This document shows positions 1 through 64,000 of a DNA stretch of 64,000 nt, one piece after another. The DNA is from an uncultured Lutibacter sp. (lineage in GTDB: Bacteria > Bacteroidota > Bacteroidia > Flavobacteriales > Flavobacteriaceae). Within the stretch, counting starts at the first letter, position 1, and each line of letters begins with the position of its first letter. A program made the translations under genes and the position numbers. The notes under the pieces are model-generated. The model was given only the letters and a program-made list of their open reading frames with translations. It had not been told where the DNA came from and made no database searches. The stretch spans positions 310,001 through 374,000 of the forward strand of contig NZ_CANLZZ010000002.1 in assembly GCF_947495725.1 (NCBI RefSeq), given 5' to 3'.

Positions 1-605
1 AATCAGGTAAATACAAAAAAGTATTATTAATTGGTGCAGATAAATGTTCTTCAATGATTGATTATACAGATAGAGCTACTTGTATAATTTTTGGAGATGG
101 AGCTGGTGCTGCTTTATTTGAACCTAATGAAGAAGGGCTAGGAGTTCAAGATGAATATTTAAGAAGTGATGGAGCAGGAAGAGAATTTTTAAGAGCGAAA
201 GCTGGCGGCTCATGTTATCCTTATAACAAAGATACATTTGATAAAAGAGAACATTACGTATATCAAGAAGGGAAAACTGTTTTTAAAAATGCAGTTTTTA
301 ATATGGCCGACGTTGCTGAAAAAATGTTAACTAGAAATAACTTGACAAAAGATGATGTTGCGTGGTTAGCAGCACACCAAGCAAATAAGCGTATTATTGA
401 AGCAACAGCTAATAGAATAAAATTAGATAGCTCAAAAGTAATGATGAATATTCAAAATTACGGAAACACTACATCGGCTACACTACCATTGCTTATTGCC
501 GATTACGAAAAACAATTAAAAAAAGGAGATAAAATAATTTTTGCCGCATTTGGAGGTGGATTTACTTGGGGGTCAATCTACCTAACTTGGGCATATAATT
601 CTTAA
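1..605 (+). CDS. fabH: 3-oxoacyl-ACP synthase III (KAS III), C-terminal part
   Basis: The gene enters from the left edge; the reading frame is open from base 3, so the in-frame ATG at 54 is internal. KAS III condenses acetyl-CoA with malonyl-ACP to start fatty acid synthesis in the cytoplasm. The visible part has the FGDGAGAALFEP segment, the catalytic His in WLAAHQANKRI and the catalytic Asn in NYGNTTSATLP, followed by the Gly-rich end FGGGFTWGS. The active-site Cys lies outside the window. It is followed after 23 bp by accB and accC, a common flavobacterial arrangement that puts initiation and malonyl-CoA supply in one transcript. Identification is firm; only the N-terminal part is missing. 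Confidence 0.95.
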   Translation, partial: SGKYKKVLLIGADKCSSMIDYTDRATCIIFGDGAGAALFEPNEEGLGVQDEYLRSDGAGREFLRAKAGGSCYPYNKDTFDKREHYVYQEGKTVFKNAVFNMADVAEKMLTRNNLTKDDVAWLAAHQANKRIIEATANRIKLDSSKVMMNIQNYGNTTSATLPLLIADYEKQLKKGDKIIFAAFGGGFTWGSIYLTWAYNS

Positions 606-628
606 ATAACATTAACAACTAAAACTTA

Positions 629-1117
629 ATGAATATGGATTTAAAAGATATTCAAAATTTAATAAAATTTGTTGCCAAATCAGGTGCAAATGAGGTTAAA
701 TTAGAAATGGAGGATATTAAAATCACCATTAAAACAGGAGCTGAAAAAACTGAAACTACTATTGTGCAACAAGCACCAATGGGTATGCCTCAAATGTCTC
801 TTACACCACAAGTTGGAACATCAGCTCCGGTTGAAGCGGCTTCAACTGAAGATAAAGCTGATTCTGCTGAATCAAAATACATAGAAATTACTTCACCAAT
901 TATTGGGACTTTTTATAGAAAACCTTCACCAGACAAGCCTGTTTTTGTTGAAGTAGGTGACAATGTAAGTCCAGATACAGTTGTGTGTATGGTTGAAGCT
1001 ATGAAATTATTCAACGAAATTGAAGCTGAAGTATCTGGGAAAATAGTTAAAATACTATTAGAAGATGGAACACCGGTTGAATTTGGACAGCCTCTATTTT
1101 TAGTTGATCCATCATAA
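629..1117 (+). CDS. accB: Biotin carboxyl carrier protein of acetyl-CoA carboxylase
   Basis: This 162-residue protein carries the biotin that shuttles CO2 between biotin carboxylase and carboxyltransferase. Residues 1-40 are the AccB N-terminal region, residues about 45-85 are an Ala/Pro/Thr-rich flexible linker, and the C-terminal biotinyl domain holds VEAMKLFNEIEAEVSG, in which Lys126 is the biotinylation site. The motif is EAMKL instead of the more usual EAMKM, a common variant. It lies between fabH and accC and is probably co-transcribed with both. Length and domain order are normal for the family. Confidence 0.96.
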   Translation: MNMDLKDIQNLIKFVAKSGANEVKLEMEDIKITIKTGAEKTETTIVQQAPMGMPQMSLTPQVGTSAPVEAASTEDKADSAESKYIEITSPIIGTFYRKPSPDKPVFVEVGDNVSPDTVVCMVEAMKLFNEIEAEVSGKIVKILLEDGTPVEFGQPLFLVDPS

Positions 1118-1196
1118 TATAAATCCCAATTTTTAATTCTCAAAATCCATGTATTTATGGAATTTGTTATTTGATCATTGAAAATTAGAAGAATTT

Positions 1197-2546
1197 ATGT
1201 TTAAAAAAATATTAATAGCCAATAGAGGTGAAATAGCTTTAAGAGTTATTAGAACCTGTAAAGAAATTGGAGTAAAGACTGTAGCAGTTTATTCAACTGC
1301 AGATGCTGAAAGTTTACATGTTCGATTTGCCGATGAAGCAGTATGCATTGGACCACCAGCAAGTAGTGAATCTTATTTGAAAATGCAATCTATTTTAGCT
1401 GCAGCGGAAATTACCAATGCAGATGCAATACACCCAGGTTACGGTTTTTTATCCGAAAATGCTAAGTTTTCAAAACTTTGTGAAGAACATGGAATAAAAT
1501 TCATTGGAGCCTCAGCCGAAATGATAAGCCAAATGGGAGATAAAGCTTCAGCTCGTGCCACTATGAAAGCTGCAGGTGTGCCAACTATTCCTGGTTCAGA
1601 TGGAATTTTAGAAACTTTTGAGGAGGCGGAAACCTTAGCAAATGAAATGGGCTTTCCTGTGATGTTAAAAGCAACTGCTGGAGGAGGAGGAAAAGGAATG
1701 AGAGCCGTTTGGGAGAAAGATAAATTAAAAGAATTTTGGGATGCCGCAAGACAAGAAGCCTTTGCTTGTTTTGGAAATGATGGTATGTACATGGAAAAGT
1801 TGATTGAAGAACCTCGTCATATTGAAATTCAAATTATTGGAGATTCATTTGGAAAGGCCTGTCATTTATCAGAAAGAGATTGTTCTATTCAACGTCGTCA
1901 TCAAAAATTAACAGAGGAAGCACCTTCTCCGTTTATGACTCCTCAATTAAGAAAAAAAATGGGTGATGCAGCGGTTAAGGCAGCAGAATCTATTAAATAT
2001 GAAGGAGCGGGAACAATTGAATTTTTAGTAGACAAGCATAGAAATTTCTATTTTATGGAAATGAATACGCGAATTCAAGTTGAACACCCAATTACGGAAC
2101 AGGTTATAGATCACGACCTAATTTATGAACAAATAAAAGTAGCTGCAGGAATTCCAATTTCTGGTAAAAATTATATGCCAAAATTACATTCGATTGAATG
2201 TAGAATTAATGCAGAAGATCCTTTTAACGATTTTAGACCTAGTCCAGGGAAAATAGTAACCTTACATATTCCAGGTGGTCATGGAGTAAGAGTTGATACG
2301 CATGTGTATGCTGGATACACTATTCCACCTAATTATGATTCAATGATAGCAAAGTTAATTACTACGGCTCAAACTAGGGAAGAGGCTATTAGTAAAATGA
2401 GAAGAGCTTTAGATGAATTTGTTATTGAAGGTATAAAAACAACAATTCCTTTCCATAGGCAATTAATGGAAAATGAACAGTACTTGTCTGGAAACTATAC
2501 CACAAAATTTATGGAAGATTTTAAAATTATTCCTCAAGAGGATTAA
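1197..2546 (+). CDS. accC: Biotin carboxylase subunit of acetyl-CoA carboxylase
   Basis: A 449-residue cytoplasmic ATP-grasp enzyme that carboxylates the biotin on AccB using bicarbonate and ATP. The N-terminal biotin carboxylase domain starts [16 protein letters not shown]. The glycine-rich ATP loop is [14 protein letters not shown] at about residue 160. The catalytic region contains [15 protein letters not shown] and the substrate-binding [13 protein letters not shown]. The C-terminal domain includes RINAEDP and FRPSPG. Length matches the family (about 450). It is the last gene of the fabH-accB-accC unit and is followed by a strong terminator. Confidence 0.97.
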
Positions 2547-2559
2547 TTTTAAATATTAT

Positions 2560-2598
2560 AAAAAAAAAAGGATATGAAATTTCATATCCTTTTTTTTT
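2560..2598 (+). terminator. Rho-independent terminator after accC
   Basis: A perfect 10-bp palindrome (GGATATGAAA / TTTCATATCC, 2570-2589) is flanked by a run of A on the left and T on the right, so it could work in both directions. It begins about 15 bp after the accC stop codon and would end the fabH-accB-accC transcript. Confidence 0.85.
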
Positions 2599-2892
2599 AC
2601 ATTTATTTTAAATAAAAGAAAAATAAGTGTATCTGCATTAATTAGATAAAACTATTCTAAAAAAAAATAGAATAGCTAAAAAAACTTATAATACTTGTTA
2701 TAAGATATTAGTATTATAGAAGCCTCTATTTACCAAAATTACGGAATTTTTGTAAGCAACAATTAAATTCTCCTTCACCAATAAAAAAACATAGAAAAGT
2801 ATCTAAAGTAACTGAAAGCCACTAAAACGCCAATAGTTGGTCCATTTTCAATAGGTTAAGAGATAATTAAAAATTCAATAATTTTATTCTTG
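2599..2892. other. Gene-free AT-rich stretch with two inverted repeats
   Basis: I see no convincing gene. Two inverted repeats are present: CTATTCTA / TAGAATAG (2652-2675, A-rich loop) and ATAATACT / AGTATTAT (2688-2717, 14-base loop). Neither has a clear T-tract, and their function is unknown. The stretch separates the accC terminator from the convergent zinc peptidase gene. Confidence 0.4.
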
Positions 2893-3591
2893 TTAATCTC
2901 TTGATCCAAAAATCTTCAATCCCCAATAAAATAGCATTGCAAGTGAACCAAGTGCAGCAACCAAATAGGTTCTTGCTGCCCATTTCAATGCATCTTTTGC
3001 TCCATCTTGTTCATTAGCGGTTAACATATTATTGGTTTTTAACCAAGCTAAGGCTCTATTGCTAGCATCATATTCTACAGGAAGTGTTACAAAACTGAAT
3101 ACCGTTGCTAATGCCATCATTGCAAGTCCCGCAATTGCTATGGTAAATCCTATACCAGAACTACCCGAAGCAGCACCTAATACAACTCCTCCAATTACTA
3201 ACCACATAGAAAATTTTGAAGTTATACTAACTGCTGGAACTAGTTTGGAACGCATTTGAAGCCATTGATAAGCTTGTGCATGCTGAACTGCATGACCTAC
3301 TTCATGTGAAGCCACGGCAGCAGCCGACGCATTTCTTTCGTTATAAACAGCTTCACTTAAATTTACAGTTTTATTACTTGGATTGTAATGATCCGTAAGT
3401 CGTCCAGGCGTTGAAATTACTTTCACATCAAATATGCCATTGTCCTTCAACATTTTTTCAGCAATTTCTCTTCCGCTAAGCCCATTTTGTAATTGAATTT
3501 TTGAATAATAATTAAATTTTCTTTTTAATTGTTGACTTACTAGCCAACTTATTATTGAGATAAGACCAATAATTATATAATATCCACCCAT
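2893..3591 (-). CDS. Zinc-dependent membrane peptidase, YugP type
   Basis: A 232-residue membrane protein of the neutral zinc metallopeptidase family typified by Bacillus YugP. A hydrophobic N-terminal segment (residues about 4-20) anchors it. The zinc site is HEVGH (His96, Glu97, His100) in ASHEVGHAVQHA, followed by two or three hydrophobic segments between about 120 and 225. The conserved NxxLGLSG-like region appears as QNGLSGREIAEKML. The physiological substrate is not known. The gene is divergent from the asparaginase gene, 80 bp away, and stands alone on its strand. Family assignment is good; biological role is open. Confidence 0.85.
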   Translation of the reverse strand: MGGYYIIIGLISIISWLVSQQLKRKFNYYSKIQLQNGLSGREIAEKMLKDNGIFDVKVISTPGRLTDHYNPSNKTVNLSEAVYNERNASAAAVASHEVGHAVQHAQAYQWLQMRSKLVPAVSITSKFSMWLVIGGVVLGAASGSSGIGFTIAIAGLAMMALATVFSFVTLPVEYDASNRALAWLKTNNMLTANEQDGAKDALKWAARTYLVAALGSLAMLFYWGLKIFGSRD

Positions 3592-3671
3592 TTTTATTCT
3601 TTTTTAGTTAATGTATTATAATTTGGTAAATTTACAACATAAATTATTCCATTTTTTAGCATATAGACAAA

Positions 3672-4700
3672 ATGACAAAAAAACCTAAAATTCTTTTAAT
3701 ATATACTGGAGGAACAATCGGTATGGTTAAGGACTTTAAAACCGGGGCATTAAAGACTTTTAATTTTGATGAATTATTAAAGCAAATTCCAGAAATTAAT
3801 CTATTAAATTGTAAAATAGAGAGTATTTCGTTTAGAACTCCTATAGATTCATCTAACATGAATATTGAGCATTGGATTAATTTGGCTGAAATTCTGGAAA
3901 ATAATTATAAAAATTTTGATGGTTTTGTGGTACTACATGGTTCAGATACAATGGCATTTACTGCATCGGCAATAAGTTTTATGTTAGAAAATTTGAATAA
4001 GCCCATTATTTTTACAGGATCACAATTGCCAATTGGTGATTTAAGAACAGATGCTAAAGAAAATTTAATAACTTCTATTGAAATTGCATCATCACAAGAA
4101 AATGGACGTTCAATAGTTTCAGAAGTTTGTTTATATTTTGAGTATAAGTTATACAGAGGAAATAGAACTACCAAGGTTAATTCAGAACATTTTCAAGCAT
4201 TTGCTTCGCCAAATTTAACCCCTTTGGCTGAAAGTGGAGTTCATTTAAAATTTAATAAGCAGCTTCAGAAGAAAAAGGAGACAAATAAACCATTAATTGT
4301 AAGAAAAAATTTAAATAGAAATATAGTTATTTTAAAAATATTCCCTGGAATTAATAAAAATATTGTTGAAAGTATATTGTCAATTAAAGATCTAAAAGGG
4401 GTAATACTGGAAACTTATGGATCGGGAAATGCACCAACGGAAGAATGGTTTTTAACTGTTTTAGAAGAAACGTTAAAGAAAAATATAGTAATAGTTAATG
4501 TAACACAATGTTTAAGTGGCTCTGTTATAATGGGACATTACCAAACGAGCGAAAGAATGAAAGAGATGGGAATTATTGATGGAAAAGATATAACAACAGA
4601 GTCTGCTTTGGCGAAATTAATGTACATGTTAGGACAAGATATTCCAAAAACTGGTTTCAAAGAAATTTTTGAAACTTCAATAAGAGGTGAAATTAGTTAA
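3672..4700 (+). CDS. ansA: Type I L-asparaginase
   Basis: A 342-residue cytoplasmic asparaginase that hydrolyses asparagine to aspartate and ammonia. The first catalytic Thr lies in LLIYTGGTIGMVKD near the N-terminus and the second in the conserved VVLHGSDTMAFTASA at about residue 90. No signal peptide is present, which supports type I (housekeeping) over periplasmic type II. The C-terminal domain with LETYGSGNAP and VNVTQCLSGSV is typical. It precedes the exb cluster, a neighbour often seen in flavobacteria, but the 308-bp gap argues for separate promoters. Confidence 0.93.
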   Translation: MTKKPKILLIYTGGTIGMVKDFKTGALKTFNFDELLKQIPEINLLNCKIESISFRTPIDSSNMNIEHWINLAEILENNYKNFDGFVVLHGSDTMAFTASAISFMLENLNKPIIFTGSQLPIGDLRTDAKENLITSIEIASSQENGRSIVSEVCLYFEYKLYRGNRTTKVNSEHFQAFASPNLTPLAESGVHLKFNKQLQKKKETNKPLIVRKNLNRNIVILKIFPGINKNIVESILSIKDLKGVILETYGSGNAPTEEWFLTVLEETLKKNIVIVNVTQCLSGSVIMGHYQTSERMKEMGIIDGKDITTESALAKLMYMLGQDIPKTGFKEIFETSIRGEIS

Positions 4701-5008
4701 AAATATTTTTTTCTATTAAAATATTGGCAAATAATTGTTAAATTTACAGACGATAATACAATAAAATTAGAATTTTATGATTTTATTTTAATGAATTTAA
4801 AAAATACATAGCTCGAAAAAAAAATAATTTAAAGTGTCTATAAAACTTTTAAAATTCAACATTTTTTTGTTACTTGCCATTCGCAAAGTTGTAAAAAAAG
4901 AGATGTTTTTGACGAATGAATTTCCTTAATTTTACTCTTAAAATATTACTTTAGCAGAGAAAATTAATATATTTAAACCATAAAAATTAATAAATTAACT
5001 ATTACACG
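4701..5008. other. Intergenic region upstream of the exb cluster
   Basis: This AT-rich stretch has no open frame of interest and no clear terminator for the asparaginase gene. The exb promoter must lie here, but I cannot find a full TTG / TAnnTTTG pair; the nearest resemblance is TAATTTTA at about 4928, with one mismatch and a short spacer. I make no firm call. Confidence 0.3.
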
Positions 5009-5752
5009 ATGAAAAGAGTATTTACTATCCTTGCAATCACAGGATTATTGTTATTTGGAGCAGCTCCTAAGGCTATTGCACAAGATGCAGCAAAAACGGA
5101 ACAAGTTGCTGACGCGGAATCGAAAACATTTCACCAAGAATTAAAACAACGTTTTATTGAAGGTGGACCTTTCTTTATGGGAATTGTATTAGTAGCCTTA
5201 ATTTTAGGGTTGGCAATCGCAATCGAAAGAATTATTTATCTAAATATGGCAACTACTAATACTAAAAAATTAGTAAATAAAGTTGACGAGGCTTTAGCAT
5301 CTGGTGGAGTAGAAGCTGCAAAGGAAGTTTGTAGAAATACAAAAGGTCCTGTTGCTTCAATATTTTATCAAGGTTTAGATAGAATGGACGAAGGTGTAGA
5401 TGCAGCTGAAAAAGCAGTTGTAGGTTACGGTGGAGTTCAAATGGGATTATTAGAGAAAAATATCTCTTGGTTATCTTTATTTATTGCTTTGGCTCCAATG
5501 CTTGGTTTCATGGGAACGGTAATTGGTATGATTAGTGCATTTGACTCTATTCAAGCGGCAGGAGATATTTCTCCAACTGTTGTTGCAGGTGGTATTAAAG
5601 TGGCATTATTAACAACAGTATTTGGTTTAGTTGTTGCAATTATTCTTCAAATATTTTATAACTATATTATTTCAAAAGTAGATAGTATTGTTAATAATAT
5701 GGAAGATGCTTCAATTTCACTTGTTGACCTTTTGGTTAAACACAAAAAATAA
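5009..5752 (+). CDS. exbB: MotA/TolQ/ExbB proton channel protein
   Basis: A 247-residue inner-membrane protein that, with ExbD, uses the proton gradient to energise TonB-dependent outer-membrane transport. It starts with a signal-like hydrophobic segment (residues about 4-25), then a membrane segment near 50-72 followed by AIERIIYL, a cytoplasmic loop, and two further membrane segments (about 150-175 and 195-220). The ExbB core is visible in LAPMLGFMGTVIGMISAFDSI, followed by GGIKVALLTTVFGLVVAI. The extra N-terminal segment is typical of Bacteroidota ExbB. It leads a four-gene operon with 7-8 bp spacings. Confidence 0.93.
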   Translation: MKRVFTILAITGLLLFGAAPKAIAQDAAKTEQVADAESKTFHQELKQRFIEGGPFFMGIVLVALILGLAIAIERIIYLNMATTNTKKLVNKVDEALASGGVEAAKEVCRNTKGPVASIFYQGLDRMDEGVDAAEKAVVGYGGVQMGLLEKNISWLSLFIALAPMLGFMGTVIGMISAFDSIQAAGDISPTVVAGGIKVALLTTVFGLVVAIILQIFYNYIISKVDSIVNNMEDASISLVDLLVKHKK

Positions 5753-5760
5753 GAGAAATT

Positions 5761-6222
5761 ATGAATAAGAAACTATCAAAAATATTAACTATTGTAGCGG
5801 GTCTTATTGGATTAGTAGCATTCTACTTCTTCATTAGAATTGTTATGATAGGTGATGATACAATAGAAACAGATGCCGATGTACAGGCAAGTATTGTTTC
5901 TCCGTTTATTAGCTTTGCTAAGTTTATCTTAATTGCTACTGCAGTAATTTCTGTAGTGTTTTCTTTAATAAACTTGGTTAAAAATCCACAAGTGCTTAAA
6001 AGAACATTGATTGGTCTAGGAGCATTAGCTGTAATCTTGGTTATTGCATATTCTGTTTCTTCAGATGCTGCAGTATTAGATGTAAGTGGAAGAGTATTAG
6101 AAGATGGAGAAGCTGGAAGTATTTCTAAATGGGTAAGTACTGGTATAAACTTTAGTTTTATATTAGGAGCTATTGGATTAGTATTTTTCCTATTAGACTT
6201 TATTAAAGGACTAGCAAAATAA
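5761..6222 (+). CDS. Small membrane protein of the exb cluster
   Basis: A 153-residue protein with four predicted membrane segments (about 8-28, 48-72, 80-100 and 128-148) and a short acidic loop after the first (DDTIETDADV). I do not recognise a named domain. It lies 8 bp after exbB and 7 bp before the first exbD, so it is almost certainly in the same transcript. A gene of this type between exbB and exbD is seen in other flavobacteria, which suggests an accessory part of the energising complex, but this is inference from position only. Confidence 0.8.
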   Translation: MNKKLSKILTIVAGLIGLVAFYFFIRIVMIGDDTIETDADVQASIVSPFISFAKFILIATAVISVVFSLINLVKNPQVLKRTLIGLGALAVILVIAYSVSSDAAVLDVSGRVLEDGEAGSISKWVSTGINFSFILGAIGLVFFLLDFIKGLAK

Positions 6223-6229
6223 AAGAACT

Positions 6230-6850
6230 ATGGCAAGAAGAGAAAATTCAGAAATTAATGCTGGTTCAATGGCGGACATTGCGTTCTTGCTTTTAATATT
6301 TTTCTTAGTAACTACAACTATGGATGTTGATTCAGGGATTGCTCGTAAATTACCTGAGAAAACTGAAGATACTCCTGAAGTTACTATTAAAGAAAAGAAT
6401 GTTTTAGATATTACGGTTAATAGAAACAATCAAATTTTAATTGAAGGAACTGACTTTGTTCAGGTTTCTGATATTAGAAAAATAGCGATGGATTTTATTG
6501 ACAATGGAGGTGGTGTTTCTGCTCCAAAAGCAGATGGTACTCCTGGAACACCTTGTGATTATTGTCAAGGTGCAAAAGATCCGGCATCTTCAGATCACCC
6601 ATCTAAGGCAATTATATCTTTACAAAGTGATAGAGGTACTACTTATGGTATGTATGTGTCTATTCAAAATGAAATTGAGGCATCTTATAATGAGTTGAGA
6701 AATCGTTTAGCTTTGGCAAAATATAAAAGAACATATAGCGATATGTTAAAGGACTATAATGATAATGGTGGAGAAAAATTAAAAGAGAAAATTGACTTTT
6801 TAAAGGATAGTTATCCTCAAATTATCTCAGAGCCAGAACCAATTAAATAA
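6230..6850 (+). CDS. exbD: ExbD/TolR-family biopolymer transport protein, longer copy
   Basis: A 206-residue ExbD. The N-terminal ENSEINAGSMADIAFLLLIFFLVTT includes the proton-relay Asp in the single membrane helix (split here: MADIAFLLLIFF). The periplasmic domain is longer than classical ExbD (about 140 residues) and contains a Gly/Pro-rich insertion around residues 93-120 with a CDYC pair, before the KAIISLQSDRGTTYG strand. The C-terminal part is charged and rich in Lys, Asp and Tyr. It partners ExbB at 5009 and is followed after 8 bp by a second ExbD. Confidence 0.92.
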   Translation: MARRENSEINAGSMADIAFLLLIFFLVTTTMDVDSGIARKLPEKTEDTPEVTIKEKNVLDITVNRNNQILIEGTDFVQVSDIRKIAMDFIDNGGGVSAPKADGTPGTPCDYCQGAKDPASSDHPSKAIISLQSDRGTTYGMYVSIQNEIEASYNELRNRLALAKYKRTYSDMLKDYNDNGGEKLKEKIDFLKDSYPQIISEPEPIK

Positions 6851-6858
6851 TATCAGAT

Positions 6859-7335
6859 ATGAGTAAATTTAAAAAGAAGAAAAAAGGTTTACCTGCAATT
6901 TCTACGGCATCTTTACCTGATATTGTATTTATGTTGTTATTCTTTTTTATGGTGTCAACAACTATGAGGGAGACAGATTTATTAATTAAAAAACCAATTT
7001 TACCAACTGCAAGTGAAGTAAAGAAATTAGAGCACAAAAGTTTGGTAAGTACAATTTATGTTGGTAAATCAAAAGATACAAGAATAGCAGGGGATAAAAT
7101 TCAGGTTAATGATAAAATTATTGACGTGAATGATGTACCAAGTTTTATCTTTGCAGAAAGAGCTGCTCGAAAGGAAGAAGAAGTTAAGTATATGACTACT
7201 TCAATAAAAGCAGATAAAGAAGCTAACGTAGGTACTATATTGGATATTAAAGAACAGTTAAGAGATATAAACGCTCTTAAAGTTAGTTTTTCAACAACAA
7301 AAGGAAATGACCTAAAAAGTAATTTTACTAATTAG
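6859..7335 (+). CDS. exbD: ExbD/TolR-family biopolymer transport protein, second copy
   Basis: A 158-residue ExbD with a lysine-rich cytoplasmic start (KFKKKKKGLP), the membrane helix LPDIVFMLLFFFMVSTT carrying the proton-relay Asp, and a periplasmic domain ending in LRDINALKVSFST. It is shorter than its neighbour and lacks the CxxC insertion. Two different ExbD proteins next to one ExbB is the usual Bacteroidota layout and suggests a hetero-oligomeric ExbD. This is the last gene of the exb operon and is followed by a terminator. Confidence 0.92.
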   Translation: MSKFKKKKKGLPAISTASLPDIVFMLLFFFMVSTTMRETDLLIKKPILPTASEVKKLEHKSLVSTIYVGKSKDTRIAGDKIQVNDKIIDVNDVPSFIFAERAARKEEEVKYMTTSIKADKEANVGTILDIKEQLRDINALKVSFSTTKGNDLKSNFTN

Positions 7336-7350
7336 TATTGTTATTTTCAT

Positions 7351-7394
7351 AAACACAAAAAAGGCAATCAGTTATGGTTGCCTTTTTTGTGTTT
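7351..7394 (+). terminator. Rho-independent terminator after the exb operon
   Basis: A long near-perfect stem (AAACACAAAAAAGGCAA paired with TTGCCTTTTTTGTGTTT around a short loop) ends in a T-rich arm. It starts 15 bp after the second exbD stop codon. The promoter of the next gene overlaps its right half. Confidence 0.88.
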
Positions 7395-7408
7395 ATAAAG
7401 TATCTTTG
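7378..7408 (+). promoter_or_regulatory. Flavobacterial promoter of the barrel-protein gene
   Basis: TTG at 7378-7380 and TATCTTTG at 7401-7408 are separated by 20 bp, fitting the Bacteroidota TTG / TAnnTTTG consensus. The -7 box ends only 5 bp before the ATG at 7414, so the transcript would have almost no leader. Confidence 0.6.
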
Positions 7409-7413
7409 TTTTT

Positions 7414-8088
7414 ATGATAAAAAAAAATCTTTTTATAGTATTCCTCTTTAGCTTTGTTATAGTAACTGCCCAAGAAGAGAAAGATTCGTTAAAATCGCCT
7501 TATTTAGAGGATCAATTATATTTATCATTAACATACAATATTTTAACGAATAAGCCTAGTGAACTTTCTGAAAATGGTTTCTCAGGGGGGCTTTCATTTG
7601 GGTTTATAAAAGATGTACCATTTAACATTGAAGGGAAATTTGGTTTAGGCCTAGGTTTAGGTTACGGTTATAATGTCTTTATCCAAAACCTGAAAATTTC
7701 GAAAAATAATTTTGATACTACATTTGAATTGGCATCTGATTATAAATCAAATTCACTGAGATTGCATTCAATTGATATACCATTTGAATTAAGATGGAGG
7801 AATTCAACTTTAGAAAAGTATAAGTTTTTTAGGGTTTATGCTGGTATTAAGGCTTCATATCTGTTTATTTCAGAATCTGTATATAAAGATGATCTTGAGT
7901 CAATTAAAGTTAAAAAAATATCCGAAATTAATAAATTTCAATATGGATTAACTTTATCGGCAGGATATAGTACCTGGAATTTGTTTATTTATTATGGTTT
8001 AAATCCAATTTTTAAAGAAGGAAATGTAAGTGATGAACCTTTAGATTTAAAAGATTTTAAAATTGGAGTTATCTTTTACATTATGTAA
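7414..8088 (+). CDS. Secreted outer-membrane beta-barrel protein (PorT-like)
   Basis: A 224-residue protein with a signal peptide (about residues 1-19, ending VTAQ) and alternating polar/hydrophobic segments rich in Tyr, Phe and Gly, typical of an eight-strand outer-membrane barrel. Examples are GFSGGLSFGF, FGLGLGLGYGYN and YGLTLSAGYSTWN; the chain ends in a strand with aromatic residues. This looks like the outer membrane beta-barrel family that includes PorT, but I cannot assign a specific role. The last 13 bp overlap the end of the convergent gene at 8076. Confidence 0.7.
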   Translation: MIKKNLFIVFLFSFVIVTAQEEKDSLKSPYLEDQLYLSLTYNILTNKPSELSENGFSGGLSFGFIKDVPFNIEGKFGLGLGLGYGYNVFIQNLKISKNNFDTTFELASDYKSNSLRLHSIDIPFELRWRNSTLEKYKFFRVYAGIKASYLFISESVYKDDLESIKVKKISEINKFQYGLTLSAGYSTWNLFIYYGLNPIFKEGNVSDEPLDLKDFKIGVIFYIM

Positions 8089-8690
8089 TAAATAGCATAG
8101 GTGATAAATTGAGTAAATATACCCGCTAGGAATCCAATAAAAACTTCTGAAAGAGTGTGTGCTTTTAATCGTAGTCTAGCAGATGCAATAATTCCTGCTA
8201 AAACAAAAAACGCGGATATAATTCCAATAATATTTAATTTATAGGAAATGCTAAAATAGATTAAAAAACCAATTAATCCTCCAATAGCAGCAGTGTGAAG
8301 GCTTATTTTTAAATTGAGATATAAGAAGATATAGGATACTAAAAATCCTAACCCATATCCAAAATACAATATAGATAATAAATGGACAATTTCAGTTCTA
8401 TAAAGCCAATTTCCAATTATTATAGAGATAAAAAGGAATAATAGTGTGGGAAATTTTCGTTCTTCTATATTTGCCATATAGTAACTATTAATCATTCCAA
8501 AGCGTTTAAGAAGGTAAAGAAATACCAAAGGAAACACATAGGTTCCAATAAAAATAACCATTAAAATGGTATACTCTTGCGGTTTAAAAATATGTTTAGG
8601 AATGAATAAAAAATATATAAATGCCCCAATTATTGGAAAATTAATCGGATGAAAAAATATAGAAATAAATTTTGAAAATTTCACAGCCAT
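8076..8690 (-). CDS. Integral membrane protein, PAP2-like
   Basis: A 204-residue protein with about six membrane helices. Near the C-terminus, KISLHTAAIGG and ARLRLKAHTLSEVFIGFLAG recall the PSGH and SRxxxxxHxxxD motifs of PAP2-type phosphatases, with the last acidic residue as Glu; the first motif (KxxxxxxRP) is not evident. If the relationship is real, it may act on lipid phosphates in the membrane, but activity is doubtful. The gene starts 4 bp after the rpoN stop codon on the same strand, so both are probably co-transcribed, and it overlaps the convergent barrel gene by 13 bp. Confidence 0.65.
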   Translation of the reverse strand: MAVKFSKFISIFFHPINFPIIGAFIYFLFIPKHIFKPQEYTILMVIFIGTYVFPLVFLYLLKRFGMINSYYMANIEERKFPTLLFLFISIIIGNWLYRTEIVHLLSILYFGYGLGFLVSYIFLYLNLKISLHTAAIGGLIGFLIYFSISYKLNIIGIISAFFVLAGIIASARLRLKAHTLSEVFIGFLAGIFTQFITYAIYYIM

Positions 8691-8694
8691 TTTC

Positions 8695-10149
8695 CTAAAT
8701 TTTCTTTCTTAATCGAGCAACTGGTATATCTAATTGCTCTCTATATTTTGCAACTGTTCTTCGTGCAATAGGGTAACCTTTTTCTTTTAAAATAATTGAT
8801 AATTTATCATCGGTTAAAGGTTTCTTTTTGTTTTCCTCTTTTATTACGGTTTCTAAAATATTTTTTATTTCACGAGTTGAAACATCTTCTCCTTGATCAT
8901 TCTTCATTGATTCAGAGAAGAAATCTTTTATTAAGGTAGTTCCATAAGGTGTATTTACATATTTACTATTTGCAACTCTTGAAACTGTTGATACATCCAT
9001 GTTTATAGTGTCTGCAATATCTTTTAAAATCATTGGTTTTAATTTACGCTCATCTCCGGTTAAAAAATATTCCTTTTGATATTGCATAATTGCATTCATA
9101 TTTAGTAATAATGTTTGCTGACGTTGTTTAATAGCGTCAATAAACCATTTTGCGGAATCTAATTTTTGTTTTATAAATTGTACAGCTTCCTTTTGCGACT
9201 TAGATTTTTCTTTAGAATCTTTATAGCCTAACAATAAATCGTTATATTCTTTTGAAACGTGTAATTCGGGTGCATTTCTGGAGTTTAACGTTAATTCTAG
9301 TTCTCCTTCAACTATTCTAATGTTAAAATCTGGAACAATTTGTTCCGCTATTTTATTATTACCAACATATGAACCTCCAGGTTTTGGGTTAAGTTTCTCT
9401 ATTTGAGAAATTGCTTCTTTAAGTTGTTCTTCTGATATATGAAGTTTTTTTAATAATTTTTTATAATGCTTTTTTGCAAAATGTTCAAATGAAGTTTCAA
9501 GGATATTAATTGCAAGTTCTCTACTTGGTTTTTCTTTTTTTCTTTTTAATTGAAGAATTAAACATTCTTTTAAATCTCTAGCTCCAACTCCAGCAGGATC
9601 TAATTGCTGCACTAAATGCAATAATTTTTCTAGCTCCTCTATAGTTGAAAATATGTTTTGGGTAAATGCTAAATCATCTAAAACATCGATTAAATCTCTT
9701 CTTAAATAGCCACTTTCGTCAATACTTCCAATTAAAAAATCACATATTATTTCTTCGTTTTCTGTTAAACGATAGGTGTTCATTTGATTCTTTAAATGTT
9801 GTGTAAAGGAAGTTCCAGAAGCGTATGGAACATTTTTTTCGTCATCATCAGATGAATAATTATTTGCTTGGGTTTTATAATTAGGAATTTCGTCATCACT
9901 TAAATATTCATCAATATTTATATCGTCAGTACTTATACTTTCATTTCCATCATCATCATAATCATCATTTTGTGAATTTTCGTATTCATCAATTGATTCT
10001 TTACCACTTTCCAAAGCAGGATTTTCCTCTAATTCTTGTTTTAGTTTTTGTTCAAATGCTTGTGTAGGCAATTGAATTAACTTCATTAACTGAATTTGTT
10101 GAGGAGATAATTTTTGTAATAATTTAAATTGTAAGCTCTGTTTAAGCAT
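8695..10149 (-). CDS. rpoN: RNA polymerase sigma-54 factor
   Basis: A 484-residue alternative sigma factor. The Gln/Leu-rich activator-binding region I is at residues 1-50 (LKQSLQFKLLQKLSPQQIQLMKL, split: QSLQFKLLQKLSPQQIQ), followed by an acidic region II (about 55-110). The core-binding domain includes LDPAGVGARDLKECL, the helix-turn-helix has DVSTVSRVANSKYV, and the RpoN box ARRTVAKYREQL lies near the end. It recognises -24/-12 promoters and requires an enhancer-binding ATPase; none is encoded in this window. It is followed by the PAP2-like gene in the same direction. Confidence 0.96.
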   Translation of the reverse strand: MLKQSLQFKLLQKLSPQQIQLMKLIQLPTQAFEQKLKQELEENPALESGKESIDEYENSQNDDYDDDGNESISTDDINIDEYLSDDEIPNYKTQANNYSSDDDEKNVPYASGTSFTQHLKNQMNTYRLTENEEIICDFLIGSIDESGYLRRDLIDVLDDLAFTQNIFSTIEELEKLLHLVQQLDPAGVGARDLKECLILQLKRKKEKPSRELAINILETSFEHFAKKHYKKLLKKLHISEEQLKEAISQIEKLNPKPGGSYVGNNKIAEQIVPDFNIRIVEGELELTLNSRNAPELHVSKEYNDLLLGYKDSKEKSKSQKEAVQFIKQKLDSAKWFIDAIKQRQQTLLLNMNAIMQYQKEYFLTGDERKLKPMILKDIADTINMDVSTVSRVANSKYVNTPYGTTLIKDFFSESMKNDQGEDVSTREIKNILETVIKEENKKKPLTDDKLSIILKEKGYPIARRTVAKYREQLDIPVARLRKKI

Positions 10150-10224
10150 AAATATTTATTGTGGTTTTTTATAAAAATACAAAAAACTAATTATATATAA
10201 TTGTAATATTTTAATGTGCTTTAT

Positions 10225-11658
10225 TTAGAAATCGGCATTTTGTGGAGTTCTAGGATAAGGGATTACATCTCTTATATTTCCCATTCCTGTAACAAATTGT
10301 ACCAATCGTTCAAATCCTAATCCAAATCCGCTATGTTCAGCGGTTCCAAATTTTCTAGTATCTAAATACCACCAAAGTTCTTTTTCGTCGATGTTTAAAT
10401 CTGTTATTTTCTGTTTTAAAACATCTAAACGTTCTTCTCGCTGGCTACCACCAACAATTTCACCTATTCCTGGAAATAAAACATCCATTGCTCTAACAGT
10501 TTTCCCATCATCATTTAAACGCATATAGAATGCTTTTATATTGGCAGGATAATCAAACAATATTACTGGACATTTAAAATGCTTTTCAACTAAATAGCGT
10601 TCATGCTCACTTTGTAAATCTGCTCCCCATTCATTAATTGGAAATTGAAACTTTTTTTTCTTATTTGGCTTGCAGTTTCTTAAAATATCAATTGCTTCAG
10701 TGTAAGTTAAACGCTTAAAATTATTATCTACTACAAAATTTAATTTTTCTATTAATGACATGTCATTTCGTTCTGCGGCAGGTTTGCTTTTATCTTCTTG
10801 AGTTAGTCTGTTGTCTAAAAAGGCAAGGTCATCAGGATAATTATCTAAAACGTATGAAATTACATATTTAATAAAATCTTCTGCCAAATCCATATTGTCA
10901 TCTAAATTATTAAATGCAACCTCAGGTTCAATCATCCAAAATTCGGCTAAATGGCGTGTTGTATTTGAGTTTTCGGCTCTAAAAGTTGGTCCAAAAGTAT
11001 AAACTTTTCCCAATGCCATTGCATAGGTTTCGGCTTCTAATTGACCAGAAACTGTTAAGTTTGTTTCTTTTCCAAAAAAATCTTTCGAATAGTCTACTTT
11101 ATCTTCTTCAGTTTTAGGAATGTTTCCTAGGTCTAATGTTGAGACCTGGAACATTTCACCTGCTCCTTCGGCATCTGAACCTGTAATAATTGGAGCATGA
11201 AAATTGTAAAATCCTGTTTCAGTAAAATATTTATGAACAGCAAAGGAAAGAGCAGATCTTAACCTCATAACTGCGCTAAAGGTAGATGTTCGAATTCTTA
11301 AGTGTGCATTTTCTCTTAAAAATTCGAAACTATGTTTTTTTGGTTGAATTGGATATTCATCGGGATTTGAAGTTCCAAGTATTTCAATTTTATTAACTTG
11401 AATTTCAACCGACTGACCTTTTCCTTGGCTTTCAGTTAAAATTCCTGAAATGGAAACAGCTGCACCAGTTGTAATTTGTTTTAATATATTTTCGTCTGTG
11501 TTTTCAAAATCTACAACACATTGAATGTTATTAATGGTAGAACCGTCATTTATAGCAATAAATCTATTTGCTCTAAAAGTTCTTACCCATCCTTTTAAAT
11601 TTACATCTTGTAAAAAATTCTTTGAACTTAAAAGTTCAGCTACATTAGTTCTATTCAT
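10225..11658 (-). CDS. asnS: Asparaginyl-tRNA synthetase
   Basis: A 477-residue class IIb synthetase charging tRNA-Asn. The N-terminal OB-fold anticodon-binding domain (about 15-105) includes [17 protein letters not shown]. The catalytic core contains motif 2 in [24 protein letters not shown] (split: [16 protein letters not shown]) and motif 3 in [12 protein letters not shown]. The ending [10 protein letters not shown] is typical of AsnS rather than AspS. Length is normal. Its own TATATTTG box lies 20 bp upstream of the start. Confidence 0.96.
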
Positions 11659-11678
11659 ATTCGAATTATTAGGAATAA

Positions 11679-11686
11679 CAAATATA
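11679..11686 (-). promoter_or_regulatory. Putative -7 box of asnS
   Basis: TATATTTG on the minus strand, 20 bp upstream of the asnS start, matches the TAnnTTTG consensus. No clear TTG lies at the expected distance upstream. Confidence 0.45.
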
Positions 11687-11762
11687 CATGAACTAATGAA
11701 AGTTGGAAAGGAAAGTTTACTATTGAATTACCTAAATTAGAAATGTTTTTAATCACTTATAA

Positions 11763-14138
11763 CTACCTGTCACCGTTTTCATCTTCTGGAGTTAAGATAT
11801 CTAAAATAGGTTCTTTAAAAACTTTTTTATTAGCAATACTTTTTTCTAATGAAAGTAATAATGAAGGTAAAAGAATAAGATTAGAAATCATTGCAAATAA
11901 CAGAGTAATAGAAACTAAACCACCTAATGCAATTGTGCCTCCAAAACTTGAAACAGTAAACACTAAAAATCCAAAAAATAATACTATTGAAGTATAGAAC
12001 ATACTTACTCCTGTTTCTCTTAAAGCTGCGTAAACAGATTCTTTTATTCTCCAATTGTTTTCTTTTAACTCTTGTCTATACTTTGCTAAAAAATGAATGG
12101 TATCATCAACAGAAATTCCAAAGGCTATACTAAAAACTAAAATTGTTGATGGTTTTATCGGTACGCCTAAATAACCCATTAATCCTGCTGTTATTAGTAG
12201 TGGAAATACATTTGGGAGTAAAGAAATTAAAATCATTCTAAACGACCTAAACATTACAGCCATAAAAATTGCTATTAATAAAATTGCTAAAGACAATGAA
12301 ATAACAAGGTTGTTAATTAAAAAAGTTGTTCCTTTTAAGAAAATAAGAGCTCCTCCCGTCATTCTTACTTTATAATCTTCTTTAGGAAATTCTTTGTCTA
12401 TTTTTTGATGAATGCGATCTTCTATAATGGCCATTTTTTCTGTACCTATATCTTTCATATAGGTTGTCATTCGGGCATATCTTCCTGTTGAATCTACAAA
12501 GTTGTTTAGTAAATCGGAGTTGGAAGTTGAATTTTTGGTGTAAGAAAGTATCCAGTTTTTCTCTTGATTACTGGGTAATTGGTAATATTCTGGTTTTCCG
12601 CTATAAAAAGCTTGCTTAGAATATTTTACAATGTTTAAAACTGATATGGATTTAGAGAGTTGTGGAATTTCGTCAATGGTTTCATTTAATTTATCCATTC
12701 TTCTTAAAGTAGAAAGTTTCATAACGCCATTTTCTTTTTTGGTATCAATCATAATTTCTAAAGGCATAATTCCTCCAAATTCTTCTTCAAAAAAGACAAT
12801 ATCTTTAAAAAATTGTTTGCCTTTTGGCATGTCTTCAATTAAACTTCCTGAAACTTTAATCATGTAAACTCCAATCATACTTATAATTATAATTGTAGTT
12901 GTTGTAATATAAACCGCAATTCTATGATGCCTAACAATAGATTCCATCCAATTAACAATGCGATCAATCCATTGACGTTCTAAATGTTTTAAATGTTTTT
13001 CTTTTGGCAATGGCATAAAACTATACATAATTGGTATAATTAATAATGCCAACACAAAAATGGCTAATATGTTTATGGATGCTATGGTACCAAATTCTCT
13101 AAGCAATTGACTTTTTGTAAAAATAAATGTTGCAAATCCCGAGGCAGTTGTAACATTGGTCATTAAAGTGGCATTTCCAACTTTTGAAATTACGCGTTGC
13201 AATGATTTAGCCTGGTTACCGTGTTTTTTTACTTCTTGCTGGTATTTATTAATTAAAAATATTGCATTTGGAACTCCAATTACAATAATTAATGGCGGAA
13301 TTAAAGCCATAAGAACAGTAATTTCATACTGAAACCAACCAATAAAGCCAAATGCCCAAATAACACCAATACTAACTACTAATAAAGTTATAAAGGTGGC
13401 TCGAAACGAACGGAAAAAGAAAAAGAATATTAATGCTGTTATACCAAGTGCAAGTCCAACAAACATTCCAATTTCATCTATTATATTTTGTGCGTTCATA
13501 GTGCGTATGTATGGCATACCAGAAACGCGTATATCTATATTATTGTTTTTTTCAAATTGTTCAATAGTTGGGTTTAAAGAATCGAAAATAAAGTCTTTTC
13601 TTGCAGCTGTATTAACAATGTCTTTACGCATGTAAACAACAGTTCGTATGGTTCCCGTTTTTTTATTGTATAGAAAATTGTCAAAAAATGGAAGGTTTTC
13701 AAAAAGTTCGTGTTTTATTTTTAATACTTCTTCATTTGTTGTAGGTTCTTTATCGTATAGCGGTTCTACATCAAACCTTTGTTTTGATGTATTTTTCTTT
13801 AGTTTTTGAATGTCTCCAATGGCTACAGTAAAATCAACTTCATTAAATGCATTTAATTTTTTGGATAAATTATTCCAAGCATTAAATTTGTCTACATTAA
13901 ATATTGTAGAATCTTGAACTGCAAGTATCACCAAATTGCCTTCCTCTCCAAAAAGGTCTAAAAACTTTTTATATTCAATATTTATTTCATGATTTTCGGG
14001 TAATAGGTTTGCTTCTGTATATGAAAAACGCATGTTTTCCATTTGAAGTGATAAAAAGTAAGTGAAGGCTGCTATAAGAACTAGTATAATATACCTTCCT
14101 TTTAAGATTAATCTTGAGACTTGAGACCAAAAATCCAT
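11763..14138 (-). CDS. RND/MMPL-family exporter
   Basis: A 791-residue inner-membrane transporter with 12 predicted helices in two repeats, each having one helix, a large periplasmic loop (about 45-220 and 430-620) and five helices. The second half carries FGISVDDTIHFLAKYRQE, the family motif around the proton-relay acid in the membrane. This is the single-chain MMPL/HAE3-like group, not the AcrB type that works with an adaptor, and no adaptor or outer-membrane factor gene is nearby. The substrate (possibly a lipid) is not evident. The gene runs in the same direction as the DUF5686 gene upstream (53 bp gap), but it has its own -7 box. Confidence 0.88.
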   Translation of the reverse strand: MDFWSQVSRLILKGRYIILVLIAAFTYFLSLQMENMRFSYTEANLLPENHEINIEYKKFLDLFGEEGNLVILAVQDSTIFNVDKFNAWNNLSKKLNAFNEVDFTVAIGDIQKLKKNTSKQRFDVEPLYDKEPTTNEEVLKIKHELFENLPFFDNFLYNKKTGTIRTVVYMRKDIVNTAARKDFIFDSLNPTIEQFEKNNNIDIRVSGMPYIRTMNAQNIIDEIGMFVGLALGITALIFFFFFRSFRATFITLLVVSIGVIWAFGFIGWFQYEITVLMALIPPLIIVIGVPNAIFLINKYQQEVKKHGNQAKSLQRVISKVGNATLMTNVTTASGFATFIFTKSQLLREFGTIASINILAIFVLALLIIPIMYSFMPLPKEKHLKHLERQWIDRIVNWMESIVRHHRIAVYITTTTIIIISMIGVYMIKVSGSLIEDMPKGKQFFKDIVFFEEEFGGIMPLEIMIDTKKENGVMKLSTLRRMDKLNETIDEIPQLSKSISVLNIVKYSKQAFYSGKPEYYQLPSNQEKNWILSYTKNSTSNSDLLNNFVDSTGRYARMTTYMKDIGTEKMAIIEDRIHQKIDKEFPKEDYKVRMTGGALIFLKGTTFLINNLVISLSLAILLIAIFMAVMFRSFRMILISLLPNVFPLLITAGLMGYLGVPIKPSTILVFSIAFGISVDDTIHFLAKYRQELKENNWRIKESVYAALRETGVSMFYTSIVLFFGFLVFTVSSFGGTIALGGLVSITLLFAMISNLILLPSLLLSLEKSIANKKVFKEPILDILTPEDENGDR

Positions 14139-14151
14139 AAAAAAATTTTTG

Positions 14152-14159
14152 CAAAGGTA
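14152..14159 (-). promoter_or_regulatory. Putative -7 box of the RND exporter gene
   Basis: TACCTTTG on the minus strand ends 13 bp before the exporter start. It matches TAnnTTTG; no matching TTG is evident upstream. Confidence 0.4.
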
Positions 14160-14191
14160 ACAAAATAGTTGGGCTTTTAACTTGTTACTTA

Positions 14192-16705
14192 TTAAAAACC
14201 AAGTCTTAATTTATAAGTTAATTTTACGGCTAAATTATCGCTCCAATTTGCATTTTTATATGCGCCATATCTGTAGAATGAACTGATTCCAAACCCTTTA
14301 AATAAACTATTAAATTCGAGTCCACTCTCTATATATGCTTTATTTAAGGTTTTAAATTGCAATCCAATGTGGTATTCGGGGTTTTTAATAGACCCAATTG
14401 CTGCACGTGTTACTAGTGTAAGTTGGGGTTTAAATTTTGATCCTATTTTAAAGGAATTTAGTTGATGCTTTATATGGATGGCAGCGAACTTGTCAGAAAT
14501 AAATTCATTATAACCCATAGTTTCAAAACTGTTTTTACCTGCAAATGTTATACGTTTTATCCAAGGACTTTTAAAAGTATAATTAGGTGTTGAATTAAAT
14601 AAGTGAGAAATTGGTGCTTCTCCATATACAATTCCACCTTCAGCTAAAATTGTTGTTTTTGCTTTTTGCAATCTATTTATTTTTTGTAAAACTCTAACAT
14701 TAATCTGTGTAAAATCGAAATCTCCTTGTAAAACATCATCAAAACTTTTGGTAATTTGAAATGTAAATTGAGGAAATCTATTTTTAATAGTTATTTTACC
14801 CAATGGAGAATTCATATATTCATTTTTTGGGTTAAATTGAAATCCAACAACTGCTGTTGTTAACTTGTAATTAACTAAATTTTTGGAGGAAGAAATAAAT
14901 TGATAGTCAAAAACAGGTAAATAATCTCCACTACTAAACTGTATTTTACTTTCTAAATTTGGTTGAATATCGTGTTTTATAAATGCACTAAATGTTTTGT
15001 AATTGTAAAACTTATCAATATTTAAATTTCTAGGGTTAATTGGCGAAAACGAATTGTTTTCTTTTATAAAATTTAATGCAGCCGCTTCTTTTAAGTCGTT
15101 TGTAAAATTAGCGCCAAACCATGTATTCGAATTTTTATTTAAACGTGTTGATGCGCCAATACTGTACTTAAAATCTTTATCTTTTGTACCGTACGCTATA
15201 TACGATTCTATTTTAAATTTATTTGAAAAATTATTATTAGTTTCACCGCCAAATCCTAATCTTAATCCTTCATAATTATTAAGGTTTAAAATTTTACCTA
15301 AATTAAGATTAATGTATTTTGTTGGAAAATAACCTTTTAAAATATTTCGAGCTAAATTTATTTTTTTGTCAACACCTTCTTTTTCTGAAATACTATCTAA
15401 AAAGATATAGGCATTTTCACCTCTTTTTGTTAAAGAATCGGTTCTGTAAATATTCCAAAAGTCTTCATTTTTTTTATGTGCATTGTCCATAAATTCAATG
15501 GTAGATGAGGATTTTTTTACTTTTACTGGTGTATTTATTAAAATATTTGAATTCACAGATTTGGAAATGAAATAAGTAATATCACTCTCTTCTTTTTCTT
15601 TGGTGTTTAAAATAGAATCATTTTTATTGTTTTTTGAAACCTGAAGAGCTCCACCAAAAAGGGCAATTTTTTCATTATTATTACCTTTTTTTAGAACAAC
15701 ATTCATATTAGAAGGAAACCAAATATTATAATTTTTTTTGAAACTATAATTTTGAGTGGCTTTTACATTTACCACTCCTTTTAATTCTGCAATTGCTTTG
15801 GTAATTGCATATAATTCTGAGTCGATGTACAAAACACCTTCTATTCCAAGAATTTCTTTTTTTTCTTTTGGTTTAAAATAAACTAAAATAGAAGAGCCTT
15901 TTTCATTTTTTACGGTGTCTAAAATTTTATAGTTGTAGTGTTTAAGAGCGTTATTAGCAATAGGATTTGTATATTTAGTACCAGCCAGAGTATAAAATTC
16001 TTTATAAAAAGATAAGTCTTGAAATGTAATTGCTAATATTTCAAAGATTGGTTGTTTTAATCCTGCCATTCTTGACGCTAGAATAAGTTCCTTTTTCTTT
16101 TTGCCTTTTTGAAACTTGAATTCAGATATTTTTTCAGAAATATAAATATGATGTTTTGAAATATCTTTTTTAAATTTAAAGTTGGAAGAATCTAGTCTAG
16201 AAAATTCTTTTATTCCATCTTTTTTAACAATAAAAACCGAATCTATTTTGCCATCTATAGAATCTGGATTTGCTGTAACAAGTATTTTATTATAAGAATT
16301 AAATTTAAAACTTCTTAATGACTTTTCAATATCATTTCGGGGTTTGTTTTTTATTACGTTTCTAATTATTTGAAGTGCCGGATTTTCTTTTGAAGTAATT
16401 ACAATTTCATTTAAGCTTTCAACGGAAGTATTTAAAAGTACTTTTATAAATTTATTATTTGGATTAACTGAAATTTTAGAAGTTTCGTAACCTACATACG
16501 AAATTGTTAATTCATTAAACGGAGTTTTTGTTTCTATTAAAAAAGTTCCATCAACATTGGTTAATGCTCCAAAGCCATTATTAGCAACTATGGAAGCAAA
16601 TGGAAGTGGATTTTTAGTTGTTACATCCAATACCAAACCTTGAATTTGTGTTTGAGAGAAAATTACTAATGGTAGTAAATAAATAATAAAAAGAATTTTT
16701 CTCAT
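14192..16705 (-). CDS. DUF5686 / carboxypeptidase-like regulatory domain protein
   Basis: An 837-residue outer-membrane protein. The signal peptide covers about residues 1-18. A CarboxypepD_reg-like beta-sandwich follows (about 20-95; IQGLVLDVTTKNPLPFAS, then ISYVGYETSKISV). The long middle and C-terminal part corresponds to the Bacteroidota DUF5686 family and ends in barrel-like strands, finishing NLAVKLTYKLRLGF. The N-terminal domain is shared with SusC-type receptors, but no TonB plug is present. The function is not established; surface remodelling or transport is inference. The gene has its own -7 box. Confidence 0.82.
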   Translation of the reverse strand: MRKILFIIYLLPLVIFSQTQIQGLVLDVTTKNPLPFASIVANNGFGALTNVDGTFLIETKTPFNELTISYVGYETSKISVNPNNKFIKVLLNTSVESLNEIVITSKENPALQIIRNVIKNKPRNDIEKSLRSFKFNSYNKILVTANPDSIDGKIDSVFIVKKDGIKEFSRLDSSNFKFKKDISKHHIYISEKISEFKFQKGKKKKELILASRMAGLKQPIFEILAITFQDLSFYKEFYTLAGTKYTNPIANNALKHYNYKILDTVKNEKGSSILVYFKPKEKKEILGIEGVLYIDSELYAITKAIAELKGVVNVKATQNYSFKKNYNIWFPSNMNVVLKKGNNNEKIALFGGALQVSKNNKNDSILNTKEKEESDITYFISKSVNSNILINTPVKVKKSSSTIEFMDNAHKKNEDFWNIYRTDSLTKRGENAYIFLDSISEKEGVDKKINLARNILKGYFPTKYINLNLGKILNLNNYEGLRLGFGGETNNNFSNKFKIESYIAYGTKDKDFKYSIGASTRLNKNSNTWFGANFTNDLKEAAALNFIKENNSFSPINPRNLNIDKFYNYKTFSAFIKHDIQPNLESKIQFSSGDYLPVFDYQFISSSKNLVNYKLTTAVVGFQFNPKNEYMNSPLGKITIKNRFPQFTFQITKSFDDVLQGDFDFTQINVRVLQKINRLQKAKTTILAEGGIVYGEAPISHLFNSTPNYTFKSPWIKRITFAGKNSFETMGYNEFISDKFAAIHIKHQLNSFKIGSKFKPQLTLVTRAAIGSIKNPEYHIGLQFKTLNKAYIESGLEFNSLFKGFGISSFYRYGAYKNANWSDNLAVKLTYKLRLGF

Positions 16706-16727
16706 TTAATTAATTTTTCAATTGAAG

Positions 16728-16735
16728 CAAATATA
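16728..16735 (-). promoter_or_regulatory. Putative -7 box of the DUF5686 gene
   Basis: TATATTTG on the minus strand, 22 bp upstream of the start codon. It fits TAnnTTTG and lies directly after the frr terminator; no TTG partner is seen. Confidence 0.45.
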
Positions 16736-16742
16736 GTTTAAT

Positions 16743-16770
16743 AAAAAAGCACTCTTTAGAGTGCTTTTTT
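16743..16770 (-). terminator. Terminator of the pyrH-frr unit
   Basis: AAAAAAGCACTCT and AGAGTGCTTTTTT form a perfect hairpin with a very short loop. Read on the minus strand it starts about 36 bp after the frr stop codon and ends in a T-run. Confidence 0.85.
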
Positions 16771-16806
16771 ATTTTATGATAAGTTTAACCCTTAATATAA
16801 AGGAAA

Positions 16807-17361
16807 TTAAACTTTCATTATTTCTTCGTCTTTAACTTTATAATGCTCATCAACAATTTTAATATATTTGTCTGTTAATGATTGAATATCAACCTCCGCA
16901 TTAGCTTTCATATCTTCAGAAGCATCCGTTTTTTTAATTTCGTTCATTGCTTCTCTTCGATCATTTCTAATACTAACTTTTGCTACTTCTGCCTCTGCCT
17001 TTGCCTGTTTTGATAATTCTTTACGTCTTTCTTCAGTTAAAACAGGAACATTGATAATAACAATTTCACCATTATTCATTGGGTTAAACCCTAAATTTGC
17101 AATCATGATAGCTTTTTCAATTTCATGTAGCATCTTTTTTTCCCAAGGTTGAACGGTAATAGTATGAGCATCCATAGTTCCAACATTTGCAACTTGACTC
17201 AAAGGTACCTGAGACCCATAATAATCAACTTGTACGCTTCCTAACATTGATGGACTCGCTTTTCCAGCTCTAATATTTCTAAATTCTTTATCCAAATGCG
17301 TAATTGCATTTTGCATCAATTCTTTAGTGCTATCTATTATAAAACTTAATTCTTCATTCAT
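16807..17361 (-). CDS. frr: Ribosome recycling factor
   Basis: A 184-residue protein that, with EF-G, splits the post-termination ribosome. The family signature is complete: the N-terminal helix with HLDKEFRNIRAGKASPSML, VDYYGSQVPLSQVANV, the domain II segment ITVQPWEKKML, and the helical end with RKELSKQAKAEAEVAKVSIRN (split: ELSKQAKAEAEVAKV). Length matches the family (about 185). It lies 11 bp after pyrH, the widespread bacterial pyrH-frr pair. Confidence 0.97.
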   Translation of the reverse strand: MNEELSFIIDSTKELMQNAITHLDKEFRNIRAGKASPSMLGSVQVDYYGSQVPLSQVANVGTMDAHTITVQPWEKKMLHEIEKAIMIANLGFNPMNNGEIVIINVPVLTEERRKELSKQAKAEAEVAKVSIRNDRREAMNEIKKTDASEDMKANAEVDIQSLTDKYIKIVDEHYKVKDEEIMKV

Positions 17362-17372
17362 AATTGAAAAAT

Positions 17373-18092
17373 TTAATTAATTTTTACTTTATCAACTTTT
17401 GTTCCAATATTTTCTCCTGAAACAACTTTTTCTAAATTTCCTTTAGTGTTCATATCAAAAACAATAATAGGTAAATTATTTTCCTGACTTAATGTAAATG
17501 CAGTTAAATCCATAATTTTAAAACCTTTATTAATTGCATCTTCATATGTTAATGTGTCTAGCTTAACAGCATCTTTATTTTTTTCAGGATCTGAGGTGTA
17601 AATACCATCAACTCTAGTTCCTTTTAAAATTACATTTGCGTTTATTTCGATTGCTCTTAAAACTGCAGCCGTATCAGTTGTAAAGTATGGGTTTCCTGTT
17701 CCACAACCAAATATAACAACACGTCCTTTTTCTAAATGACGTACAGCTCTCCTTTTAATAAAAGGTTCAGCAACTTGCTCCATTTTAATTGCAGTTAATA
17801 ATCGAGTTTTAATTCCAGCAGCTTCAATGGCACTTTGTAAAGCCAAACCGTTTATAGCGGTAGCTAACATACCCATATAATCTCCTTGCACACGATCTAT
17901 TCCATTGCTTGCACCTGCCACACCTCTAAAAATATTACCTCCACCAATTACAATTGCAACTTCATATCCTTGATTTACAATTGTTTTGATTTCTTGAGCA
18001 TACTCCGATAACCTTTTAGGGTCAATTCCATGTTGACGTTCGCCCATAAGAGCTTCGCCACTTAATTTTAATAAAATTCTTTTGTAAGCCAT
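17373..18092 (-). CDS. pyrH: UMP kinase
   Basis: A 239-residue amino-acid-kinase-fold enzyme phosphorylating UMP to UDP in pyrimidine synthesis. It begins [15 protein letters not shown], has [10 protein letters not shown] for phosphate binding, the uridylate region [19 protein letters not shown] (residues about 70-90), and [17 protein letters not shown] (here [20 protein letters not shown]). Length is typical. It heads the pyrH-frr unit, and its own -7 box is 19 bp upstream, so this pair is independent of tsf-rpsB, from which it is separated by a sugar permease gene on the other strand. Confidence 0.97.
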
Positions 18093-18111
18093 AATTTCTT
18101 TGAAAGTTATG

Positions 18112-18119
18112 CAAATATA
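18112..18119 (-). promoter_or_regulatory. Putative -7 box of pyrH-frr
   Basis: TATATTTG on the minus strand, 19 bp upstream of the pyrH start. A TTTA at the expected -33 distance is a poor match to TTTG. Confidence 0.5.
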
Positions 18120-18249
18120 TGAAATTGTTTATAAGTTTAAATGGATTGTAATAAGTGAATTTTATAGAATTTAAGGAAATTACTATTCATTTAAATTACG
18201 ATGTGGTTCAATTTTGTATATTCACGGTTAAATTTTAATTAGTGAATTT

Positions 18250-19575
18250 ATGACCAATTTTGAAAATTCTTCAGAAAGTAAAAATAATGCTACTATAATT
18301 CCAATTATTATAATTGCCGGACTGTTTTTTATTTTCGGATTTGTTACTTGGATAAATGGAGCCTTAATTCCATTTATGAAAACTATTAATGAGTTAACTG
18401 AAGCACAATCATATTTAGTAGCATCGGCATCATATATTTCATTTGTTGTAATGGCACTCCCAGCATCATACTTATTAAATAAAATTGGGTATAGAAAAGG
18501 AATGTCTTTAGGTCTTTTTATTATGGCAATTGGAGCTTTAGTTTTTATTCCGGCTGCCGAAGCAAGAACATATTGGATGTTTTTAGGAGGAATATTTTTA
18601 CAAGGTACGGGAATGACGGTTTTACAAACTGCGGCTAATCCATATATTACAATTTTGGGGCCTATTGAAAGCGGAGCAAAGAGAATAGCTATTATGGGTA
18701 TTGCTAATAAGGTTGCGGGTGCACTAGGGTCAGTTATTTTTGGAGCACTTTTGTTATCAGGAATTGATGAAGTAAAAAATAAAATAAGTACAGTTTCAAT
18801 TGAAGAAAAAGGTAAGCTTTTGGACGTAATGGCTGATAATGTTGTAATGCCATACATTATAATGGCGGTAGTATTAGTTGTGTTAGGTGTTTTAATCAGA
18901 AAAGCACCATTACCACATGTTGAAGCATCACCAATAAATGACGCATTTGAAGGAGAAACATCTAAAACAAGTATATTTCAGTTTCCACATTTATGGCTTG
19001 GAGTATTAACACTGTTTGTGTATGTAGGAGCAGAAGTAATTGCGGGTGATACAATAATTGCATATGGTATATCATTAGGTTTTACGGCCGAAAAGGCCAA
19101 GTTCTTTACAACCTTTACACTTATGGCAATGGTTGCTACTTATGGATTGGGTGTAGTTTTAATTCCTAAATATTTGAAACAACATAGAGCATTACAAATT
19201 AGTGCTTTACTGGGAATTATTTTTAGTATTTGTATATTGATAACAACTGGCTTTACATCTGTTTTATTTGTTGCGGCATTAGGTGTGGCAAATGCGTTGG
19301 TTTGGCCAGCAGTATGGCCATTAACTTTAGATGGTTTAGGGAAATTTACGAAAACCGCATCTGCATTATTAATTATGGCAATTGCAGGTGGTGCAGTTAT
19401 TCCGCCGTTGTATGGTAAATTAGTTGATTTAAATAAGGAAAATCTTATTTTAAAAGGAGTAACAGATGGAGAGGTTTTGGCAAGTGCATATACTTCTAGT
19501 TATTGGATTTTACTTCCTTGCTATATTATTATTTTGTACTTTTCGCTAAAAGGATACAAACTAGGTAAGAGATAA
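18250..19575 (+). CDS. Sugar:proton symporter, FucP/GluP family MFS transporter
   Basis: A 441-residue inner-membrane transporter with 12 predicted helices. Family features are the first helix FIFGFVTWINGALIPFMK, GMTVLQTAANPYITILGP (the ANPY motif of FucP/GluP permeases), and ANALVWPAVWPLTLDGLGKFT in the second half. It probably imports glucose, galactose, fucose or a similar hexose; the substrate cannot be read from sequence. It lies on the opposite strand between pyrH and tsf, which in many Bacteroidota are adjacent, so it looks like an insertion into the translation cluster. A bidirectional terminator separates it from tsf. Confidence 0.88.
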   Translation: MTNFENSSESKNNATIIPIIIIAGLFFIFGFVTWINGALIPFMKTINELTEAQSYLVASASYISFVVMALPASYLLNKIGYRKGMSLGLFIMAIGALVFIPAAEARTYWMFLGGIFLQGTGMTVLQTAANPYITILGPIESGAKRIAIMGIANKVAGALGSVIFGALLLSGIDEVKNKISTVSIEEKGKLLDVMADNVVMPYIIMAVVLVVLGVLIRKAPLPHVEASPINDAFEGETSKTSIFQFPHLWLGVLTLFVYVGAEVIAGDTIIAYGISLGFTAEKAKFFTTFTLMAMVATYGLGVVLIPKYLKQHRALQISALLGIIFSICILITTGFTSVLFVAALGVANALVWPAVWPLTLDGLGKFTKTASALLIMAIAGGAVIPPLYGKLVDLNKENLILKGVTDGEVLASAYTSSYWILLPCYIIILYFSLKGYKLGKR

Positions 19576-19581
19576 ATATTT

Positions 19582-19624
19582 GATATAAAAAAAGCCTCGC
19601 AATTTGCGAGGCTTTTTTTATATC
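19582..19624. terminator. Bidirectional terminator between sugar permease and tsf
   Basis: A long, near-perfect hairpin: GATATAAAAAAAGCCTCGCAA pairs with its complement ending GAGGCTTTTTTTATATC. A-run and T-run flank the GC-rich core, so it should work for the permease (+) and for the rpsB-tsf transcript (-), which stops 20 bp away. Confidence 0.9.
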
Positions 19625-19643
19625 TTAAATGCTTTACAAATTG

Positions 19644-20609
19644 TTAAGCTAAAGAAACTCTTTTAAATCCTGTAACAGATACACCAGCTTTCGCTACATA
19701 ATCAGCAACAGTCATTTTTTCGTCTTTAATAAAGTTTTGATCCAATAAACATTGCTCAGTATCTAAAGTAGTGTTGTCAGAAATAAAACGTTCTAATTTT
19801 CCAGGTACAATTCTGTCTAATATAGCTTCAGGCTTACCTTCAGCGATTAATTCAGCTTTAATATCTGCTTCTGCTTTTGCAAGAACTTCATCAGTTAATT
19901 GAGATCTAGAAATAAAGGTAGGTACATTTTTCAAAGTTTTTCCTAATCTTCCTAATTCAATATTTTCTTTTTCGATAACTGCAATTCTAGCTTCAGTTTC
20001 AGAAGCAACAAATGCAGGGTCAAAATCTTTATATGATAAGATTGAAGCTCCCATTGCTGCAACTTGCATAGAAACGTCTTTTCCAATTACATCAGCACCG
20101 TCAACATTTTCAGATAAAGCAGTTACTGAAGCAATTTTGTTACCAGCATGAATGTATGCTCCAACAAAACCACCAGAAATTCTTTCAAATGCTCCAATTT
20201 CTAACTTTTCACCAATAACACCAGTTTGCTCAATTAATTTTTCAGCAACTGTCATTCCTCCAAAATCAGCAGCTAAAAATGCTTCTTTTGAATCGTAGTT
20301 CACTGCAATTGCAGCAAATTCGTGTGCTAAAGCAACAAATGCATCATTTTTAGCAACAAAGTCAGTTTCACAGTTTAATGAAATAATAGCTCCTTCAGTA
20401 GCATTTTCATTAACTGCTGCTATAGCTGCACCTTCTTTGGAATCTCTATCAGCTCTTTTAGCAGCAACTTTTTGTCCCTTTTTACGTAAAATTTCAATTG
20501 CTTTGTCAAAATCTCCTTCTGCTTCAACAAGTGCATTTTTACAGTCCATCATACCAGCTCCGGTAGACTGTCTTAATTTATTAACTTCTTGGGCCGTAAT
20601 TTTTGCCAT
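19644..20609 (-). CDS. tsf: Translation elongation factor Ts
   Basis: A 321-residue nucleotide exchange factor for EF-Tu. The UBA-like N-terminal domain includes VNKLRQSTGAGMMDCKNAL, followed by FDKAIEILRKKGQKVAAKRA (about 35-55). The core repeats include ISLNCETDFVAKNDAF, the EF-Tu contact region, and AVNENATEGAI. Length is slightly above the E. coli protein (283), as usual in Bacteroidota. It lies 62 bp after rpsB in the same direction and ends at the shared terminator. Confidence 0.97.
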   Translation of the reverse strand: MAKITAQEVNKLRQSTGAGMMDCKNALVEAEGDFDKAIEILRKKGQKVAAKRADRDSKEGAAIAAVNENATEGAIISLNCETDFVAKNDAFVALAHEFAAIAVNYDSKEAFLAADFGGMTVAEKLIEQTGVIGEKLEIGAFERISGGFVGAYIHAGNKIASVTALSENVDGADVIGKDVSMQVAAMGASILSYKDFDPAFVASETEARIAVIEKENIELGRLGKTLKNVPTFISRSQLTDEVLAKAEADIKAELIAEGKPEAILDRIVPGKLERFISDNTTLDTEQCLLDQNFIKDEKMTVADYVAKAGVSVTGFKRVSLA

Positions 20610-20671
20610 TTTATTTTATTTTTTGTTGAAATAAATTCAACTATGTTATATTAATTTTTGTTAACTTCTAA

Positions 20672-21394
20672 TTAAGCTTTAGCTTCTGCAGTTTTATCTT
20701 TTCCTGCTTTTCTTTCAGCTAATCCTTCAGCAACAGCATCAGTTATAAAACCTAATACTTTTTCAATAGATTTAGATGCATCATCATTTGCAGGAACTAC
20801 GTAATCAATACCTCTTGGGTCAGAATTAGTATCAATCATTGCAAAAATAGGAATGTTTAATTTTTTAGCTTCAGCAACAGCAATGTGTTCTTTCTTTACA
20901 TCAACTACAAAAATAGCACCTGGTAAACGTGTCATATCTGTAATAGAACCTAAGTTCTTTTCAAGTTTTTCACGTTGACGGTTAATTTGTAATTTTTCTC
21001 TTTTTGAAAGTGCATCAAATGAACCATCTTGTTTCATTCTATCAATAGTAGCCATTTTTTTAACTGCTTTTCTAATAGTAATGAAGTTAGTTAACATACC
21101 ACCTGGCCATCTTTCAGTGATGTAAGGCATATTAACACTTTTAGATTTATCTGAAATAATTTCTTTTGCTTGTTTTTTTGTAGCTACGAAAAGTATTTTT
21201 CTTCCAGAAACTGCGATTTTCTTTAAAGCCTCAGAAGCTTCTTCAATTTTTGCAGCGGTTTTGTAAAGGTCGATAATGTGAACTCCGTTACGCTCTCCGT
21301 AAATGTAAGGAGCCATGTTTGGATCCCATTTTCTAGTTAGGTGACCAAAGTGTACACCTGCATCTAATAATTCTTTAATTTCAATATTTGCCAT
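20672..21394 (-). CDS. rpsB: Small ribosomal subunit protein S2
   Basis: A 240-residue 30S protein. Signatures are the start IKELLDAGVHFGHLTRKWDPNM (split: LLDAGVHFGHLTRKWDP), the segment ERWPGGMLTNFITIRK at about residue 95, and PGAIFVVDVKKEHIAVAEAK, then DTNSDPRGIDYVVPANDDA. The Lys/Ala-rich C-terminal tail is normal. It is preceded by a 172-bp gap containing an extended stem structure that may be an autoregulatory leader, and is followed by tsf. Confidence 0.97.
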   Translation of the reverse strand: MANIEIKELLDAGVHFGHLTRKWDPNMAPYIYGERNGVHIIDLYKTAAKIEEASEALKKIAVSGRKILFVATKKQAKEIISDKSKSVNMPYITERWPGGMLTNFITIRKAVKKMATIDRMKQDGSFDALSKREKLQINRQREKLEKNLGSITDMTRLPGAIFVVDVKKEHIAVAEAKKLNIPIFAMIDTNSDPRGIDYVVPANDDASKSIEKVLGFITDAVAEGLAERKAGKDKTAEAKA

Positions 21395-21422
21395 TTGTAT
21401 TTAGTTTACGTTCCGTTGAGAC

Positions 21423-21472
21423 TTAGCAATAGGGAAGTAGCGAATAATCGATCTTCCCTATTTGGATGCTAA
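21423..21472 (-). ncRNA. Candidate structured leader of rpsB
   Basis: Read on the minus strand, TTAGC, a 5-base bulge, AATAGGGAAG, a 15-base loop, CTTCCCTATT and GCTAA form a 15-bp stem that is perfect except for the one-sided bulge. It ends 28 bases upstream of the rpsB start codon. It has no T-tract, so it is not a terminator. The position in front of a ribosomal protein gene suggests feedback control by S2, which is known in other bacteria; that role here is inference. Confidence 0.5.
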
Positions 21473-21527
21473 ACTTTTTACAGTCATTGACTGATCAACG
21501 ACAACTTTGTTTTTAATTTCAATGAAA

Positions 21528-21546
21528 CACCAAATGATTTGGTGTA
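21528..21546 (-). repeat. Short palindrome between rpsI and rpsB
   Basis: ACACCAAAT and ATTTGGTGT flank one base, 20 bp after the rpsI stop codon. On the minus strand it is followed by only a weak T-rich stretch. It could be a weak terminator or processing site separating rplM-rpsI from rpsB-tsf. Confidence 0.45.
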
Positions 21547-21566
21547 CCAATTTTTGTATAAAACGA

Positions 21567-21953
21567 TTAACGTTTTGAGAATTGGAATTTTTTTCTTGCT
21601 TTCTTTTGACCGAATTTTTTACGTTCAACCATTCTAGGATCTCTAGTAAGTAATCCTTCTGGTTTTAAAATTGATCTGTTTTCAGGATTTAACTCAACTA
21701 ACGCTCTTGAAATTGCTAAACGAATAGCTTCTGCTTGTCCTGTTACACCACCACCAAACACATTTACTTTAATATCAAAAGTTTCAGCATTATCTGTTAA
21801 GTTTAATGCTTGTAAAACCTTGTATTGTAATGTTGGAGTAGTAAAGTAAGCTTTATAATCTTTTTTATTTACAGTAATGTTTCCATTTCCGTCCGAAAGG
21901 TAAACACGAGCTACTGCAGTTTTTCTTCTACCTATTTTGTGAATTGTATCCAT
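21567..21953 (-). CDS. rpsI: Small ribosomal subunit protein S9
   Basis: A 128-residue 30S protein. It shows HKIGRRKTAVARVYL at the start, VFGGGVTGQAEAIRLAISRAL in the middle (split: GGGVTGQAEAIRLAISRAL), and the basic tail GLLTRDPRMVERKKFGQKKA leading to the KFQFSKR end whose final residues reach the P-site tRNA. Its start overlaps the rplM stop by one base, so translation is coupled. Confidence 0.97.
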   Translation of the reverse strand: MDTIHKIGRRKTAVARVYLSDGNGNITVNKKDYKAYFTTPTLQYKVLQALNLTDNAETFDIKVNVFGGGVTGQAEAIRLAISRALVELNPENRSILKPEGLLTRDPRMVERKKFGQKKARKKFQFSKR

Positions 21954-22408
21954 TATTTAAGATCGTTAAGGTTAATAACTTTAGGTGATTGTGCAGTTTG
22001 ATTATGTTCAGTTCCATGATAAACATATAAATTTCTGAACAACGCACTACCTAATTTGTTTTTAGGTAACATTCCTTTTACTGCTTTTTCAACAAGACGT
22101 GTTGGGTCTTTTTCAAACATTTCTGTTGCAGTTAATGATCTTTGTCCTCCTGGATAGCCTGTGTGACGAATGTAAGATTTGTCACTCCATTTTTTACCAG
22201 TTAAATTAATTTTTTCTGCGTTGATAACCACTACATTGTCTCCACAATCTACATGAGGAGTGTAATTTGGCTTGTATTTACCTCTAATTAGCATTGCTAT
22301 TTTAGAAGCTAGACGACCCAACGTTTGGCCGTCTGCATCAACTAATACCCACTCTTTAGTAACGGTATTCTTGTTAGCTGATACTGTTTTGTAACTTAAT
22401 TTACTCAC
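21953..22408 (-). CDS. rplM: Large ribosomal subunit protein L13
   Basis: A 151-residue 50S protein, an early assembly protein. Family motifs are WVLVDADGQTLGRLASKIA, HVDCGDNVVVINAEKI, SYIRHTGYPGGQRSLTA, and the region VKGMLPKNKLGSALFRNLYVY (split: AVKGMLPKNKLGSALFRN). It leads the rplM-rpsI pair. A well-formed promoter lies 55-86 bp upstream. Confidence 0.97.
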   Translation of the reverse strand: MSKLSYKTVSANKNTVTKEWVLVDADGQTLGRLASKIAMLIRGKYKPNYTPHVDCGDNVVVINAEKINLTGKKWSDKSYIRHTGYPGGQRSLTATEMFEKDPTRLVEKAVKGMLPKNKLGSALFRNLYVYHGTEHNQTAQSPKVINLNDLK

Positions 22409-22445
22409 AATTAAATTCTTTGTTATTGTTAAACATTATTTTTTT

Positions 22446-22461
22446 CTCCCTAAAAAGGGAG
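22446..22461 (-). other. Hairpin at the 5' end of the rplM transcript
   Basis: CTCCCT and AGGGAG flank four bases of the same type, giving a 6-bp stem. It starts only two bases after the -7 box, so the transcript would begin in or at this hairpin. It could affect mRNA stability or L13 binding; this is inference. Confidence 0.35.
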
Positions 22462-22463
22462 TG

Positions 22464-22494
22464 CAAATGTACGAACAATTATTTATAAATCAAA
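22464..22494 (-). promoter_or_regulatory. Promoter of rplM-rpsI
   Basis: Minus strand TTTG (22491-22494), a 19-bp spacer and TACATTTG (22464-22471) match the Bacteroidota consensus very well. The predicted start lies near 22458, giving a leader of about 50 bases. Confidence 0.75.
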
Positions 22495-22513
22495 TAGGAA
22501 ATTAAGTATATTG

Positions 22514-22538
22514 TTTTAAGTGTCAAAAACACTTAAAA
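22514..22538. repeat. Perfect palindrome upstream of the rplM promoter
   Basis: TTTTAAGTGT and ACACTTAAAA flank CAAAA. It lies 20 bp upstream of the rplM -33 box and about 130 bp after the polA stop codon on the same strand. It may be a polA terminator with AT-rich arms or an operator. Confidence 0.45.
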
Positions 22539-22666
22539 GTTTGTTTTATAGAAAGTTAATAAATAATAATTTTAAATATTTAATGTAAGTTATAAATGGG
22601 TGGTTTTACAAACTATAAATGGTCTATATATTTTATGATAATACTAATACTAAACCTTGTTTTTTA

Positions 22667-25492
22667 TTAATGTGCTTCGAGCCAATTTTGACCAATACCT
22701 AAATCAACAGTTAATGGGACTGATAGTTTAAAGGCGCTTTCCATTTTTTCTTTAATTATAGGTTTAAGTTCTTCTATTTCATCATTAAACATATCAAAAA
22801 CCAATTCATCATGAACTTGTAATAACATTTTGGTTTTATAATTGCCTTTTGTTAAGAATTCATGAATATGAATCATAGCAATCTTAATTATATCAGCTGC
22901 ACTTCCTTGGATTGGAGCATTTACTGCGTTTCGTTCGTCACCAGCTCGTACAATGGCGTTTTGTGAATTAATGTTTTTTAAATTTCTTCTTCTGTTTAAA
23001 ATTGTTTCTACATATCCATTTTCTCGAGCAAAATTAACTTGATTCGAAATGTACTTGTTTAACTTAGGGAAAGTTTTGTAGTAATTATCTATTAATTCTT
23101 TTGCTTCACTTCTCGATTTATTTAATTGTTGCGCTAATGTAAAAGCTCCTTGGCCATATATTATCCCAAAGTTTACTGCTTTTGCATCTCCACGTTGAGT
23201 ACGTGTTACTTTCTCTAAAGGTATGTTAAATATTTTAGCTGCTGTTGCAGCATGAATATCTTCACCTCTTCTAAAAGATTCAATCATGCTTTCATCTTCA
23301 CTTAAGGCGGCAATTATACGTAATTCAATTTGAGAATAATCGGCGGCTACTAATGTGTAATTTTCATTTCGTGGTACAAATGCTTTTCTTACTTGTCTTC
23401 CACGTTCTGTTCTTATAGGTATGTTTTGTAGATTTGGGTTGTTAGAACTTAATCTTCCTGTTGCTGCTACTGCCTGACTATATGTTGTGTGAATACGACC
23501 TGTAACTTTGTTTACTTCTTTTGGTAGGGCATCGATATAAGTGTTTTTAAGTTTTACCAAACTTCTCCACTCTAATATTTCTTGAACAATGGAATGCTTG
23601 GAGGCTAATTTTGATAAAATTTCTTCTCCAGTTGCATATTGACCTGTTTTGGTTTTTTTTGGTTTTTCAACAAGTTTTAGGTGATCAAATAAAACATCTC
23701 CTAATTGTTTTGGTGAAGCTAAATTAAATTCAACTCCAGCTTCAGAATAAATGGAGTTTGCGAGATTATTTATGTCTTCAGTTAATTGTTTAGATAACGA
23801 ATTTAAAAATTCCTGATCTAATTTAATTCCTTCTAATTCCATTGAGGCTAATACTCTTAAAACTGGAATTTCAATGTCATTGTATAAACTATTAAGGTTT
23901 AATTCATTTAAATTGTTTTTAAAAATTTCTTTTAGTTGAAATATGATATCTGCATTTTCAACGGCATATTGAGTTTGTTTTTCAATGTCAATATCCTCAA
24001 TTAAAAGTTGATTTTTGCCTTTTTTTCCTATAAGATCATTTAAGTGTATGGGTTGATAATTTAAATAAGTTTCAGAAAGAACATTTAAATCATGTCTCAT
24101 ATCTGGTTGCAATAAATAATGTGCTAATTCCGTGTCAAATAACTGGCCACCTAAATGTATATTGTTTTTGAGCAATACCTTAATAGTATATTTAAGGTCG
24201 TGTCCTATTTTTTCAATTGTTTCATTTTCAAAAAACGGCTTAAATTCGTTTAAAATATTGTTCTCTTCTTTAGCTATAATTGGAATATAGTGTCCTTTAC
24301 CTTTTTCATATGAAAAACCAATTCCTATAATTTGGGACTCAAAACAATTTTCGCCAATTATTTCTAAATAAATTGCAACGGATGATTTTTCTTGTAATTT
24401 TTTAAGCAATAATTTTCTTGCCAAAGGAGTTTTTACATATTGATAAAAATGATTGCGATTTTCGTTTGAATCATATCCTGAATGCGATTGTGATGTTTCG
24501 TCATTTGGTGCTGAAAATAAATCAAATTGCTGATTTGTGGATGGTGTTGATTTTTCTTTTGTTGAAGTTTCAATTAAATTTTCAATAGACTCTTGCCCAA
24601 ATGCAGGAAATGATTTAAAAATAGTTGGCAAACTTGCAGAAATTCTTCGAAATTCTAACTCTTTAAATATTTCATTTGTTTCTTCAATATTAGGATGATT
24701 TAGTAAAAAATCTTCTTCATGAAACTCAACAGGACAATCTAAAATTATAGTTGCTAGCTGCTTAGAAAGTAAACCGAGTTCTTTGTTCGCTTCAACTTTT
24801 TCTTTCATTTTTCCTTTTAATTCATGGGTGTTTGCTAAAAGGTTTTCCATACTGCCATATTGCTTAATAAACTTTTTAGCGGTTTTATCGCCAACGCCAG
24901 GTAAACCAGGTATGTTATCTACGGCATCTCCCATCATTCCCAAATAGTCAATTACCTGCTCGGGACGCTCAACTTCAAATCTTTTTTGAACTTCAGGAAT
25001 CCCCCAAATTTCTATGCCATTGCCCATTCGAGCTGGTTTGTACATAAAAATATTTTCTGAAACCAATTGAGCAAAATCTTTATCCGGGGTTACCATAAAT
25101 GTTTGGTAACCTGCTTTTTCCGCTTGTTTAGAAAGTGTTCCTATTAAATCATCTGCTTCAAAACCTTGTTTTTCAATAATTGGAATATGCATTGCTTCCA
25201 ATATTTTATGAATATAAGGTACCGCTATTTTTATAGCCTCAGGAGTTTCTTGTCTATTTGATTTATATTCGGGAAAAGCTTCATTTCTTATGTCTGAACC
25301 TCCTTTGTCAAAAGCAACTGCCAAATGATCTGGTTTTTCTCTTTTTATTACATCTAATAAGGAATTTGTAAAACCTAATATGGCCGAGGTGTCCATTCCT
25401 TTAGAATTAATTCTTGGATTTTTAATTAAGGCATAATAACCTCTAAAAATTAAGGCGTAAGCATCTAATAAAAAAAGTCTTTTTTGGCTCAT
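22667..25492 (-). CDS. polA: DNA polymerase I, proofreading site degenerate
   Basis: A 941-residue repair and Okazaki-fragment polymerase. The 5'-nuclease domain (1-290) is intact: DAYALIFRGYYAL, FEADDLIGTLS, TPDKDFAQLV, GDAVDNIPGLPGVGDKTA. The polymerase domain has motif A VAADYSQIELRIIAAL, motif B RGDAKAVNFGIIYGQGAF and motif C LLQVHDELVFD. The 3'-5' exonuclease fold (about 365-530) is present, but by comparison with E. coli the metal ligands appear altered: Asp355 is Tyr375, Asp424 is Thr436 and Asp501 is Asn513, with only Glu357 kept as Glu377. Proofreading is therefore probably absent, as in Taq polymerase. A -7 box lies 60 bp upstream. Confidence 0.95.
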   Translation of the reverse strand: MSQKRLFLLDAYALIFRGYYALIKNPRINSKGMDTSAILGFTNSLLDVIKREKPDHLAVAFDKGGSDIRNEAFPEYKSNRQETPEAIKIAVPYIHKILEAMHIPIIEKQGFEADDLIGTLSKQAEKAGYQTFMVTPDKDFAQLVSENIFMYKPARMGNGIEIWGIPEVQKRFEVERPEQVIDYLGMMGDAVDNIPGLPGVGDKTAKKFIKQYGSMENLLANTHELKGKMKEKVEANKELGLLSKQLATIILDCPVEFHEEDFLLNHPNIEETNEIFKELEFRRISASLPTIFKSFPAFGQESIENLIETSTKEKSTPSTNQQFDLFSAPNDETSQSHSGYDSNENRNHFYQYVKTPLARKLLLKKLQEKSSVAIYLEIIGENCFESQIIGIGFSYEKGKGHYIPIIAKEENNILNEFKPFFENETIEKIGHDLKYTIKVLLKNNIHLGGQLFDTELAHYLLQPDMRHDLNVLSETYLNYQPIHLNDLIGKKGKNQLLIEDIDIEKQTQYAVENADIIFQLKEIFKNNLNELNLNSLYNDIEIPVLRVLASMELEGIKLDQEFLNSLSKQLTEDINNLANSIYSEAGVEFNLASPKQLGDVLFDHLKLVEKPKKTKTGQYATGEEILSKLASKHSIVQEILEWRSLVKLKNTYIDALPKEVNKVTGRIHTTYSQAVAATGRLSSNNPNLQNIPIRTERGRQVRKAFVPRNENYTLVAADYSQIELRIIAALSEDESMIESFRRGEDIHAATAAKIFNIPLEKVTRTQRGDAKAVNFGIIYGQGAFTLAQQLNKSRSEAKELIDNYYKTFPKLNKYISNQVNFARENGYVETILNRRRNLKNINSQNAIVRAGDERNAVNAPIQGSAADIIKIAMIHIHEFLTKGNYKTKMLLQVHDELVFDMFNDEIEELKPIIKEKMESAFKLSVPLTVDLGIGQNWLEAH

Positions 25493-25552
25493 AATGCAAA
25501 GGGTAACTAATTGTTGAAAAAATGTTTTTTATAACATGTTAAAGCTATAAAG

Positions 25553-25560
25553 CAAATATA
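25553..25560 (-). promoter_or_regulatory. Putative -7 box of polA
   Basis: TATATTTG on the minus strand, 60 bp upstream of the polA start. No TTG partner is evident. Confidence 0.4.
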
Positions 25561-25776
25561 ATTTTTTATTTTTTGTTAATATAAAGATTTAAGATTAACT
25601 GTAATTGCCTTTATTAAAATGAGGTGTCTATATGAATAAATTTTTGTAATAAATGTGGCGGTGAAAGTTTTTAAATAATTTTGTAAAACAATAAATGGAA
25701 CCATACATTAAGTACTCAACTTGTTAAAATTAGCTTAATGTTTATAAATCTGGAATACCTTATCAAAAAATAAATT

Positions 25777-25784
25777 TAGATTTG
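25777..25784 (+). promoter_or_regulatory. Putative -7 box of the metallophosphoesterase gene
   Basis: TAGATTTG ends 5 bp before the ATG at 25790, the same layout as the promoter at 7401, implying a leaderless or nearly leaderless mRNA. The -33 region is weak. Confidence 0.45.
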
Positions 25785-25789
25785 TTTTT

Positions 25790-27007
25790 ATGATTAGATG
25801 GGTAGTTTTTATAATAATATTTTTATTAATTGATTTTTATGCTTTTCAAAGTGTAAAAACGGTTACAAAAAACAAGATAATTTATATTGCTTATTGGTTA
25901 GTATCAATTGCAGTAATTGTAAATGTAATTTACAGTATAAATTCTATAGGGGATTCTAAGGGTTTGAATCAACAGGTAATGTTGGCTTTTGGTTTGTTAA
26001 TATTAGCTTTTGCTCCAAAAATTATTGCGCTCCTAATAATGTTTAGCGAAGATGTATTTAGAATATTTAAGACGGGATTCAATTATGTGTCAAAATCTAA
26101 TGAAACTTCTTTTTTTCCAGAAAGAAGAGCGTTTGTTAGTAAAGTTGCTCTAGGATTGGCTGCTATACCGTTTACCTCAGTTTTATATGGAATGGTTAGA
26201 GGGAAATATAACTACCAAGTAATAAAACACACCTTGTTTTTTGATGATTTACCTGAGTCTTTCGATGGCTATAAAATTACTCACCTATCGGATATACATA
26301 GCGGTAGTTTTGATGATGCAGATAAAATATCCTATGGAATGGAATTGATTAATGAGCAAGAATCGGATGTTATTTTATTTACAGGAGACATTGTAAATAA
26401 TACAGCAGATGAAATGGATCCTTGGATATCTCATTTTAAATCATTGAAAGCAAAAGATGGAAAGTATTCGGTTTTAGGAAACCATGATTATGGAGAATAT
26501 GTTAGGTGGAAATCAGCGGAAGAAAAAGAGAACAATTTTCAGAAAATTAAAAATATTCACCCTAAAATTGGGTTTAACCTTTTGTTAAATGATAGTATTT
26601 ACTTAAATAAAGGCGAAGATAAAATAGCATTGGTTGGAGTTGAAAACTGGGGAAGTAGATTTAAAAAAGCAGGCGATTTAGAATTAGCTTCCTCAAAAAT
26701 ATCTAATAAAGATTTTAAAATATTAATGAGCCACGATCCATCGCATTGGGAGCAAGTGGTTAGAAATCATGAAAGTAATTATCATTTAACTTTAAGTGGT
26801 CATACACACGGAATGCAATTTGGAATTGAAATTCCAGGGTTTAAATGGAGTCCAGTACAATATGTTTATAAATATTGGGCTGGGATTTATAAAGAGTTTA
26901 ATAGGTATATTAATGTAAATCGAGGATTTGGATTTTTAGCATTTCCTGGAAGAGTGGGAATTTGGCCAGAAATTACGGTTATTACCTTAAGAAAATTAAA
27001 AAAATAA
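25790..27007 (+). CDS. Membrane-anchored metallophosphoesterase
   Basis: A 405-residue protein with three or four N-terminal membrane helices (residues about 2-20, 28-48, 63-85 and 115-135) and a calcineurin-like phosphoesterase domain (about 158-400). The metal-binding motifs are complete: THLSDIHSG, LFTGDIVNN, VLGNHDYGEY, LMSHDPSHWE and LSGHTHGMQFG. This resembles the YkuE/YaeI group, in which some members act on lipid-linked phosphates; the substrate here is not evident. It stands alone between polA (divergent) and serB. Confidence 0.88.
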   Translation: MIRWVVFIIIFLLIDFYAFQSVKTVTKNKIIYIAYWLVSIAVIVNVIYSINSIGDSKGLNQQVMLAFGLLILAFAPKIIALLIMFSEDVFRIFKTGFNYVSKSNETSFFPERRAFVSKVALGLAAIPFTSVLYGMVRGKYNYQVIKHTLFFDDLPESFDGYKITHLSDIHSGSFDDADKISYGMELINEQESDVILFTGDIVNNTADEMDPWISHFKSLKAKDGKYSVLGNHDYGEYVRWKSAEEKENNFQKIKNIHPKIGFNLLLNDSIYLNKGEDKIALVGVENWGSRFKKAGDLELASSKISNKDFKILMSHDPSHWEQVVRNHESNYHLTLSGHTHGMQFGIEIPGFKWSPVQYVYKYWAGIYKEFNRYINVNRGFGFLAFPGRVGIWPEITVITLRKLKK

Positions 27008-27152
27008 AATTGAATAGACTATAAGTTTAATAATTGTTATTTAATTAAGGATATAATTAAATATGTAAAATCAATAAACTTCATAATAATTTAAAGCTTT
27101 ACTACTTGGTTGTTATCAAAAAATTTATCAATTTCACGCCATTAAATAAATT

Positions 27153-28376
27153 ATGGCAACAGAAATCTTCTTATTAAGTATATCAGGTCAAGATAAACCT
27201 GGTTTAACTTCATCATTAACAAGCGTTTTATCAGAATACGGTGCAAAAATTTTAGATATTGGTCAAGCAAACATTCATGATACTTTGTCATTAGGAATGA
27301 TGTTTGAAATCCAGTCTGGAAAACGTTCTGCGGCAGTACTCAAAGATTTGCTTTTTAAATCATACGAGTTAGGTATTTCGGCAAAGTTCGAACCAATTTC
27401 TTTAGATAACTATGAAAAATGGGTAAAACTTCAAGGTAAAAACAGATATATTATTACAATTTTAGGTGAAAAATTGGAAGCAAAACATATTTCTGAGGTA
27501 ACGAAAGTTATTTCCGAAAAAAACCTAAATATTGATTCTATAAAAAGACTCACCGGTCGTTTGTCGTTGGTAAAGGAAGAAGATTATCCGAGAGCATCTA
27601 TACAATTATCTATAAGAGGAAAAATAGATTGTAAAGCTGATTTTACGGAGAAGTTTATGAAAATTTCTAAAGATTTAGATGTAGATATCGCTTTTCAAGA
27701 AGATAATATATTTAGAAGAAACAGACGTTTGGTATGTTTTGATATGGATTCAACTTTAATTCAAACTGAGGTTATTGACGAATTGGCTGAACGTGCAGGA
27801 GTTGGACAGCAGGTAAAAGCTATTACAGAATCCGCAATGAATGGCGAAATTGATTTTAAAGAAAGTTTTAAAGAAAGAATGAAACTTTTAAAAGGTTTAA
27901 GTGAAGATGTACTGCAAGATGTGGCAGTAAATTTACCAATTACCAAAGGTGCGAGAAGATTAATAGATGCACTTAAAAGTTATGGCTTTAAAACAGCAAT
28001 TCTTTCTGGTGGGTTTACCTATTTTGGGTATTATTTACAGAAAGAGCTAGGTATGGATTATGTATATGCTAATCAATTAGAAATAGAGAATGGAATATTA
28101 ACAGGTAATTATCTGGGTGAAATTGTTGATGGAAATAAAAAAGCCGAATATCTTCGAGAAATAGCGGTAAAAGAAGGAATAGATATTGGTCAAACCATTG
28201 CAGTAGGTGATGGAGCAAATGATTTAGCAATGTTAAATGTTGCTGGTTTAGGTATTGCATTTCACGCAAAACCAACGGTAAAAGATAATGCCCAAAGTTC
28301 TATTTCAAGCATAGGATTGGATGGAGTTTTATATCTGCTAGGATATCATGATAGACAAATTGATTTAATTGATTAA
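27153..28376 (+). CDS. serB: Phosphoserine phosphatase with N-terminal ACT domains
   Basis: A 407-residue enzyme for the last step of serine synthesis. Residues 1-170 form two ACT-type regulatory domains (FLLSISGQDKPGLTSSL; then RYIITILGEKLEAKHISEV), which probably bind an amino acid effector. The HAD phosphatase core follows: motif I FDMDSTLIQTEV with nucleophile Asp197 and Asp199, motif II AILSGGFTYF, a Lys region, and motif III VGDGANDLAML. The long N-terminal extension is like that of the actinobacterial and E. coli-type long SerB. No other serine pathway gene is adjacent. Confidence 0.93.
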   Translation: MATEIFLLSISGQDKPGLTSSLTSVLSEYGAKILDIGQANIHDTLSLGMMFEIQSGKRSAAVLKDLLFKSYELGISAKFEPISLDNYEKWVKLQGKNRYIITILGEKLEAKHISEVTKVISEKNLNIDSIKRLTGRLSLVKEEDYPRASIQLSIRGKIDCKADFTEKFMKISKDLDVDIAFQEDNIFRRNRRLVCFDMDSTLIQTEVIDELAERAGVGQQVKAITESAMNGEIDFKESFKERMKLLKGLSEDVLQDVAVNLPITKGARRLIDALKSYGFKTAILSGGFTYFGYYLQKELGMDYVYANQLEIENGILTGNYLGEIVDGNKKAEYLREIAVKEGIDIGQTIAVGDGANDLAMLNVAGLGIAFHAKPTVKDNAQSSISSIGLDGVLYLLGYHDRQIDLID

Positions 28377-28395
28377 TAGCTCTTTAAGCTGTAAA

Positions 28396-28426
28396 TTGCC
28401 ATTATTCAATTAAAATGTTACATTTG
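28396..28426 (+). promoter_or_regulatory. Promoter of the thioredoxin-like gene
   Basis: TTG (28396-28398), a 20-bp spacer and TACATTTG (28419-28426) match the flavobacterial consensus. The predicted leader is about 50 bases and contains a weak CTTCA / TGAAG hairpin. Confidence 0.65.
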
Positions 28427-28481
28427 TATATAGGCAGCTTCATATTTTTTTGAAGTTGTACTGAATTAAAAATAAAAGGTT

Positions 28482-28778
28482 ATGACAAAATTTGGAGAAT
28501 TAATTGGCTCTGAAATTCCTGTTTTAATAGATTTTTATGCGGATTGGGAAGATGGTTCAGATGATTTACATTCAATATTACGTGATGTTGCGGCAGCACT
28601 TGGAGATAGTGCAAAAGTGATTAAAATAGATGTTGAAAAAAATGAAGTATTGGCAAATGCATTGCGAATTAAAGGGAATCCAACCTTTATTATATATAAA
28701 GAAGGAGAAATGAAATGGAGGCAGTCTGGAGAGCAAGATGCCAATACCTTAATAAGCTTAGTACAGCAATACGTTTAA
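28482..28778 (+). CDS. Thioredoxin-fold protein lacking the CxxC motif
   Basis: A 98-residue protein with a complete thioredoxin outline: PVLIDFYADWEDGSDDL at the active-site position, AKVIKIDVEKNEVLANALRI, the cis-proline segment KGNPTFIIYKEGE, and the final helix. The WCGPC active site is replaced by WEDGS, and the protein has no cysteine, so it cannot be a thiol-disulfide reductase. It may be a chaperone or docking module. It has its own promoter, and its stop codon lies within a hairpin shared with the convergent gene. Confidence 0.85.
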   Translation: MTKFGELIGSEIPVLIDFYADWEDGSDDLHSILRDVAAALGDSAKVIKIDVEKNEVLANALRIKGNPTFIIYKEGEMKWRQSGEQDANTLISLVQQYV

Positions 28779-28799
28779 AAGCTAGCTAATGCTTTTAAA
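28774..28799. terminator. Hairpin shared by two convergent stop codons
   Basis: TTTAAAAGC and GCTTTTAAA flank an 8-base loop. The arms overlap the stop codons of the thioredoxin-like gene and the deacetylase gene, which are 3 bp apart. It is AT-rich with short T-runs, so termination in both directions is plausible. Confidence 0.5.
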
Positions 28800-29411
28800 T
28801 GTGTAACCTTTCGAACTGTAGTATTCTAGAACTTTTGGAAGCGTATTTTGTAAATTTTTACTAGCTTTTAGGCTATCGTGAAAAACAATAATACTTCCAT
28901 TCTTTGCATTTTTCACAACATTATCGAAACACTTTTTCAATGAAATTGATTGATCAAAATCTGCGCTTAAAACGTCCCACATAATAATTTTATATCCTTG
29001 TTTTCTTATTCTATTTCCTTGTTTAAGTGTTAATCGTCCATAAGGTGGTCGAAACAATTTAGTTTTGAAGTAAGGAATGTTATTTTGTGCTTTTTTAAAG
29101 TTTTTGATATATGCTTCAGCTGAATATTTGATACCGTTTAAATGATTGTTAGTATGATTACCAATAGAATGATTATTGTCAACTATATTTTGAAATATTT
29201 CAGGATGTTGAACAACATTTTTACCAATACAAAAAAAAGTAGCTTTAGCATTGAATTTATTTAATTGATCTAATGTCCAGTTTGTTATTTCGGGTGTTGG
29301 ACCATCATCAAAAGTTAAAAATAGGACCTTTTCTTTATTGTTAAAACTCCAAATCCATTTATTAAAAATGATTTTAATTAGATTTGGAGTTTTAATAAAA
29401 TAAGGTTTCAT
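28782..29411 (-). CDS. Polysaccharide deacetylase family protein (NodB domain)
   Basis: A 209-residue carbohydrate esterase family 4 protein removing acetyl groups from N-acetylated glycans such as peptidoglycan or chitin fragments. Motifs are FLTFDDGPTPEITNW (catalytic Asp pair), GNHTNNHLNG (the two metal His), RPPYGR, and GSIIVFHDS near the end. There is no clear signal peptide; it starts with KPYFIKTPNLIKIIF, so it may be cytoplasmic or peripheral. Its start codon overlaps the stop codon of the GT117 gene by one base, indicating translational coupling. Confidence 0.9.
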   Translation of the reverse strand: MKPYFIKTPNLIKIIFNKWIWSFNNKEKVLFLTFDDGPTPEITNWTLDQLNKFNAKATFFCIGKNVVQHPEIFQNIVDNNHSIGNHTNNHLNGIKYSAEAYIKNFKKAQNNIPYFKTKLFRPPYGRLTLKQGNRIRKQGYKIIMWDVLSADFDQSISLKKCFDNVVKNAKNGSIIVFHDSLKASKNLQNTLPKVLEYYSSKGYTFKSIS

Positions 29412-32400
29412 TAATTTGAAGGTTGTTCACTTGGCATTAAAAAATCGAATAGTTTTAAAAACACAACGTATTCCTCTTTAATACTAGTTGCATATTCTTC
29501 ATCATCATCAAATTTAATAGAAGTTCTAACTAACTGATCGTACATTAAAAATGTTCGCTCTATTTGGTCAAATACAGAATCAATATTACGCTCGTCATAT
29601 TGACTGTAATAAGTTAAATTTTCTTGAAAAACTGTTTTTAATTCTGAAACTAATTTTCGTGCTTTTTCAGGTTTGTTTAATCCGTAGTATAAATCTATAT
29701 ATGAAATTAACATACTAACATGTCCAAACTTATGAACGGGCATTTTTTCAAGTGAGATATCGAGGATTTCCTCAGCTTTATCAAATTGCTTTTCATTCAT
29801 TAATTCTCTGGCCAAGCGTTCCATATTATTTCGGTAAGTAACCGAATTTTTTCTAGTTTCAGGATCTAAATATATATTATCATCGGTTATGTTTCTCCAG
29901 TCCCAATTTTTAACATTTCTATACATTATGTCTGTGTTAATTCTACCCATTTCAAAGAAGTTACCTTCATTTGGAGTATGAATTGGAACTAATTTGTATG
30001 TTAGACCATCTAATTGTAAATAATCTTTAAGCCATATATATTCTTCATCTGCTTGTGCGCCACCTGTAAAATAAATTGGTTTTTCCCAGTTGTTATTTGC
30101 TAAAATATCTAGCATTAAAATTCTGTTTTTTGTTAGTGCGCCACTAAATTTAATATCTATAAAAGGAACAATTAAATCGGCGTCTTTTTCGGCAACAATT
30201 TTATTTTTTAAAACAGCATCTTTATCAATAGGAATTCTTATTTTATTGGTAGGTAGTACTTTTTCTTTTATACCGTCATCATCTAAATCATAATAGGTTA
30301 TATCCTTGTCACTTTCTACCCATTTCATAAAATAGTTTATATCTACTACTGAATCTTTCAATTGAGGGAATAATTCCTCAAAGTAATAGGCAACATCTAA
30401 TGTGCCCCATTTATATTTATCATGTGTTAGTTGTGAAGGAATAGGGTCTGCTTTATAGGTTTTGCGTTTCATTTGGTCAATATACCAGTCTGTTTGAAAT
30501 AAGCTAGTGTTAACTAATTTCATATCAGTTCTATAATTTTCAACCTCTTGCATATACCATAAGGGGAAAGTATCATTATCGCCAATTGTAAATAAAATGG
30601 CATTTTCATCACAAGAATCTAAATAAGCTTTAGCATTTAAATGAGATGTGTATCTATTTGATCTGTCGTGGTCATCCCAATTTTCGGAAGCCATTAAAGA
30701 AGGGACGGCAATTAAAGAAATTACGGAAACTGCTATTGCCACAGTTTGTTTGTTTGCGTATTGTTTTAATTTTTCGAAAATGGCTAAAACTCCAAATCCA
30801 ACCCAAATAGCAAAAATATAAAACGATCCTACCACAGCATAATCACGTTCTCTAGGTTCAAAGGGTTTCGGATTTGTGTAAAATATAATTGCAAGTCCTG
30901 TAAATGCAAAGAACATTAGTAGCACATAAAAATCATTTTTATCTTTTTTAAGATGAAAAAGAAGTCCTATAATTCCTAAAATTAAGGGAAGAAAAAAGTA
31001 AGCATTTCTACCTTTATTATTTTTTATTTCTGAAGGTAATTTAGATTGTGGTCCTAAAAATAATTCATCAATAAAACTAATTCCACTTATCCAATTACCA
31101 TTTTGTAAATCAAGCTGACCTTGTTCATCGCTTTGTCTTCCAACAAAATTCCACATAAAATACCTTCCATACATATAACCAAATTGGTAATCGATCATAA
31201 ATTTTATATTTTCGATAAATGTTGGTCTTCTTTTACTATTTTGAGGAATTCCGGCTATAGCTTTGTAATTTTTAACTACCGAAGGATCAGGATTTACCAT
31301 TCGAGGAATAAACCCTTTATGTTTATCACTGTAATTTGGAAGCGCATCTTTATAATGATTAACAATTACATATTTACCTAGCTTTTCATCCTTTTCATAT
31401 TTTGGTTTGTCATCTTTTGTTGGGTTGCTCTCATCAATATCTCTATTGTAAACTACGGAGTAATATGTGTCGTAAAAAACATTTGCATCTCCATATTGTT
31501 CACGATCGTAATAGGCAAGTAATTCTCTTGCACTTGATGGATTATTTTCGTTTATGGTTGTATTTGCATTTGCTCTAATTGGAAGCATTAACCAGGAAGA
31601 GAAGCCAATCATAATAAATAGAACAGATAGAAGAATGGTGTTAGCTTCAACCTTATTTTTTTTGTGAGTATAATTCAATCCAAAATAAAACCCAGCAATT
31701 AGTAAAATTCCAGCAATAATAGTTCCTGAATTAAATGGAAGTCCAATAGAATTAACAAAAAACAATTCTAATGCACTAAAATATTTTAATGTAAATGGGA
31801 ATAACATTTTAAAAACAAAAACTAATACAAGTATCGACACAATATTGGCGATTATAAACTGCTTAGGATTTAAATTTTTATATTTTTTATAAATGTATAA
31901 AAATACAATTGAAGGAATTACAAGTAAAGATAAAATATGAACTCCAAAAGACAACCCAACAACAAAACTTATTAATAAAAGCCATTTATCGCCTCCTGGT
32001 TTACCAATTTCGGCTTCCCAACGTAAACCTAGCCAAAATAATAAAGCCATTAAAAAAGAAGACATTGCATATACTTCACCTTCTACTGCGCTAAACCAAA
32101 AACTATCGGAAAAAGTATAAGTTAAAGCTCCTACAGCTCCACTTCCTAAAATAGCAATAGATGAACTTTTAGAAATTTCGGAAGATTTTTTAACCAATTT
32201 TTTAGCCAAAATTGTAATGGTCCAAAACATAAATAAAATTGTAAAAGCACTTGCAAGCGCTGACATAAAGTTTACCATTTTAGCTATTTCGGTAACATCT
32301 GTAGAAAACATTGCGAAAAATGCACCAAGCATTTGAAATAATGGTGCCCCTGGTGGATGTCCAACTTCTAATTTTACTGCTGTTGAAATATACTCTCCAC

Positions 32401-32512
32401 AATCCCAATAACTCACGGTAGGTTCTAGGGTTAACGAATAAGTAATTAATGCAATTGTAAATGTTGCCCATCCAAGAATGGTGTTCCATTTAGAAAAATT
32501 GAATGAATTCAT
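29411..32512 (-). CDS. DUF2723 / GT117 multi-spanning membrane glycosyltransferase
   Basis: A 1033-residue inner-membrane protein. The N-terminal half has about 10-12 helices and the DUF2723 signature with the acidic loop YWDCGEYISTAVKLEVGHPPG, where the Asp-Glu pair resembles the catalytic loop of GT-C protein O-mannosyltransferases. The C-terminal half (about 560-1033) is soluble and periplasmic, ending in helical repeat-like segments. The family is classified as GT117 and is widespread in Bacteroidota; it may add sugar to secreted proteins, but the acceptor is unknown. It is coupled to the downstream deacetylase gene. Confidence 0.87.
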   Translation of the reverse strand: MNSFNFSKWNTILGWATFTIALITYSLTLEPTVSYWDCGEYISTAVKLEVGHPPGAPLFQMLGAFFAMFSTDVTEIAKMVNFMSALASAFTILFMFWTITILAKKLVKKSSEISKSSSIAILGSGAVGALTYTFSDSFWFSAVEGEVYAMSSFLMALLFWLGLRWEAEIGKPGGDKWLLLISFVVGLSFGVHILSLLVIPSIVFLYIYKKYKNLNPKQFIIANIVSILVLVFVFKMLFPFTLKYFSALELFFVNSIGLPFNSGTIIAGILLIAGFYFGLNYTHKKNKVEANTILLSVLFIMIGFSSWLMLPIRANANTTINENNPSSARELLAYYDREQYGDANVFYDTYYSVVYNRDIDESNPTKDDKPKYEKDEKLGKYVIVNHYKDALPNYSDKHKGFIPRMVNPDPSVVKNYKAIAGIPQNSKRRPTFIENIKFMIDYQFGYMYGRYFMWNFVGRQSDEQGQLDLQNGNWISGISFIDELFLGPQSKLPSEIKNNKGRNAYFFLPLILGIIGLLFHLKKDKNDFYVLLMFFAFTGLAIIFYTNPKPFEPRERDYAVVGSFYIFAIWVGFGVLAIFEKLKQYANKQTVAIAVSVISLIAVPSLMASENWDDHDRSNRYTSHLNAKAYLDSCDENAILFTIGDNDTFPLWYMQEVENYRTDMKLVNTSLFQTDWYIDQMKRKTYKADPIPSQLTHDKYKWGTLDVAYYFEELFPQLKDSVVDINYFMKWVESDKDITYYDLDDDGIKEKVLPTNKIRIPIDKDAVLKNKIVAEKDADLIVPFIDIKFSGALTKNRILMLDILANNNWEKPIYFTGGAQADEEYIWLKDYLQLDGLTYKLVPIHTPNEGNFFEMGRINTDIMYRNVKNWDWRNITDDNIYLDPETRKNSVTYRNNMERLARELMNEKQFDKAEEILDISLEKMPVHKFGHVSMLISYIDLYYGLNKPEKARKLVSELKTVFQENLTYYSQYDERNIDSVFDQIERTFLMYDQLVRTSIKFDDDEEYATSIKEEYVVFLKLFDFLMPSEQPSN

Positions 32513-32644
32513 AAGGTATATTTTGTACGAGGCGAATTTAATAAAATTAAACGTAATTATTGAAAAATAAGGTATGTATCAATAGTTAATAATGTATTAA
32601 AAGATTAGATTAAATTTATTTTATTAAAAAAAAAGTGAAATTTA

Positions 32645-32675
32645 TTTGCGGAATTCAAACTTTACTTTAAATTTG
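32645..32675 (+). promoter_or_regulatory. Promoter of the tRNA-Gln gene
   Basis: TTTG (32645-32648), a 19-bp spacer and TAAATTTG (32668-32675) fit the consensus almost perfectly. The box ends 11 bp before the mature tRNA. Confidence 0.75.
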
Positions 32676-32686
32676 CACCCGCAAAA

Positions 32687-32757
32687 TGACCCATGGTGTA
32701 ATGGTAGCACTCCGGTTTTTGGTATCGTCAGTCAAGGTTCGAGTCCTTGTGGGTCAA
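32687..32757 (+). tRNA. tRNA-Gln (anticodon UUG)
   Basis: A cloverleaf can be drawn by eye. The acceptor stem is TGACCCA with TGGGTCA, the D arm is GTGT / GCAC, the anticodon loop TTTTGGT has TTG at positions 34-36, and the T arm is CAAGG TTCGAGT CCTTG. The discriminator base is A, and CCA is not encoded. The anticodon stem CCGGT / ATCGT has one mismatch and one G-U pair, weaker than usual. The gene has its own promoter and terminator and marks the border between core genes and the carbohydrate locus. Confidence 0.9.
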
Positions 32758-32758
32758 C

Positions 32759-32790
32759 AAAAAAGCTTCTCAATTGAGAAGCTTTTTTTG
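32759..32790 (+). terminator. Terminator of tRNA-Gln
   Basis: AAGCTTCTCAA and TTGAGAAGCTT form a perfect palindrome flanked by A-run and T-run, directly after the tRNA. Confidence 0.88.
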
Positions 32791-32891
32791 TATAAACATT
32801 TTTTAGAAGAAAAATAACTCTAAAAAATAACTTTTTCTTAGTGAAATCAGCGCTTATATAAGTTTAATAGAATAGTTTACTTAAAATTAAT

Positions 32892-32899
32892 TACTTTTG
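32892..32899 (+). promoter_or_regulatory. Putative -7 box of the HTCS regulator gene
   Basis: TACTTTTG lies 73 bp upstream of the regulator's start codon. It fits TAnnTTTG, but no TTG is seen at the expected distance upstream. Confidence 0.35.
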
Positions 32900-32972
32900 T
32901 TTTTATCCATAATTGGTTAATAGTAAGTTAAGTTTTAATGAATTTAAGTTATTTTAATGTCAAATTTATTCT

Positions 32973-35900
32973 ATGTTAAAATTAACATTTAAATTATTTT
33001 TTATAGTCTTATTTTCAATAACAAGTTTGTTTTCTCAAGAATCAAATTTGGAATATTCGAGACAACTTTCTATATACGAGGGATTAGCGCATAATGGTGT
33101 TACTTCAATACTTGAAGATTCAAAAGGTTATTTATGGTTTGGAACCTATGACGGATTAAATAAATATGATGGTTATAGTTTAAAAACTTATAAAAATACT
33201 GTTGATGAAAAATTATTAGTTAGCAATAGAGTTAGATCTTTAAAGGAAGATACAAATGGTAATTTGTGGATTGGTACAGATAGAGGTATTACAATTTACG
33301 ATTATATAACAGAGCAGTTTAAAAATATTTATTCAAATAATGATTTAAATAAAGGTGTTAACGGGCCAATTGTTAGAGAAATTTTAGTAGATAAACATAA
33401 TGAACTAATTGTATGTGCTACTGAAGATAATGGTATAATGGTTTTTGATGAAGATTATTCATTTATAAGGAGTTATAAAACTTCTTATAAATCGGGCAAG
33501 AATAGTTTTTTTACGGGACTTAAAATTGATAATGAAAAGTATTTATTTTGTGCTAGTAATGGGTTAGAGTTATTCAATATTAATACTGGAAAATTTCAAA
33601 AAGTATTACATAATAAACTAGAAGTCAATACTCCAACAAATGATTTAGTAAAAGTAAACAGAAATACGTTTTTGGTAACCTTAAACAGCGGAGTTGCACT
33701 TATAAATTATAAACCAATTGAGGAAAAATTTAAATTAAAAAGCATTGAATTAAAGGAATATAAGTTTTCAAGTTTGTCAATTGATAAATTGAATAATTTA
33801 TGGTTAGGTACAACCACTGAGGGTGTTGTAAAGATAAATAATGTTTTTTCTTTTACAGAGGGTAAAGATTATAAAATATCACGGTTTTTCTTAAAATCAG
33901 GAGTAACAAGAATAAGTTCAATTGCATCTAATACTAAAAGTGGATGCTGGGTTACAACTTTTAATAAAGGAGTTTTTCAATTTGATATAAATGAAAACTT
34001 ATTTAGAAGTTTTAATACTGAAATGGATTTTAAAAATGCCATTCAAACAAACAACCTACTTAGTTTATCAACTCTAGATGAAAATCGATTTTACGTTTCT
34101 GCAAGTCAAGGCGGTTTAGGCATATTTGATATTAGTAAAGAAAAATTTGACCCGCTACCATTTAATTTACCCGAAAGCCTAAGAAAAAATGTTGGATACT
34201 GTTTTGTTGATTCAAAAAAGAATTTATGGTTTAAAATTTCAGTAAAAGGTTTATGTAGGGTAAAGGCCAACAGCACACGAATTGAAAATATTACTGATGA
34301 TTTTTCAAAAAAATACAACAGTATTCAACCAAGAACAATTGCGGAAGATGAAAAAGGAAATATTTGGATAGGAAGTTCTTCAGATATTCATAGGATTTCT
34401 TTTAATAAAGATGGAGATGTACAAAAAATAGTATCTCTTAATGAAAAGCATCCATATTTTCAAAAAAATAAATTATCGCTAATTAGATTTATTTATGTAG
34501 ACCCTTTATATGATTTTATTTGGGTTGGCGACGATTCGGACGGGTTGTATAGATTAAGCCTTGAAAATAAGAATGTTAAAGTAGAAAATATTAAAGTTGA
34601 TCAATATGTAAATTCTTACAATGATAAAAAATCAATATCAAGCAATTTTGTAACGTCTATTATAAGGTTGCCAAATAAAGAGTTATGGATTGGTACCGAA
34701 GGAGGAGGAATTTGCAAAGTAATTAACAGCGAAAAAGATCCAGAATTTTTATCTCTAACAGAAAAAAATGGATTATCAAATAATGTTGTAAAAAGCATAT
34801 TATACGATCAAGAAAATAATTTATGGGTAAGCACAAATATTGGACTAAATAAAGTTAACATAAAAGATTTTAGTGTAAGGAGGTTTACCAAAGAGGACGG
34901 TTTGCCATTTGAAGATTTTTGGTATGCGGCTCAAGCAGTTGGGAAAAAAACATTGGTGTTTTCTGGGCTTGATGGATTTTGTTATTTTGAACCGGATCAA
35001 ATTTCGAACAAAGAAATACTACCCAGATTAGAGTTTGGAGCATTTAAACTGTTTAACAATATTATTGAGCCAGGGGACACAATAAACGATAGAATATTAT
35101 TGCAATCGAGTTTAACGGAACTTGAAAAAATTAATTTAAAATATAATGAAAATGTATTTTCGATAGATCTTATTTCTCTTCACTTTTCAAACCCTAAAAA
35201 CCATAGTTTAAAATATAGATTGTTGCCAATTAGTGAGGAATGGATTGAAGTACCGTCAAATCAAAATACAATTCATTACAATGGTTTGCCTGCTGGCGAA
35301 TATGAGTTAAATGTTATGGCTTCTGATGCCGCTGGAAACTGGACTCCTCCTAAAAAACTAAAAATCAATATAACGCCTCCATTTTGGAAAACAGGGTTGG
35401 CATATTTTCTGTATTTATCGCTATTAGGTTTATTAATTTACATTGTAGTATATGTAGTTTTAAAAATACAATCTTTAAATCATAAAGTTGAAATTGAACA
35501 ATTAGAAATTGATAATGTAAAAGACTTAAACAAAGCTAAATTGCGATTTTTCTCCAATATTTCACATGAAATAAAAACACCACTTACGTTAATATCTGGT
35601 CCGGTTTCAATTTTAGCTGATAGGTTTAAAAGCAATAAAGATGTTAGTTCTAAACTGTCAATTATTCAACGTCAGTCTAAAAAAATATCTCAATTAATAG
35701 ATCAGGTTCACGATTTTCAAAGAGCCGATGCTAATTTGTTGAAAATGCATTTTACAAGTTTTTGTTTTAATGAATTTATTGAAGAATTGGTTTCCGATTT
35801 TAAGTTTATGGCTGAAATTGATAAAAAAGAATTTGAATTAAAAAATAATGATTCGAAAATATTTGTTTCAGCAGATAAAGATAAATTAGAGAAGATATTT

Positions 35901-37115
35901 AATAATTTGTTAAATAATGCATTTAAATACACAAAATCAGGAGATACAATTAAAATAGATTTTGAACGTAAGAATAACAACTTAATTGTACACGTTAAAG
36001 ATACTGGGCGAGGAATTGATACGGAAGATATAGAACATATTTTTGAGCGCTTTTATCAATCGCAAAAAAAACACGGTGCTTATACTGGAGGTTCGGGAAT
36101 TGGTTTGGCTTTTTCCAAAAGACTTGTAGATATGCATTACGGTTATATCAACGCAACTAGTAAATTAAATGAAGGAAGTGAATTTACAATTGTATTACCA
36201 ATTGTAAAAAATGCTATTTTAAAAGATCAAGAACAAGCAGAATTAAAAATTTTAACTGCCGAAAAAACATATACTCCAACCAATGAATTTGAAAACGAAA
36301 TTAATATTTCTGGAATTGAAGTTGATGGAAGTTTTTCAAATGCTAAAATATTTTTTGCAGAAGATAATAGTGAAATGAGAGGTTTTGTTTTTGGAATTCT
36401 TTCAAACTTTTTTGAAGTTAAATCTTTCGAAAACGGACAAGAATGTTTAAAAGCATTAGAAAACGAATGGCCAGATATTATTATTAGTGATGTTTTAATG
36501 CCAGAGTTAAACGGATTTGAATTATGTAAACAAATTAAATCAGACATCAAAACAAGTCATATACCTGTAATATTATTAACGGCAAGTACATCTATAGAAG
36601 ATGAACTACACGGTTTAAAATACGGAGCAGATTCTTATATTAAAAAACCATTTAATATTCAATATTTGGTAACAAAAACCGAAGCACTGTTAAAAAGTAG
36701 AAAAGCTCTAAGAGAACGTTTTAAAATTGAATTACCACTAAATTTTGAAAACAATATAGAAAGCTCCAAAGATGCTAGTTTTTTGGAAAAGCTTTATAAT
36801 TTAATGGAGAAAAACCTAGATAATCAGGATTTAGATTTAAATAGTTTTGCCAAAGAATTATATTTAAACAGAACCCATTTTTATAAAAAAGTAAAAGCAT
36901 TAACCGATCAAACTCCTTTTGAGTTGCTTAAAGCTTTTAGGCTTAAAAAAGCAGCTGAATTTTTGCGTTATAAAAAACTATCTGTAAACGAAGTTTATAG
37001 TATGACAGGTTTTAAAAGTAGAACACACTTTAGTCGACTTTTTAAAGAAACCTTTAATATTTCTCCAGGAAAATATGCTTCAGAATCTAAAAAAGAAGAA
37101 TTAAAAAAAGAGTAG
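32973..37115 (+). CDS. Hybrid two-component system sensor/regulator (HTCS)
   Basis: A 1380-residue one-protein two-component system. The order is: signal peptide (1-20), two-component Reg_prop beta-propeller repeats (about 30-700, with repeated NLWIGT-type strands), Y_Y_Y domain (about 715-795), one membrane helix (about 807-832), HisKA with phospho-acceptor His865 in FSNISHEIKTPLTL, HATPase with GRGIDTEDIEHIFERFYQ and GGSGIGLAFSK, a receiver domain with phospho-acceptor Asp1173 in IISDVLMPELNG, and a C-terminal AraC-type helix-turn-helix (about 1270-1375). Such proteins sense oligosaccharides in the periplasm and activate adjacent degradation genes. It is 100 bp upstream of the first carrageenase-like gene, so it is the likely regulator of the locus. 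Confidence 0.95.
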   Translation: MLKLTFKLFFIVLFSITSLFSQESNLEYSRQLSIYEGLAHNGVTSILEDSKGYLWFGTYDGLNKYDGYSLKTYKNTVDEKLLVSNRVRSLKEDTNGNLWIGTDRGITIYDYITEQFKNIYSNNDLNKGVNGPIVREILVDKHNELIVCATEDNGIMVFDEDYSFIRSYKTSYKSGKNSFFTGLKIDNEKYLFCASNGLELFNINTGKFQKVLHNKLEVNTPTNDLVKVNRNTFLVTLNSGVALINYKPIEEKFKLKSIELKEYKFSSLSIDKLNNLWLGTTTEGVVKINNVFSFTEGKDYKISRFFLKSGVTRISSIASNTKSGCWVTTFNKGVFQFDINENLFRSFNTEMDFKNAIQTNNLLSLSTLDENRFYVSASQGGLGIFDISKEKFDPLPFNLPESLRKNVGYCFVDSKKNLWFKISVKGLCRVKANSTRIENITDDFSKKYNSIQPRTIAEDEKGNIWIGSSSDIHRISFNKDGDVQKIVSLNEKHPYFQKNKLSLIRFIYVDPLYDFIWVGDDSDGLYRLSLENKNVKVENIKVDQYVNSYNDKKSISSNFVTSIIRLPNKELWIGTEGGGICKVINSEKDPEFLSLTEKNGLSNNVVKSILYDQENNLWVSTNIGLNKVNIKDFSVRRFTKEDGLPFEDFWYAAQAVGKKTLVFSGLDGFCYFEPDQISNKEILPRLEFGAFKLFNNIIEPGDTINDRILLQSSLTELEKINLKYNENVFSIDLISLHFSNPKNHSLKYRLLPISEEWIEVPSNQNTIHYNGLPAGEYELNVMASDAAGNWTPPKKLKINITPPFWKTGLAYFLYLSLLGLLIYIVVYVVLKIQSLNHKVEIEQLEIDNVKDLNKAKLRFFSNISHEIKTPLTLISGPVSILADRFKSNKDVSSKLSIIQRQSKKISQLIDQVHDFQRADANLLKMHFTSFCFNEFIEELVSDFKFMAEIDKKEFELKNNDSKIFVSADKDKLEKIFNNLLNNAFKYTKSGDTIKIDFERKNNNLIVHVKDTGRGIDTEDIEHIFERFYQSQKKHGAYTGGSGIGLAFSKRLVDMHYGYINATSKLNEGSEFTIVLPIVKNAILKDQEQAELKILTAEKTYTPTNEFENEINISGIEVDGSFSNAKIFFAEDNSEMRGFVFGILSNFFEVKSFENGQECLKALENEWPDIIISDVLMPELNGFELCKQIKSDIKTSHIPVILLTASTSIEDELHGLKYGADSYIKKPFNIQYLVTKTEALLKSRKALRERFKIELPLNFENNIESSKDASFLEKLYNLMEKNLDNQDLDLNSFAKELYLNRTHFYKKVKALTDQTPFELLKAFRLKKAAEFLRYKKLSVNEVYSMTGFKSRTHFSRLFKETFNISPGKYASESKKEELKKE

Positions 37116-37214
37116 GGTTGTTAATTTACGGTTAGAAACATTTAATATATTTAAAACTACAAAGTAATAAGTTTTAATGCTGAATTTTAATGTATTAAAT
37201 TAAATGTTGTAGAA

Positions 37215-40130
37215 ATGACTTTTTTTCAATTAAAGAGTTTACTGATTTTATTTTTTGGATTAATTACTTCAATAAACAGTAACGCTCAAAACACAAATCT
37301 TTTAAATCAAGATTATTATGGATTTGAAAAGGAAACAAATGGTTGGGAAACCAATAATAATATAAATTGGAAATCCAATTCAGAAAAATCTGCCACAGGA
37401 AATTTTAGTTTAAAGTTTTCATCTTTAACCGAAGTTAACCCTTTAATAAGTTTTGATACACAAAAAACAATTTTAAAAGTTCGAGTAGCTAAAAGCAATA
37501 AAAATAAATTTATTGTGGCTTCAAGTTATGAAGGAACTCTATTAGCTGTTCGTTTTGACGGTAAGATTCTTTGGGAAAATACTTTGTCGGGTTTTATGAA
37601 TCATGATATTTGGTGTGATGATATAACTGGAGATGGAGTTGATGAAATTTTTGTTGCAAATGCAAACGGAACATTATTTTGTTTGAATTCCAAAGGTGAT
37701 GAGCTATGGCAATTTAAACCATCAGATGCACCAATGTATTCGGTTTGTGTAGCCAGTAAAAATGAAACTCCCTACGTAGTTTGTGGAGGGTTTGATAAAA
37801 ATATATATTATTTATCTTCAGAAGGAAACCTGGTTCAAACTTTAGACGCTTCAACATATTCCGAAAACAAAGTGTTCTCTGGGATTACAGCTCCTTCAAA
37901 TACACATATTGCAAATTTTATTAGAACAATTAAAAAATCTGATGGTTCTGAAATGTTAGCTGTTTTAGGAACAAACAACAGTATGCAGGTTACCGGGAAC
38001 ATGTATTTTATTGAGGTGCTTGGTGGATTGGTAGGTGAATCTGTTAAAATTGATTCCGGAAAACCAGTAGGAGAAATGAGAATTTGCGATGTTGATGGCG
38101 ATGGTACACAAGAAATATTGATGGGTACAAGTAGTCATGTAAATGATGCGCGCGTAGTTAGGTTTGATCCCTTTAAAACATCCAACCAGCAAAGTAATTT
38201 TAAAATTTCTAGCATTAGAAACAAAGTTGGAGCGCCAGGATATCGTATTTCTCAACCCGAAATTATTAAAAACGATGACGAGCTGCAATATTTTGTATTG
38301 CACGGTCCAAATATTTTATTAGTTCCTCAAAGTATGGATTTAAATGAAGCGGAAGTTTTGAATTCGTCTTATTCATTTAATGATATGTGGAAAGACCCTA
38401 CTTCTGGGAAAATTATTTTGGCAAGCAATCAAAGTGGAGGTAGTGAAATTCATATTTTAAATACTGAAATTCCAACTTGGAAAAGTGCTTTTGTTGCAAT
38501 TTCTCCAAAAGGAAAAACACAAAAAGTAATAGAAAACATAAATAAAATTGAATCTGATTTGGTTAGTTTTAACAAGCCAGTTTGGGAGCGAAACCCCATA
38601 TCAATTTATTTGATGCACGAAAATAAAACAGGTGTAGATCCAAGTCTTTATAATGCTCCTATATTTCTGCCACAACCTTGGATGCCAAAAGTACAGGACG
38701 GTGCAAGTTGGAATCGCGATGCGATGACAAACGAGAAATATAGAGATAAACGAGATAAAAGAAGGCAATATGTTTTAAATGAAACGGAAGTTCTCAATAC
38801 CATAATTCCAAATTTTGGCGAAGATGGAATTGCTTATTGGGGAGGACATGGTAACGACCCTTATTTTTATAGTGTAGAAACTACAAAAAAAGTTATTGAT
38901 GCCGCAGCTGGAAAACAAATGGTTTTGGTTTATCCCGAAATACAAGATGACAGTGAGGATTTTCAATTTGTTATGGATGATTTAATGTACCCGTTAGCAA
39001 CCTATGGAAAAGGAAAAAATTTAAAGTTATTTATTCGGTCAAAAAATGTTTTTTGGCAAGGAAGCGTTTATTTACCTTATTGGCATAGATTATTGTCTGG
39101 AGAATTTTCAGATGTTTTTGTTCCTTCTATGGAAGAAACAACAGATAAAACTATGGAATTGAGTATTGCTGGAAGAATGGGAGTTTGGGCAAGTGGAGCG
39201 GTTGATAGCTGGGGTTCTAGAGCAGTCCCAGATAATACTAGTTTTGATCGATTACGTCAAATTTCCGATCAACCTTTAAGTAGTCATTTTTTACGACAAT
39301 TAATTTATGTTGCTGCAAATGGAGCCCAATATTTCGATAATTTTACAAAACCAGATTTGTTTGCTAAGTTAATAGCTTCGGGAGTGTTATATGTTCCAAA
39401 ACGTTCTGAGATTTTAAGTATTTCTCCAGTACATTTAAGTATGCTTTCTCCAGATGAACATTATTTAGAAGATGGTTCGGAGCTAAAATGGTTAACCAAC
39501 TTTAATCAGCAATTTGAAGATAGCAATAAATTTGTATTTAGTAGAATGAATGGTTCGTGGCCAGGAGCACCAATAAATGAGTGGGATTTTTCGAGTTATG
39601 CAGCCAATACAAAAGAGCGAAGATTAAACTTTTTACCAACTTATAAAAATGGAATGGTTTTAATTACGCCGCCACAAAAGGGAACTTTTGCAGATAAAGA
39701 TGCAATTAGAGGAAAATTAACCGATTATTTACATCCGTTTTATAAAAATATAATGAAGGAGTATTACACCGATGGTCATCATTATTATTCGTCAGACGGA
39801 AATCAAACATACGCTGCAGATACTTATTATAAAACTATTGAATCTGACATTAAAGATAATGCATCAAAATTACCAATTACAGTTTCAGGAGATGTGGCTT
39901 GGGTAGTTGCCCAAACATCGCCAACTCATTTACGGTTAACAATTATAGATAATGGCTATATAAATCCTGATGATAGAAATGCATCTGTAAGTTTTAATAA
40001 TATAGAGCCTAAAAAAATTGTGGATCTTCTAGATGGTAAAACATTTAGTCCTTCAAACTCAATGATAAATGTTGATATTCCAAGTGGGGCGTTTCGATTT
40101 TTAGATATAGAATTATCAAGCCCGTTTTAA
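37215..40130 (+). CDS. Lambda-carrageenase-like protein A (GH150-like) with partial CBM at the N-terminus
   Basis: A 971-residue secreted protein, the first of three paralogues. The signal peptide covers about 1-24. Residues about 33-80 (YGFEKETNGWETNNN, then SATGNFSLKFSS) resemble the first strands of a CBM4/9-type fold and are absent from the two paralogues. Next comes a PQQ-like beta-propeller (about 85-400; SSYEGTLLAVRFDGKILWEN, DGVDEIFVANANGTLFC), then a large conserved domain with YWGGHGNDPYF, VFVPSMEETTDKTMELS and SGDVAWVVAQTSPTHLRLT. Propeller plus this region is the architecture described for lambda-carrageenase (GH150). No T9SS sorting domain is present. The family call is from recalled architecture and from the locus; it is not a quinoprotein dehydrogenase. 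Confidence 0.65.
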   Translation: MTFFQLKSLLILFFGLITSINSNAQNTNLLNQDYYGFEKETNGWETNNNINWKSNSEKSATGNFSLKFSSLTEVNPLISFDTQKTILKVRVAKSNKNKFIVASSYEGTLLAVRFDGKILWENTLSGFMNHDIWCDDITGDGVDEIFVANANGTLFCLNSKGDELWQFKPSDAPMYSVCVASKNETPYVVCGGFDKNIYYLSSEGNLVQTLDASTYSENKVFSGITAPSNTHIANFIRTIKKSDGSEMLAVLGTNNSMQVTGNMYFIEVLGGLVGESVKIDSGKPVGEMRICDVDGDGTQEILMGTSSHVNDARVVRFDPFKTSNQQSNFKISSIRNKVGAPGYRISQPEIIKNDDELQYFVLHGPNILLVPQSMDLNEAEVLNSSYSFNDMWKDPTSGKIILASNQSGGSEIHILNTEIPTWKSAFVAISPKGKTQKVIENINKIESDLVSFNKPVWERNPISIYLMHENKTGVDPSLYNAPIFLPQPWMPKVQDGASWNRDAMTNEKYRDKRDKRRQYVLNETEVLNTIIPNFGEDGIAYWGGHGNDPYFYSVETTKKVIDAAAGKQMVLVYPEIQDDSEDFQFVMDDLMYPLATYGKGKNLKLFIRSKNVFWQGSVYLPYWHRLLSGEFSDVFVPSMEETTDKTMELSIAGRMGVWASGAVDSWGSRAVPDNTSFDRLRQISDQPLSSHFLRQLIYVAANGAQYFDNFTKPDLFAKLIASGVLYVPKRSEILSISPVHLSMLSPDEHYLEDGSELKWLTNFNQQFEDSNKFVFSRMNGSWPGAPINEWDFSSYAANTKERRLNFLPTYKNGMVLITPPQKGTFADKDAIRGKLTDYLHPFYKNIMKEYYTDGHHYYSSDGNQTYAADTYYKTIESDIKDNASKLPITVSGDVAWVVAQTSPTHLRLTIIDNGYINPDDRNASVSFNNIEPKKIVDLLDGKTFSPSNSMINVDIPSGAFRFLDIELSSPF

Positions 40131-40143
40131 TATGATATAAAGA

Positions 40144-41232
40144 ATGAAATTATATAGCAAACATATCAGTTTTTTGGGATTATTCATCTTTCAATTATTG
40201 TACAATCAATTGTATGCGCAAAAATATGACGAAATTATTTACAAAATAAATTCAGTTGCACCAGCTAAAATAGATTTAGATAAAGGTGATTATGAACTTT
40301 CAATAAAAGTTTGGATAGAACCTAATAGTTTTGTGGAAGGAATAAAAACAATAATAAATCCGATTGGAAAGTCCATTACTTGGAATTTTGGAGATGTTGA
40401 AATTGAGAAATGGGTTGATCTATCTCAAGAATTCTCAATTTCAGAAAAAGTAGAAAACGGAACTTTTATAATTCAATTAATTGAGGACATTATATTTGGA
40501 GTTGGAGAAGGAAATTTTTACATAGATGATATTAGCTTAAGATTAAAAGAAAATATTGAAGATAAATTTACAATACAAACAGTAGGTGAAACTTGCGTTG
40601 ATAAAGACAATGGTAGAATTGAAATAAAAGCAGCATCTTCAAGAAATTATGCAATTTTACTCAATGGAATTGACAAAGGAAGTTTCACAAGTGAAACTAC
40701 ATTAGAAAATATTAAACCTGGCGATTATAAATTGTGCATTTCTGCAACTGAAGGTAGTTTTGAGCAGTGTTTCAATATAAAAATAGTAGAAGGAAATACG
40801 ATTTCAGGAAAAACTACAATTAACGCAAATAAAGCAAGTGTTGAAATTAATGAAGGTACACCGCCGTTTAATATAAAGTTAAATGGAAAAACCGTTTTAC
40901 AAACCTCAATTAATAATTTTGAAATTGCTGTAATTCCAGGAGATTTTTTAGAAGTAACAACCAACATAAAATGCGAAGGCTTATTGACTAAAAAAATAGC
41001 ACTGCAAGAAGATATTTTGGTGTATCCAAACCCAGTAAATGAAATACTAAATGTTAGAGCTTTTGAAAATAGCACAATTCACCTATACAATAGTTTAGGG
41101 GCTTTAGTTAAAAGAATAGACCGGTCTAGCACATTAAATTCCATTAATATAAGTAATTTAACCACTGGAGTTTATTATTTAAAAATAATTTCAAAAGATA
41201 AAAATTATAATAGGCCTGTGTTAATAAAATAA
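40144..41232 (+). CDS. Secreted CBM-like protein with T9SS sorting domain
   Basis: A 362-residue protein without an evident catalytic domain. After the signal peptide (about 1-25) comes a beta-sandwich segment (about 27-140; KGDYELSIKVWIEPNSF, GNFYIDDISLRLKEN) resembling the later strands of a CBM4/9-type module; the first strands are not visible. A Cys-containing module follows (about 145-285, starting VGETCVDKDNGRIEI), which also occurs in the GH82 protein at 43613. A T9SS type A sorting domain ends the chain (VYPNPVNEILNV, then GVYYLKIISKDKN). It lies 13 bp after the GH150-like gene and is probably co-translated. It likely binds substrate at the cell surface. Confidence 0.8.
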   Translation: MKLYSKHISFLGLFIFQLLYNQLYAQKYDEIIYKINSVAPAKIDLDKGDYELSIKVWIEPNSFVEGIKTIINPIGKSITWNFGDVEIEKWVDLSQEFSISEKVENGTFIIQLIEDIIFGVGEGNFYIDDISLRLKENIEDKFTIQTVGETCVDKDNGRIEIKAASSRNYAILLNGIDKGSFTSETTLENIKPGDYKLCISATEGSFEQCFNIKIVEGNTISGKTTINANKASVEINEGTPPFNIKLNGKTVLQTSINNFEIAVIPGDFLEVTTNIKCEGLLTKKIALQEDILVYPNPVNEILNVRAFENSTIHLYNSLGALVKRIDRSSTLNSINISNLTTGVYYLKIISKDKNYNRPVLIK

Positions 41233-41368
41233 ATTTTCTTAATCTATTGTTTACTGAGAATTACAGATAAATTATTGATGGATACATTAAAAATACATAT
41301 AATTTATATATTTACATTACCCCTCAAATTTTTTATTAATCGAGCCCCATTTTTAAAATTCATTAAAT

Positions 41369-43216
41369 ATGGATATAAAATTACTTAGAAAATTTTTGAT
41401 ATTATTTGTGGCTATTTGTGGTTGGCAAATGGAAGCGATTGCTCAAACCAATGCAACGCCAATATTAAATGCACAAGCATTTGGTTTTGAAGATCAAGGA
41501 GATGGTACATATGCTTGGGAAGACTGGGCAGATGGGGTAGCTGGATTTTCAACGGCTACAGGGACTATTCCCTCAACTTCAGATAACGCTTTTGTAAGCG
41601 GGTCAAGAAGTGTGATTTCTACTTTTGCTTATAATGGGGCGAGTACGACGGGAGATGCACAGTTAAATACTTACTTTGGCCCAGATGGAGATTTTCAAAT
41701 AGAGGCGGGTAATTATTATTTTTCAGCTTGGGTTTATATTGTAGATGAAGGTCCTAATAAAATTCAATTGTCTATTGATGCTGATGACATCTCTGGTATG
41801 TCAAATTACAATGCAATCAATATTTCAGGAGTAGGCATAAATACTTGGACGCAAATTGGAACTGAGATCACCATAGATCCAGGTGATGATGATGCATGGA
41901 TGAGAATTCAATATTTTGATTTCCCTGCATCTGGTACAGGTTCAATTTATTTGGATGATATTGAACTAGAACTTATTGATGATGGAATTTTTGATAACGG
42001 AGATGTTGCAAATAGTAATTGGTCTAACGGATTAAATTGGAATGGGTCTAGAGTTGTAACCGGTATCGCTTCATTAGCCGGAAGCCCTGTTCTTGATGCC
42101 ACTTCTTCAATTGAAAATTTAAGTACGGGTTTTGAGGTTGCCGATTATTCTATTACCTCACCAGGTGATTTTGCTTTGACAATTAACGGGTCGTCAGATG
42201 TTAGATTGATTGATCCAAATATTGATGGGGTTTTGACGATAGATTGTGACATTGATTTAAATTTGACTGCAGGGAAAATCACTACATCAACAGATGTAAA
42301 TAATCAGTTAATATTTGCTCAAGGAAAAACAGTAACATTAAGCGAAAGAATTGTTGTTGAAAATAATAACGCCGTTAACCCAATTATTTTTAATGGGGAT
42401 TTAATAAGTAACGGTAAAAGTATTTTTGTTTTTAATGGTTCTAATTCAACAGCAAATGGAGCTATAGAGTTTAGCAATACCGCAGATAATACTGGGTTTT
42501 TGTCTGAAATGAGGGTTTTTAAAGATGATATTGTTTCTAATATTATTGGACCAAAATTATTTATGCCTTCTGGAGGAGTATTTAAATTTCAAGATGGGAC
42601 TGCAGGGGCTAGTGCAACATTAACTCTAAATGGGAAGAATTCCTTTGAAGGAGTTCTGAATAGTGCTGATGGAGAGAATACTGTGGTTTTTAATGCCGAT
42701 CAAACTAATATGGGTTTACTTAAGTTGGCTAATACTAGTACATCACTTACTTTTGAATTAGCTTCAAGTGTTACTGAGGTTGTTTTTAGTAGTACTGAAG
42801 GTACTTGGATTGGTACACTTAATATTGTAGGCTTTAAAAATTGGGATATAAAAATTGGGGGTACAGCATTAACAACAGCTCAATTGAGCGCAATAACAAT
42901 AGATGGAGCCACTCCTACAAATCCGATTATTCAAGTGAATGGCTATTTAGTTTATGATAATGTTGCAGGTATAGAAGATTACCAACAATTAGAAGGCGTT
43001 AATATATATCCAAATCCAACCTCTAGTCAATTAAACATTGAATGTCCGTATGGAAGTGAAGTTGGAATTTATAATTTAATGGGAGTGAAGGTAAAATCTG
43101 TTTCGAACGCAGAAAAGAGTTTCAGATTGCCAGTTGCAGAATTATCTAGCGGATTGTATATTGTTAAAGTACAATCGGATGGTAAATTCTATAGTAAGAA
43201 AATACAAGTTAAATAA
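41369..43216 (+). CDS. Secreted CBM-like / beta-solenoid surface protein with T9SS sorting domain
   Basis: A 615-residue protein. The signal peptide covers about 1-26 (ending AIAQ). Residues about 35-205 form a full CBM4/9-like sandwich beginning FGFEDQGDGTYAWED and ending GSIYLDDIELELI. Residues about 215-535 are Gly/Asn/Thr-rich with regularly spaced hydrophobic residues, like a beta-solenoid or autotransporter passenger (NSNWSNGLNWNGSR at its start). The T9SS domain is at about 540-615 (NIYPNPTSSQLNI, GLYIVKVQSDGKF). I recognise no catalytic motif. It may be a surface glycan-binding protein taking the place of SusE/SusF. Base use appears slightly richer in G+C than its neighbours by eye. 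Confidence 0.75.
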   Translation: MDIKLLRKFLILFVAICGWQMEAIAQTNATPILNAQAFGFEDQGDGTYAWEDWADGVAGFSTATGTIPSTSDNAFVSGSRSVISTFAYNGASTTGDAQLNTYFGPDGDFQIEAGNYYFSAWVYIVDEGPNKIQLSIDADDISGMSNYNAINISGVGINTWTQIGTEITIDPGDDDAWMRIQYFDFPASGTGSIYLDDIELELIDDGIFDNGDVANSNWSNGLNWNGSRVVTGIASLAGSPVLDATSSIENLSTGFEVADYSITSPGDFALTINGSSDVRLIDPNIDGVLTIDCDIDLNLTAGKITTSTDVNNQLIFAQGKTVTLSERIVVENNNAVNPIIFNGDLISNGKSIFVFNGSNSTANGAIEFSNTADNTGFLSEMRVFKDDIVSNIIGPKLFMPSGGVFKFQDGTAGASATLTLNGKNSFEGVLNSADGENTVVFNADQTNMGLLKLANTSTSLTFELASSVTEVVFSSTEGTWIGTLNIVGFKNWDIKIGGTALTTAQLSAITIDGATPTNPIIQVNGYLVYDNVAGIEDYQQLEGVNIYPNPTSSQLNIECPYGSEVGIYNLMGVKVKSVSNAEKSFRLPVAELSSGLYIVKVQSDGKFYSKKIQVK

Positions 43217-43242
43217 GTACTTGTTTTAATAGATATGAAACG

Positions 43243-43328
43243 AGGCTGTTTGAAAAGTGAAGTTTTCGTCAACCTGAAATAAATTCAGAATGAAGGTTTC
43301 AACTACTTTTTAAACAGCCTTTTTTTTT
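43243..43328. repeat. Large imperfect inverted repeat with T-tract
   Basis: AGGCTGTTTGAAAAGT (43243-43258) pairs with ACTTTTTAAACAGCCT (43305-43320) with one mismatch, followed by eight T. Inside is a second hairpin built on AACCTGAA / TTCAG and AGGTT. It starts 27 bp after the preceding gene and would act as a terminator, but its length and nested structure are more like an interspersed palindromic element; similar sequences seem familiar from other flavobacteria. Confidence 0.6.
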
Positions 43329-43485
43329 ACGCGCAGCTACAACTAATTTATTTAAAACTACACAAATAGGTTGAACAATTGGTATTTTTGAACTTCATAA
43401 AATTTAAATGCTTTTATGTTTAGATAAAAGTGATTATTTAGTTAATATTAGATTTACATATTATTTTGTTTGATTAATATGTTAT
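43329..43485. other. Gene-free stretch between two terminator-like hairpins
   Basis: No open frame of interest. TATTTTTG at 43383-43390 resembles a -7 box, and a terminator follows at 43486, so a small RNA of roughly 110-120 bases is conceivable. No TTG lies at the right distance, so I do not call an RNA gene. Confidence 0.25.
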
Positions 43486-43515
43486 AAAAAAGGAAGTTTC
43501 TAACTTCCTTTTTTT
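43486..43515 (+). terminator. Rho-independent terminator upstream of the GH82 gene
   Basis: AAGGAAGTT and AACTTCCTT flank TCT with A-run and T-run on the outside. No gene lies directly upstream, so what it terminates is unclear. Confidence 0.75.
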
Positions 43516-43612
43516 CATTTTTACCCACACATACACTAAATAAATTGGCACATACAAAGCATTTTTAAAAGAGTTGTTATTTTATAAAATAATATACAAG
43601 TCGAATTTTAAA

Positions 43613-45562
43613 ATGAAGCATAATAAAAATTTAATTGGAATATTAATTGCAATGCTTTTTAGTGTACAGTTAATAGTCGCTCAAATTAATGATGATGAAA
43701 CTAATTTTTATACTGAAGTTTCTAATGCGAACTTTGATAAAAATTTAATTTCGGATTATGGAGTTGATAATGATTTTTCGACAGATGATAGTGTAAAATT
43801 TCAACAGGCAGTTGACGAAATTTCTTCAAATGGGGGAGGAACGTTAATTGTAGAAAAAGGAAATTATTCGTTGTCGGATATTTTTCTAAAATCGAATGTT
43901 CATATTGTAATTGATAGCGAAGCGGTTATTCGTCCAAGTTTCAGAAATAATCAAAAGAATTACAGCATTTTTAAATTGGGAAGTGGAACAGGTCCAATTG
44001 AAAATGTAAGTATTCGAGGCGAAAACGGAACTAGAGTTAACATTGATTTAACCCAAAATAACAACCCAAATGTGTCTGTTTTTAATTGTGGAAATGTATT
44101 TAACTTTATGATTGCAAATTTCGTTGTGGAAGATGATTACACCAAATTTTCAGTTGTAACAATGGGAGGTGATTTTTATAATGATGTTTATGCTTTTCCA
44201 AAAAATGGTATCGTAAAAAATATTCACAATTTAAATGCTCATTATGGATATGGAGTTGTGCAAACACAATCTGCATCTAATATTTTGTTTAAAGATTTAC
44301 ATGGTTTAGGAGGTGCTACTTTACGAATGGAAACAGGATTTACAGGGTTAAATAATTTACAAGTTGTTGGAGAACCAAGAGTTGGAGGAATAGATAAATT
44401 AGTTGGTAGAAACATTTCTTGTACAAATGGAAATAGTGCAGTTATGATTTCTCCTCATGCAATGCATAATGGTTCGGTTGATGTTGAAGGTGTTGTTTCT
44501 AATGGAGCGGGTTTTGCAGTGAGAGTTGAAGGTGGTTTTGTTTCAAATAAATATGATCAAACAATAGGATTGATAGATGGAACATTTGAATCTGTTAGAA
44601 TAAAGGATGTGAAAGCTACTTTTGGAAATCAAGCCGAATTAAAATCTAAGCACTTTGGATATTATCCTTCTGAAATAGAAGATCCAACTGCAAAAAGTTC
44701 ATATGACAGTGATATTTACATTGGTCCATCAATAGCAGCCGTTTTAAATGATGCAAATTATCAATGTAATAAAGGTAAATCGTCAATAATAATTGAAGAT
44801 CCTATTGAAGCTATTGGATTTGAATTTCAAGAACCCATAATTCCTGAAGAGTTTGTGAATTATGATTGCAGTTCTTATGAGTCTATTGATAATTTTTCAA
44901 TGGAAATTAAAGGAGAAACTTGTGTAAATAAAAATAATGGTTCTTTAGTAATTAAAACAAAGACCGAAGAGAATTACATATTGAATTTTAACAATAAAGA
45001 GTATAATTTCACAAAAGAATTTAAGCTGGAAAATATAACCCCAGGAAATTATTTAGCTTGTATAATAGTTAAAAATAAAGATTTTGAACAATGTTTTAAC
45101 ATACAAATAGATGAAGTACCAGAAATTTCGGGAAAATCTTCATCTTCATTTAGCAAAACAGCTATTGAAATTTTTAATGGTACAAAACCTTTTAGTGTTT
45201 TTGTAAACGGAAAAGAAGAATTTAAGACTTATTCAAATAACATAGAAATCAATTCAAAAAACGGAGATTTAATTGAGGTTAAATCGGCCAAAGAATGTGA
45301 AGGGGTATTTTCAGAAAAAATAAAAGGAGATTATTTTGTAAGTATTTACCCTAATCCTGCATCAAGTTTTATAACTGTTATAAGTGCAGAAATTATAAAA
45401 AAAATTGAACTGTTTTCCAGTTCAGGAACATTGGTTAAAAAATTTTCAAAAAGTAATACAAATAACGTTGATGTTGATATTTCTAGTTTAAATGAAGGGT
45501 TTTATTTTTTAAAAATGACTCTTGGAGAAAAGGTAATCACCAAAAAAATTATTATTCAATAA
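43613..45562 (+). CDS. Iota-carrageenase family protein (GH82) with T9SS sorting domain
   Basis: A 649-residue secreted right-handed beta-helix protein. The ATG at 43613 is preferred over the upstream TTG at 43574 because it gives a normal signal peptide (MKHNKNLIGILIAMLFSVQL onward, ending VAQ). Residues about 28-425 match my recollection of Alteromonas fortis iota-carrageenase along the whole length, for example NGIVKNIHNLNAHYGYGVVQ, ATLRMETG and DIYIGPSIAAVLND. By that alignment Gln222, Glu245 and His281 correspond to Gln217, Glu240 and His282, but catalytic Asp247 is Gly242. After the helix comes the GETC module (about 440-570) and a T9SS sorting domain (IYPNPASSFITV). It leads directly into two GH150-like genes (7 bp gap). 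Family is very likely; activity is uncertain. Confidence 0.85.
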   Translation: MKHNKNLIGILIAMLFSVQLIVAQINDDETNFYTEVSNANFDKNLISDYGVDNDFSTDDSVKFQQAVDEISSNGGGTLIVEKGNYSLSDIFLKSNVHIVIDSEAVIRPSFRNNQKNYSIFKLGSGTGPIENVSIRGENGTRVNIDLTQNNNPNVSVFNCGNVFNFMIANFVVEDDYTKFSVVTMGGDFYNDVYAFPKNGIVKNIHNLNAHYGYGVVQTQSASNILFKDLHGLGGATLRMETGFTGLNNLQVVGEPRVGGIDKLVGRNISCTNGNSAVMISPHAMHNGSVDVEGVVSNGAGFAVRVEGGFVSNKYDQTIGLIDGTFESVRIKDVKATFGNQAELKSKHFGYYPSEIEDPTAKSSYDSDIYIGPSIAAVLNDANYQCNKGKSSIIIEDPIEAIGFEFQEPIIPEEFVNYDCSSYESIDNFSMEIKGETCVNKNNGSLVIKTKTEENYILNFNNKEYNFTKEFKLENITPGNYLACIIVKNKDFEQCFNIQIDEVPEISGKSSSSFSKTAIEIFNGTKPFSVFVNGKEEFKTYSNNIEINSKNGDLIEVKSAKECEGVFSEKIKGDYFVSIYPNPASSFITVISAEIIKKIELFSSSGTLVKKFSKSNTNNVDVDISSLNEGFYFLKMTLGEKVITKKIIIQ

Positions 45563-45569
45563 CTACCAA

Positions 45570-48413
45570 ATGAAATCAAAAAAAACTTTTTTAAAAATTC
45601 AGCTACTTTTAATATCTGTTGGTGTATTGAGTGCAATTCAGTATAATCTGCCTGCGCAAACGAAAAAAACTAATTTAAACAAAGAGATTATTAGCATAGA
45701 AACAGGTTATACAATTTCAAAAGTTAGAACTGTTCAAAACACCGACGAATCATATATAATTGGTTCCAGCTATGAAGGTACAGTATTAGGTGTCTCACAT
45801 ATTGGTGAAGTATTGTGGGAGAATAAACTTTCAGGATTTATGAACCACGATTTATGGTGCGAAGATATTACGGGTAATGGTATTGATGAAATTTTAGTTG
45901 CAAACGCAAACGGAACTGTTTACTGTTTAAATAATAACGGAGAGTTACTCTGGAAATTTAAACAAAATGATGCTCCAATGTATTCGGTATGTACTATTAA
46001 AAAAGGAAATGAGAATTATGTGGTTTGTGGCGGATATGATAAAAGTATCTACTATTTAAATTCAAAAGGAAAACAAATAAAAGAAATTTCGTCTTATAAT
46101 TATTCTGTTCAAAGTCCTTGGCAACCATATCCAAAGGCAATTCCAGATAGTACTTGTCATATTCCTAATTTTATTAGAAAAGTTAAAAAGGCAAATGGTA
46201 AAGAAATTTTAGCAGTACACGGTGTTATTCATACTATGGCTTTGCAGGCCAGAGGCTCGGTGTATTTATTTAATCCTTTAGAGAATAAACCATATAAAAT
46301 TCTAAAATTAGAAGGTAAAAGACCTTTAGGTGAATTACGTGTAATAGATTCTAATAACGATGGGAATGAAGAATTAATTGCAGGAAGCACAGGAATGGTT
46401 CATACTGCAAGTTTACTTAAAGTGGATTTGGATAACGAAAAACAACACCAATTTGATATTAATGCTATAAAAAATGGAATTGATAAATTTGGATATCGAA
46501 TAGCTCAACCAGAAGTGATTTCAGACAATGGAGAGCGAAAATATTTTGTGTTATTTGGTGCAAGAGTTTTATTGGTGCCTTTAGATTTCAACTTGAATAA
46601 TACAGAGGTTTTAGCAGCTAAGTACTCGTTTAATGATATGTGGAAGGATGAAAAAACTGGAAATATAGTATTGGCAAGTGCTCAAAGCGGCGGAAGCTGT
46701 ATTCATATAATTAATACTGAAAATAAAAATTGGAAAACAGCTTATAGTAATCTAGAACCTAAAGGAAAAATTGCTAAGATTTTAAAGAATTCAAAATCAC
46801 TTCGCACTAACTTAAAGAAGTATAAAGCTTCAAATAATGAGCGAAAGCCTTTACCTGTTTATTTTATGTCTGAAAACATACCAAGTACAGTAAAAAGTTT
46901 GGTTGAAGATATAAAAACAAATTATTCGAGCCCTGTGTTTTTAAATGGAGCAGGTTCTGATAAAGAAAAATGGGATAGGTCTGGGATTTTAAATGAAAGA
47001 TATAAAAAGAGGCGAGATGGAAGAATGAAATACATTTTAAGTCAGGATGAAATATTGGCTAAAATACTTCCAAAGTATAAAAATGCTCAAGGAATATCTT
47101 ATTGGGGTGGACATGGTAATGATCCGTATATGTATCAATTAAGTACAAATAAAAAAATATTAGATGGTGCTAACGGAAAAAAAACGGTTCAGATTTTTCC
47201 GGAGTTAGAAGATCATTCAGATAATTTTGCCTATGTAATGGAAGATTATTTTTACCCATTAGCAGCACATGCAAAGAAAAAAAACGGACAAATTTATGTG
47301 CGAACAAAACATTCATTTTGGCAAGCAAATGTGTATTTACCAATGTGGTCTCGTTTGCTTTCAGGTGAATTTTCAAATGTTTTTGTTCCTTCAATGGAAG
47401 AAACTACTGATAAATCTATGGAGTTAAGTTTAGCTTCTAGATTAGGTATTTGGACAAGTGGAGCAACAGACAGTTGGGGTTCACGTTGCGCAAGAGATAA
47501 TACGAGTTATGATAGATTAAGACAGCATTCTCACCAAATGTTACCAAACCATTTTTTACGTACAATGGTGTATCAAATTTCATATGGTGCGCAGTATTTA
47601 CATAATTTTCCAGTAGATCAAGAGTACATGAGTTTGCTTTGGGAGCTTATTGCAAAAGGAGCTTTATACGTTCCAAAGAGATCAGAAATTGTGAGTTTTT
47701 CTCCAATACATTTAAGTATGCTTTCACCAAATGAACATTTTTTGGAGGAAAGTAGCAATACCAAATGGACTACTTTTTACAATCAAAACTTTGAAGAAAA
47801 CAATCCTTTTGTTTTTAGTAGATTAAACGGATCTTGGCCTGGAGCAGCAGTAACAGAATGGGATTTTTCCAACTATGCTGCAGGTGTAAAAGATAGAAGA
47901 TTGAACTTTTTAGCTCCATATAAAAATGGAATGGTGTTAATTACTCCTCCGCAAGAAGGTGTTTTTGCTGATGTTGATGCTCCTCGTGGGAAGCTAACAG
48001 ATCATTTGCATCCTATGTATAAAAATATAATGAAAGAGTATTTAACCGATGGGAAAGACTATTTCTCAAAAGATGGAAAGGATAAATTTCCTCCAGATAC
48101 CTATTATAAAACAGTTGAAAATAGTATAAAAGAAAATGCAAAGCTATTGCCAATTACTGTTGAAGGTGATGTTGCTTGGGTAGTTGCCCAAACTTCACCA
48201 AAACATTTACGATTAACCATTATTGATAATGGCTATTTAAATCCAAATAATAGGGTAGCAAACGTAACTTTTAATAACATTAAGCCTAAAAAAATAGTTG
48301 ATATTTTAAATGGCAAGAATTTTGAAATAAATAAAACAAAACAAGTAAACATTAACATTCCTTGTGGAATGTTCAGATTTATAGATATAGAATTAGATAA
48401 ACCTCTCGAATAA
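45570..48413 (+). CDS. Lambda-carrageenase-like protein B (GH150-like)
   Basis: A 947-residue secreted protein, paralogue of the one at 37215. The signal peptide covers about 1-30 (ending LPAQ). The PQQ-like beta-propeller occupies about 35-400 with GSSYEGTVLGVSHIGEVLWE and DEILVANANGTVYCLNNNGE. The second domain has GISYWGGHGNDPYMYQ, FPELEDHSDNFAYVME, FVPSMEETTDKSMELSLAS and a conserved ending with FRFIDIEL. It lacks the N-terminal CBM-like piece and any T9SS domain, so how it leaves the periplasm, if it does, is not clear. It sits 7 bp after the GH82 gene and 6 bp before paralogue C, so the three are one transcript. The call rests on architecture and locus. Confidence 0.65.
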   Translation: MKSKKTFLKIQLLLISVGVLSAIQYNLPAQTKKTNLNKEIISIETGYTISKVRTVQNTDESYIIGSSYEGTVLGVSHIGEVLWENKLSGFMNHDLWCEDITGNGIDEILVANANGTVYCLNNNGELLWKFKQNDAPMYSVCTIKKGNENYVVCGGYDKSIYYLNSKGKQIKEISSYNYSVQSPWQPYPKAIPDSTCHIPNFIRKVKKANGKEILAVHGVIHTMALQARGSVYLFNPLENKPYKILKLEGKRPLGELRVIDSNNDGNEELIAGSTGMVHTASLLKVDLDNEKQHQFDINAIKNGIDKFGYRIAQPEVISDNGERKYFVLFGARVLLVPLDFNLNNTEVLAAKYSFNDMWKDEKTGNIVLASAQSGGSCIHIINTENKNWKTAYSNLEPKGKIAKILKNSKSLRTNLKKYKASNNERKPLPVYFMSENIPSTVKSLVEDIKTNYSSPVFLNGAGSDKEKWDRSGILNERYKKRRDGRMKYILSQDEILAKILPKYKNAQGISYWGGHGNDPYMYQLSTNKKILDGANGKKTVQIFPELEDHSDNFAYVMEDYFYPLAAHAKKKNGQIYVRTKHSFWQANVYLPMWSRLLSGEFSNVFVPSMEETTDKSMELSLASRLGIWTSGATDSWGSRCARDNTSYDRLRQHSHQMLPNHFLRTMVYQISYGAQYLHNFPVDQEYMSLLWELIAKGALYVPKRSEIVSFSPIHLSMLSPNEHFLEESSNTKWTTFYNQNFEENNPFVFSRLNGSWPGAAVTEWDFSNYAAGVKDRRLNFLAPYKNGMVLITPPQEGVFADVDAPRGKLTDHLHPMYKNIMKEYLTDGKDYFSKDGKDKFPPDTYYKTVENSIKENAKLLPITVEGDVAWVVAQTSPKHLRLTIIDNGYLNPNNRVANVTFNNIKPKKIVDILNGKNFEINKTKQVNINIPCGMFRFIDIELDKPLE

Positions 48414-48419
48414 TATTTT

Positions 48420-51257
48420 ATGAAAAAATACAGTTACTTAGTGTTTTTGATGTTTTTTACATCAATTTTAAATGCAAATACTTTTAATTTTAAAAGTGAA
48501 TTAATTGCAGATCCAGCAATTGTTAGCATTGAAACTGACTTTACAATTTTAAAAGTTAGAACAGCCCAAAATAAAGGGAAATCTTATATAGTTGCCTCTA
48601 GTTATGAGGGAACTGTTTTAGGAGTTAATTATAAAGGAAAAGTGCTTTGGAAGAATAAACTCTCAGGTTTTACAAATCATGATATTTATATAAGAGATTT
48701 AGACAATGATGGTAATGATGAAATTTTAGCAGCAAATGCAGACGGAACTATTTATTGTTTAAATTCAAAAGGAAAATTATTATGGAAGTTTTCAATAAAC
48801 TCTGCTCCTATGTTTGCGGTTTCTGCAATAAAAAAGGATGATAAAATGTATGTTGTTGCTGGAGGTTTTGATACAAATATTTACTATTTAACTGCCAAAG
48901 GTGAATTCTTGAAAAAAATAGATTTTAGAACATTTTCTATAGAAAAGACTCGAAAATTTAAAGGTAAAAGAGTGCCAGAAGGAAATGAAAGTATGTCAAA
49001 CTTTATCAGAACTATTAAAAAACCTGATGGTAAAGAAACACTAGTTGCTTTAGGTACCAATAATCATATGCAAAATGTTGGAACTTTATATTTTTTTAAT
49101 CCTTTAGATGATCTTCCTTTTAAGACAAAAGCTATTAAAAGAAATAAATCAACAAAGGAAAAATTCAAATTAAGGCCAATTGGCGATTTAAAGATTGTTG
49201 ATTATGATAATGATGGTTTTCAAGAAGTAGTTTTAGGGGCTTCTGCGCACGTTCAGGATATGGTTGTATCAACGTTTAACACTAAAAACGACCAATTTTC
49301 TTTTAATAAAATAACAAAAATATCATTTGGTTATGATATTAGTCAAACTGAAGTTGTGAGCCAAAATGGGAAAAACATGTATTTTACAAGAGCCGGAAGT
49401 AAAATACATTTGTATGAACCAGGTGCATCTGAAAAAGATTTGGAAAGAATTGTAGGTAAATATGCATACAATGACATCTGTAAAATACCAAATACAAATA
49501 AGGTTGCTTTTGCAAGTAGCCAAAGTGGAGGAAGTGCTATTCATATTATAGATTTAGACAATCCAAAATGGAAGAAAAGTTTTAAAAATTTAGTCCCAAA
49601 AGGGAAAATTACTACAATTCTTAAAAATACAAATGAGATTAAAGCCAATCTTAAAAAATATACAAAACCTGTATCGGAAAACAAATCTCAAAAAGTATAT
49701 TTGATGACAGAAAAAATACCTAGTAATTTAGAAAGTCTTAAAAATAATTTATTTTATAAATATCAAAATCCATATTTTTTGAACTCTTTAAATATGAAAA
49801 ATGTTGAGAATTGGGATAGATCTAATGTGCCAAATGAAAAATATAAAAACTCTAGAGATAGAAGAAAAAGGTACACGTTAACAAGTGATGAGGCATACAA
49901 TCAAATAACAGGGAAGTTAAAAGATGCTCCTGGAATTGCTTATTGGGCAGGTCATGGAAATGATCCTTATATGTTCAATATAAATACTACAAAAAAAGTG
50001 CTTGATAAAGCAAATAGCGAAAATAAAAAAACAGTATTAATTTATCCAGAGATGGAAGATCATACTGAAAACGCTATGTATTTAGTAAATGATTTAGCAT
50101 ACCCATTAGCTGAATATGCAAAAACTAGAAACGGAAATATTTTTTTAAGAAACAAACACAATGCTTGGTTGGGAACTTGTTATTTAGAGCCTTGGAAAAG
50201 ATTAATGTCAGGAGAATTTGCAGATGTTTTTGTGCCGTCAATGGAAGAAACTACCGATAAATCTATGGAATTAAGTTTAGCAGGTCGTTTAGGGTTATGG
50301 TCTAGTGGGGTTGTAAATAATTGGGGTACAAGAGCTGTTCCAGATAATACAGCATTTGATAGATCTAGGCAATTAGGTTACCAAAGATTGCCAAATCATT
50401 TTTTAAGAATGTTGATTTTTCATACTTCTTATGGAGCACAATTCATCAATAATTTTTCTATAGATCAGGAGTATATGAGTGTTTATTGGGAATTGATTGC
50501 AAAAGGTGCATTGTATGTTCCAGAAAGAAATGAGATTTTAAGTTTTTCCACTATTCATATAAGTATGAAAGACCCAGATCCACATTTTATAGACGATGGT
50601 TCAAACGTAAAATGGAGCGTTTTTTATAATGAAGAGTTTGAAAATAATAATCCTTTTGTATTAAGTAGATTAAACGGTACTTGGCCAGGAGCACCAGTAA
50701 CAGACTGGGATTTTTCTAAATACGCTGCAGGTGTTAAAGAAAGAAGATTGAACTTTTTAGCACCTTACCAAAATGGATTGGTGTTAATTACACCACCTCA
50801 ACAAGGTGTTTTTGCTCAAAAAGATGCGGTTAGAGGAAAGTTATCGAACAATTTACATCCTTTATATAAAAACATTATGAAGGAGTACATAACTGATGGA
50901 CGTAATTATTATTCAGCTGATGGAAAACAAACTTTTAAAGCTGATGAGTATTACAAAGTAATTGAAAATGATATTAAACAATCAGCCAAAAAATTACCAA
51001 TTACTGTAAGTGGCGATGTTGCTTGGGTAGTTGCTCAAACATCGCCAAATAATTTACGCTTAACCTTAATAGATAATGGTTATGTAAACCCTGAAAAAAG
51101 CGAGGCTATTGTAAAATTCAACACAATAACGCCAGTTAAAATTAAAGATATTTTAAGTGGCGAAGAATTTCAACAAACAAAAGCTTCAACAACAATAAAT
51201 ATTCCTTTAGGAGGATTTAGATTTATAGATGTTGAATTAAAAAATGAATTAAAATAA
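48420..51257 (+). CDS. Lambda-carrageenase-like protein C (GH150-like)
   Basis: A 945-residue secreted protein, third paralogue. The signal peptide covers about 1-20 (ending LNANTF). The PQQ-like propeller (about 30-400) contains ASSYEGTVLGVNYKGKVLWK and DEILAANADGTIYCLNSKGK. The second domain keeps the family blocks AYWAGHGNDPYMFN (Ala instead of the first Gly), YPEMEDHTENAMYLVND, FVPSMEETTDKSMELSLAGR and NGTWPGAPVTDWDFSKYAAG. It looks closer to paralogue B than to A by eye, consistent with a tandem duplication, but differs in the propeller loops. No T9SS domain is present. Different paralogues may cut differently sulfated stretches of the polymer; this is inference. Confidence 0.65.
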   Translation: MKKYSYLVFLMFFTSILNANTFNFKSELIADPAIVSIETDFTILKVRTAQNKGKSYIVASSYEGTVLGVNYKGKVLWKNKLSGFTNHDIYIRDLDNDGNDEILAANADGTIYCLNSKGKLLWKFSINSAPMFAVSAIKKDDKMYVVAGGFDTNIYYLTAKGEFLKKIDFRTFSIEKTRKFKGKRVPEGNESMSNFIRTIKKPDGKETLVALGTNNHMQNVGTLYFFNPLDDLPFKTKAIKRNKSTKEKFKLRPIGDLKIVDYDNDGFQEVVLGASAHVQDMVVSTFNTKNDQFSFNKITKISFGYDISQTEVVSQNGKNMYFTRAGSKIHLYEPGASEKDLERIVGKYAYNDICKIPNTNKVAFASSQSGGSAIHIIDLDNPKWKKSFKNLVPKGKITTILKNTNEIKANLKKYTKPVSENKSQKVYLMTEKIPSNLESLKNNLFYKYQNPYFLNSLNMKNVENWDRSNVPNEKYKNSRDRRKRYTLTSDEAYNQITGKLKDAPGIAYWAGHGNDPYMFNINTTKKVLDKANSENKKTVLIYPEMEDHTENAMYLVNDLAYPLAEYAKTRNGNIFLRNKHNAWLGTCYLEPWKRLMSGEFADVFVPSMEETTDKSMELSLAGRLGLWSSGVVNNWGTRAVPDNTAFDRSRQLGYQRLPNHFLRMLIFHTSYGAQFINNFSIDQEYMSVYWELIAKGALYVPERNEILSFSTIHISMKDPDPHFIDDGSNVKWSVFYNEEFENNNPFVLSRLNGTWPGAPVTDWDFSKYAAGVKERRLNFLAPYQNGLVLITPPQQGVFAQKDAVRGKLSNNLHPLYKNIMKEYITDGRNYYSADGKQTFKADEYYKVIENDIKQSAKKLPITVSGDVAWVVAQTSPNNLRLTLIDNGYVNPEKSEAIVKFNTITPVKIKDILSGEEFQQTKASTTINIPLGGFRFIDVELKNELK

Positions 51258-51371
51258 AAGGTAAAAAATAGTTTACTAAGGCTAAAATTGAGAAAGTAAA
51301 TAATTAGGAGAGTTTATACCTTGTGAAATATTTATTTGAATTAATTATTAGACTATAGAAAAGTGTTTGAT

Positions 51372-51379
51372 TATTTTTG
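51372..51379 (+). promoter_or_regulatory. Possible -7 box upstream of the sulfatase gene
   Basis: TATTTTTG ends 32 bp before the ATG at 51412, in the only sizeable gap (154 bp) between the carrageenase-like genes and the sulfatase operon. The -33 element is not evident. Confidence 0.3.
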
Positions 51380-51411
51380 AATGAAATCAGAATTGATAAA
51401 AAAAAATAAAA

Positions 51412-52875
51412 ATGTTAAAAACAATACAAGCTTTATTAGTAGTTACGGTACTAGTGTTTACTAGTTGTGCTGAAAAAAAGGCACCAGAGCAAGTAGTTAA
51501 AAAACAAAACCAACCAAATATTATTCTTTTTGTGGCCGATGATCACGGTACAGATGCTTTAGGTTGTTATGGAAATGAGGTTATTAAAACTCCAAATCTA
51601 GATCAATTAGCAGCTGAAGGAACAATTTTTAAAAATGCATATTGTACAAGTGCAAGTTGCGCAGCTAGTAGATCGGTAATTTTATCAGGTAAATTTGGTC
51701 ATGCAACAGGTTCTTATGGTCACGTTCATGATTATCATCACTTTAGTACATTTGATAACGTAAAATCATTGCCAATATTATTGGAAGAAGATGGTTATGA
51801 AACTGCTCGAATTGGTAAATACCATGTTGCCCCAGAAACAGTATATCATTTCAATACAGTTTTAGAAGCCGACCCAAGAAATACAGTTGAAATGGCCGAA
51901 AAATGCGGAAATGTTTTAAATTCAGACAAACCATTCTTTTTATATTTTTGTACTGATGATCCGCATAGAGGACATCCATTTGAACCTGAGCAATGGAATG
52001 ATCCAAATAGTTTTGGGAACAAAGTAGAAGGTTATAAAGGTGTTGAAACAGTTGTTTACGATCCAAAAGATGTTTTAGTGCCTAGTTTTTTACCAGACAC
52101 AAAGGAAAGTAGAGAAGAAATTGCACAGTATTATCAAAGTGTTTCACGTATAGATCAAGGTTTTGGTAAGCTTATGAAAATGTTACAAGAAACAGGAAAA
52201 GCTGATAACACAATTGTTATGTATATTTCAGATAATGGAATGGCATTTCCAGGAGCAAAAACAACTGTTCATGAGCCAGGAATTAAGTTGCCTTGTATTA
52301 TTAAAGACCCAACAAATTCAAATAAGGTAAGTACAAACAATGCTATGATTTCTTGGGTAGATTTAACACCTACTATTTTAGATATGGCCAAGGTTAGTTA
52401 CAATGAAAAAGATTTTCACGGAAAGTCTTTCAAAAGTATTTTATCTGAAGAAAATCCAAAAGATTGGAATGAGGTATATGCATCTCATACCTTTCACGAA
52501 ATTACAATGTATTATCCAATGCGTGTTGTTAGAAGTAATAATTACAAATTAATTTGGAACATTGCCTGGCGTTTAGAATATCCATTTGCATCGGATTTAT
52601 GGGCTTCTTCAACTTGGCAAAGTATTTACAGAAACAATATTGAATATTATGGACCTAAAAAAGTAGATGACTATTTATTTAGACCAGAATTTGAACTATA
52701 CGATTTAGATAAAGATCCGGACGAAATGAACAATTTAGCTACAGATAATGAATTTTCAGATATATTAAATTCATTAAAAGATAAATTGAAAACTTTTCAA
52801 CAAAAAACAAGAGATCCTTGGCAAATTATGTGGAGCCATGATTCTTCAATGCAAGGAACAGGAGTAAACTTATAA
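51412..52875 (+). CDS. Sulfatase (family S1), lipoprotein
   Basis: A 487-residue type I sulfatase. The lipobox VFTSC (about residue 20) indicates a lipoprotein on the periplasmic or outer surface. The metal-binding start is NIILFVADDHGTDALGCYGN. The formylglycine site is C83-A-A-S-R87, which fits C-x-[PA]-x-R though Pro is more usual. YISDNGMAFPGAKTTVHEPG contributes the C-terminal Asp-Asn metal ligands and Lys. An activating enzyme (anSME) must be encoded elsewhere. In this locus it probably removes ester sulfate from carrageenan oligosaccharides; which position cannot be read from sequence. First gene of a run of seven closely spaced genes. Confidence 0.92.
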   Translation: MLKTIQALLVVTVLVFTSCAEKKAPEQVVKKQNQPNIILFVADDHGTDALGCYGNEVIKTPNLDQLAAEGTIFKNAYCTSASCAASRSVILSGKFGHATGSYGHVHDYHHFSTFDNVKSLPILLEEDGYETARIGKYHVAPETVYHFNTVLEADPRNTVEMAEKCGNVLNSDKPFFLYFCTDDPHRGHPFEPEQWNDPNSFGNKVEGYKGVETVVYDPKDVLVPSFLPDTKESREEIAQYYQSVSRIDQGFGKLMKMLQETGKADNTIVMYISDNGMAFPGAKTTVHEPGIKLPCIIKDPTNSNKVSTNNAMISWVDLTPTILDMAKVSYNEKDFHGKSFKSILSEENPKDWNEVYASHTFHEITMYYPMRVVRSNNYKLIWNIAWRLEYPFASDLWASSTWQSIYRNNIEYYGPKKVDDYLFRPEFELYDLDKDPDEMNNLATDNEFSDILNSLKDKLKTFQQKTRDPWQIMWSHDSSMQGTGVNL

Positions 52876-52899
52876 TACATTAATTATAACATATTTAAA

Positions 52900-54717
52900 A
52901 TGAAAAATAAATTTATTGCGCTAATTTCAATATTGTTTTTAAGTATTTCAATTCAAACATACGCCTCTGAAATAATAAAAATAAAACATAAAGAAGGTGA
53001 TATGACTTCGGTGGTTAGAGAGGCTATTGAAGGCTTTAAAGGCAAAGATATTAAGTTGGTTTTTGAGAAAGGAACTTATCAATTTCTTGCAGATTACGCC
53101 ATGGATAAATATTGTTTTATTACAAATCATGGTAATGGATTAAAAAAAATAATTTTTAGATTTGAAGGGTTTAATTCGGTGGCAATTGATGGTAATGGTT
53201 CCGATTTTATTTTTAGCGGACAAGTAGCACCTTTTCAATTTAATAAATGTAAAAAAATTGAGGTAAAAAATGTATCAATAGATTGGGATATTCCTTTTTC
53301 TTTTCAAGGAGAAGTTGTTGCTATAAATGAAGAGGAAGGATGGAGAGATATTAAGCCTTTTACTGAAGGTTTTTCTTGGTCTTTAAACAAAGGACGAATC
53401 ACTTTTCCTAATATCAATCACTTTCACTTTTCAGAAATGGGAAGCACGCTAGCGTTTGATAAAGAAACAAAGGCTGTTGCACACGGAGCTTGGGATATAA
53501 GTAGCCGACCTCGTTGGGTAGAAAAAAGACCAAACGGAATTTTAAGATTTCACGAGCCATTAAAACATTACCCAGCAATTGGAACAATATTACACTCAAA
53601 AGGACCACACGAACAAAATAGATATGCTCCTGCATTTCAGGTAACAAACTCTAGCAATGTCTTTTTTAAAAATGCGGTTGTACACCATGCACTTGGAATG
53701 GGGTTTTTGTTTGAAAGAACTTCAGATATTAATATTCTAAATTGTGGAGTTTACTTGAAAAAAGGAACAAACAGAGTGGTTTCTTCTATTGCTGACGCAA
53801 CTCATTTTGCAAACTGTAAAGGTGAAATTTTAATTGAAGATTGTCGTTTCGAAAATATGTTAGATGATGGTACAAATGTACATGGAACCTACGTAAAAGT
53901 TGATAAAATAATAAATGATTATACCGTTAGGGTTGGATTAGGTCATTTTGAACAAATGGGTTTTGAGTTTGCCGGTGTAAAAGATGAGGTATGGTTTATT
54001 CACAATCCAAGCCCAAAAAGAGCAAGTAAAAATGTAGTTTCAAAAGTGAAATATGTTAATGATAAGTTTACTGATTTAACCTTCAAAAATAAAATACCTT
54101 CTAAATTGGTTGAAGGCGATATTATAGAAAACAAAACTTGGAATCCGGTATTTACAATGCGAGGAAATACAATTAGAAATCATAGAGCCAGAAATATTAT
54201 TATTAAAACACCTAAGAAAATTGTGATTGAGAACAATGAGCTTTCTTCCATGATGTCTTCAATTTTATTTCGTGGAGAAACTTACTTTTGGTATGAATCT
54301 GGTGCGGTACAAGATGTTTTAATTAGGAACAATAATTTCAATTATGTGGCTTATAGTGGAGCAGAACACGCAGTAATGTATGTAACTCCGCGTTTAGCAA
54401 AATCATTTGATGTTACGGAGTTATATGATAAAAATATCCGTTTTGAAAACAATACAATTAGAACTTTTGATAGTAGAATTATTATAGCAGATAGAGTTGA
54501 TGGATTGAAAATAACTGGAAATAAAATCATACAAGATAAAAGTCAAGGAGCTGCGTTATATCCAAATGCACCAATATTCGATTTAATTAATTGTAATAAT
54601 GTAGAAATTTCAAAAAACACCTACGAAGGTTCAACGGAATACTCATTAAAAGTTGATAAGAAATCTTCAAGAAAATTAAAAATTAAAAGAAATAAAGGTT
54701 TTAAAAATTTGAAATAA
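52900..54717 (+). CDS. GH110-type alpha-1,3-galactosidase, beta-helix
   Basis: A 605-residue secreted right-handed beta-helix protein. The signal peptide covers about 1-22 (ending TYAS). The N-terminal region has KLVFEKGTYQFLADYAMDKY, and the central helix has ATHFANCKGEILIEDCRFEN followed by D322-D323-GTNVHGTYVKV, which I recognise as the conserved GH110 block with a paired Asp. Length (about 600) fits GalA/GalB enzymes. GH110 members from marine bacteria are reported to cleave alpha-1,3-galactosidic bonds of lambda-carrageenan oligosaccharides, which suits this locus. It starts 24 bp after the sulfatase, and its stop codon overlaps the next start. Confidence 0.77.
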   Translation: MKNKFIALISILFLSISIQTYASEIIKIKHKEGDMTSVVREAIEGFKGKDIKLVFEKGTYQFLADYAMDKYCFITNHGNGLKKIIFRFEGFNSVAIDGNGSDFIFSGQVAPFQFNKCKKIEVKNVSIDWDIPFSFQGEVVAINEEEGWRDIKPFTEGFSWSLNKGRITFPNINHFHFSEMGSTLAFDKETKAVAHGAWDISSRPRWVEKRPNGILRFHEPLKHYPAIGTILHSKGPHEQNRYAPAFQVTNSSNVFFKNAVVHHALGMGFLFERTSDINILNCGVYLKKGTNRVVSSIADATHFANCKGEILIEDCRFENMLDDGTNVHGTYVKVDKIINDYTVRVGLGHFEQMGFEFAGVKDEVWFIHNPSPKRASKNVVSKVKYVNDKFTDLTFKNKIPSKLVEGDIIENKTWNPVFTMRGNTIRNHRARNIIIKTPKKIVIENNELSSMMSSILFRGETYFWYESGAVQDVLIRNNNFNYVAYSGAEHAVMYVTPRLAKSFDVTELYDKNIRFENNTIRTFDSRIIIADRVDGLKITGNKIIQDKSQGAALYPNAPIFDLINCNNVEISKNTYEGSTEYSLKVDKKSSRKLKIKRNKGFKNLK

Positions 54718-56264
54718 TGAAATTTTTAAAAATTGCAATACTATTTAGTGCACTAGTTATAGTTAACTGTAAAGTAGAGGGTCAAGAATCAATTAATGTT
54801 TCTAATAAGGTACAAGTAGTTTTGTTGGCAGGTCAATCTAATATGGCGGGAGCAGGAAATTATGATGAACTCGATGAGGAATTTCAAAAAAGAATCGAGA
54901 AAATTTCTAGCAGGGTTTCTTTAAGTTTTAATGGTTCAGAAGCTAAACCATTATCTTATTTCAACAATAAGCCTTCAGAAAAGTACAATTTCACCAAGCG
55001 TTTTGGGCCTGAATTATTTTTAGGCTTAACCTTAGCTGAAAAAAATCCAACAAATGAGTATTTGCTAATTAAAAGATCACAAGGTGGAACAGCTTTGTAT
55101 GGTGCTTGGAGTCCTGATTGGACAGCCGAGAAAGCAAAAGCAATTGAGAAAGGTGAGTTTAAGCAAAACTTAAAGCTATATGAAATGCATATAGCAGATA
55201 TTCGTAAAAACTTAAAAGAACTAGAAGCAAAAGGAAAAAGCTTTGAGATAATTGGTTTAGCTTGGATGCAAGGTGAAAATGACGCGATTTTAGAAGTATC
55301 GGCTAAAGGCTATCGAAATAATTTAAAGGCTTTAATTAAAGCATATAGAATTGAGTTTAAATCTCCTGAAATGCCATTTGTTGTAGGTCAAATAAATTCG
55401 AGATATGGAGTTGAAGGTGGTGCTGGAATGGTAAGAAAAGGCATGTTAAATGCCGTGTATCAAGATTATTATTCTGCAATAATAAAAACTTCAACAGATA
55501 CTATTTGGAGCGATTTTCCAAAACATACGGATAATGTACATTATAATACAGACGGACAAAAACGATTAGGGATTGCTTTTGCAACTTCCTTTTTTAATAT
55601 AGAGAAGAAGTTAAATGTAAGGCCATTTCAAGGTTTAAAGTCATTAAAGCCAGGCTCAACAATACGAATTAAGGCATTAGGTAAAACCAATATGATTTAC
55701 AATGTTTATACACCTACTTCATATTCAAAAAATAAATTATCACCTATAATTATTGCATTTAGTCCAGCTGGAAACGGAGCTGGAATTTTAAATCAAATGA
55801 GAGAAAGCGCTGAGAAATTTGGTTGGATATTAGTTGGTTGTGATAAGCTTAAAAACGGAATGAAGGATGTAGCATTAGAACAAAAAATGGAAGATGAAGT
55901 AATGGATGATATTCTAAAAAATATTCCACATAATTCAAACAGAATTTATTTAGCTGGGTTTTCTGGAGGTGCTATGAGAGCTTACAGTTTAACAACCAGA
56001 AGACCTGAAACTTATGCAGGTGTAATTGCCTATGGAGGATGGCTTGGAGGTAAAGATTTTCAGGATAAAGAATATCAATCGGGTATGTATGTTGCAGTTG
56101 TAAACGGAGAAAAAGATAAAGGAGCAAACAAATGGAAAGAAATTGATTCTAAAACCTTGATAAAAAATAATTGTGAAGTAAAACATTTTTCACACGAAGG
56201 TGGACACAAAATTGCACCTCCTAAAATTACTAATGAAGTGTTAAGTTGGTTAAATACCAAATAA
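54717..56264 (+). CDS. SASA-family esterase fused to an alpha/beta hydrolase
   Basis: A 515-residue secreted protein. The signal peptide is at about 1-22. The first domain (about 30-300) is an SGNH/SASA acetylesterase: VVLLAGQSNMAGAG with Ser41, LAWMQGENDA, and the final DxxH in DNVHYNTDGQKRLG. The second domain (about 310-515) is an alpha/beta hydrolase resembling PHB-depolymerase-like esterases: nucleophile Ser416 in AGFSGGAMRAY, probable Asp in NGEKDKGANKW and His in HEGGHKIAPP. Both triads look complete. The role is probably removal of acyl groups from glycans. Its ATG overlaps the GH110 stop codon by one base, and it is followed after 16 bp by another SASA esterase. Confidence 0.8.
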   Translation: MKFLKIAILFSALVIVNCKVEGQESINVSNKVQVVLLAGQSNMAGAGNYDELDEEFQKRIEKISSRVSLSFNGSEAKPLSYFNNKPSEKYNFTKRFGPELFLGLTLAEKNPTNEYLLIKRSQGGTALYGAWSPDWTAEKAKAIEKGEFKQNLKLYEMHIADIRKNLKELEAKGKSFEIIGLAWMQGENDAILEVSAKGYRNNLKALIKAYRIEFKSPEMPFVVGQINSRYGVEGGAGMVRKGMLNAVYQDYYSAIIKTSTDTIWSDFPKHTDNVHYNTDGQKRLGIAFATSFFNIEKKLNVRPFQGLKSLKPGSTIRIKALGKTNMIYNVYTPTSYSKNKLSPIIIAFSPAGNGAGILNQMRESAEKFGWILVGCDKLKNGMKDVALEQKMEDEVMDDILKNIPHNSNRIYLAGFSGGAMRAYSLTTRRPETYAGVIAYGGWLGGKDFQDKEYQSGMYVAVVNGEKDKGANKWKEIDSKTLIKNNCEVKHFSHEGGHKIAPPKITNEVLSWLNTK

Positions 56265-56280
56265 GAATATATTTATCATT

Positions 56281-57663
56281 ATGAGAATTTATCATCTTTT
56301 ATTGGCAATGTTTATTGTTGAATTAGCCATTGCTCAAGTTACTCCAAATGGACTTTTTAAAAGCAATATGGTATTGCAGCGCAATCAGCCAATTGCAGTT
56401 TTTGGTAAGGCAGTTTCAGAAAAATCAGTTGAAGTTATTTTTAAAAGTAAATCTTATTCTGCTGAAGTAATTGATGGGTATTGGAAAGTTTTTTTAGATG
56501 AATCGAGCGCTGGAGGACCTTTTGAATTAACTATAAAGGGAAGAAATGAAATTGTACTTTCTAATATTTTAGTCGGTGAAGTTTGGTTATGTTCTGGACA
56601 ATCTAACATGGAAATGCCTTTAAAAGGCTTTATGGGACAACCAATTAACGGTAGTAATTTAGCAATTTTAAATAGTGAGAATTCTCAAATTAGATTGTTT
56701 GAAGTTCCTCGTAGAATTTCAAAAACACTTCAAAATGATTTAGAAGGTGAGTGGAAAATTTGCAGCCCAATGACGGCTTCTGAATTTAGCGCTACAGCTT
56801 ATTTTTTTGGGAAAATGCTTCAGGAAAAATTAAAAGTCCCAATTGGTTTAATTGCCAGCAGTTGGGGTGGAACTCCTGCAGAAGCTTGGACTTCAAAAAA
56901 AATTACAGATAAGGAATTTCCAAATTTTGATAATTGGTATAAAAATGAGGCACAACCTCAAAAATTTCCAAATGGTTTATACAACGGGATGATAGCTCCG
57001 TTGATTCCTTATACAATTAAAGGAGCAATATGGTATCAAGGTGAATCCAATAAAGTACGAGCTAAACAATATGCTCAATTATTTCCTGCTATGGTTAACA
57101 GTTGGCGAGAAGAATGGAATCAAGGTGATTTTCCATTTTATTTTGTTCAAATTGCGCCATTAAAATGGGGAGGTGAAAGTCAGGCGCATTTGCGTGAATC
57201 TCAACTTAAATCAATGAATAAAATGACTAATACCGGAATGGCAGTTACTTTAGATGTTGGGGAGTTAGAGTGTATTCACCCGGCTGAAAAACAAAAAGTT
57301 GGTGAGAGACTAGCGCTTTGGGCATTGGCTAAAGATTATGGTTTTGAAGCTATTCAATATAGTGGTCCAGTTTATAAATCATTTAAGGTTAATAAAAACA
57401 AAGCCACTATTGAGTTCGATTATGCCCCAAATGGTGTTACAAATTTTGGAAAAGAAATGTCTGGTTTCCAAGTTGCAGGAGCAAATAAAATTTTTCATTT
57501 AGCTGAGACTAAAATAACTAAAGGTAAATTGGAAGTTTGGAGTGAAAATGTGCCAAACCCTATTGCTGTGCGTTATGGTTGGGATGCTTGGGTTAATGGC
57601 TCGTTATTTAATACGGCTGGTTTGCCTGCATCATCTTTTAGATCGGATGATTGGGAAGAATAG
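56281..57663 (+). CDS. Sialate O-acetylesterase family (SASA) esterase
   Basis: A 460-residue secreted esterase. The signal peptide covers about 1-18 (ending AIAQ). An N-terminal beta-domain (FKSNMVLQRNQPIAVFGKA) precedes the SGNH core with VWLCSGQSNMEMPL (Ser108), IASSWGGTPAEAW and AIWYQGESNKVRAKQY; the catalytic His region is LDVGELECIHPAEKQKVGER. This is the classical bacterial sialate O-acetylesterase architecture, but most members in polysaccharide loci act on other acetylated sugars. It differs from the neighbouring SASA domain in architecture, so the two are not recent duplicates. Confidence 0.88.
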   Translation: MRIYHLLLAMFIVELAIAQVTPNGLFKSNMVLQRNQPIAVFGKAVSEKSVEVIFKSKSYSAEVIDGYWKVFLDESSAGGPFELTIKGRNEIVLSNILVGEVWLCSGQSNMEMPLKGFMGQPINGSNLAILNSENSQIRLFEVPRRISKTLQNDLEGEWKICSPMTASEFSATAYFFGKMLQEKLKVPIGLIASSWGGTPAEAWTSKKITDKEFPNFDNWYKNEAQPQKFPNGLYNGMIAPLIPYTIKGAIWYQGESNKVRAKQYAQLFPAMVNSWREEWNQGDFPFYFVQIAPLKWGGESQAHLRESQLKSMNKMTNTGMAVTLDVGELECIHPAEKQKVGERLALWALAKDYGFEAIQYSGPVYKSFKVNKNKATIEFDYAPNGVTNFGKEMSGFQVAGANKIFHLAETKITKGKLEVWSENVPNPIAVRYGWDAWVNGSLFNTAGLPASSFRSDDWEE

Positions 57664-57747
57664 TTGTCAAAGTTGCAATAATTGTATTTTGAAGTAGTAA
57701 GTAAAGCTAAAGTGTTTTATCTTGCGGTATCAAAATTTAAAAAGTAT

Positions 57748-58737
57748 ATGTCATTATTAAAAAAGATAATAAAAGCTGCTGTTGTATTAATTATAACAGT
57801 AGCTTTTTTAGGTTGTAATAATTCGAAAAGCACAACTTCGGTAAAAGATAAAATTAAAGTTTTAATAGTTGATGGACAAAATAACCATGATGTTTGGCCA
57901 AAATCAACTATTATGATGAAACAATATTTAGAAGAAACAGGAATATTTTCTGTAGATGTTGCACGTTCAAATTTTTTATGGAAATCAAAAAGAGAAGCTG
58001 CATTTTTACCTTTGGCAGGAGTTGGAGAAAAGGAAGTTGTAAGTAAGGCAAAAACAGATCCAAATTTTAAACCAGATTTTGAAAAATATGCTGTTGTAGT
58101 TTCAAATTTTGGATGGCGAGCAGCAGATTGGCCAAAAGAAACACAAATAGCATTTGAAAAATATGTTGAAAATGGAGGAGGTTTTGTTTCTGTGCACGCT
58201 GCTGATAATTGTTTCCCTTCTTGGAAAGAATATAATAAAATGACAGGTCTTGGAGGTTGGGACAGAAGTGAAAAACATGGGCCATATGTTTATTATACGG
58301 AAGAAGGTAAAAGAGTTAGAGATAATTCACCAGGGAAATGTGGATCACATGGAAAAAAAGTTGAATTTCCATTAACTTTAAGAGAGCCACACCCAATAAC
58401 TAAAGGAATGCCAAAGGTTTGGTTAACATCAAAAGATGAATGCTATGCAAAATTGCGAGGTCCTGCAGAAAATATGACAATTTTAGCTACAGGTAAAGAT
58501 CCATCAGTAAAATCAGATAGACACGAACCAATATTAATGGTGTTGAATTATGGTAAGGGAAGAATTTTTCACACCACTCTTGGACATGATGATTATTCCT
58601 TCGAAGGAGTCGGTTTTATTACATCATTTAATAGAGGTGTTGAATGGGTGGCAACAGGTAAAGTAACTCAGCCCATTCCTAGTGATTTTCCAACTAGCGA
58701 AAAATCAATTAGTAGAAAATTCGAACTTAAAAAATAA
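57748..58737 (+). CDS. ThuA-domain lipoprotein
   Basis: A 329-residue protein from the ATG at 57748, chosen over an upstream non-ATG start because it gives a clean lipoprotein signal: hydrophobic stretch followed by the lipobox AFLGC. The ThuA (trehalose utilisation, class I glutamine amidotransferase-like) domain covers about residues 40-310, with IKVLIVDGQNNHDVWPKS, VVVSNFGWRAADWP, GGGFVSVHAADNCFPSW and GKGRIFHTTLGHDDYSFEG. The biochemical role of the family is not settled. It precedes a DUF1080 gene by 9 bp; ThuA and DUF1080 genes are often neighbours in Bacteroidota. Confidence 0.85.
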   Translation: MSLLKKIIKAAVVLIITVAFLGCNNSKSTTSVKDKIKVLIVDGQNNHDVWPKSTIMMKQYLEETGIFSVDVARSNFLWKSKREAAFLPLAGVGEKEVVSKAKTDPNFKPDFEKYAVVVSNFGWRAADWPKETQIAFEKYVENGGGFVSVHAADNCFPSWKEYNKMTGLGGWDRSEKHGPYVYYTEEGKRVRDNSPGKCGSHGKKVEFPLTLREPHPITKGMPKVWLTSKDECYAKLRGPAENMTILATGKDPSVKSDRHEPILMVLNYGKGRIFHTTLGHDDYSFEGVGFITSFNRGVEWVATGKVTQPIPSDFPTSEKSISRKFELKK

Positions 58738-58746
58738 GTAGAAATT

Positions 58747-59619
58747 ATGAAGAATTTTACCCAACAATTGCTTGTAATTATACTATGTGTTACGGCTAGC
58801 TTATCTGTTTATTCTCAAAACAAATCCAAGGTGCCAACAAAAAGAAAACCATCTAAAGATTGGGTAGCTCTTTTGGATAAAGATTTATCCAATTGGGAAA
58901 TATGGACAGGTGTTCCCGATAAGTCAGTTAAAAACCTTCCGTCAGATTATGTTATTCCAAAAGATGGAAAGCCCATAGATGCTATTGGTTTAAGTAACGA
59001 AATGAAAGTTTTTACAGTTACAATTGACGAAAATGAGAAGCCTATTTTAAATATTTCGGGAGAAGTTTATGCAGGTTTAACTTCAAAAAATGAATTTGAA
59101 AACTATCATTTAACCATGTTGTTTAAATGGGGAGAAAAAAAATGGGCGCCTCGGTTAGAAGCAAAAAGAGATTGTGGTTTATTGTACCATTGTTATGGAG
59201 ACCACGGAGCTTTTTGGAATGTTTGGAAACGATGTTTAGAATTACAAATTCAAGAAACAGATATGGGAGATTTGTATTGTTTGGCTGGAACGAAATCAAA
59301 AGTTTCAGCAGATGAAACAAACCATTGGGATCCTAACGGAACAAAAATATCAAAAACAGCAAAAAGATCTGTAGATGCAGAAAGTCCATATGGAGAATGG
59401 ACTAGAATAGATTTATTTGTAATTGAGGATAAGGCCATTCACATGGTAAACGGACAAGTTGTTTTGGCTTTAAAAGATGCTATTACACATGAAGGAAAAA
59501 AATTAAATAAAGGTCAAATTCAAATTCAATCTGAAGGCGCAGAGTGTTATGCTAGAGATATTTATATTAGACCAATTAAAAAGTTTCCAAATAAAATTAG
59601 AAAAATAGCTGGTTTTTAA
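58747..59619 (+). CDS. DUF1080 (3-keto-disaccharide hydrolase-like) protein
   Basis: A 290-residue secreted protein. The signal peptide covers about 1-24 (ending VYSQ). The concanavalin-like beta-sandwich domain of DUF1080 spans about 35-285: DWVALLDKDLSNWEIWTG, NYHLTMLFKWGEKKWAPR, DCGLLYHCYGDHGAFWNV, CLELQIQETDMGDLYCLAGT and GQIQIQSEGAECYARDIYIR. Some members hydrolyse 3-keto-glycosides made by Gfo/Idh-type oxidases; no such oxidase is seen in the window. Last gene of the run starting with the sulfatase at 51412. Confidence 0.85.
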   Translation: MKNFTQQLLVIILCVTASLSVYSQNKSKVPTKRKPSKDWVALLDKDLSNWEIWTGVPDKSVKNLPSDYVIPKDGKPIDAIGLSNEMKVFTVTIDENEKPILNISGEVYAGLTSKNEFENYHLTMLFKWGEKKWAPRLEAKRDCGLLYHCYGDHGAFWNVWKRCLELQIQETDMGDLYCLAGTKSKVSADETNHWDPNGTKISKTAKRSVDAESPYGEWTRIDLFVIEDKAIHMVNGQVVLALKDAITHEGKKLNKGQIQIQSEGAECYARDIYIRPIKKFPNKIRKIAGF

Positions 59620-59641
59620 ATAGAATTATAAAATGAATAAT

Positions 59642-59678
59642 AAAAGGAGTATACAGTTTGTATACTTCTTTTTTTTTT
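59642..59678 (+). terminator. Terminator after the DUF1080 gene
   Basis: AGTATACA and TGTATACT flank GTT, with AAAAGG on the left and a long T-run on the right. It starts about 23 bp after the stop codon and ends the seven-gene run. Confidence 0.8.
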
Positions 59679-59776
59679 GAAATTAACTACAAGATACATT
59701 TTATGAACCTCTAAAAACAAAACTTTTTAAATTTTAAAGTTAATTTGAGATTAAGAAACATATCTTCAAATTAATT

Positions 59777-62062
59777 ATGATATTATTTAATACTTTAAAA
59801 AAAGGATTTGTACTAACCTTTTTATTAACCTCCATTGTTGTACATGCTCAATCACTAGATAAGCAAGCAAAAGATAAGATTACAGAACTTGAGAACCTAG
59901 TTAAAAAAGCAGAGAAAAAAGGGATTGATGTTTTAAAAGAAAAAACAACTTTAAGAACTGCTGAAATATTTTTAGAATTTGCAGAATGGGATGAAAAGAA
60001 CGTTGATATTAATGAAGACTATTTTAAAAAAGTAAAAAGATACCAAGAGAATGCCAATGATATGGCTTCAAATTTAGCTGATTTTGAACGAAAGGATTTA
60101 ATTCTTATGCTTAATGAAGCTATAGATTATCTTCAATTATTGCTAAATAAAAAAGTGTTTAGAAAATCTGCTCCTCATGTAGATTGGACAAAAGTAGAAG
60201 TTGAAGGAGATCAACTTACCTATAAAAATAGACCAGTTTTTTTGGCAGATTATACTTGGAAGCCAAAAGTTGAAAAATTAACTGAGTATCATGGAAATCA
60301 GGATGGTTTCTTTCTAACCCCTTCTTTTGTAGTAAAAGAAAATGGCACTATCAATTCTAAAAGAATGAATGAGTTAAGTTCTAAATCAACTGGTTCATTA
60401 GGTTTTATTTTTATGAATCATAAAGGTGTTCCAAATTGGTCTAAAGAAAAATATGGTCCCAACTTTAGTATGCGAGAAGATACATATACGGCATACGATA
60501 TTGATAATCCTGGAGCGAGAGCTATTCAACAAAAATTATTGAGCGCAGTTGTTCCCCATATGGCCGGAAAAAAATATTCTCAGTTAGGATATATGTTGTG
60601 TAACGAGCCTCATTTTTATACCCAAAAAACTGGAGAAAAATTGGCTTGGGCATCTGGGCCAGTTTCCAAATATACAATTGAGAAATTTAGAGTTTGGCTA
60701 AAAAACAAACACAATTCTATTGAAGAATTAAACACACTATGGGAAACGAATTTCACAAGTTTTGAAGATGTAACAATTGAAATCCCAATTGATACAAGTT
60801 TACGTGGAACTCCAAAATGGTACGATTGGTCTGTATTCAATATGTATAGAGTTACGGAGTGGTATAAATTTTTAAAATCTGAGATTGTAAAACACGATGC
60901 TGAAGCTAAAGTTCATTTAAAAATTATGCCTAATCTTTGGACCGAGAATCAACGTGTTCACGGTATAGATTTAGAAACACTTACTGAAATGAGTGGTATT
61001 ATTGGTAATGATTCTGGAGCAGAACACACTAGAATGTGGGGGCCAGAGTATGAATGGGAAAAACACTATGGTTTTGAGTGGAGAGAATTATGTATGGGAT
61101 ACGATTTTATGAAATCTGTAAGTCCAAATAAAATAAATTTTAATTCAGAATTACATTACTTATCTACAGGAAGATCGAGAAATTTAGATTTGGAACCAGC
61201 ATATGCTAGAGCAACATTTTGGTTGGCGCACACCTATGGTATGACCGCGAGTCAAATTTGGTACTGGCCAAGAAAAGATGATGGCTCTGTTCCTAATAAA
61301 GCAGGGAAAGGTTATGCAGGTTCAAACAATCAGCAACCAAGAATTACCAATGAAGTTGCAACTACTATTATAGATTTAAATACCTATTCTGAGGAAATAA
61401 TGGCAATGCAACGCCAAAGAAAACCATTGCGCTTGTTTTATTCAAAAACTTCCGCAATAAATAAAGAAAAACATATGGATGATATCTATCATTTGTATGA
61501 AACCTTAAATTTTGAAGGTACACCGTTAGGATTTGTTTCAAAAGATATTATTAACAAACAAGATAATAATAAATGGGATGTAGTGTTAATTTACAAAACA
61601 CCATTTGTTACTCGTTTAGAATTAAAAGCAATTCAAAATTATTTAAATAATGGTGGAATTGTTCTTGTTGATGAAATCAGTTTAAAGAAAAATGAATATG
61701 GAAAACCATTGACAGAATTGAGGGAGAGTAAAGGTCAATTGATAAAATTAAATAGTGTTTCTCAAATAAAAAGTAATGCCCTTTCAATTTTAAAAGATAA
61801 AAATTTATTGCCCGAAATTACTATATCTGAAACTAATGAGTTAGGAGTAAAAGTGTGCACTTGGAAAGTAGTTAAAAATAGTAAAGGAAACTATGTGCTT
61901 TCTGCAGTTAATTTAGGGAAAAAGGAAACAACACTAAAAATTGAATTAAATAATACAAGTGATATAATTTGTAAAGATTTAATTAATGGAATAAAAGTTA
62001 GTAATAATCCAACATTAAAACCAAATGAAGTGTTTTTTGTTGAAATATCGAAGTTTAAATAA
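59777..62062 (+). CDS. GH42-like beta-galactosidase (clan GH-A), possibly GH167
   Basis: A 761-residue secreted protein. The signal peptide covers about 1-24 (ending VHAQ), followed by a helical stretch (25-125). The TIM-barrel contains GYMLCNEPHFYTQ with probable acid/base Glu277 and KINFNSELHYLSTGRS with probable nucleophile Glu458, and MTASQIWYWPRKDDGS near the active site. GTPKWYDWSVFNMYRVTEWY is typical of GH42-type barrels. A trimerisation-like domain (about 545-680) and a small beta-domain follow. The N-terminal helical part is unusual for GH42. GH167, a related family reported from carrageenan loci, is an alternative. It starts a new run of genes after the terminator. Confidence 0.72.
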   Translation: MILFNTLKKGFVLTFLLTSIVVHAQSLDKQAKDKITELENLVKKAEKKGIDVLKEKTTLRTAEIFLEFAEWDEKNVDINEDYFKKVKRYQENANDMASNLADFERKDLILMLNEAIDYLQLLLNKKVFRKSAPHVDWTKVEVEGDQLTYKNRPVFLADYTWKPKVEKLTEYHGNQDGFFLTPSFVVKENGTINSKRMNELSSKSTGSLGFIFMNHKGVPNWSKEKYGPNFSMREDTYTAYDIDNPGARAIQQKLLSAVVPHMAGKKYSQLGYMLCNEPHFYTQKTGEKLAWASGPVSKYTIEKFRVWLKNKHNSIEELNTLWETNFTSFEDVTIEIPIDTSLRGTPKWYDWSVFNMYRVTEWYKFLKSEIVKHDAEAKVHLKIMPNLWTENQRVHGIDLETLTEMSGIIGNDSGAEHTRMWGPEYEWEKHYGFEWRELCMGYDFMKSVSPNKINFNSELHYLSTGRSRNLDLEPAYARATFWLAHTYGMTASQIWYWPRKDDGSVPNKAGKGYAGSNNQQPRITNEVATTIIDLNTYSEEIMAMQRQRKPLRLFYSKTSAINKEKHMDDIYHLYETLNFEGTPLGFVSKDIINKQDNNKWDVVLIYKTPFVTRLELKAIQNYLNNGGIVLVDEISLKKNEYGKPLTELRESKGQLIKLNSVSQIKSNALSILKDKNLLPEITISETNELGVKVCTWKVVKNSKGNYVLSAVNLGKKETTLKIELNNTSDIICKDLINGIKVSNNPTLKPNEVFFVEISKFK

Positions 62063-62064
62063 TT

Positions 62065-63606
62065 ATGAAAATTAATCAATTAAAGTTATTTGCGTTAGTA
62101 GTTATTTTAATGCAATTAATATCTTGTAAAAATTCGGAAATAACTTCCAAAGAGATAACTAAAAAACCAAATATTGTTTTTGTTTTAGTTGATGATTTAG
62201 GCTATGCAGATGTTGGTTTTAATGGGTCAAAGTATTTTGAAACACCAAATTTAGATGCTTTAGCTAAAAAAAGTTTAGTGTTAAATAATGCATATATGTA
62301 TCCAACTTGTTCTCCTTCTCGAACAGCAATTTTTACAGGAAAACAATCTTTTAGAACTGGAGTTTATACGGTTCCTGTTTTAGAAAAGGGAACTGATCAA
62401 GAAAATATTTTCTCACGTTGGACAGTTGGTAAGGAACACCCAATTTATGCCGAGCCATTGGCCGAAGCTGGATACAAATCTATTCATTTAGGTAAATGGC
62501 ATATTGTTGGTCCTTATCCAAAAGAGGAATTAAAAATGGAGTTTCCAATAAAGCAAAAATTAACACAACCAGATCCAGGCGTATATGAGTGGGCTAAGAT
62601 TCATAAAACACCTGAAGTGCAGCAATATTATCCAGAAGGAAGAGGTTTCATAAAAAATGTAGGAGGAACTTATAGAGGAGATCCTGCATTGGAAGTTAAT
62701 GGTTATAAAAGCGTAGGTGGTGGTTATTGGGCACCATTTAGCAATCCGTTTATAGAACAAAAATCAACAGATAAATGGTTAACGGATAGGTTAACGGATG
62801 ATGCAATTGAATTTATAGGAGAACATAAAGACGAACCCTTTTTGATTAATTTAAATTATTATGCCGTACATCGCCCAATTAGAGCAAGAAGTGAAGAGCT
62901 ACTTCAAAAGTACTTAACAAAACCTGTTGATTCAATTACAGGACAAGGAATTACTCCAAATCAGAACATAAAAGAAAAGGTTGCAGGTTATGCTTCTATG
63001 GTAGAATCTGTAGATGATAATATTGGTCGTGTAGTTGATTATTTAGAAGAAAATGGACTTAGAGAAAATACTATAATTATAGTTACTTCAGATAATGGTT
63101 ATAATGGAAATACTAGTGCCAATAAATTGCTAAGAGGTTCTAAAGGTTATATTTACGAAGGAGGAATAAAAGTGCCAATGTTAATTAACTGGCCTAATAA
63201 TATAACTCCAAGAAACAGTGATGCAGCTGTTACCTGCTTAGATATTTTTCCAACATTAATGGATGTTGCTGGGATTGAAGATTTTAAAGGTGTTTTAGAT
63301 GGGAATTCGGTAACAGAATTATTTAGAGAAGATTCTAAATTATTTCAAGAAAGACCATTGTTTTGGCAATTAAATAGCCAATGGAAACACGGTACATGTT
63401 CTGTAATTAGAAAAGGTGATTTTAAGTTAATTCAATTTTTAGCCGATGGAAAACTAGAATTGTATAATTTAAAAACAGATGTTGCAGAGAGTGATAATTT
63501 AGCTGAAAAAGAAGTAGAAATAACAAAAAATATGTTAACCGAATTGGTTGAATGGAGAAAGATAAATAAAGTGCCATTACCACCAAATTCGATATTAAAA
63601 TTTTAA
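62065..63606 (+). CDS. Sulfatase (family S1), lipoprotein
   Basis: A 513-residue type I sulfatase. The lipobox QLISC lies at about residue 20. The metal-binding block is NIVFVLVDDLGYADVGFNGS, the formylglycine motif is canonical C82-S-P-S-R86 followed by TAIFTG, HLGKWHIVG carries the Lys/His pair, and IVTSDNGYNGNT the late Asp-Asn. It starts two bases after the GH42-like gene and is co-transcribed. It differs clearly from the sulfatase at 51412, so the two probably remove sulfate from different positions or sugars. No sulfatase-maturing enzyme is encoded nearby. Confidence 0.93.
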   Translation: MKINQLKLFALVVILMQLISCKNSEITSKEITKKPNIVFVLVDDLGYADVGFNGSKYFETPNLDALAKKSLVLNNAYMYPTCSPSRTAIFTGKQSFRTGVYTVPVLEKGTDQENIFSRWTVGKEHPIYAEPLAEAGYKSIHLGKWHIVGPYPKEELKMEFPIKQKLTQPDPGVYEWAKIHKTPEVQQYYPEGRGFIKNVGGTYRGDPALEVNGYKSVGGGYWAPFSNPFIEQKSTDKWLTDRLTDDAIEFIGEHKDEPFLINLNYYAVHRPIRARSEELLQKYLTKPVDSITGQGITPNQNIKEKVAGYASMVESVDDNIGRVVDYLEENGLRENTIIIVTSDNGYNGNTSANKLLRGSKGYIYEGGIKVPMLINWPNNITPRNSDAAVTCLDIFPTLMDVAGIEDFKGVLDGNSVTELFREDSKLFQERPLFWQLNSQWKHGTCSVIRKGDFKLIQFLADGKLELYNLKTDVAESDNLAEKEVEITKNMLTELVEWRKINKVPLPPNSILKF

Positions 63607-63611
63607 AAAAA

Positions 63612-64000
63612 ATGAGATTCACGAAACTATTTTTTTTATTTTCCTTGATGGTTTATTTGGGTTCAGCTCAAGAAGTTCGAAATGATTCTCTGGTTTATGG
63701 GGCATCTTTTATGGATCGTATAAAACCTGTAAAAGGTGATAATTTGGTTTCAAACGTATGGGGTGCTAAAAACGTTGTTCCAAGAGATGTTAAAAATGGA
63801 ATTGAAGATGTGGATTATTCCTATTGGGGAGGAAATATAATTCGTGGGGACGACAATAAGGAGCATCTTTTTGTTGCTCGTTGGCGAGAAGATATTTCAA
63901 GGCCAAATGGAAAAAGCGGACATAACTTATGGTGGGATTCCGAAGTGGCTCATGCCGTAAGTGATAATCCGATGGGGCCTTTTAAAGTAATTGAGGTTAT
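63612..64000 (+). CDS. Secreted family-43-like glycosidase, N-terminal fragment
   Basis: The gene runs off the right edge; about 129 residues are visible. The ATG at 63612 gives a signal peptide (MRFTKLFFLFSLMVYLGSAQ). The mature part has YSYWGGNIIRGDDNKEHLFVA, then WWDSEVAHAVSDNPMGPF, a pattern typical of five-bladed propeller glycosidases related to GH43/GH117, where the SEVAHAVSDNPMGPF strand follows the first blade. It starts 5 bp after the sulfatase. The visible part is too short to fix the family or to see all catalytic acids. Confidence 0.6.
   Translation, partial: MRFTKLFFLFSLMVYLGSAQEVRNDSLVYGASFMDRIKPVKGDNLVSNVWGAKNVVPRDVKNGIEDVDYSYWGGNIIRGDDNKEHLFVARWREDISRPNGKSGHNLWWDSEVAHAVSDNPMGPFKVIEV

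What the first reader, a model, noticed from the sequence alone, without database searches (positions are those of the whole stretch)
32973..64000. Carrageenan utilisation locus combining iota-type and lambda-type enzymes
One GH82-like iota-carrageenase, three GH150-like lambda-carrageenase candidates, a GH110-type alpha-1,3-galactosidase, a GH42-like beta-galactosidase and two S1 sulfatases follow a hybrid two-component regulator on one strand. GH82 and GH110 are recognised from motifs; GH150 is from architecture. Described carrageenan loci are mainly directed at kappa/iota; a lambda-directed flavobacterial locus with GH150 triplication plus GH82 and GH110 would be new or little described.
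Basis: partly seen in the sequence, partly recalled or inferred. Interest (0 to 1): 0.85.

Follow-up and report, generated by a model that had tools for sequence, protein, structure and literature searches.

The report
Giant lambda-carrageenan degradation gene cluster
A Lutibacter bacterium carries a 108-kilobase, one-directional run of 57 genes that looks built to dismantle lambda-type carrageenan, a heavily sulfated red-algal sugar polymer, and one of its proteins belongs to an untested branch of a family so far known for cutting a different carrageenan.

Summary
Pfam confirms three GH150 lambda-carrageenases; sequence and fold searches confirm a GH82-like beta-helix protein, a GH110A-type alpha-galactosidase, two S1 sulfatases and a hybrid two-component regulator. 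The "GH42-like" gene is GH167. The window cuts the locus, which runs 87 kb further: 57 co-directional ORFs over 108 kb, with a fourth GH150, two more GH110, a second GH167, six GH2, 14 more sulfatases and one SusC/SusD pair. In Lutibacter citreus 48 of 57 genes keep the order. Each enzyme class of the published Pseudoalteromonas lambda cascade has a counterpart, so lambda-carrageenan degradation is well supported.

The "iota" half is not established. The GH82-like protein keeps five GH82 active-site residues but lies in a clade separate from the solved iota-carrageenase and has Gly where that has Asp247. Its relatives sit near GH150 (16 of 21 within 40 kb); iota-carrageenase-type GH82 do not (0 of 9). 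No GH16 or GH127 gene is in the locus; both are elsewhere in the genome. GH167 argues the other way.

Lambda loci, and GH82 with GH150 in one PUL, are already in print, so this is a large new variant of a known kind. The GH82-like clade is its most novel part.

The parts
32687..32758 (+). tRNA-Gln(ttg), left border of the locus
   Evidence: ARAGORN; at the same place in L. citreus; in L. oricola and two same-genus genomes the tRNA is there without this locus next to it in the stretches held
32973..37115 (+). HTCS hybrid two-component regulator, probably the locus activator
   Evidence: Pfam domains; only regulator seen when all 57 ORFs were scanned
37215..40130 (+). GH150 lambda-carrageenase (paralog 1)
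   Evidence: PF25290/25291/25292; 47% to P. carrageenovora CglA
40144..41232 (+). secreted protein of unknown function with T9SS tail; C-terminal part shared with the GH82-like protein
   Evidence: PF18962, TIGR04183; match of GH82-like residues 426-648
41369..43216 (+). secreted protein with weak CBM_4_9 match (below Pfam cut-off) and T9SS tail
43613..45562 (+). GH82-like beta-helix protein with T9SS tail, ending 7 bp before the next GH150 gene; clade distinct from the solved iota-carrageenase
45570..48413 (+). GH150 lambda-carrageenase (paralog 2)
   Evidence: 49% to CglA
48420..51257 (+). GH150 lambda-carrageenase (paralog 3)
   Evidence: 48% to CglA
51412..52875 (+). S1 sulfatase, weakly S1_8-like, possible lipoprotein, Cys83 at the formylglycine position
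   Evidence: PF00884; best reference hit sulf20500, 27%; motif
52900..54717 (+). GH110A-type exo-alpha-1,3-galactosidase
   Evidence: 9beh GH110A E 7e-228; 56% to P. carrageenovora homologue
54717..56264 (+). SASA-type carbohydrate esterase
   Evidence: PF03629
56281..57663 (+). SASA-type carbohydrate esterase
   Evidence: PF03629
57682..58737 (+). ThuA-family protein
   Evidence: PF06283
58747..59619 (+). 3-keto-disaccharide hydrolase (DUF1080) family
   Evidence: PF06439
59777..62062 (+).
   Evidence: 9whd E 2.9e-258, 6ptm E 9.7e-231
62065..63606 (+). S1 sulfatase, best PDB match a kappa-carrageenan S1_16 sulfatase; Cys82 at the formylglycine position
   Evidence: 9fo1 E 3.9e-69; motif
63612..64000 (+). 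start of a 439-aa protein without family match, one of three paralogs (one modelled as a beta-propeller); the gene and the locus continue past the window, to C2:450761

Best explanation
This is the first 31 kb of a 108-kb, 57-ORF, HTCS- and SusCD-type polysaccharide utilisation locus of a Lutibacter, dedicated mainly to lambda-family carrageenan. Proposed working: three CglA-type GH150 and one GH150B-type enzyme cut the beta-1,4 links of the polymer. The HTCS senses fragments and activates the tract. One SusC/SusD pair imports oligosaccharides. In the periplasm S1_8-like sulfatases take off 2-sulfates and S1_15-like sulfatases 6-sulfates at the non-reducing end, and GH110 and GH2 enzymes remove alpha- and beta-galactose in turn, giving galactose. 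A T9SS-secreted GH82-like beta-helix enzyme and two GH167 widen this to hybrid or differently sulfated stretches. Shown: gene content, order, conserved signature residues, and conservation of order in L. citreus. Inferred: substrate, order of steps, regulation and localisation. Kappa/beta-family carrageenan is probably handled by a separate PUL on contig C1.
For: GH150 x3 in the window and a fourth outside, 52% to the second GH150 of the P. carrageenovora plasmid, which I take to be GH150B-type. GH110A E 7e-228 plus two more GH110. S1_8B-type sulfatase E 2.9e-116 to PDB 9bbd; four of 16 sulfatases closest to S1_8 and two to S1_15 references. GH2 at C2:423324, 42% to the lambda-PUL GH2. SusC and SusD. 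Cys at the formylglycine position in 16 of 16 sulfatases. 57 of 57 ORFs on one strand. L. citreus: 51 of 57 proteins found at 50% identity or more over 60% of their length, 48 in the same order, over 121 kb. The published cascade uses these enzyme classes (PMC12549532).
Against: No expression or growth data. GH167 and S1_16/S1_19-like sulfatases are known from kappa/iota-family work, so the locus may not be purely lambda. Ten of the 16 sulfatases, several GH2, a GH29-like, a Melibiase-like and three unassigned paralogs have no role in the published lambda cascade. One of the S1_8-like assignments (window 51412) rests on 27% identity. L. oricola has only 36 of 57 genes by the same measure and lacks SusC and SusD in the stretch held, so the right part may be a separable module.
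Confidence: 0.82

Rival explanations
1. A true combined iota + lambda locus: the GH82-like protein is an iota-carrageenase, GH167 with S1_19/S1_16-like sulfatases strips iota/kappa oligosaccharides, and the anhydrogalactose is released by the GH127 enzymes of contig C1.
For: The GH82-like protein has the GH82 fold with 1h80 as best match and keeps Tyr218, Gln222, Arg243, Glu245 and His281. The P. carrageenovora GH82, described in PMC6262041 as 95% identical to a Pseudoalteromonas iota-carrageenase, also has Gly at position 247, so Gly alone does not rule out iota activity. Two GH167. Three strong GH127 matches on C1. The only GH82-like matches in the own genome at E 1e-30 are this protein and C2:405365, neither of the iota-carrageenase type.
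Against: The window protein lies outside the clade of the solved iota-carrageenase (100/100 support) and outside the P. carrageenovora GH82 clade. Its relatives are within 40 kb of a GH150 in 16 of 21 cases, iota-carrageenase-type GH82 in 0 of 9. No GH16 or GH127 in the locus.
Confidence: 0.35
2. The tract is two or more adjacent PULs (left: GH150/GH82-like/GH110A; right: GH2-rich with SusCD) aimed at different sulfated galactans, brought together next to tRNA-Gln.
For: In L. oricola the genes of about the left 80 kb map to a 76-kb stretch at another chromosomal place, without SusC/SusD. A FAD-oxidoreductase/unknown/CstA trio changes place between species. GH2 and GH110 are each present several times.
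Against: Only one HTCS and one SusCD pair among 57 scanned ORFs; no gap above 357 bp and no strand change; 48 of 57 genes in the same order in L. citreus.
Confidence: 0.3
3. The target is another sulfated galactan or an animal glycan, with GH150 and GH110 in a different role.
For: GH110 is also known on blood-group B antigens (PMC7939477, search listing only); GH29-like and Melibiase-like genes are present.
Against: GH110 here is closest to a protein deposited as GH110A, which in PMC12549532 works in the lambda cascade; that paper calls GH150 enzymes exclusively active on lambda-carrageenan.
Confidence: 0.05

Closest known systems
lambda-CarPUL of Pseudoalteromonas distincta U2A / PUL 8 and 9 of P. 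carrageenovora 9T
   Same: GH150 of two types, GH110, GH2, S1_8 and S1_15 sulfatases; in P. carrageenovora on the same plasmid as a PUL with GH82 and a GH42-like (GH167) gene
   Different: here on a large chromosomal contig, HTCS/SusCD/T9SS architecture, three CglA-type GH150, three GH110, six GH2, 16 sulfatases, esterases and unassigned families, no GH16, one tract on one strand
GH150+GH110+GH2 PUL of Flavobacteriaceae bacterium S85 (PMC6262041, passages)
   Same: flavobacterial, two GH150 beside GH2 and GH110
   Different: GH82 and GH167 not mentioned for that PUL in the passages I read; extent not compared
BxMAGBOV CarPUL of a bovine faecal MAG (PMC13168452, passages)
   Same: GH82, GH150, GH167 and sulfatases in one PUL
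   Different: contains GH16_17; gut organism
GH82 iota-carrageenase CgiA of Alteromonas fortis (1h80)
   Same: beta-helix fold, five active-site residues kept
   Different: Gly instead of Asp247, separate clade, relatives near GH150

Membership tests
GH150 (lambda-carrageenase) | beta-propeller, middle and C-terminal CGLA domains above Pfam cut-off | tested here: met
   three window proteins and L015:617-3283
GH150 (lambda-carrageenase) | endo-cleavage of lambda-carrageenan | not testable with these tools
   needs enzyme assay
GH82 | right-handed beta-helix like 1h80 | tested here: met
   AlphaFold model and Foldseek, best hit 1h80_B E 5.4e-29
GH82 | Tyr218, Gln222, Arg243, Glu245, His281 (1h80 precursor numbering). 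These correspond by a constant offset of 11 to Y229, Q233, R254, H292 of PMC3669377; its E257 is one off from Glu245 by that offset | tested here: met
   all five present in the window protein; 60, 61, 60, 61 and 61 of 61 distinct rows
iota-carrageenase subgroup of GH82 | Asp at position 247 (candidate catalytic residue, PMC4919138) | tested here: not met
   Gly255 of the ORF from 43574; but the P. carrageenovora GH82 also has Gly
iota-carrageenase subgroup of GH82 | groups with the solved iota-carrageenase | tested here: not met
   separate clades, each 100/100
iota-carrageenase subgroup of GH82 | activity on iota-carrageenan | not testable with these tools
   needs assay
GH110 | GLAA-B domains and similarity to GH110A | tested here: met
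GH167 | full-length match to the solved GH167 (9whd named so; 6ptm, which I take to be BovGH167) | tested here: met
   residues 11-757 and 26-758
lambda-CarPUL | GH150 + GH110 + GH2 + S1_8 + S1_15 in one locus | tested here: met
   S1 subfamilies by nearest reference, not by SulfAtlas
Bacteroidota PUL | SusC/SusD pair in the cluster | tested here: met
   C2:438800-443635, 96 kb from the regulator
kappa/iota carrageenan core PUL | GH127 or GH129 and GH16 carrageenase | tested here: not met
   no GH127 or GH16 match in the locus in genome-wide searches; GH129 only judged by no such name in the Pfam scans of 57 ORFs; three strong GH127 and a GH16 at 57% to a plasmid GH16 on C1

The most novel reading that the evidence does not exclude
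The GH82-like proteins that travel with GH150 are an unrecognised carrageenase group with a new specificity (lambda-family or lambda/other hybrid stretches rather than iota) and a changed catalytic base, forming a recurrent GH150-GH82L gene pair in Bacteroidota and Planctomycetota; in addition the three paralogs at C2:373612, 376429 and 398807 are a new beta-propeller glycosidase family working in the same pathway.
Probability: 0.4. Interest if true: 0.65.

Novelty: new variant of a known kind. Interest (0 to 1): 0.47.

Why it matters
Lambda-carrageenan is among the most sulfated natural polysaccharides, and PMC12549532 presents its breakdown in one Pseudoalteromonas as the first complete pathway. 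A flavobacterial version with many more sulfatases and glycosidases suggests a more complex natural substrate and offers enzymes for carrageenan tailoring. The GH82 result warns that automatic 'iota-carrageenase' labels on GH82 relatives may be wrong: of 61 distinct GH82-like rows compared here only 6, one of them the solved enzyme itself, carry its Asp247.

Tried and rejected
Recent triplication of GH150: rejected, the paralogs are 50-53% identical and each has its own counterpart in two other Lutibacter.

Missing Asp247 as proof of inactivity or of non-iota activity: rejected. The P. carrageenovora GH82 also has Gly there. Two further sequences with Asp at this column (L205 = G410:C2:44166, L214 = G420:C19:60656) are not in my set of nine iota-carrageenase-type genes and lie about 37 kb and 18 kb from a GH150 (places). 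So it is similarity to the iota-carrageenase clade, not the residue alone, that separates.

Genomic island with tRNA target repeat: no further copy of the tRNA end (14 bases or more) in the C2 stretch and no shared 12-mer between the two borders. The tRNA-Gln flank is present in L. oricola and two same-genus genomes, but rsgA, the right neighbour here, was not found in the stretches held there, so no clean empty site was shown.

Profile search of the unassigned family against PDB sequences: only weak hits (best E 0.022, an arabinanase), most of the list being one unrelated protein. NCBIfam on ten proteins: T9SS tails, weak pectinase-like hits for the GH82-like protein and two weak hits for C2:432778; nothing for the three paralogs. 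Lutibacter with carrageenan in the paper library: 3 papers listed, none opened.

Limits of the linkage table: the 36 genomes all hold GH150, because they were chosen through GH150 or hold the window; rows are related to each other, so the Fisher value there (1.4e-4) is a description, not a test of independent events. The 21 'relatives' are catalytic-part matches at 41% identity or more, whose listing was cut by the tool; not all have Gly (G399, G411 and G421 have His). Rows at 41% or more that I left out of the 21: G416:C34 and G406:C1, which are two of the nine iota-carrageenase-type genes, and G397:C48 and G000:C3, which match only the C-terminal module. The nine are matches to a Cellulophaga GH82 at E 3.6e-81 or better; Asp was checked in eight of them (L215-L222), the ninth (G427:C6) had no locus.
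Full report
WHAT IS THERE. The window is contig C2, bases 310001-374000, of a 4.24-Mb genome. The genome is a Lutibacter: its DNA polymerase I is 86% identical to that of L. citreus, 78% to L. oricola and 72% and 82% to two genomes marked same genus, against 64-66% for the other eight searched. From 32973 to the window's end every listed ORF of 120 aa or more is on the + strand.

THE LOCUS IS CUT BY THE WINDOW. I fetched the contig to base 463000. The co-directional run ends at C2:450761, before an rsgA gene. It holds 57 ORFs of at least 100 aa on the + strand and none on the - strand, after dropping ORFs mostly inside longer ones; they cover 104,130 coding bases of 107,789, and the largest gap is 357 bp. 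Pfam on the part beyond the window (with all 57 were scanned) adds a fourth GH150, two GH110, one GH167, six GH2, one GH29-like, one Melibiase-like, one weak cellulase-like, one pectin-lyase-like protein (a second GH82 relative), 14 sulfatases, a third SASA and a GDSL esterase, two more DUF1080, a FAD oxidoreductase, a CstA-like transporter and one SusC/SusD pair. All 16 sulfatases have a Cys at the formylglycine position.

IS IT ONE THING. In L. citreus 51 of 57 proteins are found at 50% identity or more over at least 60% of their length, 48 of them in the same order, over about 121 kb from the regulator to the second GH167. In L. oricola 36 of 57 are found, 29 in order, in 76 kb; SusC and SusD are not found in the 134 kb held. 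In L. oricola the chromosomal flank with tRNA-Gln is on another contig than the locus, so the locus changes place. 24 of 57 locus proteins are 90% or more identical in L. oricola, while the flanking polymerase is 78% and a flanking membrane protein 86% over the 590 residues held. That suggests transfer of locus pieces between Lutibacter lineages.

LAMBDA. The published P. distincta U2A cascade consists of GH150A/B, GH110A/B, GH2, three S1_8 and S1_15 sulfatases (PMC12549532; outline and abstract, Results parts 1-2 of 4 and Discussion read). Against the P. carrageenovora plasmid I find three CglA-type GH150 at 47-49% and one at 52% to the second plasmid GH150; GH110A-type at 56%; a GH2 at 42%; a sulfatase at 45% to a plasmid sulfatase, which matches PDB 9bbd, 'S1_8B sulfatase', at E 2.9e-116; three further S1_8-like at 27, 37 and 39%; and two S1_15-like at 32%. 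The S1_8 and S1_15 labels of the plasmid genes are my reading of PUL 8 and PUL 9 in PMC6262041. So each enzyme class of the cascade has a counterpart, though not every one an obvious orthologue.

IOTA. The GH82-like protein matches the solved iota-carrageenase by sequence and by predicted fold (mean pLDDT 68.7; the helix part mostly 78 or more). I aligned it with GH82-like proteins from the 74 GH150 neighbourhoods, two Lutibacter stretches, 30 loci of a search of 36 genomes, the P. carrageenovora GH82 and the printed part of 1h80: 61 distinct rows, the window protein having entered twice and been counted once. Tyr218, Gln222, Arg243, Glu245 and His281 are kept in 60, 61, 60, 61 and 61 of 61. 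Position 247 is Asp in 6, His in 8, Ser in 1 and Gly in 46, including the window protein. Glu245 and Asp247 are named as candidate catalytic residues in a review (PMC4919138, one passage); that Asp247 is the general base is recalled, not read. A maximum-likelihood tree of 61 rows puts the solved enzyme and the five other Asp rows in one clade and the window protein with five others in another, both at 100/100; branches between clades are partly weak. In 36 genomes holding GH150, relatives of the window protein at 41% identity or more lie within 40 kb of a GH150 in 16 of 21 cases (6 of 21 within 5 kb), iota-carrageenase-type GH82 in 0 of 9, eight of these on contigs without GH150 and one 260 kb away (limits in Tried and rejected). 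Of 74 GH150 loci from a genome scan, 17 have a GH82-like gene in the flanks held and 11 have one within 300 bp on the same strand, four of these in Planctomycetota; the other 57 have none in up to 10 kb. Against this reading: the P. carrageenovora GH82, called an iota-carrageenase in PMC6262041, also has Gly; the only solved relatives are iota-carrageenases; 5 of 21 relatives are not near GH150; and two GH82-like genes with Asp outside the nine are 18-37 kb from a GH150. Two GH167 in the locus point to kappa/iota-family or hybrid substrate: GH167 releases beta-neocarrabiose (PMC6923384, passages). On C1 (123-151 kb) sit three strong GH127 matches, a GH16 at 57% to a plasmid GH16 that PMC6262041 relates to beta-carrageenase, and a sulfatase at 53% to a plasmid PUL 7 sulfatase (a weaker GH127 match is on C6 and one below the cut-off elsewhere on C1). 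This is a candidate separate kappa/beta/iota PUL.

UNASSIGNED FAMILY. Three paralogs (C2:373612-374931, 376429-377580, 398807-400576) have no Pfam or NCBIfam match. An alignment of seven members gave a model of the second (mean pLDDT 71.5, the other four models 42-53) whose best PDB matches include GH43, GH117 and GH159 enzymes at 10-17% identity (best E 3.3e-11). I read this as a possible new beta-propeller glycosidase family; activity is untested.

COMPARISON WITH PRINT. A flavobacterial PUL with two GH150, GH2 and GH110 (strain S85) is described in PMC6262041 (passages and section 14). A PUL with GH16_17, GH82, GH150 and GH167 of a bovine faecal MAG is in PMC13168452 (passages). In the library of open papers, searches for GH150 with GH82 and Flavobacteri (7 papers), for at least four of GH82/GH150/GH110/GH167/carrageenan (6 papers), for Lutibacter with carrageenan (3 papers), and for at least three of lambda-carrageenase, iota-carrageenase, Flavobacterium and gene cluster since 2018 (7 papers) listed no title or abstract opening that describes this Lutibacter locus or a GH150-linked GH82 clade. 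Subscription papers are not held, so this is weak evidence of absence. GH150 is uncommon: 14 of 397 genomes drawn from the family match, the own genome included, and neither of two other same-genus genomes in that draw does.

VERDICT. A real, well-supported lambda-carrageenan locus of large extent. The combined iota/lambda reading is open. The GH150-linked GH82-like group is the most testable new point.

Noticed in passing
C2:377835-382361 (L009:5835-10361): FAD-dependent oxidoreductase, unknown protein and CstA-like transporter form a trio that sits at another place in the L. oricola locus with 94-99% identity. CstA relatives carry pyruvate (recalled), so removal and uptake of pyruvate from pyruvylated carrageenan is a possible role.
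   Followed up: partly
window 54717-59619: Two SASA esterases, a ThuA protein and a DUF1080 protein between the GH110 and GH167 genes. The first SASA is the best match in 16 of 72 other GH150 loci, hinting at an ester or 3-keto step on natural lambda-carrageenan.
   Followed up: partly
C2:373612, 376429, 398807: Three paralogous proteins without family match; the second is modelled as a beta-propeller like GH43/GH117.
   Followed up: partly
G000:C1:123000-151000: Second candidate carrageenan PUL with three GH127, GH16, GH2 and sulfatases.
   Followed up: partly
L. oricola G397:C51:503269 and L. citreus G398:C32:213428: GH150 matches in a score band of 436-485 bits to PF25290 in 7 of 35 genomes including both relatives, with none in this genome; possibly a third GH150 type, not tested by a tree.
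   Followed up: no
window 32687-32758: tRNA-Gln at the left border; in three other Lutibacter genomes the tRNA flank is followed by other DNA in the stretches held, so the site may be an insertion hotspot.
   Followed up: partly
window 44882-45559 and 40561-41226: The C-terminal 225 residues of the GH82-like protein recur in the neighbouring 362-aa protein and in many other, often about 1000-aa, frames of this genome and others: a shared module that includes the T9SS tail.
   Followed up: no
G246:C6:178048-178779: Weak GH150 matches in a 1087-aa frame of another genome of the family, perhaps a distant GH150 relative.
   Followed up: no
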